The position numbers and the translations under genes are program-made. Positions 1 to 64,000 of a DNA stretch of 64,000 bases are shown piece by piece. The stretch is from the NCBI RefSeq assembly GCF_037975245.1, contig NC_092583.1:1638264-1702263 (forward strand), in the 5' to 3' direction. This DNA comes from Apostichopus japonicus. Its lineage: Eukaryota; Echinodermata; Holothuroidea; Aspidochirotida; Stichopodidae. Under the pieces are notes generated by a model. That model saw only the letters and a program-made list of their open reading frames with translations, did no database searches and was not told where the DNA came from. Numbering within the stretch: the stretch's first letter is position 1; every line of letters starts with the position of its first letter.

Positions 1-590
1 ACCCCCTACCCTTAGACCCATCCCCCATTTCAGTCACTACTTCCAGATCCGTCGGCAAATCAAATTTGACTTAAAATATGCACCAGATTGCATCTAAGGA
101 CGTTTCAAACTAAAAAATTTCCAAAGGGGAGGGGGACACCCCCTCCCCTTAGACCCCTCCCCCATTTCAGTCACCACTTCCAGATCCGTCGGCAAATCAA
201 ATTTGACTTAAAATATACATCAGATGGCATCTAAGGACGTTTCAAAACTAAAAATTACACCCCTCCCCCATTTCAGTCACCACTTCCAGATCCGTCGGCA
301 AATCAAATTTGACTTAAAATATACACCAGATTGCATCTAAGGACGTTTCAAAACTAAAAATTTTCCAAAGGGGAGGGGGACACCACCTCCCCTTAGACCC
401 CTCCCCCATTTCAGTCACCACTTCCAGATCCGTCGGCAAATCAAATTTGACTTAAAATATGCACCAGATTGCATCTAAGGACGTTTCAAAACTAAAAAAT
501 TGCCAAAGGGGAGGGGGACACCCCCTCCCCTTAGACCCCTCCCCCATTTCAGTCACCACTTCCAGATCCGTCGGCAAATCAAATTCTCCA
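1..590. repeat. 138-bp tandem repeat, about 4 copies, cut by window start
   Basis: The phrase CCCATTTCAGTCACCACTTC recurs near 25, 162, 268, 406 and 544, giving spacings of about 137, 106, 138 and 138 bases. The 106-base unit lacks the G-rich/C-rich part that the others carry (AAAGGGGAGGGGG followed by CCCCTCCCC). Units are nearly identical, so the array is young or homogenised. It begins before the window. Confidence 0.9.
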
Positions 591-627
591 CACCCCCCCA
601 ACAAAAACCCCTTCGCTACGCCCCTGT

Positions 628-853
628 ATCTAATGCCTCCTCTTGGGGAGTATTGGTATACATAGCGACGACATCGAGTGTAGCAAGTACTACTGCTTTT
701 GGTAACGGGGTGGCTTCCACAATTTTCAGAATGTGATTTGTGTCTTTCACATAGGTGCTTTGTTTTAATACAATAGGAAGCAAGAAATAGTCCACAAATT
801 CCGATATTTTTTCGGTCGGTGATCCGTTTCCGCTTATTATCGGGCCCTCCCTT
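628..853 (-). pseudogene. Penelope-like retroelement reverse transcriptase fragment
   Basis: On the minus strand one frame is open for about 75 codons. It reads a block with ISGNGSPTEKISEFVDYFL, then YVKDTN, then ATLDVVAMYTNTPQEEA. The order 'GNGSPTEKIS ... DTN ... LDV.(S/A).YTN.P..E' is what I know from reverse transcriptases of Penelope-like elements, which cover RT motifs just before the catalytic region. The frame ends abruptly at about 628, where the sequence passes into the short dispersed repeat ending in GGGGCGTAGCG. Upstream (above 853) the expected conserved lead-in is degraded. It is a truncated dead copy with no catalytic YADD box. The alternative is another RT lineage, but the motif order favours Penelope-like. 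Confidence 0.7.
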
Positions 854-1180
854 AAAAATACTTCAGGTTCTTGGCGACTACGTTGCGTTAGATAGTGTAA
901 AACCGCCTACATCCCCCTTTCATTAATAAGTATATCATAATTATCTCATTGAATATATCTTGTTTTATGTTTTTTTCTTGGGGTGAATCTGGTGTCATAA
1001 TTTTCGCGCAAAAGAAAAAAAACCGACGCAATAATAGTGTATCCATTGTAGTGCTCTACATGCACTGTTGAGCGTTGTTAAATATGTGTCTATCGAAAAA
1101 AATATGTGCACCAAAAAAGCGTGTCTGCAACGTTTCTGGTTTTTCTAGTTTTTGGCGAAATGTTTCACCATTTTGCATCT
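854..1180. other. AT-rich spacer, nothing recognised
   Basis: No open frame of note, no repeat structure and no splice-supported exon was seen here. Confidence 0.5.
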
Positions 1181-1199
1181 AAGCACTCACAATTGACCA

Positions 1200-1510
1200 A
1201 AAATTTCCAAGGGGGAGGGGACAACCCCTCCCCCTAGACCCCTCCCCCAGGACGCAGATCACTAAAGTGCTACCATCGGGATGTCGGCCCCCAGCGACGT
1301 AGCCAGGAATTTGAAAGGGGGGGAGCACTTTTTGCGATTGATATGGATTTTCAAAGTTGTAGGCACGACTATCTGAGCGGAGCGCCACCATCGGTTGGCG
1401 CGGAGCGTACAAGAAAATTTTTGGTTTTACAAACCCCCCCAGATGGCCGGAAACGGCCCTTCCCGAGTGTTCATTCTGGTTCCCTGGCCTCTTGCTAACT
1501 TGAGACACCT
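1200..1510. repeat. Dispersed nonautonomous element of the 'TTGTACGCTCCGCGCC' group
   Basis: It contains the shared module (around 1365-1425 on the minus strand: CTTGTACGCTCCGCGCCAAC, then ATGGTGGCGCTCCGCT) that recurs at 5345, 20950, 21690 and 22390. It has typical flanking G-runs and 'cgtagccagg' phrases. Ends could not be fixed. Confidence 0.6.
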
Positions 1511-2740
1511 CATTCAATATCACTTTTAAACCCCCCAAACAAACGAGTTAAAATAGTACGTAATTCAATACTACATAATGTATATATTTAAAATTAGCAA
1601 GGTACATGTACAGATCAGAGTAGTCTTACTTTTCAACTTCTGATAATTGTATATACAAAGATAGGCCAGAAATGTCTTTGATACAACTACAGCCAGTACT
1701 TGTCTTTGATACAACTGTAGCTAGTAAATGTTTAAGTTAGCCTAATAAGAGAAGGCGAGAGCTATCCGACGATTGCCATCTGATGCAAAGTTTCTCAACT
1801 GTTTTCTCAACTGAAATATTATTTGCGTAAACGGGTTCTTAACTAGATGTTACTACTGACAAGATCGGAATCTAGTCTTTTTCTGCGGGTAGAGTGTTGA
1901 TTGAAACGACACGCGATAGAAATGACAGCCTAGATGACAGAAGAATAGGTCACCTATAATTTGGCCATATTCTTGCTACGTTCATTTCAATAGTTTTTCC
2001 TGTCTAGAATCTTAAACTCCTCCAGCAAGCTTATGGATTTGAATTATGGGTGTATTTTAAAAAAAGGTAACTTGCCCAAAAATGTGTAGGCCCGGGCCTG
2101 CAGTGCTAGCCTACATACTGGCTACGCCCCTAATCATATGATATCTTATTATCAGCAGATTTTGTTTCCTGTTTGAATTCTTTTACATGTTCTTGTACGT
2201 AATATATCAGAAAGACAAGCATAGTGCCCTTTTACAATTTTTCCAGTAGGATGATTCTTGTTTATTGTCCAATGTCTGGACTTTAATGCATTTGACGAAC
2301 TTAACTGATGGACAATATAAACTTTCATATTTTGTAATATAGCCAGATATGCAGTGGTCTAAAAAAATATCGTTATCGCAGTGTATTAGCAGTGTAATAA
2401 TTATTTATAGGAAGTGCGTATCACGATTGCTAGCTTAGCTTCGTAACATGCTGTTCGTGCAACAACTTAGGACGAATCAAAGAAAGGATGAGAACGAACG
2501 TTGTCGACGTTGTTGTGCATACGGTTCGTGACATAAGGCAATATGTATGTTATTACGCTGTGGCCAACTGTAGGCTTGTAATAGGCTATAGGCTAAATTT
2601 AGCTAATTGCATCTGCCAATCTAAGTAAGTAGTTCAATCAGTAGGCGGGAATGTTACTACGATTATAATCGAGTTAACGGTGCTGACGAGTATTCAAGAT
2701 CAAAAGAGCACTGACAAAATACCATGCTAAAAAACGACAG
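1511..2740. other. Unassigned spacer
   Basis: AT-rich sequence without a supported exon. A remnant of a C/G-rich dispersed repeat ('ctggctacgtccctg', 'ggatccgcccctg') follows at about 2760-2850. Nothing else could be assigned. Confidence 0.45.
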
Positions 2741-3768
2741 TTTTTAAACATTTTTTTCGAAACTGAAAGGGGGGGAGCGGTCGCTCCCCCTGCCCCCCCT
2801 GGCTACGTCCCTGTCGGCCCCCCCTTTCTCAAAATCCTGGATCCGCCCCTGCTTAAGTATACAACTTACATAACTGCAGATTTGTAGACCCGGCGTCGAT
2901 GTATGCAGGCATGGGATAGTGTACCATTTGTACTCACATCTTGACATTCTATCCAGTAAACTTTTGAAACGTTCTACTTAACATAAGGCTGCAGCTCAAT
3001 GTATTTGTTACCGTACCTTATGTATTAAAGACACATGGAATCGAGCAAGTGCGCCGATACAAATCACTGAAGTGCTGAATCATTCAAATGGATCCATTGC
3101 ATTATAGCAAAATGAGTGTCAGATAAACAAAACAACTCCCCTCCTCCCCCCCCTCCCCCCGTTTCATGTAGGTAACGGTAAATCGTCGAAAAATATTCTT
3201 ATTCCTATTCATACCCCTAGTCCTATTCATATATCATTGTAATTATCAATATTAATTGAGCAGCTACAGCCGGGCTGAAGTTGTATACCTCCTGACGTCA
3301 CACAAAGCTAAATCCGATAGAATAACCTCAATGCGGTTTGCAACGCCGGTAAGCAACTGAATACCCGATCAGCGCAAAGCGTACAAGAAAAGCAAATACA
3401 TCAAATGTTCAGAATACACTGGTAGGCCTACGTGGCGAAAGGTCTGTCGGAAGACATTAGATAAAGCGACCTACCACATTAGCATGAAAGGTTAGGCTCG
3501 CCAATTTATTTTCTATAATAGGCTACATGTTATACGGTGAGTACACAGTTAAATTCTTATTATTCTAATAAGTAGCCTAACATAAAGACCATGTAACATT
3601 TCTATCTGTGTTAATGAACTATTATTCAAATATGATGGCGACGGAAGGCTCATAAAAGGAATCCTTTAATCCCACTAGCAGAATAGCACCTCTCTGTTTA
3701 TATATTACTTAGCTAGTTACTTTGACATCATGGTGGTGATTCTGTTTTCTGCTTAAGAAATTGCAAGG

Positions 3769-3774
3769 ATGTCG
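3769..3774 (+). CDS. Candidate first coding exon of the sulfotransferase gene (copy 1), very short
   Basis: ATGTCG is followed at once by GTAAGT, a strong splice donor. Joining it to the acceptor at 8179/8180 (TTCCTTCTAG) gives ATG TCG TAT CTT GCT AAC ATG, in frame with the signal-anchor exon. The same arrangement survives in block A copy 2 (45577-45582, donor GTAAGG). Upstream are a CATAAAAGG box near 3652 and a conserved stretch that could be a promoter. This is inference: it rests on frame agreement, splice consensus and conservation. The next ATG (8192) could serve as start without it. Confidence 0.3.
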
Positions 3775-3859
3775 GTAAGTTTTTTTGTTAATAGTACATT
3801 TTACCAAAATATATTTTCAGTTTGATTTATTTCCCACATAATTTAAATATAAATGGTGA

Positions 3860-4020
3860 ATAGTTAAATTGTAAAAAAAAATAAAAGAATGCAAAGGATA
3901 AGTAAGAGAAAGAAGACAAGAACAAAGAACATTTATTTTTCGTCTCCGAGAATCAAACCCACGAAGCTGTATTTCATTCGTGTTGATTTGGCTACAATCT
4001 TGTACTATACTGATGCTCAA
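3860..4020 (-). repeat. Possible degenerate tRNA-derived SINE head
   Basis: Minus strand reads GAGCATCAGTATAGTAC and, about 50 bases on, CGTGGGTTTGATTCTCGG, which resembles an A-box and a T-loop/B-box at tRNA spacing. The B-box departs from GGTTCGANNCC. The same structure is in 45680-45840. It also gives a short open minus-strand frame in both copies, which I do not think is a protein. Confidence 0.3.
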
Positions 4021-4872
4021 TGCTGTCTGAATAAGGCTACAAGTAGCCTACCTCTAAAATTAACCTCTTTGTTTTTAGTTGATCAAAATCTTAAAATTCG
4101 GTAACATTGTTACAATATTTAATAGTGTAAAATCATATATGGTAGTTTAAATGTGTAGGGACACCATTTTTCCCCCTTCGTATCACACTGTCTAAGAGAT
4201 GATTTTTTAAAAAATTTTATCTTCGTTTTTTTTCAATTGGTGTACACCTTTCAGTTAAATTGAAAGCTGTCCAATTAATTTCTGCTATGATGTGTTAATT
4301 AATGTCACACCCAACTCAAACAGCATACTCTGTTAAAAAGGTTGGACCAATTTGTTTACCTATAACATTGGGTACGTTTGTAAATCCAACCAACTTTGCG
4401 TAAATTGTTGCCACAAAACAAGTGTACCGTAACTGCAGACAATTTCGACCAACTTTCGACCACTTTTTTGGCAACTAAATTATTTAAACTGTCGTAATTT
4501 TGTTGTTTTTCATTCTTCTTCTTCTTCTGAATGCAACGGGGTTTTTCCTTTATAAATATTTATACAATTTTTCGTAGCGTGTATTAGTTTGAGCTCATCG
4601 TTCTAATTATTAAAGACAAGCAACTCCGTATTATGTAGCCGGTTCGCTTTAGTTTACTGCTTTTTAGACATGACATTGTATGAAGAAAAATGCTTCCTAT
4701 ACGCAATCGCATGGTTTCCTTTAATCACTGCCTACACGGTAGCCCCCCCCCCCCCCGGCCTTCCATCACACCCGAGATACCCTCTTCCCGATGTACAAGT
4801 TGAGTCCCTTTATGTTCAGGTCATACCGTTGACATCCATGCAAAGTCAAATTATGCAGCATCGGCCGAGTCC

Positions 4873-5156
4873 ATCTTATGGAAAAATCTGAATGACAAAA
4901 TATCGGTCCTTTTTACACTCAGACGTTGAGCTAAACGTTGCAATATTCCTATGGGTCATTGTCTAGAGTTAAGGGTATGTTTACATTGTGAGCAGGGAGA
5001 GGGGGGAGGGGGGCAGGCGGGGGTGCAGGGGTGCAGGGGTGGTGTTCGTGAATTGTGATCAATAGCATTACTACAGAGGCCTATATACTCGGTGTACGTA
5101 CGTTCACTGCAGGGTCAGAATAATTAAGTAACTACATCCATTGTCTTGAAGCCAAC
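4873..5156. other. Spacer with G-rich tract
   Basis: It holds a purine/G-rich tract at about 4990-5042 (GGGAGAGGGGGGAGGGGGG and similar) with potential to form G-quadruplex. No gene was seen. Confidence 0.5.
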
Positions 5157-5164
5157 ACTATAAG

Positions 5165-5820
5165 CAAGGGCGGCGGAACCGGGGGGGGCACAGGGGGCAC
5201 GTGCCCCCCCCCCCACTTTTCCTCAGGTTAAAAATGTGCCCTTTTTCTACATAAAAATTGAGGTGTCTCAAGTTAGCAAGAGGCCAGGGAACCAGAATGA
5301 ACACTCGGGAAGGGCCGTTTCCGGCCATCTGAGGGGTTTGTAAAACCAAAAATTTTCTTGTACGCTCCGCGCCAACCGATGGTGGCGCTCCGCTCAGATA
5401 GTCGTGCTTAAAACTTTGCAAATCCTGGCTACGCCCTTGACTTTTAATGAATTTCTGTGGGACAAACTCAAAGCTATTTCGAATGGAAAAAACTTTGTTA
5501 AGATATTAACAAGAAATAAACTCTAATTCGGAAGATTCCTACATTAGCAACTAGCATGATTTCACCTCATTTTGTCTCAAAAGAAAACTTGTTCCTTGTT
5601 TCCCAATTTGCACATTGGATATTGCACTGATAGTATGCATATTTTTCTTGAGGGGAGGGGGGGGGGGCGTTGATGGAGTGATGTGTATACGCAAATAAGA
5701 TAATACAATAAGAGTTATAAAGGGTACTAAATATAAGGCTGCATCATTCCAATCGACTTTCTGCAAAGTGCCCTTTGATGTCGGTGCCCCCCCAGATTAA
5801 AAGTGCTTCCGCCGCCCTTG
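5165..5820. mobile_element. hAT-like nonautonomous element, 8-bp target duplication
   Basis: Terminal inverted repeats CAAGGGCGGCGGAA / TTCCGCCGCCCTTG bound 656 bases. They are flanked by ACTATAAG (5157-5164) and ACTACAAG (5821-5828), an 8-bp duplication with one mismatch, as in the hAT superfamily. The interior carries long C and G runs and the shared 'TTGTACGCTCCGCGCC' module at about 5340-5410. No transposase frame, so it would depend on a helper element. Confidence 0.8.
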
Positions 5821-5828
5821 ACTACAAG

Positions 5829-6212
5829 TGTTAGTATTAAAGGTCAGCTCTATAACTGTGTTTGTTCTTGTCACAACTTCCGTGGGATAATACAAAATGG
5901 CACCCTCTAGCGCCCCCTCTGTTGCGACCCCGGGTTTTTCCTTTGGCCTTCAAAGCCGATAAAAATAAAATTTTAGATAGATTCAGGGAAGTAAACTCAA
6001 AGGACCAAAAGACTACTGAGATGTTTCTGAAAGTTAACAAAACGATATATTTACAATGATACGATCTCTACTGATTTGTACAAGGATTATTGGTACTAGA
6101 AATTTGGAATATTACAGACAGATTTTACAATATTATACGGCCGTTAAATTTTTAAAAGATTACTTAACTTATCTTACGCGGCGCGTGCCGGCTCTCGGTT
6201 CCTTTCGTAGCT
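5829..6212. other. Spacer before the solo LTR
   Basis: AT-rich to about 6170, then GC-rich up to the LTR edge. A plus-strand open frame (6056-6403) runs across the LTR boundary and has no recognisable domain, so I do not call it a gene. Confidence 0.4.
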
Positions 6213-6216
6213 GTTC

Positions 6217-6851
6217 TGACCTCCTTGCGTCACCAACAACGATGTCGGGATTAGGCTCCCTCGTAGGCTGGTATCCCGTGACTTGGTCAGGAGCAAAACC
6301 GTTCCCCGCTGGTCCAATTCGACTCAACGTTTGTATCCCAAGGATGGCTTCCTCCTGGGTGAACTCCGAAAAACTCTGCCGAAGTCACGCCTGTCCCGGT
6401 TAAACGACGCACCAATCTTATAAACAAACAGTCCACCGGTTCCTCCGTCCGTCCCCTCGATTAATCTTTTATCTCAGATGAATTTCTTTATACAATAGAT
6501 CGGAAAATTCTGAACTAAACTCCTCATTACCGAAAATATCTCTTCTTATATAGCCGGGTTTAATCTCCCGAAAGTTCTTTTCCAGGAATCCTGACGGAAA
6601 AACATCGAGAATCATCCATGTCTCGAAGATACGACTGATAGTGCATCGTTCATCGGTCGATATCCGGTCACCTGCTAAAAATTACTTCCCGTATGTTCTG
6701 GAAATTTGCACTCGTTAATACCGAATAGCGCCATCATTTCTCGACGCTTCCAGAAAAAACGCACAAGTTGTCAGTCACGACGAGTGACCTACTTATCACC
6801 CTGACCAGCATATACTGAATACACGTACAATGAATAAAGTCGTTCGTGACA
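6217..6851 (-). mobile_element. Probable solo LTR
   Basis: Read on the minus strand the segment starts TGTCACGAACGACTTTATTC and ends AAGGAGGTCA, i.e. TG...CA ends. It is flanked by GTTC on both sides (6213-6216 and 6852-6855). A TATATAAG promoter-like box lies in the minus strand at about 6546-6553. The sister locus (around 51710-51720) lacks the insertion and runs from ...TAGCTG directly towards GTTCTTTATGCTGG. The 635-bp size suits an LTR. No coding region adjoins it. A four-base duplication is weak evidence by itself. Confidence 0.55.
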
Positions 6852-8179
6852 GTTCTTTATGCTGGATAGACTATAACCTCAATGATGTTTACCTGCTTTT
6901 GTTGATATATTGTCTATAAAGGCTTGTTTTGTGTAAACTAAGCACATTGGTTGGTTTGCCCCAAGATGTAACAGATAACTCACTTATGACAGTGTGAAAA
7001 CTCCGTTGACTATATCTATGTGCCGCACAGCTTTCATCTTATTCCAATTTCCAATTGTTCAAATATAACGACTAGGTGTATGTTTGTGTGTACATGGGTG
7101 GGTGTGCGTGTGTGTGTAGTTGCGTGGTTTACAAGCAGATTAAGCGACACATAAAAATCTTGAGGTCTCTATTTGTTTGTTCTGTATACTTCTACGTCGT
7201 GATCTAAGCCTAGAAAACATTAATTAACAGGAGAAATTCATATAGGCTGTTATTACATTACAAATTATTAATGAAGCACTGGAACTGAAAGATAATGCAT
7301 TGTTAGGTAAATTCAAAATACCAATTGTGTGAACCTTTAAAGGACAAATGAACAACTAGATTATTAAAGAAGAATAATAAAAAAATGTTGACAGTGCTGC
7401 ATGGAGTAAAGGGAGGGGGGCGAGGCCACCTTGTCATCTGCTATGTGCCCTTACAGTTGGACCAAAACGTAGTTCGACATTAAAAGCCTTAAGCCTTAAA
7501 AGTCTTATAAAGTTAAGTAATATATGATATTTACCGGTCGTACTACGAATATATATGAGTCGCATCGCGATTTGAATGTACCTAAGATGATATTCATATT
7601 TATGTGCTATATTAATAGCTCTAACGGTAATTGGTATATATGTGTCGTTTACCTTATTTATTTTGTACAAAATAGATCATACTGAAGTTTGGAAGACCAC
7701 GTTCCACGAGTTATGACATTACTTAAAGTCACCTAATGTTCCCTTTGCCTTTTAGATTTATACAGAGACAAGAATGCATCATCTGTTCACTTCGCCCTCC
7801 CAAAAGAAAGTCACATGCCAAAAAAACACATCTAGAAGTTATGAACAAGTTATTAAAAAAAGATGTTTTCAGCATATAGCCACGCAAATGAGCAAATGAA
7901 AGCATGCATTGAGCTTTACACATAGTAAAGGTTTTTTTTTAATGTATACATCTTTTTTTTATTCCGTTGATTATGGTTTTTCAAGGAAAATTTATAAATC
8001 AATATTCGATAACAGAGATATACATATAAACATGTATTCGTGTGTGTGTGTTTTGTATGTCGCACATACCAAATTTGGTAAAGATCGTCGGTGACGAAGC
8101 TTGACAGAATTGCTGTTGTAAACTATTTGAAATATTCAAATATAATCGGTTCTATATATTTCGAAATGTTTCCTTCTAG

Positions 8180-8340
8180 TATCTTGCTAACATGGTTCCG
8201 CAGACGAAGACAATATGTTTACAGTCCAAACGGATAATCGTTGTTATCCCTTTGTCCCTGTATGTAATCCTTGCGATCTTAGGGCTACTAAACCAAGTCA
8301 ACTTACCTCGCTTGAAGCCACTTTACAAATCGAATGTAAG
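8180..8340 (+). CDS. Sulfotransferase gene 1, signal-anchor exon
   Basis: The first in-frame ATG is at 8192. From there 49 codons plus two bases encode a short basic tail (QTKTICLQSKR), a hydrophobic helix of about 20 residues (IIVVIPLSLYVILAILGLL, roughly residues 15-33) and the start of a stem. This is the classic N-terminus of a type II Golgi glycan-modifying enzyme. The exon is bounded by TTCCTTCTAG upstream and GTAAGT after 8340. The sister exon at 52822-52982 is the same length with a few conservative changes. Frame continues open to the acceptor, so translation may start further upstream (see 3769). Confidence 0.75.
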
Positions 8341-8627
8341 GTAAGTTAATGGTTTTGCCTCGATTTCAATTTTTCGGTCTGTGAAACGTCAGCTTCTGGT
8401 CAAACTTTTAGCTTTACTACTATAAAGGCTCCCCCCCCCCCTCTCAATCAATAAGTCTTAAAGTTGCAAGAATTATTGATGACTTCTTCGACACATTCGG
8501 ACACATATTCTCCTTATGTTTGGAATTAAGGGTGAGAATACTATACCGCCCTAACCACAAGTCATGTTCAAAGTTTGTCCCCGTTTCAGGAAAGCTCAAA
8601 CATGCCCGCATGTCATAAAGTCATAAA

Positions 8628-8657
8628 ATGGAGCTATAAACTGTTTATTGCTCCATG
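8628..8657. mobile_element. Hairpin micro-insertion (older copy)
   Basis: An imperfect palindrome ATGGAGCTATAAAC ... TTTATTGCTCCAT inside intron 2. It is the same insertion as 54617-54647 in the sister gene, so it predates the duplication. Here the left flank is rearranged (GTCATAAAGTCATAAA) and the 7-bp duplication is no longer clean. Confidence 0.6.
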
Positions 8658-9075
8658 GTCGTACAGGCATACCGTATCTTCAGCGGGTGCCAGTTAACAT
8701 TGGTCAATATGCTCACGTTTCTGAAGGAAATCTTTGCAGATTTACTCAACAACTTAAAACGACCTATAATTATATTAGTAAGAAACACTTTTACCACTCA
8801 AAATCTTTGGTTGGATGGAGCGGACGTTAGACCAATCTCCAATGGTTTTCAAATGGCCGCCCAAATCCTTTGTTTTGACAATTATTGGAAACCCCTTCTA
8901 ATGTCGAAAGGAGTTGATGAGGGGGGGGGGTGGGGAGGGGGCTGGAACAAAAATATGTTTTTTCGTTCACTAGACTTATTGAAAAATTAGTTTCAACGAA
9001 TAAATGTGATGAAATAAATGTTGTCACCGTTTTTTCGATTTCCATTTGGAGGTCAGCCACAGGACTCTACCGAAG

Positions 9076-10117
9076 CTTTGCGCCTCTCGCTGAGTTAGAG
9101 TGGGGAGATATGAGTAATAATAATAGTAACACATCGGTTTCCACACATGAGCCAGAATGTTCACCAAAACAGAAGATAGTGTTTATAAAGACACACAAAA
9201 CAGCGAGTACAACAACTGCTTCCATCTTTGAGCGATACGGTTATTATCGCAATTTGACGTTCGTGACGGGAAAACGCCACGTTTTATCCTTTGCTGGCAA
9301 ATTTAATCGCAAAAATGTGTTACCGTTCCCTAAGATGAAGAAGAAGACGTTTGACATTTTAGCGAATCACGCCAGATATGATCGCAAGGAGATGAGTTTA
9401 TTGATACCGAATGCAGTCTACATCACCATCCTACGAAAGCCCGAAGAGCAATTGGAATCGGCTTTCGGATATTTCGAAATGTACAAAACGATTAATAAAA
9501 CAGACGGAGAAACACCTTTGGAGGCTTATATGAATGACCCGAAGAAATATTGGAAAAAGTTAAAAATGTGGCAACTGAGTAGAAATGGACAATTATTCGA
9601 TTTAGGTTTCGAGCATGAGTTCGATGAGGATGGCGTCAAATTAGAGGGCGCAATTCAAGACTTGGACGAGGAATTGGACCTTGTTTTGATCAGTGAATAT
9701 TACGACGAGTCTCTGATTCTATTAAGAAAACTATTGTGTTGGGATTATGAAGATATTTTATACATATCGGCTGGGGTCAGAAGTTCAAGTCATCGATTTC
9801 AGAAAAGTGACGAATTAATAGCGAAGATTAAAAAATGGAACCATGGAGATGTTTTACTATATGATCACTTCAATCGAACATTTTGGAAGAAAGTAGATGC
9901 TTACGGTAAAGATTTTCAGAGAGACTTGAATTTTTTTAGACGATTAAACCAGGAAGTTTTTGATCAATGTATCGATTCTAAGAAACTTGACCGAAAAGAT
10001 ACGAGAGAAGATAAATTTGTACTTAAGAATAATACAGAAAGGTGCACCAGGATTCTAAGAGCCGACATCGGATACACGAAACTTATTCGAACTTATATGA
10101 AAAGGAAATATGGATGA
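9076..10117 (+). CDS. Galactose-3-O-sulfotransferase-like protein, gene 1, catalytic exon
   Basis: It encodes about 346 residues of a Golgi sulfotransferase of the galactose-3-O-sulfotransferase (Gal3ST) family, which moves sulfate from PAPS to the 3-hydroxyl of galactose on glycolipids or glycans. Seen directly: the PAPS 5'-phosphosulfate loop KIVFIKTHKTAS (coding bases near 9172-9210), the 3'-phosphate motif ITILRKP...ESAF (near 9424-9470), the family block LVLISEYYDESLILLRKLLCW (residues in bases 9680-9740), and HFNRTFWKKVDAYG. N-glycosylation sequons NLT, NRT and NNT are present. With the anchor exon the protein is about 396 residues, close to vertebrate members. The frame is intact to TGA at 10115. 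The frame is also open upstream to 8930, but that part looks intronic. Acceptor choice is uncertain: GAAG at 9072-9075 keeps frame with the 8340 donor, whereas the better-looking ACAG at 9059-9062 would not. The acceptor substrate cannot be told from sequence. A possible polyadenylation signal AATAAA lies at 11124. Confidence 0.9.
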
Positions 10118-11896
10118 TTGCCCAAGAAATTACAATAGGTTCATTGAACTTATAATATTATTGTTGTTGTTGTTGTTATTTTATAATCATTACTATTATT
10201 ATGATTATTCTGATTATGATTATGATTATTATTATTCGGATGAATTGTCACTTATAGGCCTACGTATAACGTATGGTCTGTGATAACGTATAATCAATAG
10301 AAGACCAACACTGTTTTTTAAAGCGATCGTTGATAAGTGCTATTTTTCCTTCTTCTTTTATTTGCTGTAATTGTAGACCTTTGGACTTTCAGATTATATC
10401 GAAGGAAACCGTCGTGAGTAATTCTTGCGAATTTCAACCGTTCCACCTTAGAATGTTAGACTCGCGTATTAGTTACTGAATAGCTATGTTAGGATAGACA
10501 AGCCAATACATAAATACATCCATATGCCTACATGCATACTCTCATACATACATACATGGTTATTATAGCTCATTGATATTGCCTTACGTCATTTGCCCTG
10601 CTATCAGGGTTGTGCCATTTACGAAAGGAAAGAAGGTTTTAATACTCTCGTTTCCTTTTCGTCGGAGCGGGGGGGGGGGGCTGGTGAGTTGGACTGGAGG
10701 TTGTAAAAGAGGAGAAGGGGGGAATGGACCTCCTCTCGTGGGATTTACGAGGGTCAAATTCTTCAGAATTTTCCAGATATTTATCAGCAAAGTTTGAATC
10801 GTAGGTTTTCAGGGTGCCTGAGAAAATGTTTTAGAATGTTTCGTCTAGCCTTTTTCCTAGATCCCACGTACCTCTTCATAGATAGCGTACGTCTTAAAAC
10901 TGTCATAGTTAATTCTCACGTTGAAGACGTTATCAATCTATTTGTTTGTTTGTTTTTAAAGGGTGTCTTTAGGCAGAAAATTCATTTTGATATGTTTGTA
11001 GACCACTAGCCAATCACTGCTTCGAGTCGAGGTTGTGTGTTTCTAGACCACTTTTAGTGTTTGAGAAATTACTCTTCAAAATAGCTTAGGTACAACAATT
11101 AAAGTGGCTGAACTATACAGCCTAATAAACACGGACTATAGTATTAGGTCATATGCGGCACAAAAACTCAATGGCAATCATAAGACTTCAAATGACATGT
11201 TAGTTCCAACGAAGTTTCAAGGAGAAATGGTATCTTGAAAGTCACCACAGGGTAACTCTATTGTTTATATACTATTTAAAGGAACAGGGTTTCCTTTTTT
11301 GGGGTTGAGTTATTAGAGTTTGGATTACCATTAACATTTAGACTTATACTGAAGATCTGACGTCATCATCAGATTAAGCCTTTGAAGGAGCATTCCACCA
11401 CGTAAAATGTGATAACTAATAGCTAATAGTTGTTTACTTATTTTTTTCTCTGCTTGCTTGCTTGCTTGCTTGTGTGTGATTTCATCCTTTGTTTAAACGT
11501 TCAGCCTTTGGCCAAAGAATTTTGTATGCTATTTTTTTCGATATTCAAACATGTGACCGTTAACAAGAACAGTGTTATTTGAAGGAACAATTAACATTTA
11601 AGGTGAACAAAAGAAAAACCTTTGATGCTTTTGTGACAACAGAATTGAATTTAAGTTCGGTAATTCACGGTCATTTGTGATTTTTCACTTTTTCATATAT
11701 TTGTTATCGTTTTACATCACTCAGAATCAATTTGAACCTAGCAGCCCATATTGCCACAGCTCTCAGAATGTGTTAGTATATGTTACCTTTTGCTTGTTTT
11801 TGTGTCGATAGGAATTTTGATCTTTTTCTTAATATGATATTTTTGCTGTTTGTTTATTGCTTTTCAAGTTTCACATCAGTGTACACATGTATATAA

Positions 11897-12080
11897 ATGA
11901 GTGTTCACACAGAATATGCGTGTTCACCGATATATCGATTATTCACAGGCTAATGCATATGTAATGAGTGTTCACACAAAAAATAGATGTACAAACATAT
12001 AGATAATGAGTGTTCACACATAAAATGAGTGTTCACCGATATATCGATTATTCACAGGCTAATGCATATATAATGAGTGC
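11897..12080. repeat. 109-bp tandem repeat, about 2 copies
   Basis: CACAGGCTAATGCATAT recurs at about 11943 and 12052. Each unit has several ATGAGTGTTCACAC phrases. The sister array at 61256-61640 has about four units, so copy number differs between the duplicated blocks. Confidence 0.8.
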
Positions 12081-12690
12081 ATCAAATCTTGACTTAGCAA
12101 CCATCATTTCTTTAGCATTTAGCATAATAGAGTATAAAACCTCCTTTACAGCATCATTTGAACCTCAAATTAGCCTATATTTCTTTTCATTGGGGCGAGC
12201 AGCGAACATTTTCATGCCACGGGAAAGAATGAATTATCACCTATTATACAACACCTAATTATATTCCGGCCATTTCGTCCCCGTTTTCGCGTAGTGGCGA
12301 ACGTGCACTTTTGGCGAAATTGAGTTAAATATTGTTCTTACCTACTTCGAGGGTGAAGAATCGGTTGAGCCGGGTTAGAAGTTTTAAAACTGTCTATTTT
12401 TTTCGTTTTTTCTGACTCATTTTTGACGAATGTCCACCTAAGACCCACTCTCGTTTTTACATACTGACGAATACTTTAGTCATCATTACAACCACTCAGT
12501 AACACTATTTGTCTAAGGTCCATGCATTTTTGCATATCGACGAATATTACCCTTTGGAACAAGCCGAACATAACAACCATGCCATAATGACTTGAGAACC
12601 AACTAACTGCCATTTGCAAACACCCAGGATTATGGGGAGGTAATATCTTTATTAGTTCACCTCGTCATTTAATTGATTAATACAGTATTC
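12081..12690. other. Unassigned spacer at the break between blocks B and C
   Basis: Here homology with the second unit stops. No gene is recognised. In the second unit the corresponding point is followed within about 350 bases by block C. Confidence 0.5.
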
Positions 12691-12694
12691 ATAT

Positions 12695-13205
12695 ACTACG
12701 GAAGCGTAGAAGGGACATGGTGATGAAAGAGAAACAAACTCGTCAAAATGACAAAATTCGGAAAAAGACGTTTTGCCGAGTTTAACAACTCGTCAAAACG
12801 ACAAAATTATTAAATTTGCCGAGATGCAACAAGTCGTCAAAATGACAAAATTTTGAAAATTGACGTTTTGCCGAGATACAACAAGTCGTCAAAAGGACAA
12901 AAATTTGAATCTCAACGTTTTGCCGAGATACAACAAGTCGTCAAACTGACAAAAATCTGAAAATTGACGTTTTGCCGAGATACAGCATGTCGTCAAAATG
13001 ACAAAATATTGAAAATTGACGTTTTGCTGAGATACAACAAGTCGTCAAAATGAATAAAATCTGAATGTTAACGTTTAGCCGAAATATAACAAGTCGCCAA
13101 AATGAAAAAAATCTGAAAATTGACGTTTTGTTGAGATACGACAACTCGTCAAAATGAGAACAATCTGAAAATTGACGTTTTGCCGAGATACAAATCGTCA
13201 AATCG
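12695..13205. repeat. 52-bp minisatellite with internal inverted words
   Basis: About nine units spaced 52 bases apart (for example TGACGTTTTG at 12861, 12913, 12965, 13017). Each unit contains GTCGTCAAAATGAC and TTGACGTTTTGCCGAG, so CGTCAAAA and its reverse complement TTTTGACG alternate and each unit could fold. It starts after CTACGGAAGCGTAGAAGGGA, a phrase also partly present near 35478. It is probably the body of a nonautonomous element. Confidence 0.85.
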
Positions 13206-13486
13206 TTACAAATGTAACATCTCCCTAAAGAAGTTCGGTTTCTCTTAGCTGTTGGCGGCTTTGCTCATCACGAGCATTACTCTAGCCTAACTTAAAACTA
13301 CCTTTTTCTAGCTAAGTAATACCTAGTTACATAATTGAAGGTCACATACTTTTACATGAAACTTTTGGAAGGTACTAGCATAGTTTATACTTAAGTAGTT
13401 ACTTTGCTACAAAGGACGAGGAGATGGGGGGGGGGGGGCGTTTAGACCGAATTACTAGAAAATCTGTATAGCAATCTTTAATACTG
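13206..13486. other. Spacer with G-run
   Basis: Unassigned. A run of G occurs at about 13426-13438. Confidence 0.4.
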
Positions 13487-14408
13487 TCTTGCCAAATGCT
13501 TCAATTAATGAAGGATCTTTTACGATTTATCAAAGAAACATGGCTTATTCATTGGCTGACACAATTTCTTCAAGGATGGCCCAGACAAGTAAGGTTGGAT
13601 AAAGGGTTATCGGAAATATTGGAAATAAAGGTTGGTGTGCCTTGGGGTGGGAGGGGGGGTCCATTATATGCTATATTATTTACTATATATACTGATGAAA
13701 TTAGGTCAAACTCACACATTTCTATAACAAAATATGCCGATGATACTGCTGTATCATGTACAATTCATAAGAGCTCTGTTGAAACTGACCAATGAAATTT
13801 TCAGTGTTCTGTAAATGACATAGTTCCAACATGTGACCGCAAGACTTTATTGCGTAACTCCCCCCCCCCCCCAAAAAAAAAAAAATAAGGGAAATTTGTT
13901 TTTGAAAATAAACCATAAAACATGAAGGTCTCATTCTATCAAGGTCGCAACGTATTATTATTATTATTGAGGGATCTGATGTGGCTAGAACCTCCAAAAC
14001 TGAGTACTGGGAGTATACAGTGACGACAGTTTGACCTTTTCTTGCAAAGCATTAAGGTATTAAAAAAGTATATTATATAGTATCTAGTGTGGCTTACGTT
14101 GTGTCTTTCTTTAACCAAAATGCTAAGGAAAATGTTTTCAATACTATTATTCTACCCTGGCACATGTGATCTATATAGTGCCTGCCTGGTACCATTTTAT
14201 ATTGCAAAAAAAAGAAAAGAAAAGAAGAATGAAGTTTCTTAAATACACATCATCTATATTAATTTAGAATACAATATGCTTTTAGAAAAAGTAAATGCTG
14301 CTGCAAGACCTGAGTTTACAAGAATGGCTAATAAGATTTACAGTGATCAGAATAACCCTTTGTATACTGTACTGAAAACTCTCCTGACAAATCCAGCAAA
14401 AATCTAGG
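13487..14408 (+). pseudogene. Decayed non-LTR retrotransposon (LINE) reverse transcriptase 3' part
   Basis: A frame at 13496-13795 reads QVRLDKGLSEILEIKVGVP, a damaged PQG-type turn (VPWGG), ILFTIYTDEI, then ITKYADDTAV, the RT catalytic YADD box. After a stop at about 13795 the similarity continues in pieces: YWEYTV at about 14000, and KVNAAARPEF...IYSDQNNPLY at about 14290-14380, which looks like the usual C-terminal tail of LINE proteins. Frameshifts, stops and a C/A-rich tract (13860-13887) interrupt it. It is clearly a dead copy. I cannot place it in a clade beyond a CR1/Jockey-like non-LTR element. Confidence 0.75.
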
Positions 14409-14689
14409 AAATCCACACAAAATACCGAACGTAAGTTTACAGCAACTCATTTATTTACCGTGCTGCTTTATACATTCCATTCGAGCACTTAGAATGTTTG
14501 TTATAGTTTGTTTGTTATATCGTTTTATGTAATAACTTTTGTATAAGTAGATGTATTTTATATGATATCCTATCATCTTGACATTTTCTCCCTTTTTATA
14601 TTAGTTATTCTTGGACTGTTTGGTATCCTATCATGTTAAAAAAAAAACTTTTATATGAGTTATTCTTCTTGTTGAGGTGTTATATGACT

Positions 14690-14990
14690 CCTCTTTATAA
14701 ATTTTATATGTATACTGGAAGGAAATAAAAAGAAGGAACAACATACTACAGTACATCTTGGAAACACTTGAACAATGGCACAGTTATTTCCTTCTTTAAA
14801 TCTGAGGATTCACACGAGGTTGGGTTGGATATTATGAATGTGCCTGTGAGCGTAAGAAATTTTTTATATGTATACTGGAAGGAAATAAAAAGAAGGAACA
14901 ACATACTATAGTACAACTTGGAAACACTTGAACAATTGCACAGTTGTTGGGTTGGTTATTATGAATGTGCCTGTGAGCGAAATAAAAATT
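14690..14990. repeat. 162-bp tandem duplication
   Basis: TATACTGGAAGGAAATAAAA occurs at about 14711 and 14871. Each is followed by the same phrases, including TATTATGAATGTGCCTGTGA. Confidence 0.8.
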
Positions 14991-15214
14991 CACATTCCGT
15001 TTAAGGGGATAGTATAGTAGAATAGCTTCCCAAAGCGTTTGAAGGATACTTAGAAACTATCGTCAGAGACATTTCACGTAATACACTAACTTGAAAATGA
15101 AGAATTGCACACAATTTTCCGTAGTCTGTGTGCTTTATAAGAGTTCCGACTTTAACAGATTACGCCACTGGAACTATTATTTTTGCAACTGCATGTGTTC
15201 ACATTTCATCATAT

Positions 15215-15670
15215 ACCTTGTCTATTTTATACATTATAGAAAATGGTGGGGGTTCTTTAAAATAAATAGGACCAATATATAACCCTTTCAGCAGCCGGCT
15301 CTCCTTGCCCTCCCTACCTCAACATCTCTCTATTCGACACCCTACATTTCACCCAAGAAACACATACTAAAACACTTACATCCGCCCATAACCCATACAA
15401 ATTCCTTGTCTTTTTTATACATTGCAACAAAACGTGGGCGTTCTTTGTAAATTAATAAGACCAATATACCTCCATTTCAACAGCCGGCTATCCTTGCCCT
15501 ATATACCACCTCCCCTCGTCATATCCGACTCCATCCATGTCACTCAAGAAAAACATACTAAAACACGTATGTTGATACCTGCGTATAACCCATTCCTTGT
15601 CTATTTTATAAATTAAAGTAAACCGTGGACATTCTTTTTAAAATTAATAAGACCAATGTACCACCCCTTC
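15215..15670. repeat. About 190-bp tandem repeat, 2.3 copies
   Basis: CCTTGTCTATTTTATA-like starts occur near 15217, 15404 and 15595. Each is followed by a T-rich then C-rich body with CAGCCGGCT and AGAAAAACATACTAAAACAC. Confidence 0.75.
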
Positions 15671-16096
15671 GATTATTTTCTTCTATCGTAAGGTTATTCC
15701 ACCTGACCCCCCCCCTTCCTCTCCCCATGTGACAGTGAACATTCACGGTGTACCCTATGGCTACTACACACAAAAGTGACGAATATAAGTCTGTGACAGG
15801 ACGAAACTTCAAAATTTAGTTCTAGCACAGTGACGAATGTGTGGCGAATGTCTAAAATTAACTGAAAATGACATGACATAACGACGAAAATGTTTACACT
15901 AAAATTACTACTATGTAAGAAATTTCAGCAACAAACATGAGAACTCAAAGTTCTATTTGTTATATTTAAAATATTGACAACTTTCGGTAAAAAAGATTCT
16001 CTTTTAGTTACGCTATACTAAAGTCAAAATATGAAAATCTTTAGAGCGCATTTTCTCAAAACTCACATTTTGAACATTCGTCACTACGCCAGAACG
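15671..16096. other. Spacer, nothing recognised
   Basis: No exon or repeat could be supported. It ends at the 6-bp target site of the large foldback element. Confidence 0.4.
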
Positions 16097-16134
16097 GGGA
16101 CGTATGGCAAGCCGTTTTAACATTTACCTCTCTA

Positions 16135-16560
16135 TTCTACTTAAGTAGAATTAATTCCACTTAAGTAGAATACAATTAAGCTTAAGTGAAATTAATTGCA
16201 CTTAAGTAGAATTGCATTTTACTTAAGCTTAATTGTATTCCACTTAAGTGGAATTTATATTAGCTTAAGTTCAAACGGTTTTTGTCTACATCGTATTTTA
16301 CTTAAGTAAAATACAATTCTACTTAAGTAAAATACAATTCTGCTTAAGTAAAATTCAATTCTACTTAAGTAAAATGCAATTCTGCTTAAGTAAAATTCAA
16401 TTCTACTTAAGTAAAATGCTATTCTACTTAAGCAAAATGGCTTTTCAATTTCACTTAAGCTAAATTGCATTTTACTTAAGTGAAATAGAATTACGCTTAA
16501 GTGAAATGTGATTGGTCAATCTATTTCACTTAAGTAAAATGCAATTTAGCTTAAGTAAAA
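16135..16560. repeat. CTTAAG palindromic array, outer left arm
   Basis: Tandem words of the form TTCTACTTAAGTAAAATGCA, each centred on CTTAAG, with a modal period of 21 bases (for example the 16300-16430 stretch). Flanks of each core are semi-palindromic (TTTTA/TAAAA, TTCTA/TAGAA). Confidence 0.95.
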
Positions 16561-16599
16561 TGTGATTGGTCAATCAGTATATGCTAATCATTGCGTCAC

Positions 16600-17440
16600 T
16601 GTACTTGCCGCGAAGTCCGACTCTGTATACTATTTTAGGTACCTCACCACGTGTTCATCCGCTCAATGGGTTTACCATTGTCCGAAAAGAGGTAAAAGTA
16701 CCTAACGTAAAGCTTCCTTAAGCATGTTATCATTTACTGTCATCGTTTTTTCTGCCTTTATATGAAAGAGCATAATTTTAAGTACAGATGGTGTGAAAAT
16801 ATGGAGGATCGAAGGTGATATAAACCATTTTAAAAATCTTTGGTTAAATGTTGATATTACTCCGAACGAGCATATGGAAGGGTTCAGTGTGATAAACTTG
16901 CTCCTATTCTAGCTCATAATCTAAACGGTCATGATATGGAAGTTTGCAAGAGCCATGATAGGCCACTAGAACACAGCTATCATGTGGTGGGTAGGATATA
17001 CCAGATGAAAACTTCTATCTATGCTTTGGCAGGTCTTGAAAGTGATGAGTTTAGTGTGTAAGTCAATGGAACAATTAATTGTGATACGAGACCTATAGAG
17101 TTATGTTCAAGACGTACTAGTTACGTAATCCTTTGCGGCCATTCCCCCATTCTGCGATACTTATCCAGCTTTCGTTGTGCATATACGAACATAACACCAT
17201 ACTTAGCAAATGAAGCAAAGCTATGTTTATCACTGAGTCTGAACGTTAGACATTTGGTAAATGCAGCCAGCCAATAAATCGTTGCAAACTGTTGCTGGTG
17301 CAGTTGGAAAAGCACTTTTGAGGGCAAGGGAAGGACTCCAACACGACATACCACCAATCAGTGGTACTAGTAGTAGAAGTATCACAAGGCATGGTACCAT
17401 GCATGTAAACATTGCCCCCAGACCAACCACTTCTCCGCAC
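16600..17440. other. Non-repetitive module inside the foldback (left copy)
   Basis: Single-copy-looking sequence between repeat arms, mirrored at 18490-19615. A plus-strand frame near 16927-17060 reads NGHDMEVCKSHDRP and HVVGRIYQMKTSIYALAG and then meets GTGTAAGT, a splice-donor-like sequence. It may be a captured host exon, but I do not recognise the protein. Short frames at 17121-17491 show no family match by eye. Confidence 0.4.
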
Positions 17441-17468
17441 GAGGTAAATGTTATAACGGCTTGCCATA

Positions 17469-18465
17469 TCCTTCAATTCCACTTAAGCTAAATTGTATTT
17501 TACTTAAGTAGAATTGAATTTTACTTAAGTAAAATGCAATTGTATTCTACTTAAGTAAAATACAATTCTACTTAAGTAGAATACAATTTAGCTTAAGTTA
17601 AATTCAATTTCACTTAAGCTTAATTGTATTCTACTTAAGTAAAATACAATTTTACTTAAGTAAAATGCATTTAGCTTAAGTGAAAAAGAATGACACTTTT
17701 ACTTAAGCTAAATTAAATTTTACTTAAGTAGAATTGTATTTTACTTAAGTAAAATACAATTAAGCTTAAGTGAAATTGAATTTAACTTAAGCTTAAAAGA
17801 AAGTGGTAATTTTACTTAAGTGGAATACAATTAAACTTAAGTAAAATGCAATTCTACTTAAGTGCAATTCATTTTACTTAAGCTTAATTGTATTCTACTT
17901 AAGTGCAATTCATTTCACTTAAGCTTAATTGTATTCTACTTAAGTGGAATTAATTCTACTTAAGTAGAATAGAGAGGTAAATGTTAAAACGGCTTGCCAT
18001 AGGGACTTCGCGTAAGTGAAATGAATTGCACTTAAGTAGAATACAATTAAGCTTAAGTAAAATGAATTGCACTTAAGTAGAATTGCATTTTACTTAAGTT
18101 TAATTGTATTCCACTTAAGTAAAATTACCACTTTCTTTTAAGCTTAAGTTAAATTCAATTTCACTTAAGCTTAATTGTATTTTACTTAAGTAAAATACAA
18201 TTCTACTTAAGTAAAATTTAATTTAGCTTAAGTAAAAGTGTCATTCTTTTTCACTTAAGCTAAATGCATTTTACTTAAGTAAAATTGTATTTTACTTAAG
18301 TAGAATACAATTAAGCTTAAGTGAAATTGAATTTAACTTAAGCTAAATTGTATTCTACTTAAGTAGAATTGTATTTTACTTAAGTAGAATACAATTGCAT
18401 TTTACTTAAGTAAAATTGAATTTTACTTAAGTAAAATACAATTTAGCTTAAGTGGAATTGAAGGA
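17469..18465. repeat. Central CTTAAG palindromic array
   Basis: About 1 kb of the same palindromic words. It is approximately a mirror image of itself around 17967, with about 80 bases near 17925-18001 unmatched. Those unmatched bases include a full element terminus (GAGGTAAATGTTAAAACGGC to 18001). Confidence 0.9.
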
Positions 18466-20081
18466 TATGGCAAGCCGTTATAACATTTACCTCGTGCGGA
18501 GAAGTGGTTGGTCTGGGGGCAATGTTTACATGCATGGTACCATGCCTTGTGATACTTCTACTACTAGTACCACTGATTGGTGGTATGTCGTGTTGTAGTC
18601 GTTCCCTTGCCCTCAAAAGTGCTTTTCCAACTGAATCAGCAACAGTTTGCAACGATTTATTGGCTGGCTGCATTTACCAAATGTCTAACGTTCAGATTCA
18701 GTGATAAACAAAGCTTTGCTTCATTTGCTAAGTATGGTGTTATGTTCGTAATACACAACGAAAGCTGGATAAGTATCGCAGAATGGGGGAATGGCCGCAA
18801 ATGGTTACGTAACTAGTACGTCTTGAACGTAACTCTATAGGTCTCGCATCACAATTAATTGTTCCATTGACTTACACACTAAACTCATCACTTTCAAGAC
18901 CTGCCAAAGCATAGATAGAAGTTTTCATCTGGTATATCATACCCACCACATGATAGCTGTGTTCTAGTGGCCTATCATGGCACTTGCAAACTTCCATCTC
19001 ATGACCGTTTAGATTATGAGCTAGAAGAGGAGCAAGTTTATCACACTGAACCCTTCCATATGCTCGTTCGGAGTAATATCAACATGTATGTATATGTGAT
19101 CTTCCCGCAAGCAGGAACTCGCGAAAGAAGCCATGCAGGCTTATAGACTCGCAAGCTGACCGAAGCCAATCTCTCGGCACACATCCATTTAACGTCCATG
19201 TCGGGAAGTTGTTATTGAACAACACCCTTGCCAGACGACACACATTGCTGTCGGCGGGGAATCGAACCGGGGATCTCATGACTGGGAGACGCCGGCGTTA
19301 ACCACTAGGCTATACACTCCGCCCTGCATTTAACATTTAACCAAAGATTTTTAAAATGGTTTATATCACCTTCGATCCTCCATATTTTCACACCATCTGT
19401 ACTTAAAATTATGCTCTTTCATATAAAGGCAGAAAAAACGATGACAGTAAATGATAACATGCTTAAGGAAGCTTTACGGTAGGTACTTTTACCTCTTTTC
19501 TGACAATGGTAAACCTATTGAGCGGATGAACACGTGGTGAGGTACCTAAAATAGTATACAGAGTCGGACTTCGCGGCAAGTACAGTGACGCAATGAGTAG
19601 CATATACTGATTGACTTATCACATTTTACTTAAGCTAAATTGCATTTTACTTAAGTGAAATAGACTGACCAATCACATTTCACTTAAGCGTAATTCTATT
19701 TCACTTAAGTAAAATGCAATTTAGCTTAAGTGAAATTGAAAAGCCATTTTGCTTAAGTAGAATAGCATTTTACTTAAGTAGAATTGAATTTTACTTAAGC
19801 AGAATTGCATTTTACTTAAGTAGAATTGAATTTTACTTAAGCAGAATTGTATTTTACTTAAGTAGAATTGTATTTTACTTAAGTAAAATACGATGTAGAC
19901 AAAAACCGTTTGAACTTAAGCTAATATGAATTCCACTTAAGTGGAATACAATTAAGCTTAAGTAAAATGCAATTCTACTTAAGTGCAATTAATTTCACTT
20001 AAGCTTAATTGTATTCTACTTAAGTGGAATTAATTCTACTTAAGTAGAATAGAGAGGTAAATGTTAAAACGGCTTGCCATA
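18466..20081. mobile_element. Right inverted copy of the CTTAAG foldback unit
   Basis: Starts TATGGCAAGCCGTTATAACA and ends with the reverse complement of the TATGG terminus. It mirrors 16103-17468 with scattered substitutions and differs mainly by the SINE inserted at 19086-19331. Confidence 0.85.
19086..19331 (-). mobile_element. tRNA-derived SINE inserted in the foldback right arm
   Basis: On the minus strand it starts GGGCGGAGTGTATAGCCTAG and has an A-box (TAGCCTAGTGGTTAACGCC) and a B-box (GGTTCGATTCC) at tRNA spacing. The left arm of the foldback lacks it, so the mirror copy gives the empty site. AACAT at 19081-19085 and 19332-19336 is the likely target duplication. Confidence 0.8.
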
Positions 20082-20143
20082 GGGGCGTAGAGTTGTAGGC
20101 GCGCGTTTTCATGCAGATGGGAACAATCTCAAGAAGTGATGGG

Positions 20144-20727
20144 TGCGTCATGTTCCCCGACGACTCGGTCGAGTTCGAGACCAGCCGCAGTTGGTTTCAT
20201 AGCACAATTGTACAATTGTTTAAGGCGTCCATACACACACACGCGTTATGATAGACCATAGATGGTATATATACAGGTGCGTATCCAGGGGGGCGTTGGG
20301 GACGCGCGCCCCCCGGGTAAGAAAAAGAGGAGAGAAAAAAAAGAGAAGAAAAAAGGAAAAAAGAGGGGAAAAAAAGAGGAGGAGGAGAGGAAGGAAGGGA
20401 AAAAGAAAAAGAAGAAAGAGAGAAAAGGGAGAAAAGGAGGGAGTAAAAGAAAAACGCGAAGACACCGGGAAGAGAAAGAGAAACAGTGACATCATTACAG
20501 CGCTGAAGGGTAGCCAGTGACGGATCAATGATTTCGTAAAAGTGTGACTCACCCTACCCCTTACACCGACAACTCCATTTTTTGACGTTTCCATTTTCCT
20601 CTCTCACTAATGATCTATAGCCTATATATACTATATATGGTCTATCATAACGCGTGTGTAGAATTGTGCTATGAAACCAACTGTGGCTGGTCTCGAACTC
20701 GACCGTGTCGTCGGGGAACATGACGCA
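20144..20727. repeat. Inverted-repeat element, about 90-bp arms, interrupted by a purine repeat
   Basis: Left arm from TGCGTCATGTTCCCCGACGA to about 20262 pairs with the right arm from about 20636 to 20727 (ending TCGTCGGGGAACATGACGCA). The arms include TATGGTCTATCATAACGCG. The loop contains a separate repeat (20278-20515). No clear target duplication was found. Confidence 0.75.
20278..20515 (+). repeat. Dispersed polypurine element with 'GCGTATCCAGGG' head
   Basis: Head GCGTATCCAGGGGGGCGTTG, then CCCCCCGGGTAAGAAAAAGAGG and about 150 bases of A/G only. The same unit lies inverted at 47526-47745 (its complement ends CCCTGGATACGCGCCTGAG). Long open frames through the purine tract are compositional artefacts. 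Confidence 0.75.
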
Positions 20728-20734
20728 TTTTGGG

Positions 20735-21055
20735 ATGGGGGAGACCGCCAGCCCCCCCCCCCCCCATTCAGCATTTTTTTAGATGATATCGCTAAGTAAT
20801 TTCAAAATAGAAAGTGCTTAGATGCAACTTACAAGGCCTGGGAAGTGTCATTTCCAGCGATCTGGGAGACCAAAATTTGCTTGTACGCTTCGCGCTAACA
20901 AATGGTCCTGGGTAGTGCCATTTCCAGCGATCTGGGAGGCATTTTCGGCCAAAATTTTCTTGTACGCTTCGCGCCAACCTATGGTGGCGCTACGCTTAGA
21001 TAATTTGCCTACAGGCTTCGCCCCTACCTTGGCAAATTCCTCGCTACCCTCGTGT
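20735..21055. mobile_element. Nonautonomous element of the GCGTAGC group
   Basis: Nearly the reverse complement of 40941-41193, sharing AAGTGCTTAGATGCAACTTA, GGAGGCATTTTCGGCCAAAA and GGCTTCGCCCCTACCTTGGC. It has an internal partial duplication ('GCGATCTGGGAG' twice) and a C-run at the left. Confidence 0.7.
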
Positions 21056-21408
21056 TCGAATTTGTAACGCAAACAGCAGATATCACATCATATCAGTGAG
21101 CATGAAAATGGCGTTCCAGGATGAAAAGCCTCAAAACTGTCCGACTTGCCTGAAAAAATAACCAAAAATTTTCGCGCGCTTTGCGCGCGTTCAACGTCTT
21201 CATGTCAATATCATATAGCAAGCATCGGTTATTACATCTCATGCCATCATGTACCGTTCGGTCCGTTCAAATTGCGCAGTATACCGCGGGATGCTAATGT
21301 AAACAACGACATGTCTCATGTAGATGTATAAAAAACATGGAGGTCCAATTATGTCAAAACTCTCTTTTACATTAGTAATGGCGAATTAGGGGCTGCACCC
21401 CCGCCGCG

Positions 21409-21790
21409 CAGTGGCGGAGCGTCCATACGGTCAGGGGGCGGATGCCCCCCCCCCCCTGACGGACTCAAATGGACTGCTGGTGCCTTTTTCAGCTCTTTAC
21501 CACTTTTTACTTATTCTAGATTATTGACTTTTTTATTGCGCTCTCATCTACTTATTGACATTTCTCACATTTTGTTGGTGTAATTTGGCGATGACACCTT
21601 ATTCTTCGTTTATCTGCAAATTAGCCAGGCCCGGAAAGGGTCATTTCCGGCGATCTAGGGAGTATCTTTACTCAAAAAATTTCTGTACGCTACGCGCCAA
21701 CCAGTGGTGGCGCTCCGCTTAGATAGTGTCGAAAGCGCCCCTACAGACCATTCTCGCCCCTCCTGACCAATACCCCTAGCTCCGCCACTG
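21409..21790. mobile_element. hAT-like nonautonomous element with perfect 8-bp target duplication
   Basis: Ends CAGTGGCGGAGC / GCTCCGCCACTG are flanked on both sides by CCGCCGCG (21401-21408 and 21791-21798). It is 382 bases long. It holds a C-run and the shared module CTGTACGCTACGCGCCAAC...GGTGGCGCTCCGCTTAGATAG. No coding capacity. Confidence 0.88.
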
Positions 21791-21798
21791 CCGCCGCG

Positions 21799-22489
21799 CC
21801 TCCTACGCCTATGTGTGTAGTGTTCGGTTTTCGGAAATATCTGCTATTTTTTCATTTCCTTCAACCAAGTTTTATAATAGCCGTTATAAGAGGTTTTAAT
21901 ATTTCTACACCAATAAATTAACTGTGTCTGAATTTTCGAAAATTTCTGACCAACATTCTGCATCACACTTCCCTCTACTCGTGCAATTTTGACCGGTCTG
22001 TTAGGGGTTGAAGGAAGTTTTTCTATATTTGTTGTCCATAGATGACATTTTGTACAACATTATGGGTATGTTTTCAAGTGAGTTTATTCACGAGAAATGT
22101 GAATTTTCAAATTCTAAACAAATACGGGGCTTAAAACCTTGAAAAGTGGGGCTCACGGGTATTGTGGGCCGCGACGTAGAATCACCTACAAAAGCAAAGA
22201 CCCACAGGAGATGCGATCAGGTCGAACATGATGTGTGCCGGGTTGACAATCTTCAAAAAGGTTATGGATGGGAAAAAACTATTAGGAAATACTTGGTTCT
22301 CAGGCAAAAAGTGTACATCTGGTTGGTCATTTCAAGCCTGAGAAGTTCCGTTTCCGGTGATCTGGGGGGTATCAAAACCAGAAATTTTCTTGTACGCTGC
22401 GCGCCAACCGTCCGATTAGTATGGTACGTGTTTGGTTTATCTGCTTCTTGATGCATATGCAGATACAACAATGAAAATACACGATACGG
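21799..22489. other. Spacer with a shared-module fragment
   Basis: AT-rich and unassigned up to about 22320. At 22330-22415 a fragment of the CTTGTACGCTGCGCGCCAAC module occurs without visible element ends. Confidence 0.5.
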
Positions 22490-22514
22490 CCTGCCTTGGG
22501 TACACGTTGTCAGT

Positions 22515-22850
22515 CCGACACGTTTTCAGTCCGAAAATAAAATACACGTTTTTAGTCCGAAAAAACGAGTTTTCAGTCCGACACGTTTTCAGTCCGAAAA
22601 TAAAATACACGTTCTCAGTCCGAAAAAACGAGTTTTCAGTCCGACACGTTTTCAGTCCGAAAATAAAATACACGTTTTCAGTCCGAAAATAAAATACACG
22701 TTTTCAGTCCGAAAATAAAATACACGTTTTCAGTCCGAAAATAAAATACACGTTTTCAGTCCGAAAAAAACGAGTTTCAGTCCGACACGTTCTCAGCCCG
22801 AAAATGAAATCCACGTTCTCATAAAATCCACGTTCTCAGTCGGAGCTTAA
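22515..22850. repeat. CAGTCCG minisatellite, left arm
   Basis: Units of 16, 26 and 21 bases, all starting CAGTCCG, form a 63-base higher-order period, followed by pure 26-base units (CAGTCCGAAAATAAAATACA plus CGTTTT). Confidence 0.95.
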
Positions 22851-23109
22851 ATATATTCTGTTCATTATATATATAGGCCTATATATTATTAAATTATCAT
22901 ATATATATATATATTTATATATACACATATATATATTCATTTGCCTTTGTCGTTTACCTCCATTGCATTAACATAAAGTCTGTTCAAAGTATCTCTTTCG
23001 AGATCCGGCTTTAGGAATCACAAATGATTTTCGAGTTGGATAGCATCATGTTTGATCTCTAGAGTAGGGCAAAATATGTCACCAAAAACAGAACTAGTAT
23101 TGTTCGATA

Positions 23110-23300
23110 TAGGTGACAAACGCCTACAGTGGAATTACGATCTTCCTTACCGGTTTCGAACCTCTGGACATACAATCAGCGTCCATAGCCTAGTGGTTAG
23201 GGTGTCCGCGTGCAGAGCGGGAGGCCCGTGGTTCGAATCCCGGTGGAGGCTGAAAGTTTTTTCACTGTTCTTGATTTTCCAACTCATTACGATTTTCATT
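23110..23300 (+). mobile_element. tRNA-derived SINE, family 1
   Basis: Contains CATAGCCTAGTGGTTAGGGT (A-box) and GTGGTTCGAATCCCGG (B-box), with a tRNA-like acceptor pairing (AGCGTCC / GGAGGCT). A shared tail follows: GCTGAAAGTTTTTTCACTGT, then a (TA)n tract. Near-identical copies lie at 34332-34470 and 34503-34700. Confidence 0.85.
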
Positions 23301-23634
23301 TATATATGTATATATATATTTATATATGTTGTTTCGGATAGAATAAGCTGAGGAAAAGGTGAAGAAAGTGTTTTCCCTCAAGGCAGTATGCTGTTTGCTA
23401 ATTAATTTTTATACTCATATCCAGGTCTCGCATAAACCCCATGGGAGTCCGTGCACGGAGGGGGGGGGGGCGGGGGTAACCATTCCCTACATGCGCATGT
23501 ATACGTTACGTTCGATTTATATCTGTAACAGCAGAAAACCTCCCCGTTTATACCGCGTATTATGTTGAGTTTAATTATTGCCTGTTGAATCACTTGAATG
23601 GCCAATATATATGAACATTTCTGTCTCAATAGAT

Positions 23635-24181
23635 CCGTGGTTTTCAACCTTGGGCTCGCGGGCCCATTTGGGCCCGCGAAGCCGATTTTGTGGGCTCACG
23701 AGCATTGCCCCAGTAATGATTAAAAATTGTGGCATTTTGGGGGGCTGGTGGCGAAGGCACATGATGATGTTTCTTAGGAAGCCTCTTCGATGAAACCTTG
23801 TACAACGGGTAAAATTTACTCAACCCTAACCCTATAAGACTAGTATAAGAGAATTCGGTGACTCCCACCAACCACTGCACACTACGTATTTACCAAGGTT
23901 ATGATGTGTGGAAGCCTTGCTTTGTACCATTGCCTTGTACCATTGAGGGTTGCAAGAAATCTTTGAGATAGGCTCTAATTGGGCAGTACCTGTCATCTGA
24001 TCACGGAGGAACATACATAGCTATGATTGAGTCCCCGGGTCACCTGTGTCAAGAATACACTAATAAACGCTGTGAAATTGATTTTATGAAGTTGATAACT
24101 TTGCAGGGTAGGGTATGGGCTCGCGAGGACGGCTCGGAAGACGAATTGGGCTCGTGATCGAAAAAAGGTTGAAAACCAAGG
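23635..24181. mobile_element. hAT-like nonautonomous element
   Basis: Ends CCGTGGTTTTCAACCTT and AAGGTTGAAAACCAAGG, flanked by CAATAGAT on both sides (23627-23634 and 24182-24189). The GGTT(T/C)TCAACC terminus is typical of hAT elements. 547 bases, no transposase. Confidence 0.88.
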
Positions 24182-24714
24182 CAATAGATACATCTTACTG
24201 AGAGTACAAAGGCCGCACACGTGAGTTTGGAATCGATTATCTCTAAACACCATAAAAGACAATTAAAAGGAACAACAAAGGGTTTCTTATCGTCATGTGT
24301 TTCTTTAAACTGATCATTGTGTACAAATTATCAATCTTGATAGAAGCAACCACGGCTTCAAAATTCTACATTATTAAAAAAAAAAGTCGGTCGCTTCAAG
24401 ATTATTACTACCTCATAAAAAAATCATAGCCCGAGTTTAATTCATTTTGTGCGATTACTGATTTTTAATTGTTCCTCTTGTAAACATATAAGAAGAAATG
24501 AACCATAATCCTCGGCTCCTCGGTCGAAGAGTCTTGTCAAGTCAAACATAACGTTACGTTAATAAATGAATCAATTATTGCTTGCCAGTGTTTAACGACA
24601 AGGCTTTCTTATAGCCTTTTCTGAATTGCATACAAGATGACGGTTGTATTATTGCTTATACGTATTGTAGAAGATGTAGAAAGAAAAGTATCGTATATGA
24701 ACAAGATTATCGAG

Positions 24715-24835
24715 TTCGAGGGCGAGGGCGAGGGGGATATAAGAGGGTGAGAAGGGGGTGAGGGGTGTAAGAGGGGAGAAGGGGGTGAGGGGGTGCACGA
24801 GGCCGAGAAGGGGTGAGGGAGTGTCCAAAGTTACA
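24715..24835. repeat. G-rich purine minisatellite
   Basis: Degenerate repeats of GAGGGNGAG and GAAGGGGGTGAGGGG over about 120 bases, a candidate G-quadruplex-forming tract. Confidence 0.7.
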
Positions 24836-25231
24836 TCAGTTAAATGTTTGCTTTATAATCATTGCATTTAGAGGTCTTTATGATCACATTTTCAAACGGT
24901 CACGCCCCACCCTCCACCGTATAATAATAATAATATCCCTGCTCCTAGTATCCCTGCTCCTAGTAGAATGTGTCAAATTGTAAAAATAACAATTTACCTA
25001 GTTTGACGTCAGGTCTACGAGTCTATGTGTGAGTCTGAAGGTTCAGTTTATGGATGGAGGGGGGGGGGGGGGTGACTTCCAACGGCAGTGGCACACTTAA
25101 CTTTGGTATGAAGGGGAAAACCACAAAATCACCTAAAACTGCCCCAACAAAGTGGACCTTCTGTGCATTTTGTACTACATATTCAAGTATTTGAATGTTG
25201 TTTTATTAAATTGCAAAAATTGCACACAAAA

Positions 25232-25235
<4 letters not shown>

Positions 25236-25272
<37 letters not shown>

Positions 25273-25377
25273 TATATACATATATATATATACACACACA
25301 TATATATATATATACACACACACATATATATATATATATTTATATATATATACACACACACACATATATATTTATAT

Positions 25378-25460
<83 letters not shown>
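25236..25460. repeat. TA/CA compound microsatellite
   Basis: Alternating (TA)n and (CA)n blocks over about 225 bases after an A-run. Open frames through it are spurious. Confidence 0.98.
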
Positions 25461-25799
25461 TGACTCATAATTGACAAATAAGGAGTAAAGTTTTAGAAAA
25501 TATATTGAGACCTTCGTCAGCAATACTTGGCAGTCGAATGAAAAGTACAAAATGTAACACAATGAAAGTATGACGCTAGGTAAGTGTAAATTGCATTGAT
25601 GGAATTAGAACCAAATAAACCATGACTATACAGGAAGCGGATTAAGGAGCAAAGAACGGATTACATATGTTTGTAACTGATAGTTGTTAAGGGGTTGAGG
25701 CCGGTGATGTGAGACATAATACGAAAGATTCAATCGATTTTTTTACTATCAGTTCGGGCTGTCACCGTTTATTGGTGGTATTATGGCATTAAAACTGCA

Positions 25800-25955
25800 T
25801 GCTTTCATTCTCCAACTGAAAACGTGTATCTCATTTTCGGACTGAAAACGTGTATTTCATTTTCGGACTGAAAACGTGTATTTCATTTTCGGACTGAAAA
25901 CGTGTATTTTATTTTCGGACTGAAAACTTGTCGGACTGAAAACTTGTCGGACTGA
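25800..25955. repeat. CAGTCCG minisatellite, right arm (inverted)
   Basis: TTTTCGGACTGAAAACGTGT repeated about five times. This is the reverse complement of the 22515-22850 units. Confidence 0.93.
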
Positions 25956-26056
25956 GGGGTGTACCCCCCTGCCTTATACTGTATCAAACAGAACAATGCA
26001 TCCAATCGATTTATGGTAGAGAATTTGTGAAACCGCAATGAACAACCCTCATCTGT

Positions 26057-26092
26057 TGATCAGGGAGGTGATATTTTAGACCTCCCTGATCA
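26057..26092. repeat. Short perfect hairpin
   Basis: Stem TGATCAGGGAGGT / ACCTCCCTGATCA with a 10-base loop. The CAGGGAG arms resemble another short hairpin at about 53403-53441 (CAGGGAGTTG / CAACTCCCTG). No clean target duplication. Confidence 0.7.
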
Positions 26093-26220
26093 GTCGCTGT
26101 TCATCCTCCAATCAAACGACAGCAAAACAAGAATGAAAAAAACGCGCTTGTTTTCAAACGCGGTCAAAGCTGCTAACATGACAACAGGAGGGTTAATAAT
26201 GTGACCGCGAATAGCGTACG

Positions 26221-27176
26221 TATGGAAAGCCGTTTTAACATTTAATAAGGAATTTCAGATATCTCGAAATAATTTCAGATATCTCAAATTAAATTACAGA
26301 TATCTCCAATTTATTTAAGATATCTACAAATAATTGCAGATATCTTAAAATCAATTTCAGATATCTCGAAATACCAGGGAATTTCAGATATCTGAAATTG
26401 AATTCGAGATATCTCGAATTCAGTTTCAGATATCTCGAATTCAATTTCGGATATCTCGAATTCAATTTCAGATATCTGAAATAGAATTTTGGATATCTCG
26501 AATTCAATTTCAGATATCTCGAATTCAATTTCAGATATCTGAAATAAAATTTCAGATATCTCGAATTCATTTTCAGATATCTCGAATTCAATTTCAGATA
26601 TCTGAAATAGAATTTTAGATATCTCGAATTCAATTTCAGATATCTCGAATTCAATTTCAGATATCTCGAATTCAATTACAGATATCTGAAATTTCCCGAT
26701 TAAATGTTAAAATGGCTTTCCATACGTGCCATTTTAACATTTAATCGGAAATTTATGCATATGCATTTCAGATATCTCGAATTCAATTGCAGATATCTCG
26801 AATTCAATTTCAGATATCTCGAATTAGAATTGCAGATATCTTGAATTCAATTTCAGATATCTCGAATTCAATTTCAGATATCTCGAATTCAATTTCAGAT
26901 ATCTGAAATAGAATTTCAGATATCTCGAATTCAATTTCGGATATCTCGAATTCAATTTCAGATATCTGAATTACAATTTCAGATATCTCGAAATCTATTA
27001 TAGATATCTCGAATTCAGTTTCAGATATCTCGAATTGAATTTCAGATATCTGAATTAGAATTTCAGATATCTCTAAATCTATTTAAGATATCTCGAATTC
27101 AATTTCAGATATCTGAAATAAGAAACAATTTCAGATATCTAAAATTCCCGATTAAATGTTAAAATGGCTTTCCATA
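26221..27176. mobile_element. Foldback element, GATATC type
   Basis: Begins TATGGAAAGCCGTTTTAACA and ends with its approximate reverse complement (AAAATGGCTTTCCATA). It is flanked by CGTACG at 26215-26220 and 27177-27182, a perfect 6-bp duplication. An internal terminus pair at about 26707-26750 shows it is two units head to tail. The body is GATATC-centred words with a 21-base period (AATTTCAGATATCTCGAATT). Confidence 0.88.
26240..26690. repeat. GATATC palindromic array, first unit
   Basis: About 21 copies of a 21-base word centred on GATATC, with arms TTTCA/TGAAA or TTCGA/TCGAA in mixed combination. The second unit spans about 26760-27145. Confidence 0.95.
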
Positions 27177-27197
27177 CGTACGAAATGTATGGCTGAC

Positions 27198-27230
27198 CAT
27201 GGAGCTATAAACTCTGTTTATAGCTCCATG
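27198..27230. mobile_element. 33-bp hairpin insertion with 7-bp target duplication
   Basis: A perfect palindrome with arms CATGGAGCTATAAAC / GTTTATAGCTCCATG and a 3-base loop. GGCTGAC lies immediately on both sides (27191-27197 and 27231-27237). Related insertions lie at 31925-31950 and 54617-54647. Confidence 0.85.
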
Positions 27231-27239
27231 GGCTGACTA

Positions 27240-28415
27240 ATACTATATACGTTTGAAAGTAATAGTATACTCTTACTGAATTAGCGTCTGCTTTCTTATT
27301 GTTCTTTGTTTTCTTTTCACACGGGGAGGTTGTTTTCTCCTTTTATAATTTTCGCACACGTATCAGCGTTTGCTATACATTCTCTTATACCCCATTATGG
27401 GAGTATATGAACTGGAAAATTTCCAAAAGGATGGAGATCCTCCTGCGTGTGCATGTGCTTGCGGGTCGTGAGCATGAAATGATGGGTTAATGCCTAGAAA
27501 GCCACAGTTTTAGGGTAACATTAACAGCTCATATGTATAACACTGCTACCATTATGTGCATATGTAACACACTTATAGGGCGGTGATCCTGAAAACATAA
27601 CTTCAAAGCTAATACTTGCCCGTTGAGCAATTTGTCTGTGGCTAAATGGATGAAAGGTAGTCTGCATATGCCACAAATTATAGCACGCTATATATAACTG
27701 CCAGAAGTTTACAAACAAACTACCTTTCCGGAGGTCTTTACTCTTTTTTCTCATACTTTCTAAATTAACCACATAAAATGACTGAATGTTAATTTCCTCA
27801 AGGGTGGTAATACAAATACAATATTTGTTGTTTTTTTTTATCAAAGGTGACCATATTTGAATACCTGGTATATTAGGGGCCTAAACAGCAAACCTTTGGA
27901 GCGGGATATACTGGTTTTGTATTGGGGCGAAAATCTAAACAATTGCAAGTAAAAGATTCAAAGTAAAGAACATACTTTACCAAACACGTTTTACGAGGTA
28001 CAAAGTATATATTTATAAATTTGTAGTTAAGACGGTGCACTCTTTACTGCAGGAATGCGACAACTTAATAACGATTTTGCTCTCCCTTTCCTCTCTTATT
28101 CATTGCTGCAAATGTTTCTGTTGCAGCGATAGAAAGCAAGTGTAAAATAAATGACACATGTTGACGCCAGAAATGTGTTCCACGTTCATTTCTATTGTAA
28201 ATTTTCTATTGTAAATAATGTTATTGAACTCTGAATTCAAACATGGAAACGTTTTACAAACATTCACCTCAAAATTAGTGGAACAATGCCACGAAGATTA
28301 ATATATAGAATGAAAAACAACTTGTATATAGGGCCTATTGCTTACCGGCTAAAATTAACAAAAACATAATAACATTAAAATTAAAGTAAACATAGACAAC
28401 GTATACTGCACGCAG
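27240..28415. other. Unassigned spacer
   Basis: AT-rich with no recognised gene or repeat. An open frame at 27299-27490 has no family features. Confidence 0.4.
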
Positions 28416-28419
28416 CCGC

Positions 28420-30110
28420 GTACACTATACACACACATATATACATATTATCCGTATTGTGCCACGCTTAGGGAATTGTGCCCACGCTTGGGAAAGTATG
28501 ATTGAAATATATTAGGCTAGTTGTCATAAAAAACTGTTCTAAAATTTAACAATTTGGAAGGCATTACACCATGTACAAACGAGAAGGCCCTATGAGAAAA
28601 ATGCAAGTGAGACAAAAGCCTATACATCATATACTTTCTTATATTCTCTTTCAAACACTCCGACCCCCCCCCCCCCCTCACCCGTTTAATTTTCGAAGGT
28701 AATTACATTGCTACGGGAGAAGTTTGGGTGTCCAGTTAGGTTCAAAATTGATATATGCAACTAATATAGGTATAGAAGGATTAAAGTATGCTGTATTGGC
28801 CCATATATGCCATATATTCCAAAATGGTCACCCCTGGTCAATATTTTTAAACGGTTTATATTACCTCGTTGAAAAAAAAATACCTCACTGGACATTCAGT
28901 TATCTTTTGTGTTCATTAAGATTGTCTGAGAACAATTTGGAGAGCGAAGACCTCCAAGGGAGTATTTTTTGAACACTCCTAGCAATTATTGCTTGCTTAA
29001 TTTGCGGCCAATACAGTCCACAGATACAGTCACAGATACAGACATATGTACGATTAACATATAAACATAGACAACATATGTATAATGTACGCAGCCGCAT
29101 ACACTACACATATACATATTGGTTAACATGCATGTGTGACAGTAACTTTATTGTGCCCACGCTTTGCACTATTAAAGAAGCCTTTATATTACATACTTTC
29201 TTGAATCCTCTTTCCGACCCCGACCCCCCCCCCCCCGGACACATATACATATATACACATATACATATTGGTTAACATGCATGTGTGACAGTAACTTTAT
29301 TGTGCCCACGCTTAGGGGAATTGTGCCCACGCTTGGGAAAGTATGACTGAAATATAGTAGTCTTCACAGAAACTGTTCGAAAATTAAGCGATTGAGAAGG
29401 CATTTAAACCCAATACAAACGAGTAGACCCTTTAGGAACTGCACTATTTAAGAAGCCTATATATTACATACTTTCTTGAATCCTCTTTCCGACCCCCGAC
29501 CCCCCCCCCCCACGACACATATACATATATACACATATACATATTGGTTAACATGCATGTGTGACAGCAACTTTATTGTGCCCACGCTTAGGAGATTTGT
29601 GCCCACGCTTGGGAAAGTATGACTGAAATATAGTAGTCTTCACAGAAACTGTTCGAAAATTAAGCGATTTAGAAAGCATTTAAACCCAATACAACGAGTA
29701 GACCCTTTAGGAACTGCACTATTTAAGAAGCCTATATATTACATACTTTCTTGAATCCTCTTTCCTACCCCCGACCCCCCCCCCCCCACGACACATATAC
29801 ATATATACACATATACATATTGGTTAACATGCATGTGTGACAGCAACTTTATTGTGCCCACGCTTAGGAGATTTGTGCCCACGCTTGGGAAAGTATGACT
29901 GAAATATATTAGTCTTCACAGAAACTGTTCGAAAATTAAGCGATTTAGAAACCATTAAAACCCAATACAAACGAGTAGACCCTTTAGGAACTGCACTATT
30001 TAAGAAGCCTATATTTTACATACTTTCTTGAATCCTCTTTCCGACCCCCGCCCCCCCCCCCCCCCCGCGCCTCTTCATTTATTTTTCGAAGGTGTTGCAT
30101 ACGGGGAAGT
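28420..30110. repeat. 276-bp tandem repeat with poly-C tract in each unit
   Basis: GGTTAACATGCATGTGTGAC occurs at about 29121, 29270, 29546 and 29822. The last two spacings are 276 bases. Units share GTGCCCACGCTTGGGAAAGT and a run of 11-16 C after CTTTCCGACCCC. A diverged unit lies at 28420-28700, and a short related phrase (CCCACGCTT) recurs near 31970. Confidence 0.85.
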
Positions 30111-31105
30111 TTTGGTCTCCAGTTAGGTTCAAACCTTGTTATATGCAACTACACGTTAAAACTCAATACAAACGAGTAGACCCTTTAGGTACAATTCTAC
30201 ACTAGTATATATTACTATCATACTAAGTATGATTTATTGGTCCCATATATGCTACATAATAAATATGGTCACCTTATGTTAATATTCTTAAACTGTTTTA
30301 TTAACCACCTTGGAGGAAATTTACCTAACTGGGAAATTCAGTCATCTTGTTGTGTGTGTTTATAATGTCAGCGAACAATATGGAGAGTGAACACCTTCAG
30401 GAAAGGACTTTTTTGAAAACTTCCAGCAATTACAGCATGCCGTAATTTGGGGCCATTACATACTATTTTTGAGGAGTACACGTATTTGAACTCGAAGCCC
30501 CTCACCCCACAATCAATTTCCCCCTCCCTAAATCTATTACACCTGATTGACTCTGCGATCAATTTCATATATAGTTTGATGATACCTATACTTATTTTTA
30601 ATTTAACATAATATGTTGATTACATATATCAACTGAAAATTATAGTGGGGGATCATAACGAGGAAGAAACTGTACCCATCAGCTTTAGATTAAAATTGTA
30701 TATGTACGTTTATGAGTACGGAATTTCCGACTGTCGCACTCTAATTTTTCCGACTGTCGCACTCTAATTTTCATAGATTCTTGTTATTTGTGAGTGGCCT
30801 ACAATTTTCGGTCAAACTTGACCTTTAATCAGTCATATTTACCACGTTTTCCTTGTCATATTAAGAAATTGTATCTCGCGATTCTTATACTCCACCATAC
30901 AAAACTTCGTATGATTTTGAATACTCTAAAAAAAAATGCCTAATAAAACTACTGTACAACGTATACAATTAAAACGTTGAATGCTATTCTACGGAAGCTT
31001 AAAAGTGCCATCAACATAAGAAAAACTTTGCCCATAAGGTGAAATTTTTCAGTAAATTGTTAAAATAACAAGATAAAATCTTATCAAAAAAAAAACAGAA
31101 AAATA
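30111..31105. other. Unassigned spacer
   Basis: Mostly AT-rich. It contains a small direct duplication (TTCCGACTGTCGCACTCTAA twice at 30725-30770). No gene was seen. Confidence 0.4.
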
Positions 31106-31109
31106 TTGG

Positions 31110-31370
31110 ATCGATTAGTTGCTTAAACTGAGCAATTGAACAATTTTTGAAAAATGTTTAATTGACAACTTATCATATCTCGTGTATTGGGCATTTTGCT
31201 GCAAATTGTTCAATTGTTCACTTCATTCCATCTGAGCAATTGAACAATTTTCTGCAAAATGTTTAATTGGCAACTTATCGTATCTCGTCAACTCAACATT
31301 TTTCTGCAAAATGTTTAACTGTTCACTTCATTCCAAATGCTCAGTTGGAATGAAGTGAACAATTTAATTT
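31110..31370. repeat. AATTG-rich tandem/inverted array ending in a long hairpin
   Basis: About 120-base units with TGAGCAATTGAACAATTTT and TTATCRTATCTCG. The array ends in a hairpin GTTCACTTCATTCCAA / TTGGAATGAAGTGAAC with an 8-base loop at about 31320-31360. Confidence 0.75.
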
Positions 31371-31917
31371 TTTTTCATGTGAATGATAAATAGCCCCCCC
31401 CCCCCCCGCCCCCAAGAAAATAATATTAAGCGCGCTAGGAAAAAGCACTGTATTTTGGGGTAGTTCACTATGTCGTCGAATATAATTTGTTGAAAAAGAA
31501 AAGTTTTCCCCTTTGTTACATTAACATAGCTATTTTAGTTGGTAGTCTATGTAGCCTATAAAGCAGATAACTTATACTCATTGCTTACTCGCTAACCAGA
31601 GTGATTAATAAATTTGTGAAGTGAGGGCGAGTGGTACAAATGTACCGAAAAAAGTTCGGAACAAAAGTGCAGTCGCGAAAGATGGGGTGTCTGACTGACA
31701 CTGACCGTATCGTTGACGAGTAGGGTGTGGGGGGGGGGCGGGTTACAAGGCAGCAGTCGGAATTTTCTGGCTCCAAAACCCATCCAGTTGGAATTTCAGC
31801 CACTACAACTCCCCACCCCCCTCTCAATCATCAGGCCTTAGCTACGTCCCTGTGTACGTAAACGACGTTCATTACTGTTAAGTTTTTACGGGACTTTATA
31901 GTACTAATTAATACTAC
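31371..31917. other. Spacer with C- and G-runs
   Basis: C-run near 31394 and G-run near 31730. Short minus-strand frames at 31585-31827 overlap a dispersed repeat-like region ('ttagctacgtccctg') and are not called as genes. Confidence 0.4.
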
Positions 31918-31924
31918 GTGCGAC

Positions 31925-31950
31925 CGTGGAGCTCTGTTCATAGCTCCATG
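31925..31950. mobile_element. 26-bp hairpin insertion with 7-bp target duplication
   Basis: CGTGGAGC...GCTCCATG, the same family as 27198-27230 but with seven bases lost near the loop. It is flanked by GTGCGAC at 31918-31924 and 31951-31957. Confidence 0.82.
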
Positions 31951-32038
31951 GTGCGACGAAGACTTGTACCCACGCTTATATAGAAATTCTACCCAAGCTT
32001 GGCAAAGTATGACAAGTAAATCGCAAATCCAACACATA

Positions 32039-32115
32039 TATACCGGTGCTATGGCAGAGTGGCGGATAAAGGCGGTGGCGTTTGGAAGCAATGCGGGTTT
32101 CTCCCACATTTGTGG
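32039..32115 (+). repeat. Possible tRNA-derived SINE head
   Basis: TATGGCAGAGTGGCGGATAA fits an A-box of the serine/leucine tRNA type. The B-box region (GCGGGTTTCTCCC) is degraded. The tail runs into an ATT-rich stretch. Confidence 0.35.
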
Positions 32116-32662
32116 TCGCTTAAGCGTCGTGAAAATAACTGCTGATTATTATTACTATTATAGCATTAAAAAAATGTAGTAGTTTGAAAGATTATTGAAC
32201 TTTCAAGATTTATATATATAGGTTTACTTGAGTATTCACAAATTCCAATCACAATCACGAGTATTCTTCCAATGCTCGCCCCACCCCTTCTTTTTTACGT
32301 CCTCTTCACTCATTATCGATTCATGGACAGAACTTGATAGTAATTTCTGATAAAATCTTCCTCAGTTGCATCCTATATGTAAACTGAATGTTCCGCTGTT
32401 TGCACATATGTCGAAAATGATTTATATCGCTTGAGAAAATAAGCATTATGCAAAAATTGGCATATTCACGTGTGGTGTTTGTAAAAATCACGCACCTATA
32501 TGCAAATATATCATAGCTAAGATTGTCCTGTGTCCGTTATATAATTCCATTAAAGAAATGCATACCTGAGACACGGACGTATTATCCTGTGAGGGTACCG
32601 TAATACATTCATGCTTGAGACACATGCAAGTCTTAAATAAACAGAATAGCAAGTCCCAAACA

Positions 32663-32697
32663 TATAGACCTTCCTTACCGGTTTCGAACCTCTGGAC
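32663..32697 (+). mobile_element. SINE family 1, left piece, split by the foldback insertion
   Basis: CCTTCCTTACCGGTTTCGAA...CTGGAC matches the lead sequence of the SINE copies at 23140 and 34540. It continues on the far side of the foldback at 34332. Confidence 0.8.
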
Positions 32698-34331
32698 TAT
32701 GGAACGCCAAAAGGACCACAGTGACATGTACCACTACTAATTTGACATGTACTACTACTAATTCGAAGTGTACTACTACTAATTTGAAGTGTAATACATG
32801 TAAAATGTCGCGTACTACTACTAATTCGAAGTGTACTACATCTAAAATGTCGCATACTACTACTAATTCGAAGTGTAATAATACTAATTTGAAGTGTACT
32901 ACATCTAAAATGTCGCGTACTACTACTAATTCGAAGTGTACTACATCTAAAAAGTCACGTACGACTACTAAATTGGAGAGATGGCGCTATTCACAATCTT
33001 TCCGATACCATGTCATCGAGTTGCGCATCTGCATTAAAATAATGATGAAGAAAACATTCTTCAATACTCTGTTGATTCAAATGTCTATTTTACATTTTAT
33101 ACCTTTAAGGTCTGTGGCAAATATAGAAAATAGCATATAGTTAGGCACAGCTGGGGAATCAAAAGCATTCTTGACATTTCAACGACGGGGAAATTGCTGC
33201 TTGTGAATAATAGTGTGTATAACAATTTTAAGAGTTAAAAACTGGTGTATTATATATGTAAAAAACTCGATGGACATGTCAAGAAAAAATAGAAAACGGC
33301 CCCCAAACGCAAAATGCTGCTTTACATTCAGAAAAGACCGGTGAGGTGCTAATGTTAATGAGCTAAAGTTAGGCTTCCTAGACTTTTTCTATATGCTAGG
33401 CCAGGCTGCGGCTAGGATATAGTGTCTAATTTAAATGATATTCCAAAACTGCTACTTGTTTAAATTATATACAGGTCTAGTACCGTATGCATTTTAGGTG
33501 TTCTACAAATGGCCTGAATATAGGCCTACTATAGTACTAGGTCATGGATTAATTCCGAGCATAACTTAAGAGCCCAAATGTATACGTTACCGTTTAAATT
33601 TAGATTTTGGCACAGTAATGTGTGTATATGCAGAGCTTAGTATGCGTAGAATTAGGAGTATATATGTACGTGTCAGTCTTCCTGAATGTTCCCCTTCTCC
33701 TTGCCTTCATTACTAATACTATAATCACTATTATCTGTGACCATTGGGCATCACAAAAATAAAATCCAGTGGTGGCAAAGCAACAAGTTTTCGAAGCCCC
33801 AGCAGGTGGAACCATCGATCCCCAAGAATGTGCTTAATGTAGCTTCAGTTTTTAACTCTTAAAATTGTTATATACGTTATTATTCACAAGCAGCAATTTC
33901 CCCGTCGTTGAAATGTCAAGAATGCTTTTGATTCCCCAGCTGTGCCAAACTATATGCTATTTTCTATATTTGCCACAGACCTTGAAGGTATAAACTGTAA
34001 AATAGACATTTGAATCAACAGAGTATTAAAGAATATGTTTTCTTCATCATTATTTTAATGCAGATGCGCATCTCGATGACATGGTATCGGAAAGATTGTG
34101 AATAGCGCCATCTCTCCAATTTAGTAGTAGTACGTGACTTTTTAGATGTAGTACACTTCGAATTAGTAGTAGTACGCGACATTTTAGATGTAGTACACTT
34201 CGAATTAGTAGTAGTACGCGACATTTTACATGTATTACACTTCAAATTAGTAGTAGTACACTTCGAATTAGTAGTAGTACATGTCAAATTAGTAGTGGTA
34301 CATGTCACTGTGGTCCTTTTGGCGTTCCATA
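32698..34331. mobile_element. Foldback element with TACTACTACTAATT arms
   Basis: Termini TATGGAACGCCAAAAGGACC and its reverse complement, flanked by CTGGAC at 32692-32697 and 34332-34337. It sits inside a SINE whose uninterrupted copies (near 23160 and 34560) read CCTCTGGACATACAATC, proving insertion. Arms of about 550 and 490 bases are near-identical inverted repeats, made of TACTACTACTAATTCGAAGT-type tandem words outside and unique sequence inside. The 600-base loop includes a fragment (about 33258-33330) of the TTAA element family seen at 53104-54454. Confidence 0.92.
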
Positions 34332-34467
34332 CTGGACATACAATCAGCGTCCATAGCCTATAGTGGTTAGGGTGTCCGCGTACAGAGCGGGAGGCCCGTG
34401 GTTCGAATCCCGGTGGAGGCTGAAAGTTTTTTCACTGTTCTTGATTTTCCAACTCATTACGATTTTC

Positions 34468-34470
<3 letters not shown>
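34332..34470 (+). mobile_element. SINE family 1, right piece
   Basis: Resumes at CTGGACATACAATCAGCGTC and carries the A-box (with a 2-base duplication, CCTATAGTGG), B-box and tail. A (TA)n tract follows. Confidence 0.85.
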
Positions 34471-34498
<28 letters not shown>

Positions 34499-34502
34499 TA
34501 TA

Positions 34503-34693
34503 TAGGTGACAAACGCCTACAGTGGAATTACGATCTTCCTTACCGGTTTCGAACCTCTGGACATACAATCAGCGTCCATAGCCTAGTGGTTAGGGTGTCC
34601 GCGTACAGAGCGGGAGGCCCGTGGTTCGAATCCCGGTGGAGGCTGAAAGTTTTTTCACTGTTCTTGATTTTCCAACTCATTACGATTTTCATT

Positions 34694-34700
<7 letters not shown>
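34503..34700 (+). mobile_element. SINE family 1, full copy
   Basis: From AGGTGACAAACGCCTACAGT through the A-box, B-box and tail to a (TA)n tract at about 34693-34735. It lies in direct orientation next to the previous copy. Confidence 0.87.
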
Positions 34701-34734
<34 letters not shown>

Positions 34735-34739
34735 GATGT

Positions 34740-36190
34740 TCCATATATATATATATAGTAAATAAACATACATAAGTGCCGTAATAAAGGCAAAAATAGA
34801 GCGCCCACATTACAATACGTGGTACACACAGCGAAATCCATGTGCATGTGCCGGATCAAGGGAATGGTTTTATTCTCCAATATAGTTATATATATGAAAC
34901 GAATTTTCTGAAAATTATTGCAAACTACATCTAGATCAAGTAACGTTAAATACACAAGTGATGTTTAATATGTTGAATGTCAAAAATGGAATGTAGTTAT
35001 ATCATTACGCTGTTGACATGGAACTGAATAAAATAAAAAATTAAATACTGCCGCATTTTGAAGAGTGTCAGACTTTCAAACCTTTTAAAATGATAACTCG
35101 TATTAAATTTGTAGTTGATGTGGGTCTCTGAAAAATATAGCAAGAATGTGTTTGTGATTACTGTCAAAAAGGCGTGATATACTGAATAACATGTAAATAT
35201 CAAATGCTATTGTCACTGTGACACGCTTCACATTGGTTAATTGTTTATTGTAAGATTCCAGCTACTATATGATCACTGAGTCAAAGCATGGTTAAATGAT
35301 CGACAAACTGCTATATTCAGTTTCCTCCGACTTTAACATAAGTTCACGAGATCGTCAACAAGTTTTAGCAGCGGCAGTTCACGTTTCCATACATATTTGA
35401 ATTTAACTGCCTTTTGTTGCTGGACCGTAGAATTCGGAAATATCAATGTTGGATGCTAACTACGGAGCTACAGAAGCGTAGAAAGGACATTGTACCGTGG
35501 AGGTTTTTACCTCCATGATTGTACTAACAAATTTATGAACTAGTAGAACGTAATGATAATATAATAATTGCAGTTTCCATGAACTGATATGTAAAAAGAA
35601 TCGCTTTGCGTTGAAGACTTTTCGAAGACAAGACACAAAAAAAAAACTATGGCTTGGAGGATTCACACTGAATACATAGCATCGCACAATTTTTTTTCAC
35701 TTGAAATCCAATCGAGTTTTCCCTTTGCTGTTTGCGCCAAGTTAGCTTCCGAGAACCCGCGACGTTTAAATGAGCATTTACAATAATTAGGGTACTTTAA
35801 TTAGACCTCCTTTAACACTATATTGGGGACCCGATGCAACCATGTGGTGCACCCCACCCACTCGCCCCCCCCCCTCGTCAGGTTCCCCAATGTGTGGTAA
35901 ACTTAACTGTTAATGCAAAGAATCGTTATCCGTTAATTTTAATTGGAAAGTTAGGTGATCGAGTAACACATTGACATCTCATGGATACAACATTTGCCCC
36001 TAAACTGATCCAGAATGGTCGTAGAATTCATCTAATATTACAGATGAGTCATATTTTGGATATTTGTGGATTCTCCTTCTATCCAACTATATGTACCCCC
36101 TCCCAGTTTAGTCCTGAAATAGAAATTAAAATATAATTAGCCGGTTCCTTTGTGATGCCGTTTTTGCTGCTTTAGAAACGGTCGGGTCCA
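34740..36190. other. Unassigned spacer
   Basis: AT-rich with no recognised gene. Near 35478 the phrase CAGAAGCGTAGAAAGGACAT resembles the start of the 52-bp minisatellite element at 12695. Confidence 0.4.
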
Positions 36191-36199
36191 GAATAGCTA

Positions 36200-36470
36200 T
36201 TTAGAGGATTTATTTAAAAACGGGGATAGTGGTGGGTGGGGGGGGGGGGGCACAAGCCTCGGAACTGGGATATCGAACAATCGGTACTCAATGTCAGGCT
36301 TCAAAAACCTCGGCTTAACTTTGTCGGTCATAGCGGCGCAAATCCATATTTGAGATTTAAGTAATTTTTGCTTAAATTTTGTGCGAAACTTTTTCCAACC
36401 TCCTACCCCATGCCCCCTGCCCCCTTCCCCCTCCCCCCGTTTCAAATGCTCCTCTTACGATTCCCATTGT
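36200..36470. repeat. G-rich / C-rich flanked short region
   Basis: A G-run at about 36233-36250 and C-rich blocks at 36400-36440 bound 150 bases, so the region is partly inverted. Short frames in it are compositional. Confidence 0.4.
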
Positions 36471-36577
36471 CCATATCCTTTTTCATAGATTAGTCGAGAT
36501 AGATTTCAACAGTCCGTTTTTTGCTCTGCCGATTTCTCTCAATATGCCGTCAAGTGATATTCGAAGAAGTATACTCA

Positions 36578-36763
36578 TATGGCAAGCCATGTGGGACAAA
36601 CACTGCATAATATATCAGCGTAATATTCGTAATTTATACGTGTATTAATTGGAATATATACGCGTATATATTATTAGCCAATCATATGGCCGAAATATAT
36701 ACGCGTATTAATTCGAATATATACACGTATTAATTCGGTGTTTGTCCCACATGGCTTGCCATA
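36578..36763. mobile_element. Small foldback element, ACGCGT type, 186 bp
   Basis: Termini TATGGCAAGCCATGTGGGAC and its reverse complement, flanked by TACTCA at 36572-36577 and 36764-36769. The interior has repeated ATATACGCGTAT and TATACACGTATTAATTCG palindromic words. It is the smallest member of the TATGG foldback group. Confidence 0.9.
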
Positions 36764-36769
36764 TACTCA

Positions 36770-37131
36770 AGGCCTATATCATGCACGTAAAGCGATGAAA
36801 CGCACAAATACCCACCGCAATATATGTACGAAACAGAGAAGTATACTGCTTTCTTACTATAAATATCATTTCCAGATAAGCAAGTGAAATTTCCGGTCAC
36901 ATCACAAGGATAAAGTTTACTGTCTGTCACTTTGCAGTTCACTGGTTGGCTACGCCAGTTGGTTAGTAACAATAACGTATTCAGTATAGTTAATTACGTC
37001 ACAGCCTGGGCTTACTAGAAAGCGGGCAATTTGAAATCAGTAAAAGGCGGTATCACAAGTAGCAACACGTTGGTTTGATTCACACCGCACTTGATCCTCA
37101 ATCGAGTTCTACATTGCAAAGAGCATTCAAA
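36770..37131. other. Unassigned spacer
   Basis: No gene or repeat recognised. Confidence 0.35.
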
Positions 37132-38523
37132 ATGGACGATTCCGGCTTCCGTGGCTTATTGCAGAAGTAACAGAAAGCTCCGTGGAAGCAAGGTTGCCAG
37201 TTTATACAAGTACACTTTCAATTCGATCCGTCGCTAGTTTTTAATGATGTTCCGCAGGAAAATGTCATACGTGTATTGGAAAAAGAAAAAAAAAAACATT
37301 TAGAAGCAGCGACAGTTGGAACTACCGCGGCAGTATGCACATGTTGTGACAGAAAGCTTGGTGCAAACATTTGAAGGAAGAATTAAAGGCACTCCGAGCA
37401 CTATTGGCTGAGAAGGAACAACTTCTTTCGAAAAAAACGAAAACGAAGTTCTCTGTGCCACTGGATTGTTCGGTACGTAACACTAGGCCAAGACTTATCA
37501 ATGTTATTTTTCAATCACTAAAAGTCACCGTTATATAAACCCTAGACCTGTACAGGCATTCGTTCCTTTAAAAACGATAAATTAAAAGAGTTAAAATATG
37601 ACAGTGAGAGAAATAATACAATAACCTCCTTTTAGATATCTGTAAAAAGTTTCATGCACAATTTCCAGGGTATAGCCTACTGTTATTGATACATTCACGT
37701 TCTAACCTTGTGATGGTGAACGTCACCCGACCACGTACCCCCTACCTCCCCCAACCCATAAACAAATGTGCTTTGTAAACCGTTGAAACATACAGTGGCG
37801 TAGGAAGGTACATTTGAGTGGGGGGGGGGGCTGAAGACTGATGGCCGGCCCGGGGGAGGGGTCTAAGGGAAGTTTTTGCATTTCCAGGTGGCCTCAGATG
37901 CAATTTGGTGCAATAAAGCACACTTCAACACCCACTCCATTTTGTAAACTTAATTTTGTATTTTCACCTGGCCTTAGATGCAATTTGGTGCTCCAAATGA
38001 GATTTTTTTTCTCATTTGGAAAGGAAAAAGGGGTTTTCTGACTTGCGAAGCGGGGGGGGGGGGGAATGATACTTCCACCCCTCCACATCTTTCACTGGGG
38101 GGCTGGAGATATTGACAGTTGGAGCTAGTATATTTTTCAACAAAAGTAAACTATGCCAACTGATCTTTATATATCTCTAATTCATATATTATTCTTGTGT
38201 CTTTGTTTACAGAAACTTCGCTGTAGATTGAGCGCAGTTAAGAACATAGACTGGTCAGAGGAGAGAAAAGACAGACTGTACAGTGATGTCAACTGATTAT
38301 ATGTCATCCGAAGAATCTGACATGGAGAGCGAACGAGCTAGGGTATCGTAGTGCAGCAGTTCACTTGGGAGTCGGAAAGACTGAACAAAATTAGGCTGGG
38401 CTCATTCTATAAGGACGTTCTCCTTAGCGAAAAGTCCAGAAAAAAAGGACACCCGCCTTTAGGAAAGGAGACGTATCTTTAAAATGCGTACCGATTGACG
38501 CCCCAACTTGGGCTGTTAATTAG
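37132..38523 (+). pseudogene. Decayed two-exon gene with 'SSEESD' block and C-terminal APTWAV motif
   Basis: Exon 1 (37132-37472) begins with ATG and includes CTCCDRKLG, then after a frameshift a coiled-coil-like LKEELKALRALLAEKEQLLS, and ends at a GTACGT donor. Exon 2 starts after TTGTTTACAG at 38213 with KLRCRLSAVKNIDWSEERKD, then after a frameshift has DYMSSEESD, and finishes PIDAPTWAVN and a stop at 38521. An acidic SSEESD stretch followed by a terminal P..AP.WA(V/I) motif is a layout I recall from a large uncharacterised multi-copy protein family in marine invertebrates, whose function I do not know. In-frame stops and at least two frameshifts make this copy nonfunctional. Confidence 0.55.
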
Positions 38524-40756
38524 GCTGAACAATAATAATGAAGGTATGACCCCCCCCCCCCCTCCCCCTCCAAATGGTGAAAATGGTCATTGTTTGATGT
38601 GCCGGATTAAGCTTGTGGGAGGCCCGTGGCAAACAGTTTATTGGAGCCCCCATAGAGATACATTGGTACCGGATAACGCCGGATGTATAGCTCACAAAAG
38701 ACATCTATTTGCCCACGGTGGTTATGATACGTACATTAAAACATCACATAAAAACAGTCATTGATTTACAGTGTAAAGACTGCATATCGAAGTCCATTTC
38801 GTTTGACTTCTTTGAACTTTTTGTACCATATACAACGTAGAATAATGTAACGTTATAACAATATTTCTTTGAATTTTTTACCCAACGTTTAAACTCGTGC
38901 CCCTGTTGCACGTGGATAATCCTGTCCTGAGCGTTTGTTGATTAATGAGGCACCAGGAACAAACAGCAAACGCCGTTGTTTCGGATACAAACAAGTTGCA
39001 GTTGACGATTTTGTATAATAAAGAAGAGTTTTCTCTAATTTAACATTTGGTGTCATATAATTACATGATACCTTTAAAACGAAATCCTGTCTGAGATAAA
39101 TGCAACAAGGAAGAAAGAATATGCCCATAATAATAGATGTCAGATTAATTATTATTTTCTTGTAAGTCTTTTGCTTTAATGGAAGCCTTTTTTTAAATTT
39201 CCCTTCACAGCTAATATATTCCATCAAGGGATTAAATGTTAAGGATTAAGTTATCCTTAAAATATTTTCAGGAAACAAAAGCCAAGAAAAAAGCATGATT
39301 CTATTAATTGTTAATGAATCATTTAGTAAATCATATTTTAAAATAAGACATAGAGCATAGGCCTAATAACTTGTCCTCGAAATGTTGTTGTACTTGTACG
39401 TTTGTCTTTCATTATTCATGCATGGTTAATTCCAGACTTTCAGGGTAAAGAATTTAGAGATCTTGTTTGGGCTATCATTGAATTTTATATCAAAATATAT
39501 GTTACTTACAATAAAACTTAAAGTAGCAACAAAATATTAAGCGTGCTACGAAATGAGGCAGGAAGTGGTGTTCTGTGTCAAGTTCGTTCCACATAAAAGA
39601 GGCTGGTACCGTTTCCGGGCCTGGGTGGGGGGGGGGGGGTCGAGGGGCCGATAACCATCATGGAAGAAGTGCCTAGGCGTTTATATCATCTGAGGATAAA
39701 CACACCGAATTTTAAACATAAATTTGTTTGGTTCAATTTAACTGCTGATATGTTAAGTTACTTCAAGTGGGTAGCTGGTTTTCAGAGGTTTTTATTTGCA
39801 AACTAGTAACTAAAAATAGAAACATTCCATATTTACTTGTTTTTTTCCTTCTTTCACCTGGCATTAAAATCGTTGCATGTGTATATAATTGCCACAATGT
39901 AAGTAAAGTAATATTTGGGCATCAAATTACATTCTCCGGACAATAATGCATGCTTTGAAATTTGAAAAGGAAAATGGCTTCTCGAGGTTTAAACTTTGTA
40001 TTCAAAAAGCTAAATATTCAACACCATAATGTAAAGCAATATTGAGTTGCATTTAGATGTATTTACACATCAGAAGTGGTCTTTCGTTCATTTACATAGT
40101 TTTTGTATAAGTGTAAAAATAACAAATAAACGTTTACGATGCGATGTGAAGTGCAAATATATAAATAAAAAAGTGGAAAATCAAACGAGTGTGATTTTAT
40201 GTTTATTATTTTTAATTTTCTTTAAATCAAATGTAATATTTGATAGAGGTGGTCCGTGTATTTCTCAGCCTAATCAACCCGATTAAGACTCCATAAACGT
40301 GGCGAATAAGCCCAGCCCCTGTATTGGTCGTAAGTAATGTGTTTACGATGAGCACGTTTCTCCGTATATATTGGTGTAATCATGGCGTTTACGATGATCA
40401 ATGTGAGAAGTTTACTGCTGGATTCAAACGTAAACTCCAGATTAACGGTCATGTTTAAGGTAGCGAATCTGTTGTAATTGTGACCGGAAACGTAAAGATT
40501 ACCCTTCCCTGAAACCGCACGATTAAGTAAGCTTCACCGTATTTGGATGACACTTGGCGTTTACGGTCACCGCGTACTCGGTAAATAAGTCATCGCGAAC
40601 GCGGAAAACTCACGCGTTTAAGTTGGGTCGTAAGCTAACCCTTAATCACTAGTTTCAGGAATGGAAACGTAACGGAAACAGGCATGGAACTCGGAATTTG
40701 CGTCGCAATTACAGACCGAAAACGGCGATTTAAACGCGTGTTTTTTCCCGTGAAAA
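38524..40756. other. Spacer, partly richer in CpG at its end
   Basis: C- and G-runs at about 38550 and 39627 mark dispersed repeat scraps. A minus-strand 112-codon frame at 38889-39227 shows no recognisable domain. At 40260-40740 CpG is more frequent and words like CGTTTACG and AAACGTAA recur loosely. Confidence 0.4.
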
Positions 40757-40940
40757 TAGAAATTAATTTATGAGAGTGCAGGATTATTAAAATGATAACT
40801 CTTATCAATAAAACATATTGACCACCTTGTTATATACATTATTTAATATTTCTGTCAATTTCTGTCAGTGATTTACTTGACGTCACGATCAACTCTACAT
40901 ATTTCCTAACTATATTACTGGATATTCTCAGTGCCCACTG

Positions 40941-41193
40941 TAGGCGCGTAGCGAGGAAGTTGCCAAGGGAGGGGCGAAGCCTGTAGGCAAACTATCTAAG
41001 CGTATAGAATAAAATTTTGGCTGAAAATGCCTCCCAGATGGCTGGAAATGGTACTTCCCAGGCCTTGTAAGTTGCATCTAAGCATTTTCTATTTTGAAAT
41101 TACTAGCGATAGGCCTATCATAAAAAAAAATATGCTCAAGGGGGGGGGGGGCGGTCGCCCCCTTCGCCCCCCCCCCCCCTTGGCTATGCGCCT
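40941..41193. mobile_element. Nonautonomous element, hAT-like ends
   Basis: Ends TAGGCGCGTAGCGAGG and CTTGGCTATGCGCCTG, flanked by GCCCACTG and GCCCGCTC (6 of 8 match). It contains G- and C-runs. It is shared with the sister block (62183-62419), so it inserted before duplication. It is the reverse complement of much of 20735-21055. Confidence 0.65.
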
Positions 41194-42049
41194 GGCCCGC
41201 TCGAGGTAGAATCTCATTATTCTGAGTACTGAGTTATTTTGTGTTTATCTGCTTTCGAAATATTTAAGATATTTAAATCTCACAACAATATATATATTTC
41301 ATCGAGATGACCATTCAAGCTTCATTTCTAACAATGAAGGAAAAGTTGAAAATTTCAAAATTCTCCAGTTCTTGTTTTTAATATTCATTTATAAACGGTT
41401 AGAAAAAAATAGGTTACTTAGCGGAAGCCATAATTACAAGCTCATTAACCATCACTTGAGGATAGAACTCTTAAAGGGATGTGGTTGGTGGGTTAAGAAG
41501 AGCAGTTTATAGTTTTATCGACTCCTATATAGAATCACGCAGAGACCAGTTAAATCAGGTTACCATGTAAACTGGAGGGCAGCATGTTTAATTTAAACCT
41601 TCTGCAAAGTATAAGAAATAAGTAGTACAGATCAAAACTAGAAAAATACTGAGTAATACTAGAAAGAAAAAAACAGCTTATCTAAGACAAGTCAAGTGAA
41701 GAGATATCAATATATATGTGGAAAAGTAATAAAACAAGAAATTCATACGAAATTCACAATGAAGAACGAACGTGACAACAAGTACGTAAGAACATAACTA
41801 TACACATGGGAATATACAAATACATAGGCCTATACAGAAAAGTGATTTATTCACTCAATTTATTCAATATATTAATTACGTCACAAAATATGTATATGTA
41901 TGGATGTATATGTATGTATATCAAGATCCATCATATACATTACAATTACTGGTTTAATCTGAAATGTTATCAAACGTCCAACCGGGTCTGTTACTGACCG
42001 CTGCAGCGCTGCAATGGGCGTATAAAGGATGTGTTGACAATATGCTTAT

Positions 42050-42180
42050 ACCATATAGCTAGGCTATAAGTTAGGACGGGTTGGCTATAAGCTTATACTA
42101 GCTAGGCTATAAGTTAATTAGTACGGGTTGGCTATAAGTTTATACTAGGTAGGCTATAAGTCGGACGGGTTGGGAATGGC
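42050..42180. repeat. About 45-bp tandem repeat (GGCTATAAGCTTATACTAGC)
   Basis: Three units with TTAGKACGGGTTGGCTATAA. The sister array at 63290-63450 has more units. Confidence 0.8.
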
Positions 42181-42720
42181 TGTAAGCCATATCTGAGGAT
42201 ATCATAGTTCGACGCAACATTTAGCTGCAGCATTCCACAAGAGATGCCTTTATTCGTTCTTATCCTCCATTATAATCACCATCGTAGTAATGGGCTTGAA
42301 GCATTACGAAGATTTCAACCGTAACTGCAAAGACCTTGAAGCCTGACATCTCTCCATCATCTTAATCACCCTATGCTTATTCCATCACACAAAGAGCTTA
42401 CCGTTATATGGAGTACAACGCCCATGTCGAAGTGTTTGTGTGTAAACAGCTATGCAAGAAGAAGTCTAAAGAAAGTTTAACATCCAGTCTCTTTCCAAAG
42501 GCGTGGAAGAGAGTATGGCTGTGTATACACGCGACCTACACAAGTGAATTGGAAAGCCTGAGAATATTGAATATATAGGAACCTACATTGTCTATTATAA
42601 CTTTAATATTTTATGTTAATTTGTTGTTGTTTTTGGAGAAGTCGATTGGTCTAGAGAAACAAAGAAGAAACGTGGACTACGATTAAAAAAAGAAGTAAGT
42701 GCTACTCTCTTCTCATCATT

Positions 42721-44380
42721 TTTTTTTTCATTTTTTCGAAAGCAAAGAAAACACGAACAACTTTAAGATTTGACGTTACAATTTACAATGTTCTGAATAA
42801 TACAAAGTTAAATATTTAAGAATACAATATACAAAATAATACAAGTAGCAGAGTCAGTTTGATAATTCTGGGAGAGATATCGAATTAAAACCAAGAACTG
42901 AAGACTTTAGAGGCGGATTTGGTGGTTTCGCTATATGATACAATTGGACGAATAACGAACTGGCTTGCAAAGTGGGAGGAGCGACCGTACATGCCAAGAC
43001 CAGTTAAGTCAACTTGACTCCTAGTAAACGTGTTGAGACCAGTTAAACACAGGTATACTCGTAGTGAACTTGTAGAAACTAGTTAAGTCAGCTTGACTCA
43101 AAAAAAAATTGTTTTTTGGCAAAATCCAGTATCATCTTGGAAGCTTTTAGTCAACTTTGCCACAAAATCGCTTCACAAAAGTTGATGGATTTGTAGTTAA
43201 GTTTTTTTTTTGTATTTATCGTCATCAAGCCTTGCAATATGACAGAGTCTACGTTAATCAGTTCTGTTAATTATATGAAGAGAATTGTTTCATGGTATCC
43301 AGATCAAGAAATATTTGATGAAAATTAGAACAAAGCAATTATCAATGTTGAAAAAGGTGACTTAATTGTACCGTGTAGTTATTAATGGTATCATGTGTCA
43401 GATGAAAAAGACATTTCATTATGTTTTGTTATAATATTTCATTTTCATGGTCTGTTTTTTCTTCATCTTCTTCATTTTCTTTGATTATTCTAGCATTTGT
43501 AATTCAGTTATGTTCTCAGATATTAATACAAGGGAAGGATATAAAAACTGATTATAATGGACCGAACGTTTTGGTTACGCTTTCATTAATTTGTTGTGTG
43601 TTGTATCTATGGGCTGGACCCCTCACCACCCCCAACCCCCTCCGCCAAAGAAAATCGCCTCTTGCCCTTCCATAAAGGATCAGTCCCTAAGTAAGTCGAG
43701 CAAAGTTAGAATTTCACGTCTCTCCACCTTTGAAATTTTGCAGGTGCACGTCACTGCGCAAGTCCTGGATGCACACGCGCTTATTTTCCTTCATATTTTG
43801 CCCTATAGGAGTGGTTGTAACTTGTTACTTTCTAACTTAAAGGCATTGAAGACTCGCTCCAAACCGCGTGCGGCCATCTGAAAAAATTAACTTTCCGTTG
43901 CATGCAAGTGAAGTTTTGTTGTAGCTGGACCTGAGATGTCCATCGCTGTATCGTTTGTACACTGTGCTGTGGGTATTGACCGCAGCTGTATGTACTGACA
44001 GTTTACTAGTGTCTAATTACCGACGGTAGCAAGCTGTGTGTGTGTATTTTCTGGGATCGATGGTGGTGTCTAATACTTTTGTTACACCTCATTCGAAACT
44101 AAGTCAGATAACCGGCATTTCTTTTTGCGCTAGTCTTCACACCCTTTAATTAGGCGAACTGCTTCCGTCGCCATTATTCCCATTTTGTATTCATTTTTTT
44201 TTTCTTATCGGTGTCCCTGTCTCTCTTGTTCTGTCATTTTGATATTTTATTTACACAACATTTTGCTCTGAGATTGCTACCAAGAACGCAAGGCGCCATA
44301 AAATAATTAAAATGAAAAAACAAAACAATTATTAACTTATCAGGTTGATAGCTGTTGTGCGATTTGTATATCATTGGTAC
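42721..44380. other. Spacer between duplication units
   Basis: Unassigned. A direct phrase CCAGTTAAGTCA..TTGACTC recurs at 43003-43100. A more GC-rich stretch at 43590-44000 looks like a dispersed repeat, but no second copy is in the window. Confidence 0.4.
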
Positions 44381-46686
44381 TTAAGTATACAACTTACATA
44401 ACTGCAGATTTGTAGGCCCGGCGTCGATGTATGCATGCATGGGATAGTGTAGGCCTACCCTTTGAACTCACATCTTGACATCCGATCCAGTCAACTTTTG
44501 AAACCGTTCTATTTACCATAAGGCTGCAGCTCAATGTATTTGTTACCGTACCTTATGTATTAAAGACACATGGAATCGAGCAAGTGCGCCGATACAAATC
44601 ACTGAAGTGCTGAATCATTCAAATGGATCCATTACATTAGCAAAATGAGTGTTAGATAAACAAAGCAACTCCCCTCCCCCCCCCCCCTCCCCCCGTTTCA
44701 TGTAGGTAACGGTAAATCGTCGAAAAATATCAAGTCGAAAGGAGGATTCAAATGTCGAGATTCAATTGTCGTAAATTTTGAGATTTTTTGCGGTGAAATA
44801 GTAAGTTGATATTTCCGGGGAAAAAATCGATATATACTTTGAGAATAGATTGGCAAATTTGCGACAAACAAAATAGTGAAATATTAACCCAAACAATTGA
44901 AATTGCGACTAAGTAGAAATAATATCACTTTTTCGTTCGAAATTCCTATCTATCTATCTATCTGTCTGTCTGCCTGTCGATTAATTGATAGATTGATTGA
45001 TTCTTATTCCCCATTCCTATTCATATCCCTATTCTTATGTCATTGTAATTATCATTATTAATTAAGCGTTTACTTAGCTACAGCCGGACTGGAGTTGTAT
45101 ACCTCCTGACGTCACACGAAGCTAAATCCGATAGAATAACCTCAATGCGGTTTGCAACGCCGGTAAGCAACTGAATACCCCGATCAGCGCAAAGCTTACA
45201 AGAAAAGCAAATACACCAAATGTTCAGAATACACTGGTACGTGGCGAAAGGTCTGTCGGAAGACATTAGATAAAGCGACCTACCACATTAGCATGAAAGG
45301 TTAGGCTCGCCAATTTATTTTCTATAATAGGCTACATGTTATCCGGTGAGTACACAGTTAAATTCTTATTATTCTAATAAGTAGCCTAACATAAAGACCA
45401 TGTAACATTTCTATCTGTGTTAATGAACTATTATTCAAATATGATGGCGACGGAAGGCTCATAAAAGGAATCCTTTAATCTCAGAATATCACCTCTCTGT
45501 TTGTTTATATATTACTTTGCTAGTTACTTTGACATCATGGTGGTGATTCTGTTTTCTGCTTAAGAAAATTGCAAGGATGTCGGTAAGGCTCTTTTAATAT
45601 TTTGTACAGTTTTACCAAAACATATTTTCAGTTTGATTTATATCCCACATAATATAAATATAAATGGTGAATAGTTAAATTACAAAAGTCAAAAGAATAC
45701 AAAGGATAAGTAAGATGAAAAAGGAGAAAAGAACAAAGAACATTTATATTTCGTCTCCGAGAATCAAACCCACGAAGCTGTAGTTCTTTCGTGTTAATTT
45801 GGCTACAATCTAGTACTATAGGCCTACTGATGCTCAATGCGGTCTGAATAAGGTTACAAGTAGCCTACCTCTAAAATTAACCTCTTTGTTTTTAGTTTAT
45901 CAAAATCTTAAAATTCGGTAACATTGTTACAATATTTAATAGTGTAAAATCATATATGGTATAGTTTAAATGTGTAGGGACACCATTTTTTCCCCCTTCG
46001 TATCAACACTGTCTAAGAGATGATTTTTTTAAATTTTTTATCTTCGTTTTTTTCAATTGGTGTACACCTTTCAGTTAAATTGAAAGCTGTCCAATTAATT
46101 TCTGCTATGATGTGTTAATTAATGTCACACCCAACTCAAACAGCATACTCTGTTAAAAAGGTTGGACCAATTTGTTTACCTATAACATTGGGTACGTTTG
46201 TAAATCCAACCAACTTTGCGTAAATTGTTGCCACAAATCAAGTGTACCGTATAACTGCAGACAATTTCGACCAACTTTCGACCACTTTTTTGGCAACTAA
46301 CTTACTTAAACTGTCGTAATTTTGTTGTTTTTCATTCTTCTTCTTCTGAGTGCAACGGGGTTTTTCCTTTATAAAAATTTATACAATTTTTCGTAGCGTG
46401 TATTAGTTTGAGCTCATCGTTCTAATTATTAAAGACAAGCAACTCCGTATTATGTAGCCGGTGCGCTTTAGTTTACTGCTTTTTAGACATGTATGAAAAA
46501 TGCTTCCTATACGCAATCGCTCCTATACGCAATCGCAGGTTTCCTTTAATCACTGCCTACACGGTAGCCCCCGCCTTCCATCACACCCCGAGATACCCTC
46601 TTCCCGATGTACAAGTTGTGTCCCCTTATGTTGAGGTCATACCGTTGACATCCATGCAAAGTCAAATTATGCAGCATCGGCCGAGT
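44381..46686. repeat. Segmental duplication block A, copy 2
   Basis: Matches 2852-4872. It includes a TCTATC/TCTG tetranucleotide tract near 44946-45005 absent from copy 1. Confidence 0.9.
45577..45582 (+). CDS. Candidate first coding exon of the sulfotransferase gene (copy 2)
   Basis: ATGTCG followed by GTAAGG, the counterpart of 3769-3774. Joining it to the acceptor at 52821/52822 keeps the reading frame. Only splice-site and frame agreement support it. Confidence 0.28.
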
Positions 46687-47535
46687 ACACTGAAAACTTA
46701 AATTGGTCCACCGACTAACATAACGTTAGTCCATCTGGTGCCTCTCCCGACTAACACAGCCTTAGTCAGTTGATATACCGACTAATTTATTCCTTAGTCA
46801 GTTGGATTTCTTAGTCGGTCATCTTAGTCCGTCAGCTTAGTCGATCAACGATAACTTAGTCGGTAAATGTATATTAGTCAGTTACATTAGTTGGTGACAT
46901 TAGTCGGTCTTTACCGACTAATTTATACCAGCCACCGACTAGTTTATAGCAGGTTTTACATTAGTCAGGATGGTGCCTCTCCCGACTAACCTTTCTTAGT
47001 CGGTATCGACTGACTAGTTGCACTGACTAGAATCACTGAAAGAATTAAACCCGACTAGTTTCACTGACTAGAATCACTGAAAGAAAAGAGAGCAGAAGAA
47101 ACACAAATAATGTGTACGTTGGCAATATTTATTTCTGATAAAACTTCTGATGTCTACAAAAGCTGACTTTCGACAGATGGAGAAAAAATCACTGTAAACA
47201 ATAATTTGAAAATATCATTTTATTCCAACAAAGTTAAGACAAGTTAATGGATCAAACATGAATCGCAAAAGTATAGTGCTGCACAATAATGCAAAGTTGA
47301 ATCTTGGGCAAGAGTTCCTCACGACTTTCGTTTTAAAGTGGTACCCCAAATCGACACCAGTTAAGTCTTCACGAACAAAGAGTGTTTCTCTTAACTACAA
47401 ATGGCCTTCCACTTGTCTTCAGGAAGCCAAAAATCTGCACCATTATTGACCTGTGAACAGAAAATATGATATACGTGTAAGCACAGATACAGATATAGCA
47501 CATGATAGCTCACATTATCATAAACAGGGGCTCTA
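46687..47535. repeat. Direct repeat D, copy 1, with TTAGTCGGT/ACCGACTAA array
   Basis: Starts ACACTGAAAACTTAAATTGG. The first about 370 bases hold about 18 occurrences of GACTAA or TTAGTC in both orientations. The rest is unique-looking and contains a 63-codon frame conserved in copy 2 that I do not recognise. It is inserted right at the end of block A (after CGGCCGAGT). Confidence 0.85.
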
Positions 47536-47745
47536 AGCGGAGCGCCACCATCTTGTCGATGTCTTGGCGTTTTTCTTCTGCTCCCTCCTTTTCTCCCTTT
47601 CTACTTTTCTCTCTTTTGTCTTTTTCTTTTCCCTTCCTTCCTCCTCTTTTCCCCCCTTTTTTCCCCTTTCTTCTCTTTTCTTTTTCTCTCCTCTTTTTCT
47701 TACCCGGGGGCGCACGCCCCAACGCCTCTCCCTGGATACGCGCCT
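47526..47745 (-). repeat. Dispersed polypurine element (polypyrimidine on plus)
   Basis: Reverse complement of the unit at 20278-20515: polypyrimidine tract, then CTTACCCGGGGGCGCACGCC and CCCTGGATACGCGCC. The left edge carries TAAGCGGAGCGCCACCAT, part of the shared module of the other nonautonomous elements. Confidence 0.7.
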
Positions 47746-49945
47746 GAGAGTGTATGTTCAGCTGGCATTCACCAGCCAGCCATGTAGATGATAAATGGGG
47801 CTAGTAGTCCCAATATTGTGATATGTTGTGGGCGGAGGTCATATATTCGTTTGAGTTCACCAGGGGTCAAATTGTGGAAACCATTGTTTATCACAATATT
47901 TTAACAAGGACAGATGTCATATTTAGTATTTTGATGTATCACATTTAGTACAAGAAGCCAGTTTTTGAGGTCAATGGTCATTTCAGGACAGCCTGTGTCA
48001 TTGTGAATTATTGTTTGTCACATCACACTGCTTTTCACTGTATTACTAAGATCAAAATTACATCTAATGATCACCGTTTTATCTTTGTAACCATAACTTT
48101 GAAACAGTTTGAACAATGAAAGGATCTAATTGAAATGGAGTTATATTGTGGGAATTATCGTATACACACAGTCTCTATATAAATTACAAAGCCACTATCG
48201 TTTATGCCAAAGAATCTACCATATGACGAATAGCAGCAACCAATCAAAGCATTGGCTGCATAGGATTTGCTTTCAACAAGAAGATATTCATTGTATGTGT
48301 GGCTAAATGTGTGAGACTGCATTGACTCCTTACATAAGTGCTCATTTTGGACACTCAAAGAGTAAACTTCAGAAATAAGAGATCTGCCAAGCAAGATGAT
48401 ATACCAAATTGGAATTGGTCTTAAGTCCGAGTGCAGAAAGCTGGACTCGAGTACTATAAACGTGTGGGTATTACACATTTCTTTGTGGGTATACTGTACG
48501 GGTGGGATTTACATTAAATACGTGTTTGTTGCCACATTGTTCAGTTCAGTTCAGTGGTGTTGTTATTGTTTGTTGTGTAGGGCAATCAATCTTGTAAACC
48601 TTTATACAACAGACACATCCCTACCTGTGATTCATTGATTAACGGTAAACTGTAACCGTAGGTGCTTTTTTGTTTTTTAAATTATGTGATGCAACTTACC
48701 AGGTAGAAACAATTAAACTCAAGAACACTGTGATACAACAAATTTGAACACATTGTTAGTAACAGATGATGAAGCCACAAATGAAAGTATGAGTTCATGT
48801 ATAAGAATTCAAAATAATAACAATTTTGGAAGCTAGGAAAGTTTTAAAGAAAATGGTTACACATCTCTAAAAGAGTAACGGCGTTCCGTTATAACAATTC
48901 CTCATTCATATAAACACTTAATAGACATGCCTTTTTACCTGCAACTTTAAACCAGGGAGTTGAAAAAAAATAATATTCATCTGTTTGCACAAATCGTAGA
49001 TATAACCCTCAGTGTCAACGTGTAAATTGTGTAAACAAGAGTACAACGACACAGGATTCGGGATTTGAGCAGGTTTCCAATAACATGTTTTCGTACTTTT
49101 TGGAATAATATCTTTCTTTCTTTCTTTTAAAATAACCGCAACTTCTCAAAAGAACCGACATTTCTTCAAATCCTTTGTATAGATGATTGAATTTGTTTCA
49201 AAACAAATAAATGATAACAATCAACCGCAAAGTAGAAGGTTAAAAACACTCCCGTTACAAAGAAGTTTCATGCTGAAAGCAGTCAATGATGCGTTTCCAA
49301 ATTTCCTGTGATTTGTTTGACTAATAGTCCTTACCATTGTCTGCAAACATTTTTGCATTTATCGTGCTCAATAAACACAACGTATTTTGTTAAAATAACT
49401 TATTTATATAGCGCATTATACCGACGGTCTCAATGCAACTAATTGTAACGTTGCTGTCCCGTGTAGAGATAGCAAAGTTTGTATAGTATAGGCTCTCATG
49501 TGTGTGCACTCTCAAATATCACAACGTGTATGGTTGGCCACAGTGGACAAAATTCAGAAATTATGACGACATATCAGGAGGCAGGACTTTTTTATGTCTA
49601 CATAAAATTGATTTGATGTGGACATAAATTCAAATTAATGCTGGCATATATTAAAATAATGCTGGCACCGTACCGTACCAGCTGCGTACTGATAATGCAG
49701 TTGGCACCTTCCTCTTTCAATCTGTTTCAATCTGTGTGAATATTAATGTACATTTAAAGAGTTGTGTCTGTATTGCATGTATGGGCTACCACATTATGTC
49801 AAAATATTCTTGCTTATGAGTTGCACTTCTCTTTATATAGTAAGTACACCTTGTAAAGGGTTTCAGTGCAAACACATGAATTTATTTGTAATCTAAGATA
49901 ATACATATAATATTAATGTCCCCACGCTTCCATAGGCATGAGTTG
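47746..49945. other. Unassigned spacer between D repeats
   Basis: No recognised gene. TTATTTATATAGCGCATTAT near 49397 resembles the 3' ends of some LINEs. Confidence 0.4.
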
Positions 49946-50785
49946 TACACTGAAAACTTAAATTGGTTCACCGACTAACATAACGTTAGTCCATCTGGTG
50001 CCTCTCCTGACTAACACAGCCTTAATCAGTTGCTATACCGACTAATTTATTCCTTAGTCAGTTGGATTTCTTAGTCGGTCATCTTAGTCCGTCAGCTTAG
50101 TCGATCAACAATTTCTTAGTCGGTAAATGTATATTAGTCAGTTACATTAGTTGGTGACATTAGTCGGTCTTTACCGACTAATTTATACCAGCCACCGACT
50201 AGTTTATAGCAGGTTTTACATTAGTCAGGATGGTGCCTCTCCCGACTAACCTTTCTTAGTCGGTATCGACTGACTAGTTGCACTGACTAGAATCACTGAA
50301 AGAATTAAACCCGACTAGTTTCACTGACTAGCATCACTGAAAGAAAAGAGAGCAGAAGAAGCACAAATAATGTGTACGTTGGCAGTATTTATTTCTGATA
50401 AAACTTCTGATGTCTACAAAGGCTGACTTTCGACAGATAGAGAAGAAATCACTGTAAACAAAAATCTGAAAATCTGATTTTATTCCAACAAAGTTAAGAC
50501 AAGTTAATGGATCAAACATGAATCGCAAAAGTATAGCACTGCACAATAATGCAAAGTTGAATCTTGGGCAAGGGTTCCTCATGACTTTCGTTTTAAAGTG
50601 GTACCCCAAATCGACACCAGTTAAGTCTTCACGAACAAAAAGTGTTTCTCTTAACTACAAATGGCCTCCCACTTGTCTTCAGGAAGCCAAAATCTGCACC
50701 ATTATTGACCTGTGAACAGAAAATATGATATACGTGTAAGCACAGATACAGATATAGCACATGATAACTCACGTTATCCTAAACA
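49946..50785. repeat. Direct repeat D, copy 2
   Basis: About 97 percent like 46687-47535 by eye, in the same orientation, 2.4 kb apart. Ends are not TG...CA, which argues against LTRs. Confidence 0.85.
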
Positions 50786-51114
50786 TACATTTACATTAAA
50801 ATTTTATAACATATTGGGAGGTATACATTTAAATCTAGGTCCCTCAAATTATAAGCCAGGAATAGCAGCTTTACCAAATAATTATTAGCTTTGCACAGCA
50901 TAACACCAAGTTATTTTTCAAAGCTTAATAATTATGTTAATCATGTTAATAATGATCCCAATAGACCGGGAGCCCAGAGGGTTCGGTTAGCTGGGAAGGT
51001 AACCAATTGCCTTGTACATCACAATGTTCACAGTGCATTCCTGTATATGAAACCAGACGACTGGCAAACCGGCTGTGGTGGGTGTGGCTGGGAGAGCAAT
51101 TTTAAAGTCACCTG
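50786..51114. other. Unassigned spacer
   Basis: No feature recognised. Confidence 0.35.
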
Positions 51115-51710
51115 ATAGCTAACCTAGATCAGCTTTCATGGTAACCACATCAAAGTAAGTACAATGTGTCAGATATGGCCCCAAGAGCAACAAATGGCTA
51201 TTGCCAGTAATTATTGGTGGTGGGGTACCCCTGCCAGTGATCAATAATTGACCCCTCACGGCTGACCTAGGTCAGCTCATGAGGTAACCACTTGAAACCT
51301 ACTGGAAAATGTTGGTTAGGACTTCAGATACAAGGGATGGGCATTGCCAGTAATTTTTATTGGTGGGGTACCCCTGCCAGTAGACCCCCAAAATGCCCAT
51401 CCCCTCATTGACCTAGGTCAGCTCATAAGGTAACCAGTTGAAACCTACTGGAAAATGATAGGTATTACTTCAAATGTAAGTGATGGGCATTTCCAGTAAT
51501 TTATATTGGTGGGGTACCCCTGCCAGTAGACCCCCAAAATGCCCATCCCCTCATTGACCTAGGTCAGCTCATGAGGTAACCAGTTGAAACCTACTGGAAA
51601 ATGATAGGTATTACTTCAAATGTAAGTGATGGGCATTTCCAGTAATTTATATTGGTGGGGTACCCCTGCCAGTAGACCCCCAAAATGCCCATCCCCTCAT
51701 TGACTTAGCT
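51115..51710. repeat. 146-bp tandem repeat, 4 units
   Basis: CATTGACCTAGGTCAGCTCA recurs at 51406 and 51552, and degenerate at about 51258, 51110 and 51698. Units contain TGGTGGGGTACCCCTGCCAG and CCTAGG/GGTACC palindromes. Confidence 0.9.
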
Positions 51711-52821
51711 GTGTTTGTTCTTTATGCTGGATAGACTATAACCTGAATGATGTTTACCTGCTTTTGTTGATATATTGTCTATAAAGGCTTGTTTTGTGTA
51801 TACTAAGCACATTAGTCGGTTTGCCCCAAGATGTAACAGATAACTCACTTATGACAGTGTGAAAACTCCGTTGACTATATCTATGTGCCGCACAGCTTTC
51901 ATCTTATTCCAATGTTCAAAGATAACGACTAGGTGTATGTTTATTTGTACGTGGGTGAGTGTGCGTATGTGTGTAGTTGCGTGGCTTTAAATGGAATTTT
52001 AAGGAATTAAATCATGGTTTACAAGCAGATTAAGCGACACATAAAAATCTTGAGGTCTCTATTTGTTTGTTCTGTATACTTCTACGTCGTTATCTAAGCC
52101 TAGAAAACATTAATTAACAGGAGAAATTCATATAGGCTGTTATTACATTACAAATTATTAATGAAGCACTGGAACTGAAAGATAATGCATTGTTAGGTAA
52201 ATTCAAAATACCAATTGTGTGAACCTTTAAAGGACAAATGAACAACTAGATTATAAAAGAAGAAGAATAAAAAAAATGTTGACAGTGCTGCATGGAGTAA
52301 AGAGGGGGCGGGGCCACCTGGTCATCTGCTATGTGCCCTTACAGCTGGACCCAAACGTAGTTCGACATTAAAAGCCTTAAGCCTTAAAAGTCTTAAAAGT
52401 TAAGTAATATATGATATTTACCGGTCGTACTACGAATATATATGAGTCGCATCGCGATTTGAATGTACCTAAGATGATTTTCATATTTATGTGATATATT
52501 AATAGCTCTAACGGTAATTGGTATATATGTGTCGTTTACCTTATTTATTTTGTACAAAATAGATCATACTGACTCTACACATAGTAAAGGTTTTTTTTTA
52601 TCTATTCCTTTGATTATGGTTTATCAAGTAAAATTAATAAATCAATATTCCATAACAGAGATATACATATAAACATGTATGCGTGTGTGTGTGTGTTTTG
52701 TATGTCGCACATACCAAATTTGGTAAAGATCGTCGGTGAGGAAGCTTGACAGAATTGCTGTAAACTATTTGAAATATTCAAATATAATCGGTTCTATATA
52801 TTTCGAAATGTTTCCTTCTAG

Positions 52822-52982
52822 TATCTTGCTAACATGGTTCCGCAGACGAAGACAATATGTTTACAGTCCAAACGGATAATCGTTGTTATCTCTTTGTCCC
52901 TGTATGTAATCGTTGCGATCTTAGGGCTACTACACCAAGTCAACTTACCTCGCTTGAAGCCACTTTTCAAATCGAATGTAAG
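52822..52982 (+). CDS. Sulfotransferase gene 2, signal-anchor exon
   Basis: ATG at 52834, then 49 codons plus two bases, donor GTAAGT at 52983. The basic tail and hydrophobic helix are as in gene 1, with substitutions (for example proline to serine and leucine to valine in the helix). Length and phase are identical to gene 1, so it is under the same model of type II Golgi anchoring. Confidence 0.75.
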
Positions 52983-53103
52983 GTAAGTTAATGGTTTTGC
53001 CTCGATTTCAAGTTTTCGGTCTGTGAAAAGTCAGCTTCTGGTAAAACTTTTAGCTTTACTACTATAAAGGCCCCCCCTCCCCCTCTCAATCAATAAGTCT
53101 TAA

Positions 53104-53721
53104 AGCAGCATTTTGCGTTGGGTCGCTTTTTTCCACTTTTTTAACATGTGCATCGATTTTTTTACATGTATCAATCATAAAACAGCAATCTAAGATACCA
53201 TCCAAGTTTCACCCTGCCAAGAGCGTTAATTAGCGAGTAATTAACGATTTATGTCGATAAATGAGAAGAGTGTCCTCGACAAATTTCACAGTTAAAATTA
53301 ATTGCATACAATTCCGCCAAACCCACTAGTTTGAATTCAACCAATCAGAGATGCAGGTTTAGTTATGAGCCGTTGCTAAATATAGATTCAAGACTTCGCG
53401 TTGGTTGTACCAGGGAGTTGTTATGCAACTCCCTGGTACAACTGCCATATAGACTGTACACAAATCAAGCGTGGTGTTATATTACGTATCTGTCAATGAC
53501 GTTCGTAGTGTTTAAATATTCATATTATGGGCGAGGTTTATTGGGTTCCCAACGGAAAATATCTTGGAGAACAACAAAGTTGAAAGTTGCAAATTTTTCG
53601 ACTTTCATGCCACCATTTGAAGTAAAATATAAATAGATTAGCTAGTTATGTATGTCATTATGGCAAAGTATAGAATCAGTGAGGTTGAGAAAAATCATAG
53701 AAAAGGACGCAAAATGCTGCT
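53104..53721. mobile_element. TTAA-flanked nonautonomous element, unit a
   Basis: Starts AGCAGCATTTTGCGTTGGGT and ends with CGCAAAATGCTGCT. TTAA lies on both sides (53100-53103 and 53722-53725). It carries a hairpin CAGGGAGTTG/CAACTCCCTG near 53410. The insertion is in intron 2 of gene 2. Gene 1 has the single empty TTAA at 8458-8461. Confidence 0.85.
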
Positions 53722-53725
53722 TTAA

Positions 53726-54454
53726 AGCAGCATTTTGCAGCGACATGAAAGTCGAAAAATTTGCAACTTTCAACTTTGTTGTTCTCCAAGATATTTTCCG
53801 TTGGGAACCCAATAAACCTCGCCCATAATATGAATATTTAAACACTACGAACGTCATTGACAGATAAGTAATATAACACCACGCTTGATTTGTGTACAGT
53901 CTATATGGCAGTTGTACCAGGCAGTTGCATAACAACTCCCTGGTTGTACCAACGCAAAGTCTTGAATCTATTTTTAGCAACGGCTCATAACTAAACTTGC
54001 ATCTCTGATTGGTTGAATTCAAACTAGTGGGTTTGGGAACTGAATGCGATTAATTTTGTATGTGGAATACTCGCCAATTAACGTTTTTGGCACGGAAAAA
54101 CTTGGCTAATATCTTAATTTGCTGTTTTGTGATTTGATGTAAAAAGTATGTAAAAAACTCGATGGACATGTCAAAAAAGTAGAAAACGGCGACCAAACGC
54201 AAAATGCTCATGAATAAACATACTGTTCACTGATTGGTGGAATTCAAACTAGTGGATTTGGAGATATGAAAACTTTGTCGAGGACACTTTTACTCGTTAT
54301 CGACATAAATCGTTAATTACTCGCTAATTAACGCTCTTGGCAGGGTGAAACTTGGATGGTATCTTAGTTTGCTGTTTTATGATTGATACATCTAAAACAA
54401 ATCGATGCACATGTTAAAAAGGTGGAAAAAGGCGACCCAACGCAAAATGCTGCT
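53726..54454. mobile_element. TTAA-flanked nonautonomous element, unit b (inverted)
   Basis: AGCAGCATTTTGCAGCGACA to CGCAAAATGCTGCT, flanked by TTAA at 53722-53725 and 54455-54458. Much of it is the reverse complement of unit a, so the pair forms a large palindrome. An extra internal junction near 54205 suggests a third, partial copy. The TTAA target is typical of piggyBac- and Kolobok-type transposition. Confidence 0.85.
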
Positions 54455-54616
54455 TTAAAGTTGCAAGAATTATTGATGACTTCTTCGACACATTCGGACA
54501 TGATATTATCCTTATGTTTGGAATTAAGGGTGAGAATACTATACCGCCCTAACCACAAGTCATGTTCAAAGTTTGTCCCCGTTTCAGGAAAGCTCAAACA
54601 TGCCCGCATGTCATAC

Positions 54617-54647
54617 AATGGAGCTATAAACTCTTTATTGCTCCATG
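54617..54647. mobile_element. 31-bp hairpin insertion with 7-bp target duplication
   Basis: AATGGAGCTATAAAC...TTTATTGCTCCATG, flanked by GTCATAC at 54610-54616 and 54648-54654. It is the counterpart of 8628-8657 in gene 1. Confidence 0.82.
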
Positions 54648-54940
54648 GTCATACAGGCATACCGTATCTTCAGCGGGTGCCAGTTAACATTGGTCAATAT
54701 GCTCACGTTTCTGAAGGAAATCTTTGCAGATTTACTCAACAACTCAAAACGACCTCTTAAATTCCCGATTGCCCGTAAATGAACACATGTGAAGACATGC
54801 TTTTAGAAAATCATTACTCGAGATAGGAATACACTAGAGAGCTTCCCATAGCTTTATTTTGCACATAAGACAGCCTGCATCAATAAACAACCTTTTTCCG
54901 AGGGGGTCACATGGACTTTTTTTTTGTCTTCAAAGGTTTG

Positions 54941-55002
54941 AACCAGGGACCTCAGGTACTGCAGACGTGTACTCTCCCGTTCTGCCACCTCACCGCTCCA
55001 AT
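54941..55002 (-). mobile_element. tRNA-derived SINE head
   Basis: Minus strand: GAGGTGGCAGAACGGGAGAG (A-box) and CCCTGGTTCAAACC (B-box), with GTCTGCAG at the anticodon-loop position. The tail runs to about 54840. It is distinct from SINE family 1. Confidence 0.7.
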
Positions 55003-55519
55003 CTGACAATAAAGGAATTAACCCCTGTTCGACCTCGCAAGAGGTCCTACGGGGGAGATTATAGATACATAGACTTGTCATGTCATTTAATGGACCTGAC
55101 AGAGAATACCCAAATCTGAGGACACTGATTGGTCAATTTTTGTGTGCCACAGTGTTGAGGCACAGAAGCTATGCCTTATGTGTGCTAGTTTTTATAATTC
55201 TTTTTTTCATTTTAAAGACTTTTAGGTTCTCCCTAATAATGAAGAAAAAAGAATTAATTGCTGTCTCATCTCAAATTTATCAGGGATTCCATGAAGGAAT
55301 TCTCTATGCATCTATCCTCTGCTTGTTTTTTTTTTAGGAAAAGAGATGCATACTATAACATATAAGAATAGCCGCTTGTCTCTCTTCTTTATTCAACTCA
55401 TATCCACAGGTAATTTATATTGCCAACATTAAGATATGAGTAGAACAAAAGGTTTGTCATATCAGTATTGCAAAAATATGGGACAAAATCATGGAAAAAT
55501 TGCTGTAAATGTACCATCA

Positions 55520-56245
55520 TGTTTCATAGTGTGACCCATATATGTTCTACTGTGGTAAAATCATGGTACAATTATGGTAAATTTACCATAGTATAATTGC
55601 ACCGTATAGTTTTACCCTATTTTTACTGTGGTTAATCATGGCACAATTGTAGGAATTTCACCTATGTAGTTTATGTACCATATTAACTTACCCTACTTTT
55701 ACTACAGAAATATCATGGTAAAACTATGGTAAATTTACCATAGTAAATGTACCACACTTTTACCCTACTTTTACCGCGGTAATATAATGGTAAAACTGCG
55801 GTAAATTTACCGTAGTAAATGTACTACACTTTTACCCTACTTTTACCGCGGTAATACCATGGTAAAATTGTGGTAAGTTTACCGTAGTAAATGTACCACA
55901 CTTTTACCGCGGTAGTACCATGGTAAAACTGTGGTAAATTTACCGCGGTAAATGTACCGCACTTTTACCCTACTTATACCGTGGTAATATCATGGTAAAA
56001 CTGCGGTAAATTTACCGCGGTAAATGTACCGCACTTTTACCCTACTTTTACCGCGGTAATATAATGGTAAAACTGCGGTAAATTTACCGCACTTTTACCA
56101 TACTTTTACCGCGGTAATACCATGGTAAAAATGCGGTAACTTGTTGTACCGCGGTTGATTTTACCACAATTTTACCACACATTTACCCTATTTACCACAC
56201 ATTTACCATAGTTTACCGCGGTAAAATTAGGGTACATTTTTTGCT
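55520..56245. repeat. TTTACCGCGGTAAA palindromic array
   Basis: Units of about 72 bases (CACTTTTACC at about 55754, 55827, 55898, 55960, 56032) are made of short palindromic words: TTTACCGCGGTAAA, TACCATGGTA and AATTTACC. Words degrade toward the left edge. It has the same style as the CTTAAG and GATATC arrays. Confidence 0.92.
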
Positions 56246-57024
56246 GGGATAGTTGCACACTGTATGTACTATGTATTGTGTATGTAGCGCAATTTGGTAT
56301 ATATAGACTTACCGTTACGCGTGGCTACCAATGTATTACAGAATACATTTGTTTGTTTGGAGGGGGGAAAATCAGTCATATTCCTCACATTCAAACATCA
56401 AATTATATTTTACTAATGAAATAACATGTCTTGAACTCATCAAACTATCAAAAGTCCAGCAAATTTCATCAAAATAATTTCAAATCCATGGGCAAAAAAG
56501 TACATTGTTTGTATCATAACCTCATTTACATATTTGCATATCTAATTAGCTTAATTATAAAAAAATTATAAAAATTAAAACCTCATTTCAATACCTATCT
56601 GTCAATACTTGGGTCCCTATTGACAAAATGAACAGATTTTAAATAATTACAATGTGTAAATATTTCCCCCCAGGGGGACAATTATATGATCACAACATGG
56701 GAAAGAGGAGATAGGCCTAATTATCTTAGTAAGAAACACTTTTACCACTCAAAATCTTTGGTTGGATGGAGCGGACGTTAGACCAATCTCCAATGGTTTT
56801 CAAATGGCCGCCCAATCCTTTGTTTTGACAATTATTGGAAACCCCTTCTAATGTCGAAAGGAGATGATGAGAGGGGGTGGGGAGGGGGCTGGAACAAAAA
56901 AAAAGGTTTTTTCGTTCACTAGACTTCTTGAAAAATTAGTTTCAACGAATTAATGTGATGAAATAAATGTTGTCACCGTTTTTTCGATTTCCATTTGAAG
57001 GTTAACTGCAGGACTTTACCGAAG

Positions 57025-58069
57025 CTTTGCGCCTCTCGCTGAGTTAGAGTGGGGAGATATGAGTAATAATAATAATAATAACACATTGGTTTCCACACAT
57101 GAGCCAGAATGTTCACCAAAACAGAAGATAGTGTTTATAAAGACACACAAAACAGCGAGTACAACAACTGCTTCCATCTTTGAGCGATACGGTTATTATC
57201 GCAATTTGACGTTCGTTACGGGAAAAAGCCACGTTCTATCCTTTCCTGGCAAATTTAATCGCAAAGATGTGTTATCGTTCCCTAAGATGAAGAAGAAGAC
57301 GTTTGACATTTTAGCGAATCACGCCAGATATGATCGTAAGGAGATGAGTCTATTGATACCGAATGCAGTCTACGTCACCATCCTACGAAAGCCCGAAGAC
57401 CAATTGGAATCGGCTTTCGGATATTTCGAAATGTACAAAACGATTAATAAACTAGAGGGAGAAACACATTTGGAGGCTTATATGAAAGACCCGAAGAAAT
57501 ATTGGAAAAAGTTTAAAATGTGGCAACTGAGTAGAAATGGACAATTATTCGATTTAGGTTTCGAGCATGAGTTCGATGAGGATGACGTCAAATTAGAGGG
57601 CGCAATTCAAGACTTGGACGAGGAATTGGACCTTGTTTTGATCAGAGAATATTACGACGAGTCTCTCATTCTATTAAGAAAATTATTGTGTTGGGATTAT
57701 GAAGATATTTTATACATATCAGCTGGGGTCAGAAGTTCAAGTCATCGATTTCAGAAAAGTGACGAATTAATAGCGAAGATTAAAAAATGGAACCATGGAG
57801 ATGTTTTACTATATGATCACTTCAATCGGACATTTTGGAAGAAAGTAGATGCTTACGGTAAAGATTTTCAGAGAGACTTGAAATTTTTTAGACAATTAAA
57901 CCAGGAAGCTTTTGATCAATGTATCGATTCTTATAGACTTGACAGAGAAGATAGGAGAGAAGATAAATTTGTACTTAAGAATAATACAGAAAGGTGCACC
58001 AGGATTCTAAGAGCCGACATCGGATACACGAAACTTATTCGAACTTATATGAAAAAGAAATATGGATGA
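57025..58069 (+). CDS. Galactose-3-O-sulfotransferase-like protein, gene 2, catalytic exon
   Basis: An intact paralogue of gene 1 with 336 residues from the internal ATG at 57059 and about 397 with the anchor exon. It retains KTHKTAS (PAPS 5' loop, residues 28-34 from that Met), VTILRKP...ESAF (3'-phosphate motif), LVLIREYYDESLILLRKLLCW and HFNRTFWKKVDAYG, plus sequons NLT, NRT and NNT. About 21 amino-acid substitutions separate it from gene 1 after the N-terminal Asn run. Many change charge, and none hits the PAPS motifs apart from I/V and E/D swaps. The Asn run (AAT repeat) is longer here. The intron before this exon is about 4.0 kb against 0.73 kb in gene 1 because of insertions. The same acceptor ambiguity applies (GAAG at 57021-57024 versus GCAG at 57008-57011). 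Confidence 0.9.
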
Positions 58070-58439
58070 TTGCCCAAGAAATTACAATAGGTTCATTGAA
58101 CTTATAATATTATTGTTGTTGTTGTTATTTTATAATCATTATTATTATTATGATTATTATTATTCGGATGAATTGTCACTTATAGGCCTACGTATAACGT
58201 ATGGTCTGTGATAACGTATAATCAATAGAAGACCAACACTGTTTTTTAAAGCGATCGTTGATAAGTGCTATTTTTTCTTCTTCTTTTATTTGCTGTAATT
58301 GTAGACCTTTGGACTTTCAGATTATATATATCGAAGGAAACCGTCGTGAGTAATTCTTGCCTATTTCAACCGTTCCACCTTAGAATGTTAGACTCGCGTA
58401 TTAGTTACTGAATAGCTATGTTAGGATAGACAAGCCAAT

Positions 58440-58965
58440 ACATACATACATCCATAGGCCTACATGCATACTCTCATACATACATACATACATACTCGCA
58501 TACATACATACATACATACATACATACATACATACATACATACATACATACATACATACATACATACATACATACATACATACATACATACATACATACA
58601 TACATACATACATACATACATACATACATACATACATACATACATACATACATACATACATACATACATACATACATACATACATACATACATACATACA
58701 TGCATGCATGCATGCATGCATGCATGCATGCATGCATGCATGCATGCATGCATACATACATACATACATACATACATACATACATACATACATACATACA
58801 TACATACATACATACATACATACATACATACATACATACATACATACATACATACATACATACATACATACATACATACATACATACATACATACATACA
58901 TACATACATACATACATACATACATACATACATACATACATACATACATACATACATACATACAT
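58440..58965. repeat. CATA tetranucleotide microsatellite with CATG core
   Basis: About 125 CATA units, with a block of about 13 CATG units at 58700-58751. In gene 1's flank the same site (10500-10557) has only a few units. All open frames through it are artefacts. Confidence 0.98.
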
Positions 58966-59784
58966 GGTTATTATAGCTCATTGATATCGCCTTACGTCAT
59001 TTGCCCTGCTATCAGGGTTGTGCCATTTACGAAAGGAAAGAAGGTTTTAATACTCTCGTTTCCTTTTCGTCGGAGCGTGGGTGGGGCAAGGGGGCTGTGA
59101 GTTGGACTGGAGGTTGTAAAAGAGGAGAAGGGGGGAATGGACCTCCTCTCGTGGGATTTACGCGGGTCAAATTCTTCAGAATTTTCCAGATATTTATCAG
59201 CAAAGTTTGAATCTCAGGTTTTCAGGGTGCCTGAGAAAATGTTTTAGAATGTTTCGTCTAGCCTTTTTCCTAGATCCCACGTACCTCTTCATCGATAGCA
59301 TACGTCTTAAAACTGTCATAGTTAATTCTCACGTTGAAGACGTTATCAATCTGTTTGTTTGTTTGTTTGTTTTTAAAGGGTGTCTTTAGGCAGAAAATTC
59401 ATTTTGATATGTTTGTAGACCACTAGCCAATCACTGCTTCGAGTCCAGATTGTGTGTTTCTAGACCACTTTTAGTGTTTGAGAAATTACCCTTTAAAATA
59501 GCTAAGGTACAACAATTAAAGTGGCTGAACTATACAGCCTAATAAACACGGACTATATTATTTAGGTCATATGCGGCACAAAAACTCAATGGCAATCATA
59601 AGACTTCAAATGACATGTTAGTTCCAACGAAGTTTCAAAGAGAAATGGTATCTTGAAAGTCACCACAGGGTAACTCTATTGTTTATATACTATTTTTGGA
59701 TTACCATTAACATTTAGACTTATACTGAGGATCTGACGTCGTCATCAGACAAAGGCCTTTAAAGGAGCATTCCAGCGATTTAAA

Positions 59785-60055
59785 ATCTCTTAAAAAATGT
59801 GAATATCTAGCAACATAGAACAGCTAAAGACACATTACTAACAAAATCTTTTTCCTTGGACTATAACATATCAAGACTAAATTCTAGCGAAAGTCAGCCT
59901 TTAAGTTCCTATCGTTCGAATGAACTCCTCATAATGTGCACTCCCCTCCCCACCCCCACCACAGAAAAAAAGTTGGGTTACAAGTACTTATTGCAATATG
60001 TTACTAACCCTATAATACAACCCTACCCCTCCGTTGGGTACCGTTACTGCTGGTC
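59785..60055. other. Insertion specific to block B copy 2
   Basis: Copy 1 runs GGAGCATTCCACCACGTAAAATG. Here about 270 bases lie between GGAGCATTCCA and CCACCACGTAAAATG. No ends recognised. An ATT/AGT simple repeat follows at 60090-60215. Confidence 0.6.
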
Positions 60056-60592
60056 CACCACGTAAAATGTGATAACGTATAGTTAATGCTATGATTATGA
60101 TTATTATTATTATTAGTAGTAGTAGTAGTATTAGTATTAGTATTATTATTGTTATTATTACCACCATTATTATTAGTAATTGGAGTAGTAGTATTGTTAT
60201 TATTATTGTTCATTTATTCAGTTATTGTTTTTTTGTGTTGTTTAGTTATTTACTTATTTGTTTCTATGCTTGCTTCCTTGCTTGTTTGCTTGCTTGTGTG
60301 TGATTTCATCATTTGTTGAAACCTTTAGCCTTTGACAAAAGAATTTTTGTATGCTAATTTTTTTTCGGTATACAAGCATGTGAACGTTGACAAGGACGGT
60401 GTTATTTGAAGGAACAATTAACATTTAAGGTGTGCAAAAAAAAACCTTTCATGTTTTTGTGACAACAGAATTGAATTCAAGTTCGGTAATTCACGGTCAT
60501 TTGCGATTTTTCACTTTTTTATATTTTTGTTTACGTTTTATATCACTCAGAATAAATTTGAACCTAGCAGCCCATATTGCCACAGTTCTCAG

Positions 60593-60596
<4 letters not shown>

Positions 60597-60634
<38 letters not shown>

Positions 60635-61113
60635 AATACGACTTATAATGCGCACACACCACTCAAAGAATGTTCATGGCGCAATTGACAATGAGAAATG
60701 ATACAAATAATACAGAATAATACAAAACAATGACAGAAGAAAAACTTAATGGTATAAGATCATATAAAAGCTTTTGTCATTAAGTGGGATTTGATGCTCT
60801 TCTTAAAGTTAGAGAGAGTAGATGCTTGTCTGATTTTTTAGGGGAGTTGGTTCCATAAGCGAGGGGCAGAAACAATAAATGACCTACCCCCCCCCCTCCC
60901 CCCCAAGAATGTTTGGACTTAATTTCAGATAATAAAAATTGAGAGCTGGATCTTAGATTACGAGAGGGGACATAAATATGTAATAAGTCAGAAATATACA
61001 TTGGACCATATCCTTTAGGTGATTTATAAACAATAAGGAGATTTTATACATAATACGATATTTTACAGGTAGCCAGTGCAGGTTTTTTAAGACAGGGTGG
61101 ATATGACAATGCT
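60597..61113 (-). pseudogene. 5'-truncated LINE, 3' end of the RT protein and (ATT)n tail
   Basis: The minus strand reads LHWLPVKYRI at the start, then YISDLLHIYVPSRNLRSS, then after a frameshift at a G-run phrases like SLTLRRASNPT. It ends in an (ATT)n tract at 60597-60640. The layout LHWLPV...YVPSRNLRS and a microsatellite tail is typical of L2/CR1-like non-LTR elements. It is absent from block B copy 1 at 11771, so it inserted after the duplication. Confidence 0.8.
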
Positions 61114-61255
61114 TATGTGTTAGTATATGTTACCTTTTGCTTATTTTTTGCCAATTTTTGTGTCGATAGAGATTTTTTCTGCTTCTTAATATGATATTTA
61201 AGGCTGTTTGTTTATTGCTTTTTAAGTTTCACATCAGTGTACACATGTATATAAG

Positions 61256-61640
61256 TGAGTGTTCACACATCAAATGAGTGTTCACCAATATATCGAAGAT
61301 TCACAGGCTAATGCATATATAATGAGTGTTCACACAAATACAAAATGTACACACACATAGATAATGAGTGTTCACACATAAAATAAGTGTTCACACATAC
61401 ATCGATTATTCACAGGCTAATGCATATATAATGCATATATAATGAGTGTTCACACAGGTAATAGGTGTACACACATATAGATAATGAGTGTTCACACATA
61501 AAATGAGTGTTCACCGATATATCGATTATTCACAGGCTAATGCATATATAATGAGTGTTCTTACAAATAATAGGTGTACACACATGATAATGAGTGTTCA
61601 CACATAAAATGAGTGTTCACAAACATATCGATTATTGACT
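61256..61640. repeat. 109-bp tandem repeat, about 4 units
   Basis: CACAGGCTAATGCATAT at about 61302, 61411 and 61531. Words ATGAGTGTTCACAC repeat within units. Expanded relative to 11897-12080. Confidence 0.85.
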
Positions 61641-61992
61641 TTTAAAATCATACTGTTCACCCCTACAAATGAGTGTTCACAAATCAATCTTTAATTCATG
61701 TGCTTACGTATAGAATGGTTATGGGTCATAACTGCTGTTCATATGAAAACTATGCTTTCGCATATATAAGCTTTCAGACAAGTTATATTTGCAAAGCCCA
61801 TTCCATTAATTAACATTTTTTTAATTTACGAATTGTATAGTCAAAGCGTAATTAACGCTTTTTTTTAATATCTATTGCAATTCAATATTGAGACTAGGAA
61901 ATACATTTTTGGCAATATCATGTACCTTGTTCTGATTTTCTTGTTCCATTTATCTAAGATTTCTTCACAAAAAAAAACCCGTTTCAATACAC
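61641..61992. other. Short spacer between blocks B and C in unit 2
   Basis: About 350 AT-rich bases. It corresponds to the roughly 28.7-kb interval 12081-40756 of unit 1. Confidence 0.6.
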
Positions 61993-64000
61993 CGAAAATA
62001 GAAATTAATTTATGAGAGTGCAGGATTATTAAAATGATAACTCTTATCAATAAAACATATTGACCACCTTGTTATATACATTATTTAATATTTCTGTCAA
62101 TTTCTGTCAGTGATTTACTTGATTTCACGATCAACTCTACATCTTTCCTAACTATATTACTGGATATTCTCAGTGCCCACTGTAGGCGCGTAGCGAGGAA
62201 GTTGCCAAGGGAGGGGCGAAGCCTGTAGACAAACTATCTAAGCGTAGAATAAAATTTTGGCCGAAAGTGCCTCCCAGATGGCTGGAAATGGCACTTCCCA
62301 GGCCTTGTAAGTTGCATCTAAGCATTTTCTACTTTGAAATTACTAGCGATATCATAAAAAATATGCTCAAGGGGGTGGCGGTCGCCCCTTCGCCCCCCCC
62401 CCCCTTGGCTATGTGCCTGGCCCGCTCGAGGTAGAATCTCATCATTCTGAGAACTGAGTTACTTTGGGTTTATTTGCTTTCGAAATATTTAAGATATTTA
62501 AATCTCACAACAATATATATATTTCATCGAGATGACTATTCAAGCATCATTTCTAACAATGAAGGAAAAGTTGAAAATTTCCAAATTCTCCAGTACTTGT
62601 TTTTAATATTCATTTATAATAGGTTAGAAAAAATAGGTTACTTAGTGGAAGCCATAATTACAAGCTCATTAACCATCACTTGAGGATAGAACTCTTAAAG
62701 GGATGTGGTTGGTGGTTACGAAGAGCATTTTATAGTTTTATCGACTCCTATATAGAATCACGCAGAGACCAGTTAAATCAGGTTACCATGCAAAATTAGA
62801 GGGCAGCATGTTTTTTATTTAAACCTTCTGCAAAGTATAAGAAATAAGTAGTACAGATCAAAACTAGAAAAATACTGAGTGATACTAGAAAGAAAAAAAA
62901 CAGCTTATCTAAGACAAGTCAAGTGAAGAGATATCAATATATATGTGGAAAAGTAATAAAACAAGAAATTCATACGAAATTCACAATGAAGAACTAACGT
63001 GACAACAAGTACATGAGAACATAAGTATACACATGGGAATATACAAATACATAGGCCTATACAGAAAAGTAATTTATTCACTCAATTTATTCAATATATT
63101 AATAACGTCACAAAATATGTATATGCATGGATGTATATGTGTGTATATCAAGATCCATCATATACATTACAACTACTTGTTTAATCTGAAATGTTATCAA
63201 ACGTCCAACCGGGTCTGTCACTGACCGCTGCAGTGCTGCAATGCGCGTATAAAGGACGTGTTGACAATATGCTTATACCATATAGCTATAGGCTATACGT
63301 TAGGACGGGTTGGCAATATACTTATACTAGCTAGACTATAAGTTAGGACGGGTTGGCTATAAGCTTATACTAGCTAGGCTATAAGTTAATTAGTACGGGT
63401 TGGCTATAAGATTATACTAGGTAGGCTATAAGTTAGGACGGGTTGGGAATGGCTGTAAGCCATATCTGAGGATATCATAGCTCGACGCAACATTTAGCTG
63501 CAGCATTCCACAAGAGATGCCTTTATTCGTTCTTATCCTCCATTATAATCACCATCGTAGTAATGGGCTTGAAGCATTACGAAGATTACAACCGTAACTG
63601 CAAAGACATTTAAGCCTGACATCTCTCCATTATCTTAAACACCCTATGCTTATTCCATCACACAAAGAGCTTACGGATTATATGGAGTTCAACTCCCATG
63701 TCGAAGTGTGTGTAAACAGCTATGCAAGAAGAAGTCTAAAGAAAGTTTCACATCCAGTCTCTTTCCAAAGGCGTGGAAGAGAGTATGGCTGTGTATACAA
63801 GCGACCTACATAAATGAAATGGAAAGCCTGAGAATATTGAATGTAGGAACCTACATTGTCCATTATAACTTTAATATTTTATGTTAATTTGTTGTTGTTT
63901 TTGGAGAAGTCGATTGGTCTAGAGAAACATGGAAGAAACGTGGACTATAATTAAAAAAAGAAGTAAGTGCTACTCTCTTCTCATTTCTTCTTTTTCGAAA
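61993..64000. repeat. Segmental duplication block C, copy 2, cut by window end
   Basis: Collinear with 40757-42720, including the element at 62183-62419 and the 45-bp repeats at 63290-63450. The window ends inside it. Confidence 0.93.

Follow-up and report, generated by a model that had tools for sequence, protein, structure and literature searches.

Foldback elements with IS3EU-type ends in Apostichopus japonicus, and a change of core word between two in-register arrays that may be binding sites

The window analysed here (64,000 nucleotides of contig NC_092583.1, assembly GCF_037975245.1, of the sea cucumber Apostichopus japonicus) contains four gene-less elements, E1 to E4, at 16103-20081, 26221-27176, 32698-34331 and 36578-36763. 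All four begin with TATGG, end with CCATA and have the terminal 11 bp, TATGGMAMGCC, in common. Behind these ends, E1 and E2 carry arrays of ~40 sites with the same measurements and different six-letter core words (CTTAAG vs GATATC). We consider it probable, at roughly 0.6, that E1-E4 are non-autonomous elements of the IS3EU type moved by an IS3EU-class enzyme, with the arrays as putative family-specific binding sites. IS3EU would thereby gain a foldback family of unusual kind from an echinoderm, and the ends provide a key for a genome-wide search.

Over the first 24 nt, left and right ends agreed at 24 positions in E1, 23 in E2, 24 in E3 and 24 in E4. The flanks were GGGACG/GGGGCG (5/6) for E1 and a 6/6 match for E2 (CGTACG), E3 (CTGGAC) and E4 (TACTCA). 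When flank lengths of 3-10 were compared, E2-E4 matched in full at 6 only and E1 at no length. The window-wide chance of 6/6 flanks at equal distances was 0.0002-0.004 per element. The four elements, their TATGG...CCATA ends and the 6-bp flank duplications, three of them perfect, had been described in an earlier sequence-only reading, and all of this was confirmed. The E2 flank is its own reverse complement, so the inverted repeat may instead simply extend into it. Inverted pairs whose 12-nt ends match exactly numbered 7,635, and 6/6 flanks were present in 193 of them, including E3 and E4; of 40 listed from these 193, 39 lay within the E1 palindrome with mostly self-complementary flanks such as CTTAAG, and self-complementary flanks were therefore discounted as proof. 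The clean cases of 6-bp duplication are E3, with empty sites, and E4. No empty sites for E1, E2 or E4 were found within the window.

The window was also scanned for pairs of TAYGG ends, 60-6000 bp apart, with at least 17/24 end positions alike. This yielded 15 pairs: the four elements, four sub-pairings within E1 and E2, and seven others. Three of the 15 were mirror points of palindromes, with inverted rather than direct flanks, and four lay inside a further palindromic array near 55.6 kb. First-order Markov controls (30 replicates) contained 0-3 such end pairs each, flanks being unscored.

The insertion of E3 (32698..34331; 1,634 bp) together with its 6-bp duplication can be seen directly, since the element splits a tRNA-type SINE. 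The 5' piece (32670..32697, + strand) ends in CTGGAC and is 28/28 identical to 23142-23169 and 34535-34562; the 3' piece (34332..34497, +) begins with CTGGAC. Joined with a single CTGGAC, the E3 flanks match both intact SINEs of the window, at 23139..23247 (+; 96.4% over 111 columns, 31 left and 80 right of the joint) and at 34532..34640 (+; 97.3% over 111 columns).

TTAA-type elements (piggyBac, Kolobok) and Tc1/mariner were rejected as the source of the ends, the flanks GGGACG, CGTACG, CTGGAC and TACTCA being neither TTAA nor TA. Target duplications are 8-10 bp long in MULE/Foldback, 7-8 bp in P/Galileo and 8 bp in the sea-urchin TU foldback elements. These three groups were likewise rejected, with no full 7-10 bp flank match in any of the four elements. 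TU elements resemble E1-E4 in echinoderm host and tandem-repeat inverted arms and differ in their 8-bp duplication; as the nearest known layout, which TU had been taken to be, IS3EU fits and TU does not.

In a passage of PMC12730594, IS3EU families of rust fungi are described with 6-bp duplications, terminal inverted repeats of >30 bp and ends of the form TAYGG..CCRTA, and an excerpt of PMC10045372 gives TA..TA ends as invariable and 6-bp duplications as usual for IS3EU. TAYGG..CCRTA ends were present in 4/4 elements; the 6-bp duplication was perfect and not self-complementary in E3 and E4, self-complementary in E2, and 5/6 in E1. Because of this match in ends and duplication length, we read E1-E4 as probable non-autonomous IS3EU-type elements of the sea cucumber. 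The inverted ends are long in E1 and E3, ~37 nt with 4 mismatches in E2 and 26 bp in E4, compared with >30 bp in the fungal set. IS3EU-related satellites are listed in oyster (PMC8268682, in part), IS3EU is named in a listing in PMC5753468, and Apostichopus and IS3EU both occur in PMC9587614.

No transposase family was detected among 69 of the 95 listed ORFs of the window (at least 75 aa, complexity-filtered) plus one sulfotransferase ORF, and the ORFs of the E1 and E3 bodies matched no family above the cut-off. Sub-cut-off matches to a nematode chemoreceptor model (0.015) and to UL141 (0.0057; 27524-27880) were taken as chance. A protein search with the ORF at the E3 end returned 597 candidates, none at E 0.001, and the 24-nt end had 0 matches in viral_contigs.

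E1 (16103..20081; 3,979 bp) is an inverted dimer with 24/24 identical ends, and its arms agree at 1,797 of the 1,829 nt that align. The left copy (16103..18001, +) has both ends; directly after it stands GGGACT, which matches the left flank at 5/6. The right copy (18010..20081, -) is without the inner terminal stretch, where the aligned arms show a gap of 69 nt, and has an insertion of its own, a 251-nt alignment gap at approximately 19086..19336 (-). An additional internal end lies in the left arm (17445..17468, -) and its mirror copy begins at 18466, so that element ends internal to E1 occur at 17468, 18001 and 18466. Words of the outer CTTAAG array (approximately 16140..16555) stand 37, 57, 78, 98, 119... 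from the end. The inner CTTAAG arrays (17481..18462) are broken by the end at 18001 and show a 131-bp repeat period as well. A mirrored assembly error was rejected as the origin of the palindrome, because the arms differ at 32/1,829 positions and the 251-nt insertion sits in one arm. That insertion reads like a tRNA-derived SINE; ARAGORN and Rfam gave no tRNA call within it.

E2 (26221..27176; 956 bp) is a direct tandem dimer flanked by CGTACG on both sides. The end-pair scan delimited a first copy with both ends (26221..26724, +; internal element end at 26724), and the second copy (26728..27176, +) is truncated at its inner end. The copies are 86.3% identical over a 423-column direct match. 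The junction at 26725..26730 reads CGTGCC, which is what would remain if 11 bp had been lost across a CGTACG copy in the middle and the end that follows it.

The units of the CTTAAG and GATATC families (ATTNNRCTTAAGYNNAAT vs ATTNNAGATATCTNNAAT) are both 18-bp dyads, ATTNNR-word-YNNAAT, plus 3 bp, giving 21 bp or two helical turns. E1 and E2 have the 24-bp end in common (23/24). Word offsets of 37, 57, 78 and 98 were found at both outer ends of E1, at its inner end at 18001 and at the left end of E2; the step series 20, 21, 20 was absent at the right end of E2 (37, then a 26-bp step) and at its inner end (38). The chance of three matching spacings is 0.173 from the arrays' own frequencies, which is weak, and 0.005 for 20, 21, 20 specifically. 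From 24 and 19 distinct units of 21 bp, each lying between exact words, we obtained a mean linker identity between E1 and E2 of 0.644 in register and 0.639 for the dyad mirror, against 0.439 for the best of the other independent registers and a median of 0.308 over 42 registers. None of 2000 column permutations reached the observed identity (13 and 16 linkers), and conserved positions coincided in the two arrays (Pearson 0.77 over 15 linker positions, permutation p 0.0008). Best-rotation consensus comparison of the six pairs gave p 0.018 for E1-E2, 0.016 for E3-E4 and at least 0.38 for the other four. Neither low value survives correction, leaving common ancestry of all four arrays unsupported, and the kinship of E1 and E2 therefore rests on the in-register tests, by which they are sister families.

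The six word positions had zero entropy in E1 and E2, in a count that takes in only 21-bp units with exact words at both bounds, while linkers reached 1.46 bits per position. Given this restriction, the independent support for word conservation is that, in the three arrays examined (with 19, 23 and 39 exact words), not one single-mismatch word lay 20-22 bp away from an exact one, the spacing that this check covers; some units are separated by odd steps of 26-37 bp. Out-of-phase one-mismatch hexamers numbered 2, 5 and 1. Within units, the two variable NN positions of the arms showed no significant palindromic coupling in E1 or E2 once multiple tests were allowed for (lowest p 0.043), and the dyad thus rests on the fixed positions.

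E3 contains 21-bp units with TACTACTA around a ~600-bp unique centre, and its arms are identical at 477/489 aligned nt. The unit as a whole is not palindromic and has no dyad word. E4 (36578..36763) is a MITE-like element of 186 bp with 26-bp inverted ends and 22-bp units with ACGYGT words, positioned differently by end (35 and 57 at the right, 60 and 82 at the left). The sequence-only reading had proposed a single transposition machinery using interchangeable palindromic satellite bodies. The 11-bp ends and 6-bp duplications give good support to one class of machinery, and palindromic units are found in E1 and E2, not in E3. Interchangeability is right in part. It does not describe E1 and E2, where the arrays keep the same register and differ in the core word only; the bodies of E3 and E4 show no demonstrable kinship with the others.

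In the mechanism that we propose, an IS3EU-class DDD/E transposase encoded elsewhere would move E1-E4, with the terminal 11 bp as the end for cleavage and joining and a 6-bp staggered target cut that would produce the 6-bp duplication. The arrays behind the ends would be family-specific binding-site arrays. As the 21-bp unit with its 18-bp dyad measures two helical turns, the E1 and E2 arrays could take up, along one helix face, dimeric DNA-binding domains belonging either to the transposase or to a partner. With Galileo as a precedent, these look like a protein-binding array whose core word was rewritten throughout while its geometry was kept; the binding-site interpretation is weakest for E3, because it has no dyad word. 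With a constant end and a changeable word, related enzymes would share their chemistry, each mobilising its own copies. Repeats, second insertions beside a first copy and trimming of an unstable end-to-end palindrome may have given rise to the long arms and the dimers. We tentatively suggest, as a possibility, that IS3EU elements have an address made of two parts, namely an invariant end for cutting and a long dyad array of fixed geometry whose core word can be rewritten array-wide (CTTAAG to GATATC, perhaps ACGYGT in E4), spacing, register and AAT/ATT contacts being constant. New specificities would then need one DNA-binding domain and one word, resulting in mutually blind sub-families in one genome. 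Should the arrays indeed serve the enzyme as an address label, sister families such as E1 and E2 would record a change of DNA-binding specificity over dozens of sites with intact geometry. The long-standing puzzle of why kilobase arms made of short repeats persist in foldback elements would then become testable with a single binding domain and two short DNAs.

Among known systems, IS3EU/GingerRoot (DDD/E, related to IS3 and IS481) agrees with E1-E4 in the 6-bp duplication and in ends, TATGG..CCATA falling within TAYGG..CCRTA. It differs in that E1-E4 are without transposase and have long inverted arms of 21-bp dyad arrays, which the available excerpts of the IS3EU literature do not mention. 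Galileo (P superfamily, Drosophila) has, in the accessible text of PMC3688188, foldback-like long terminal inverted repeats with tandem repeats in which its THAP domain binds multiple sites, and a terminal sequence of ~40 bp common to families before a family-specific part. However, its ends and superfamily are other than those of E1-E4, and three THAP sites are reported for it, at distances from the end near 70, 561-577 and 701-718 bp, in contrast to the unbroken 21-bp dyad array here. Tetris and DAIBAM of Drosophila virilis, as described in part of PMC4079207, share the outer inverted repeat only, one of them with tandem-repeat foldback arms, but the repeats are 220 bp and no in-register change of core word is described there.

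The ends could belong to another superfamily with 6-bp duplications, which we regard as unlikely; candidates would be hAT6, ends derived from Polintons, and a DDE lineage as yet undescribed that has converged on TATGG. hAT ends fit YARNG and Polintons end in AG..CT, neither like TATGG. The 6-bp length had been held to argue against Tc1, TTAA-type and hAT enzymes, and it does so for the first two, with less force for hAT since hAT6 has 6 bp. Such duplications are ascribed to hAT6, named in the reference list of PMC12730594, and to Polintons in a passage of PMC10045372, and the 70 window ORFs scanned hold no transposase to decide; yet it is for IS3EU that the excerpt of PMC12730594 states the exact TAYGG..CCRTA end together with 6 bp. 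A possible, though doubtful, alternative to binding sites is that the arrays are by-products, that is, slippage minisatellites in foldback arms with words homogenised by recombination and a register owed to recent common descent of E1 and E2. Foldback elements do breed tandem repeats, as reported for Tetris in part of PMC4079207, and the 131-bp period of the E1 inner arrays is in keeping with this, but homogenisation should level linkers and words equally, whereas linkers vary and, in the arrays checked, words do not. Neutral descent would also leave an array-wide change of word with a retained linker unexplained.

It is quite improbable that a host protein (an architectural, replication or silencing factor) binds the words, or that they serve as cruciform-forming DNA, in place of binding by the transposase. 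Dyad sites at two-turn spacing would suit many dimeric proteins and the long arms are able to fold back, but a host factor is not expected to switch its site between sister families of one genome, and a need for hairpins at the unit level is not reflected in significant complementarity of the NN positions. Bacterial IS3 elements form copy-out circles or tandem intermediates. Remains of these could in principle explain the flank-like triplets (GGGACG/GGGACT/GGGGCG in E1, CGTACG/CGT-/CGTACG in E2), the middle junction of both dimers resembling the outer flank, but we consider this very improbable: the matches are small (5/6 and 3 bases), the 10-mer GGACTTCGCG in the middle of E1 also occurs in the E1 body, the E2 copies are only ~86% alike, and the E1 copies are inverted, which is not an outcome of simple circles.

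A protein search with the reading frame of the E2 array gave seven matches, all to short-unit repeats. A 7-residue period with R-Y-L in P0121, P0122 and P0127, known from protein alone, would suit 21-bp GATATC units.

The four gene-less elements E1 (16103-20081), E2 (26221-27176), E3 (32698-34331) and E4 (36578-36763) each start with TATGGMAMGCC and finish with the complementary end. Compared over 24 nt, the two ends were identical at 24 (E1), 23 (E2), 24 (E3) and 24 (E4) positions, and the match between flanks was confined to a 6-bp register (GGGACG/GGGGCG in E1, 5/6; CGTACG in E2, CTGGAC in E3 and TACTCA in E4, each 6/6). These data confirm the four elements, matched ends and 6-bp flanks described in the sequence-only reading. 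The account of the elements draws on the window and on published work. Note that the E2 flank is self-complementary and would look the same in an extended inverted repeat, so by itself it does not establish a duplication. Proof of insertion for E3 comes from two tRNA-type SINEs of the window that carry no interruption: the E3 flanks, joined with a single CTGGAC, match them over 111 columns (31 left of the joint, 80 right) at 96.4% and 97.3%. No empty sites for E1, E2 or E4 were found within the window. Copies of a tRNA-Cys-like SINE lie at 23107-23327 and 34332-34727, one being split by E3. By reading of the sequences, a piece of the E3 interior (33258-33330) resembles part of the Kolobok-like foldback described below, near 54146-54210.

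IS3EU transposons, according to PMC10045372, always have TA..TA ends and usually make 6-bp duplications. PMC12730594 gives rust-fungus IS3EU families TAYGG..CCRTA ends, a 6-bp duplication and TIRs over 30 bp, and PMC10853768 describes Styx, an active fungal element that makes 6-bp duplications and whose transposase points to IS3EU. The ends and duplication of E1-E4 agree with IS3EU, although the inverted ends of E4 (26 bp) are below the TIR length of the fungal set. Because ends and duplication fit, E1-E4 are filed as putatively IS3EU-type. No transposase family match was found in the window among 69 of the 95 listed ORFs (75 aa or more) and one sulfotransferase ORF (E up to 0.5 in one batch, 0.01 in the remaining batches). 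A reverse-transcriptase-like ORF fragment lies at 13472-13792 (RVT_1, E 3.1e-05; 24.2 bits, under the curated cut-off of 29.6).

The putative superfamily is ordinary; the unusual part is an in-register change of the core word of a whole array. The E1 left copy contains 43 CTTAAG words and E2 39 GATATC words, mostly spaced 21 bp apart. Words begin 37, 57, 78 and 98 from the end at the E2 left end and at three E1 ends (both outer ones and the inner one at 18001), with the same irregular 20-21-20 steps; because these E1 ends are mutual copies, the agreement counts as one comparison rather than three. The E2 inner end (first word at 38) and right end (word at 37, then a 26-bp step) lack the series. 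Anchored on the words, the 15-bp linkers of E1 and E2 were 64% identical. Over 42 rotations and orientations, the in-register alignment scored best (0.644), followed by its dyad mirror (0.639), the next at 0.439 and a median of 0.308; 0 of 2000 column permutations reached the observed identity. Conserved and variable linker positions coincided (Pearson 0.77, permutation p 0.0008). Matches across the first four units numbered 8/24 for hexamer letters and 33/56 for linker letters. The unit of both arrays is ATT-NN-R-word-Y-NN-AAT and three further bases; the outer letters deviate in a few cases.

The E3 array has 21-bp units that lack a palindromic core, and E4 carries 22-bp units around ACGYGT (35 and 57 from the right end, 60 and 82 from the left). 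Comparison of the E3 and E4 unit consensus sequences demonstrated no relation to other arrays. The proposal of one transposition machinery with interchangeable inverted satellite bodies is supported in part, and improved upon.

Three arrays were checked for words with one broken letter, and none lay at the 20-22 bp spacing from an exact word. Words that stay intact while linkers drift, as in these arrays, are more in line with a putative binding site than with a neutral minisatellite. The common end would be the strand-transfer site, and the array behind it an address for a dimeric DNA-binding domain, with one site per two helical turns. The ends, the duplication, the geometry and the constancy of the words are shown; we infer the enzyme moving the elements, its binding to the arrays and the history. 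A tested precedent is Galileo, a P-superfamily Drosophila element, for which PMC3688188 places THAP-domain sites in family-specific tandem repeats; these lie within foldback-like TIRs, inward of a common terminal segment. The paper calls the equivalent repeats of Foldback and Phantom elements untested.

E1 is an inverted dimer: its arms agree at 1,797 of the 1,829 nt aligned, and a single arm carries a 251-nt insertion. Its complete inner end at 18001 is followed by GGGACT, and the facing copy lacks a 69-nt terminal stretch. The middle shares GGACTTCGCG with the E1 body, making its reading as a flank copy uncertain. In E2, two copies with 86.3% identity over a 423-column match stand in direct tandem, and their junction CGTGCC may be what remains after 11 bp spanning a middle CGTACG and the following end were lost. 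One facing end is missing from the middle of both E1 and E2, which would be expected if two ends set head to head form an unstable palindrome.

A 26-bp GTTTTCAGTCCG unit forms two arrays in inverted orientation at 22502-22821 and 25803-25955, separated by 3 kb. They may be a further element with array ends; no TATGG pair encloses them. A second foldback element at 53106-54455, with ends AGCAGCATTTTGCG..CGCAAAATGCTGCT and TTAA-type flanks, reads as Kolobok-like by flank; its empty site is a paralogous stretch at about 8458-8463. The window holds two copies of a galactose-3-O-sulfotransferase-like gene, and the protein at 8990-10114 matches an Apostichopus japonicus entry with 100% identity (95% of the query covered), on which basis the DNA is assigned to the Japanese sea cucumber, an echinoderm. 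Both genes lie in a segmental duplication (2852-12075 / 44380-61639; colinear pieces, about 86-95% identity), which is useful for dating insertions. About 1.96 kb (54756-56717) is present in one paralogue only and carries a 36/72-bp palindromic GGTAAATTTACC array at about 55485-56187.
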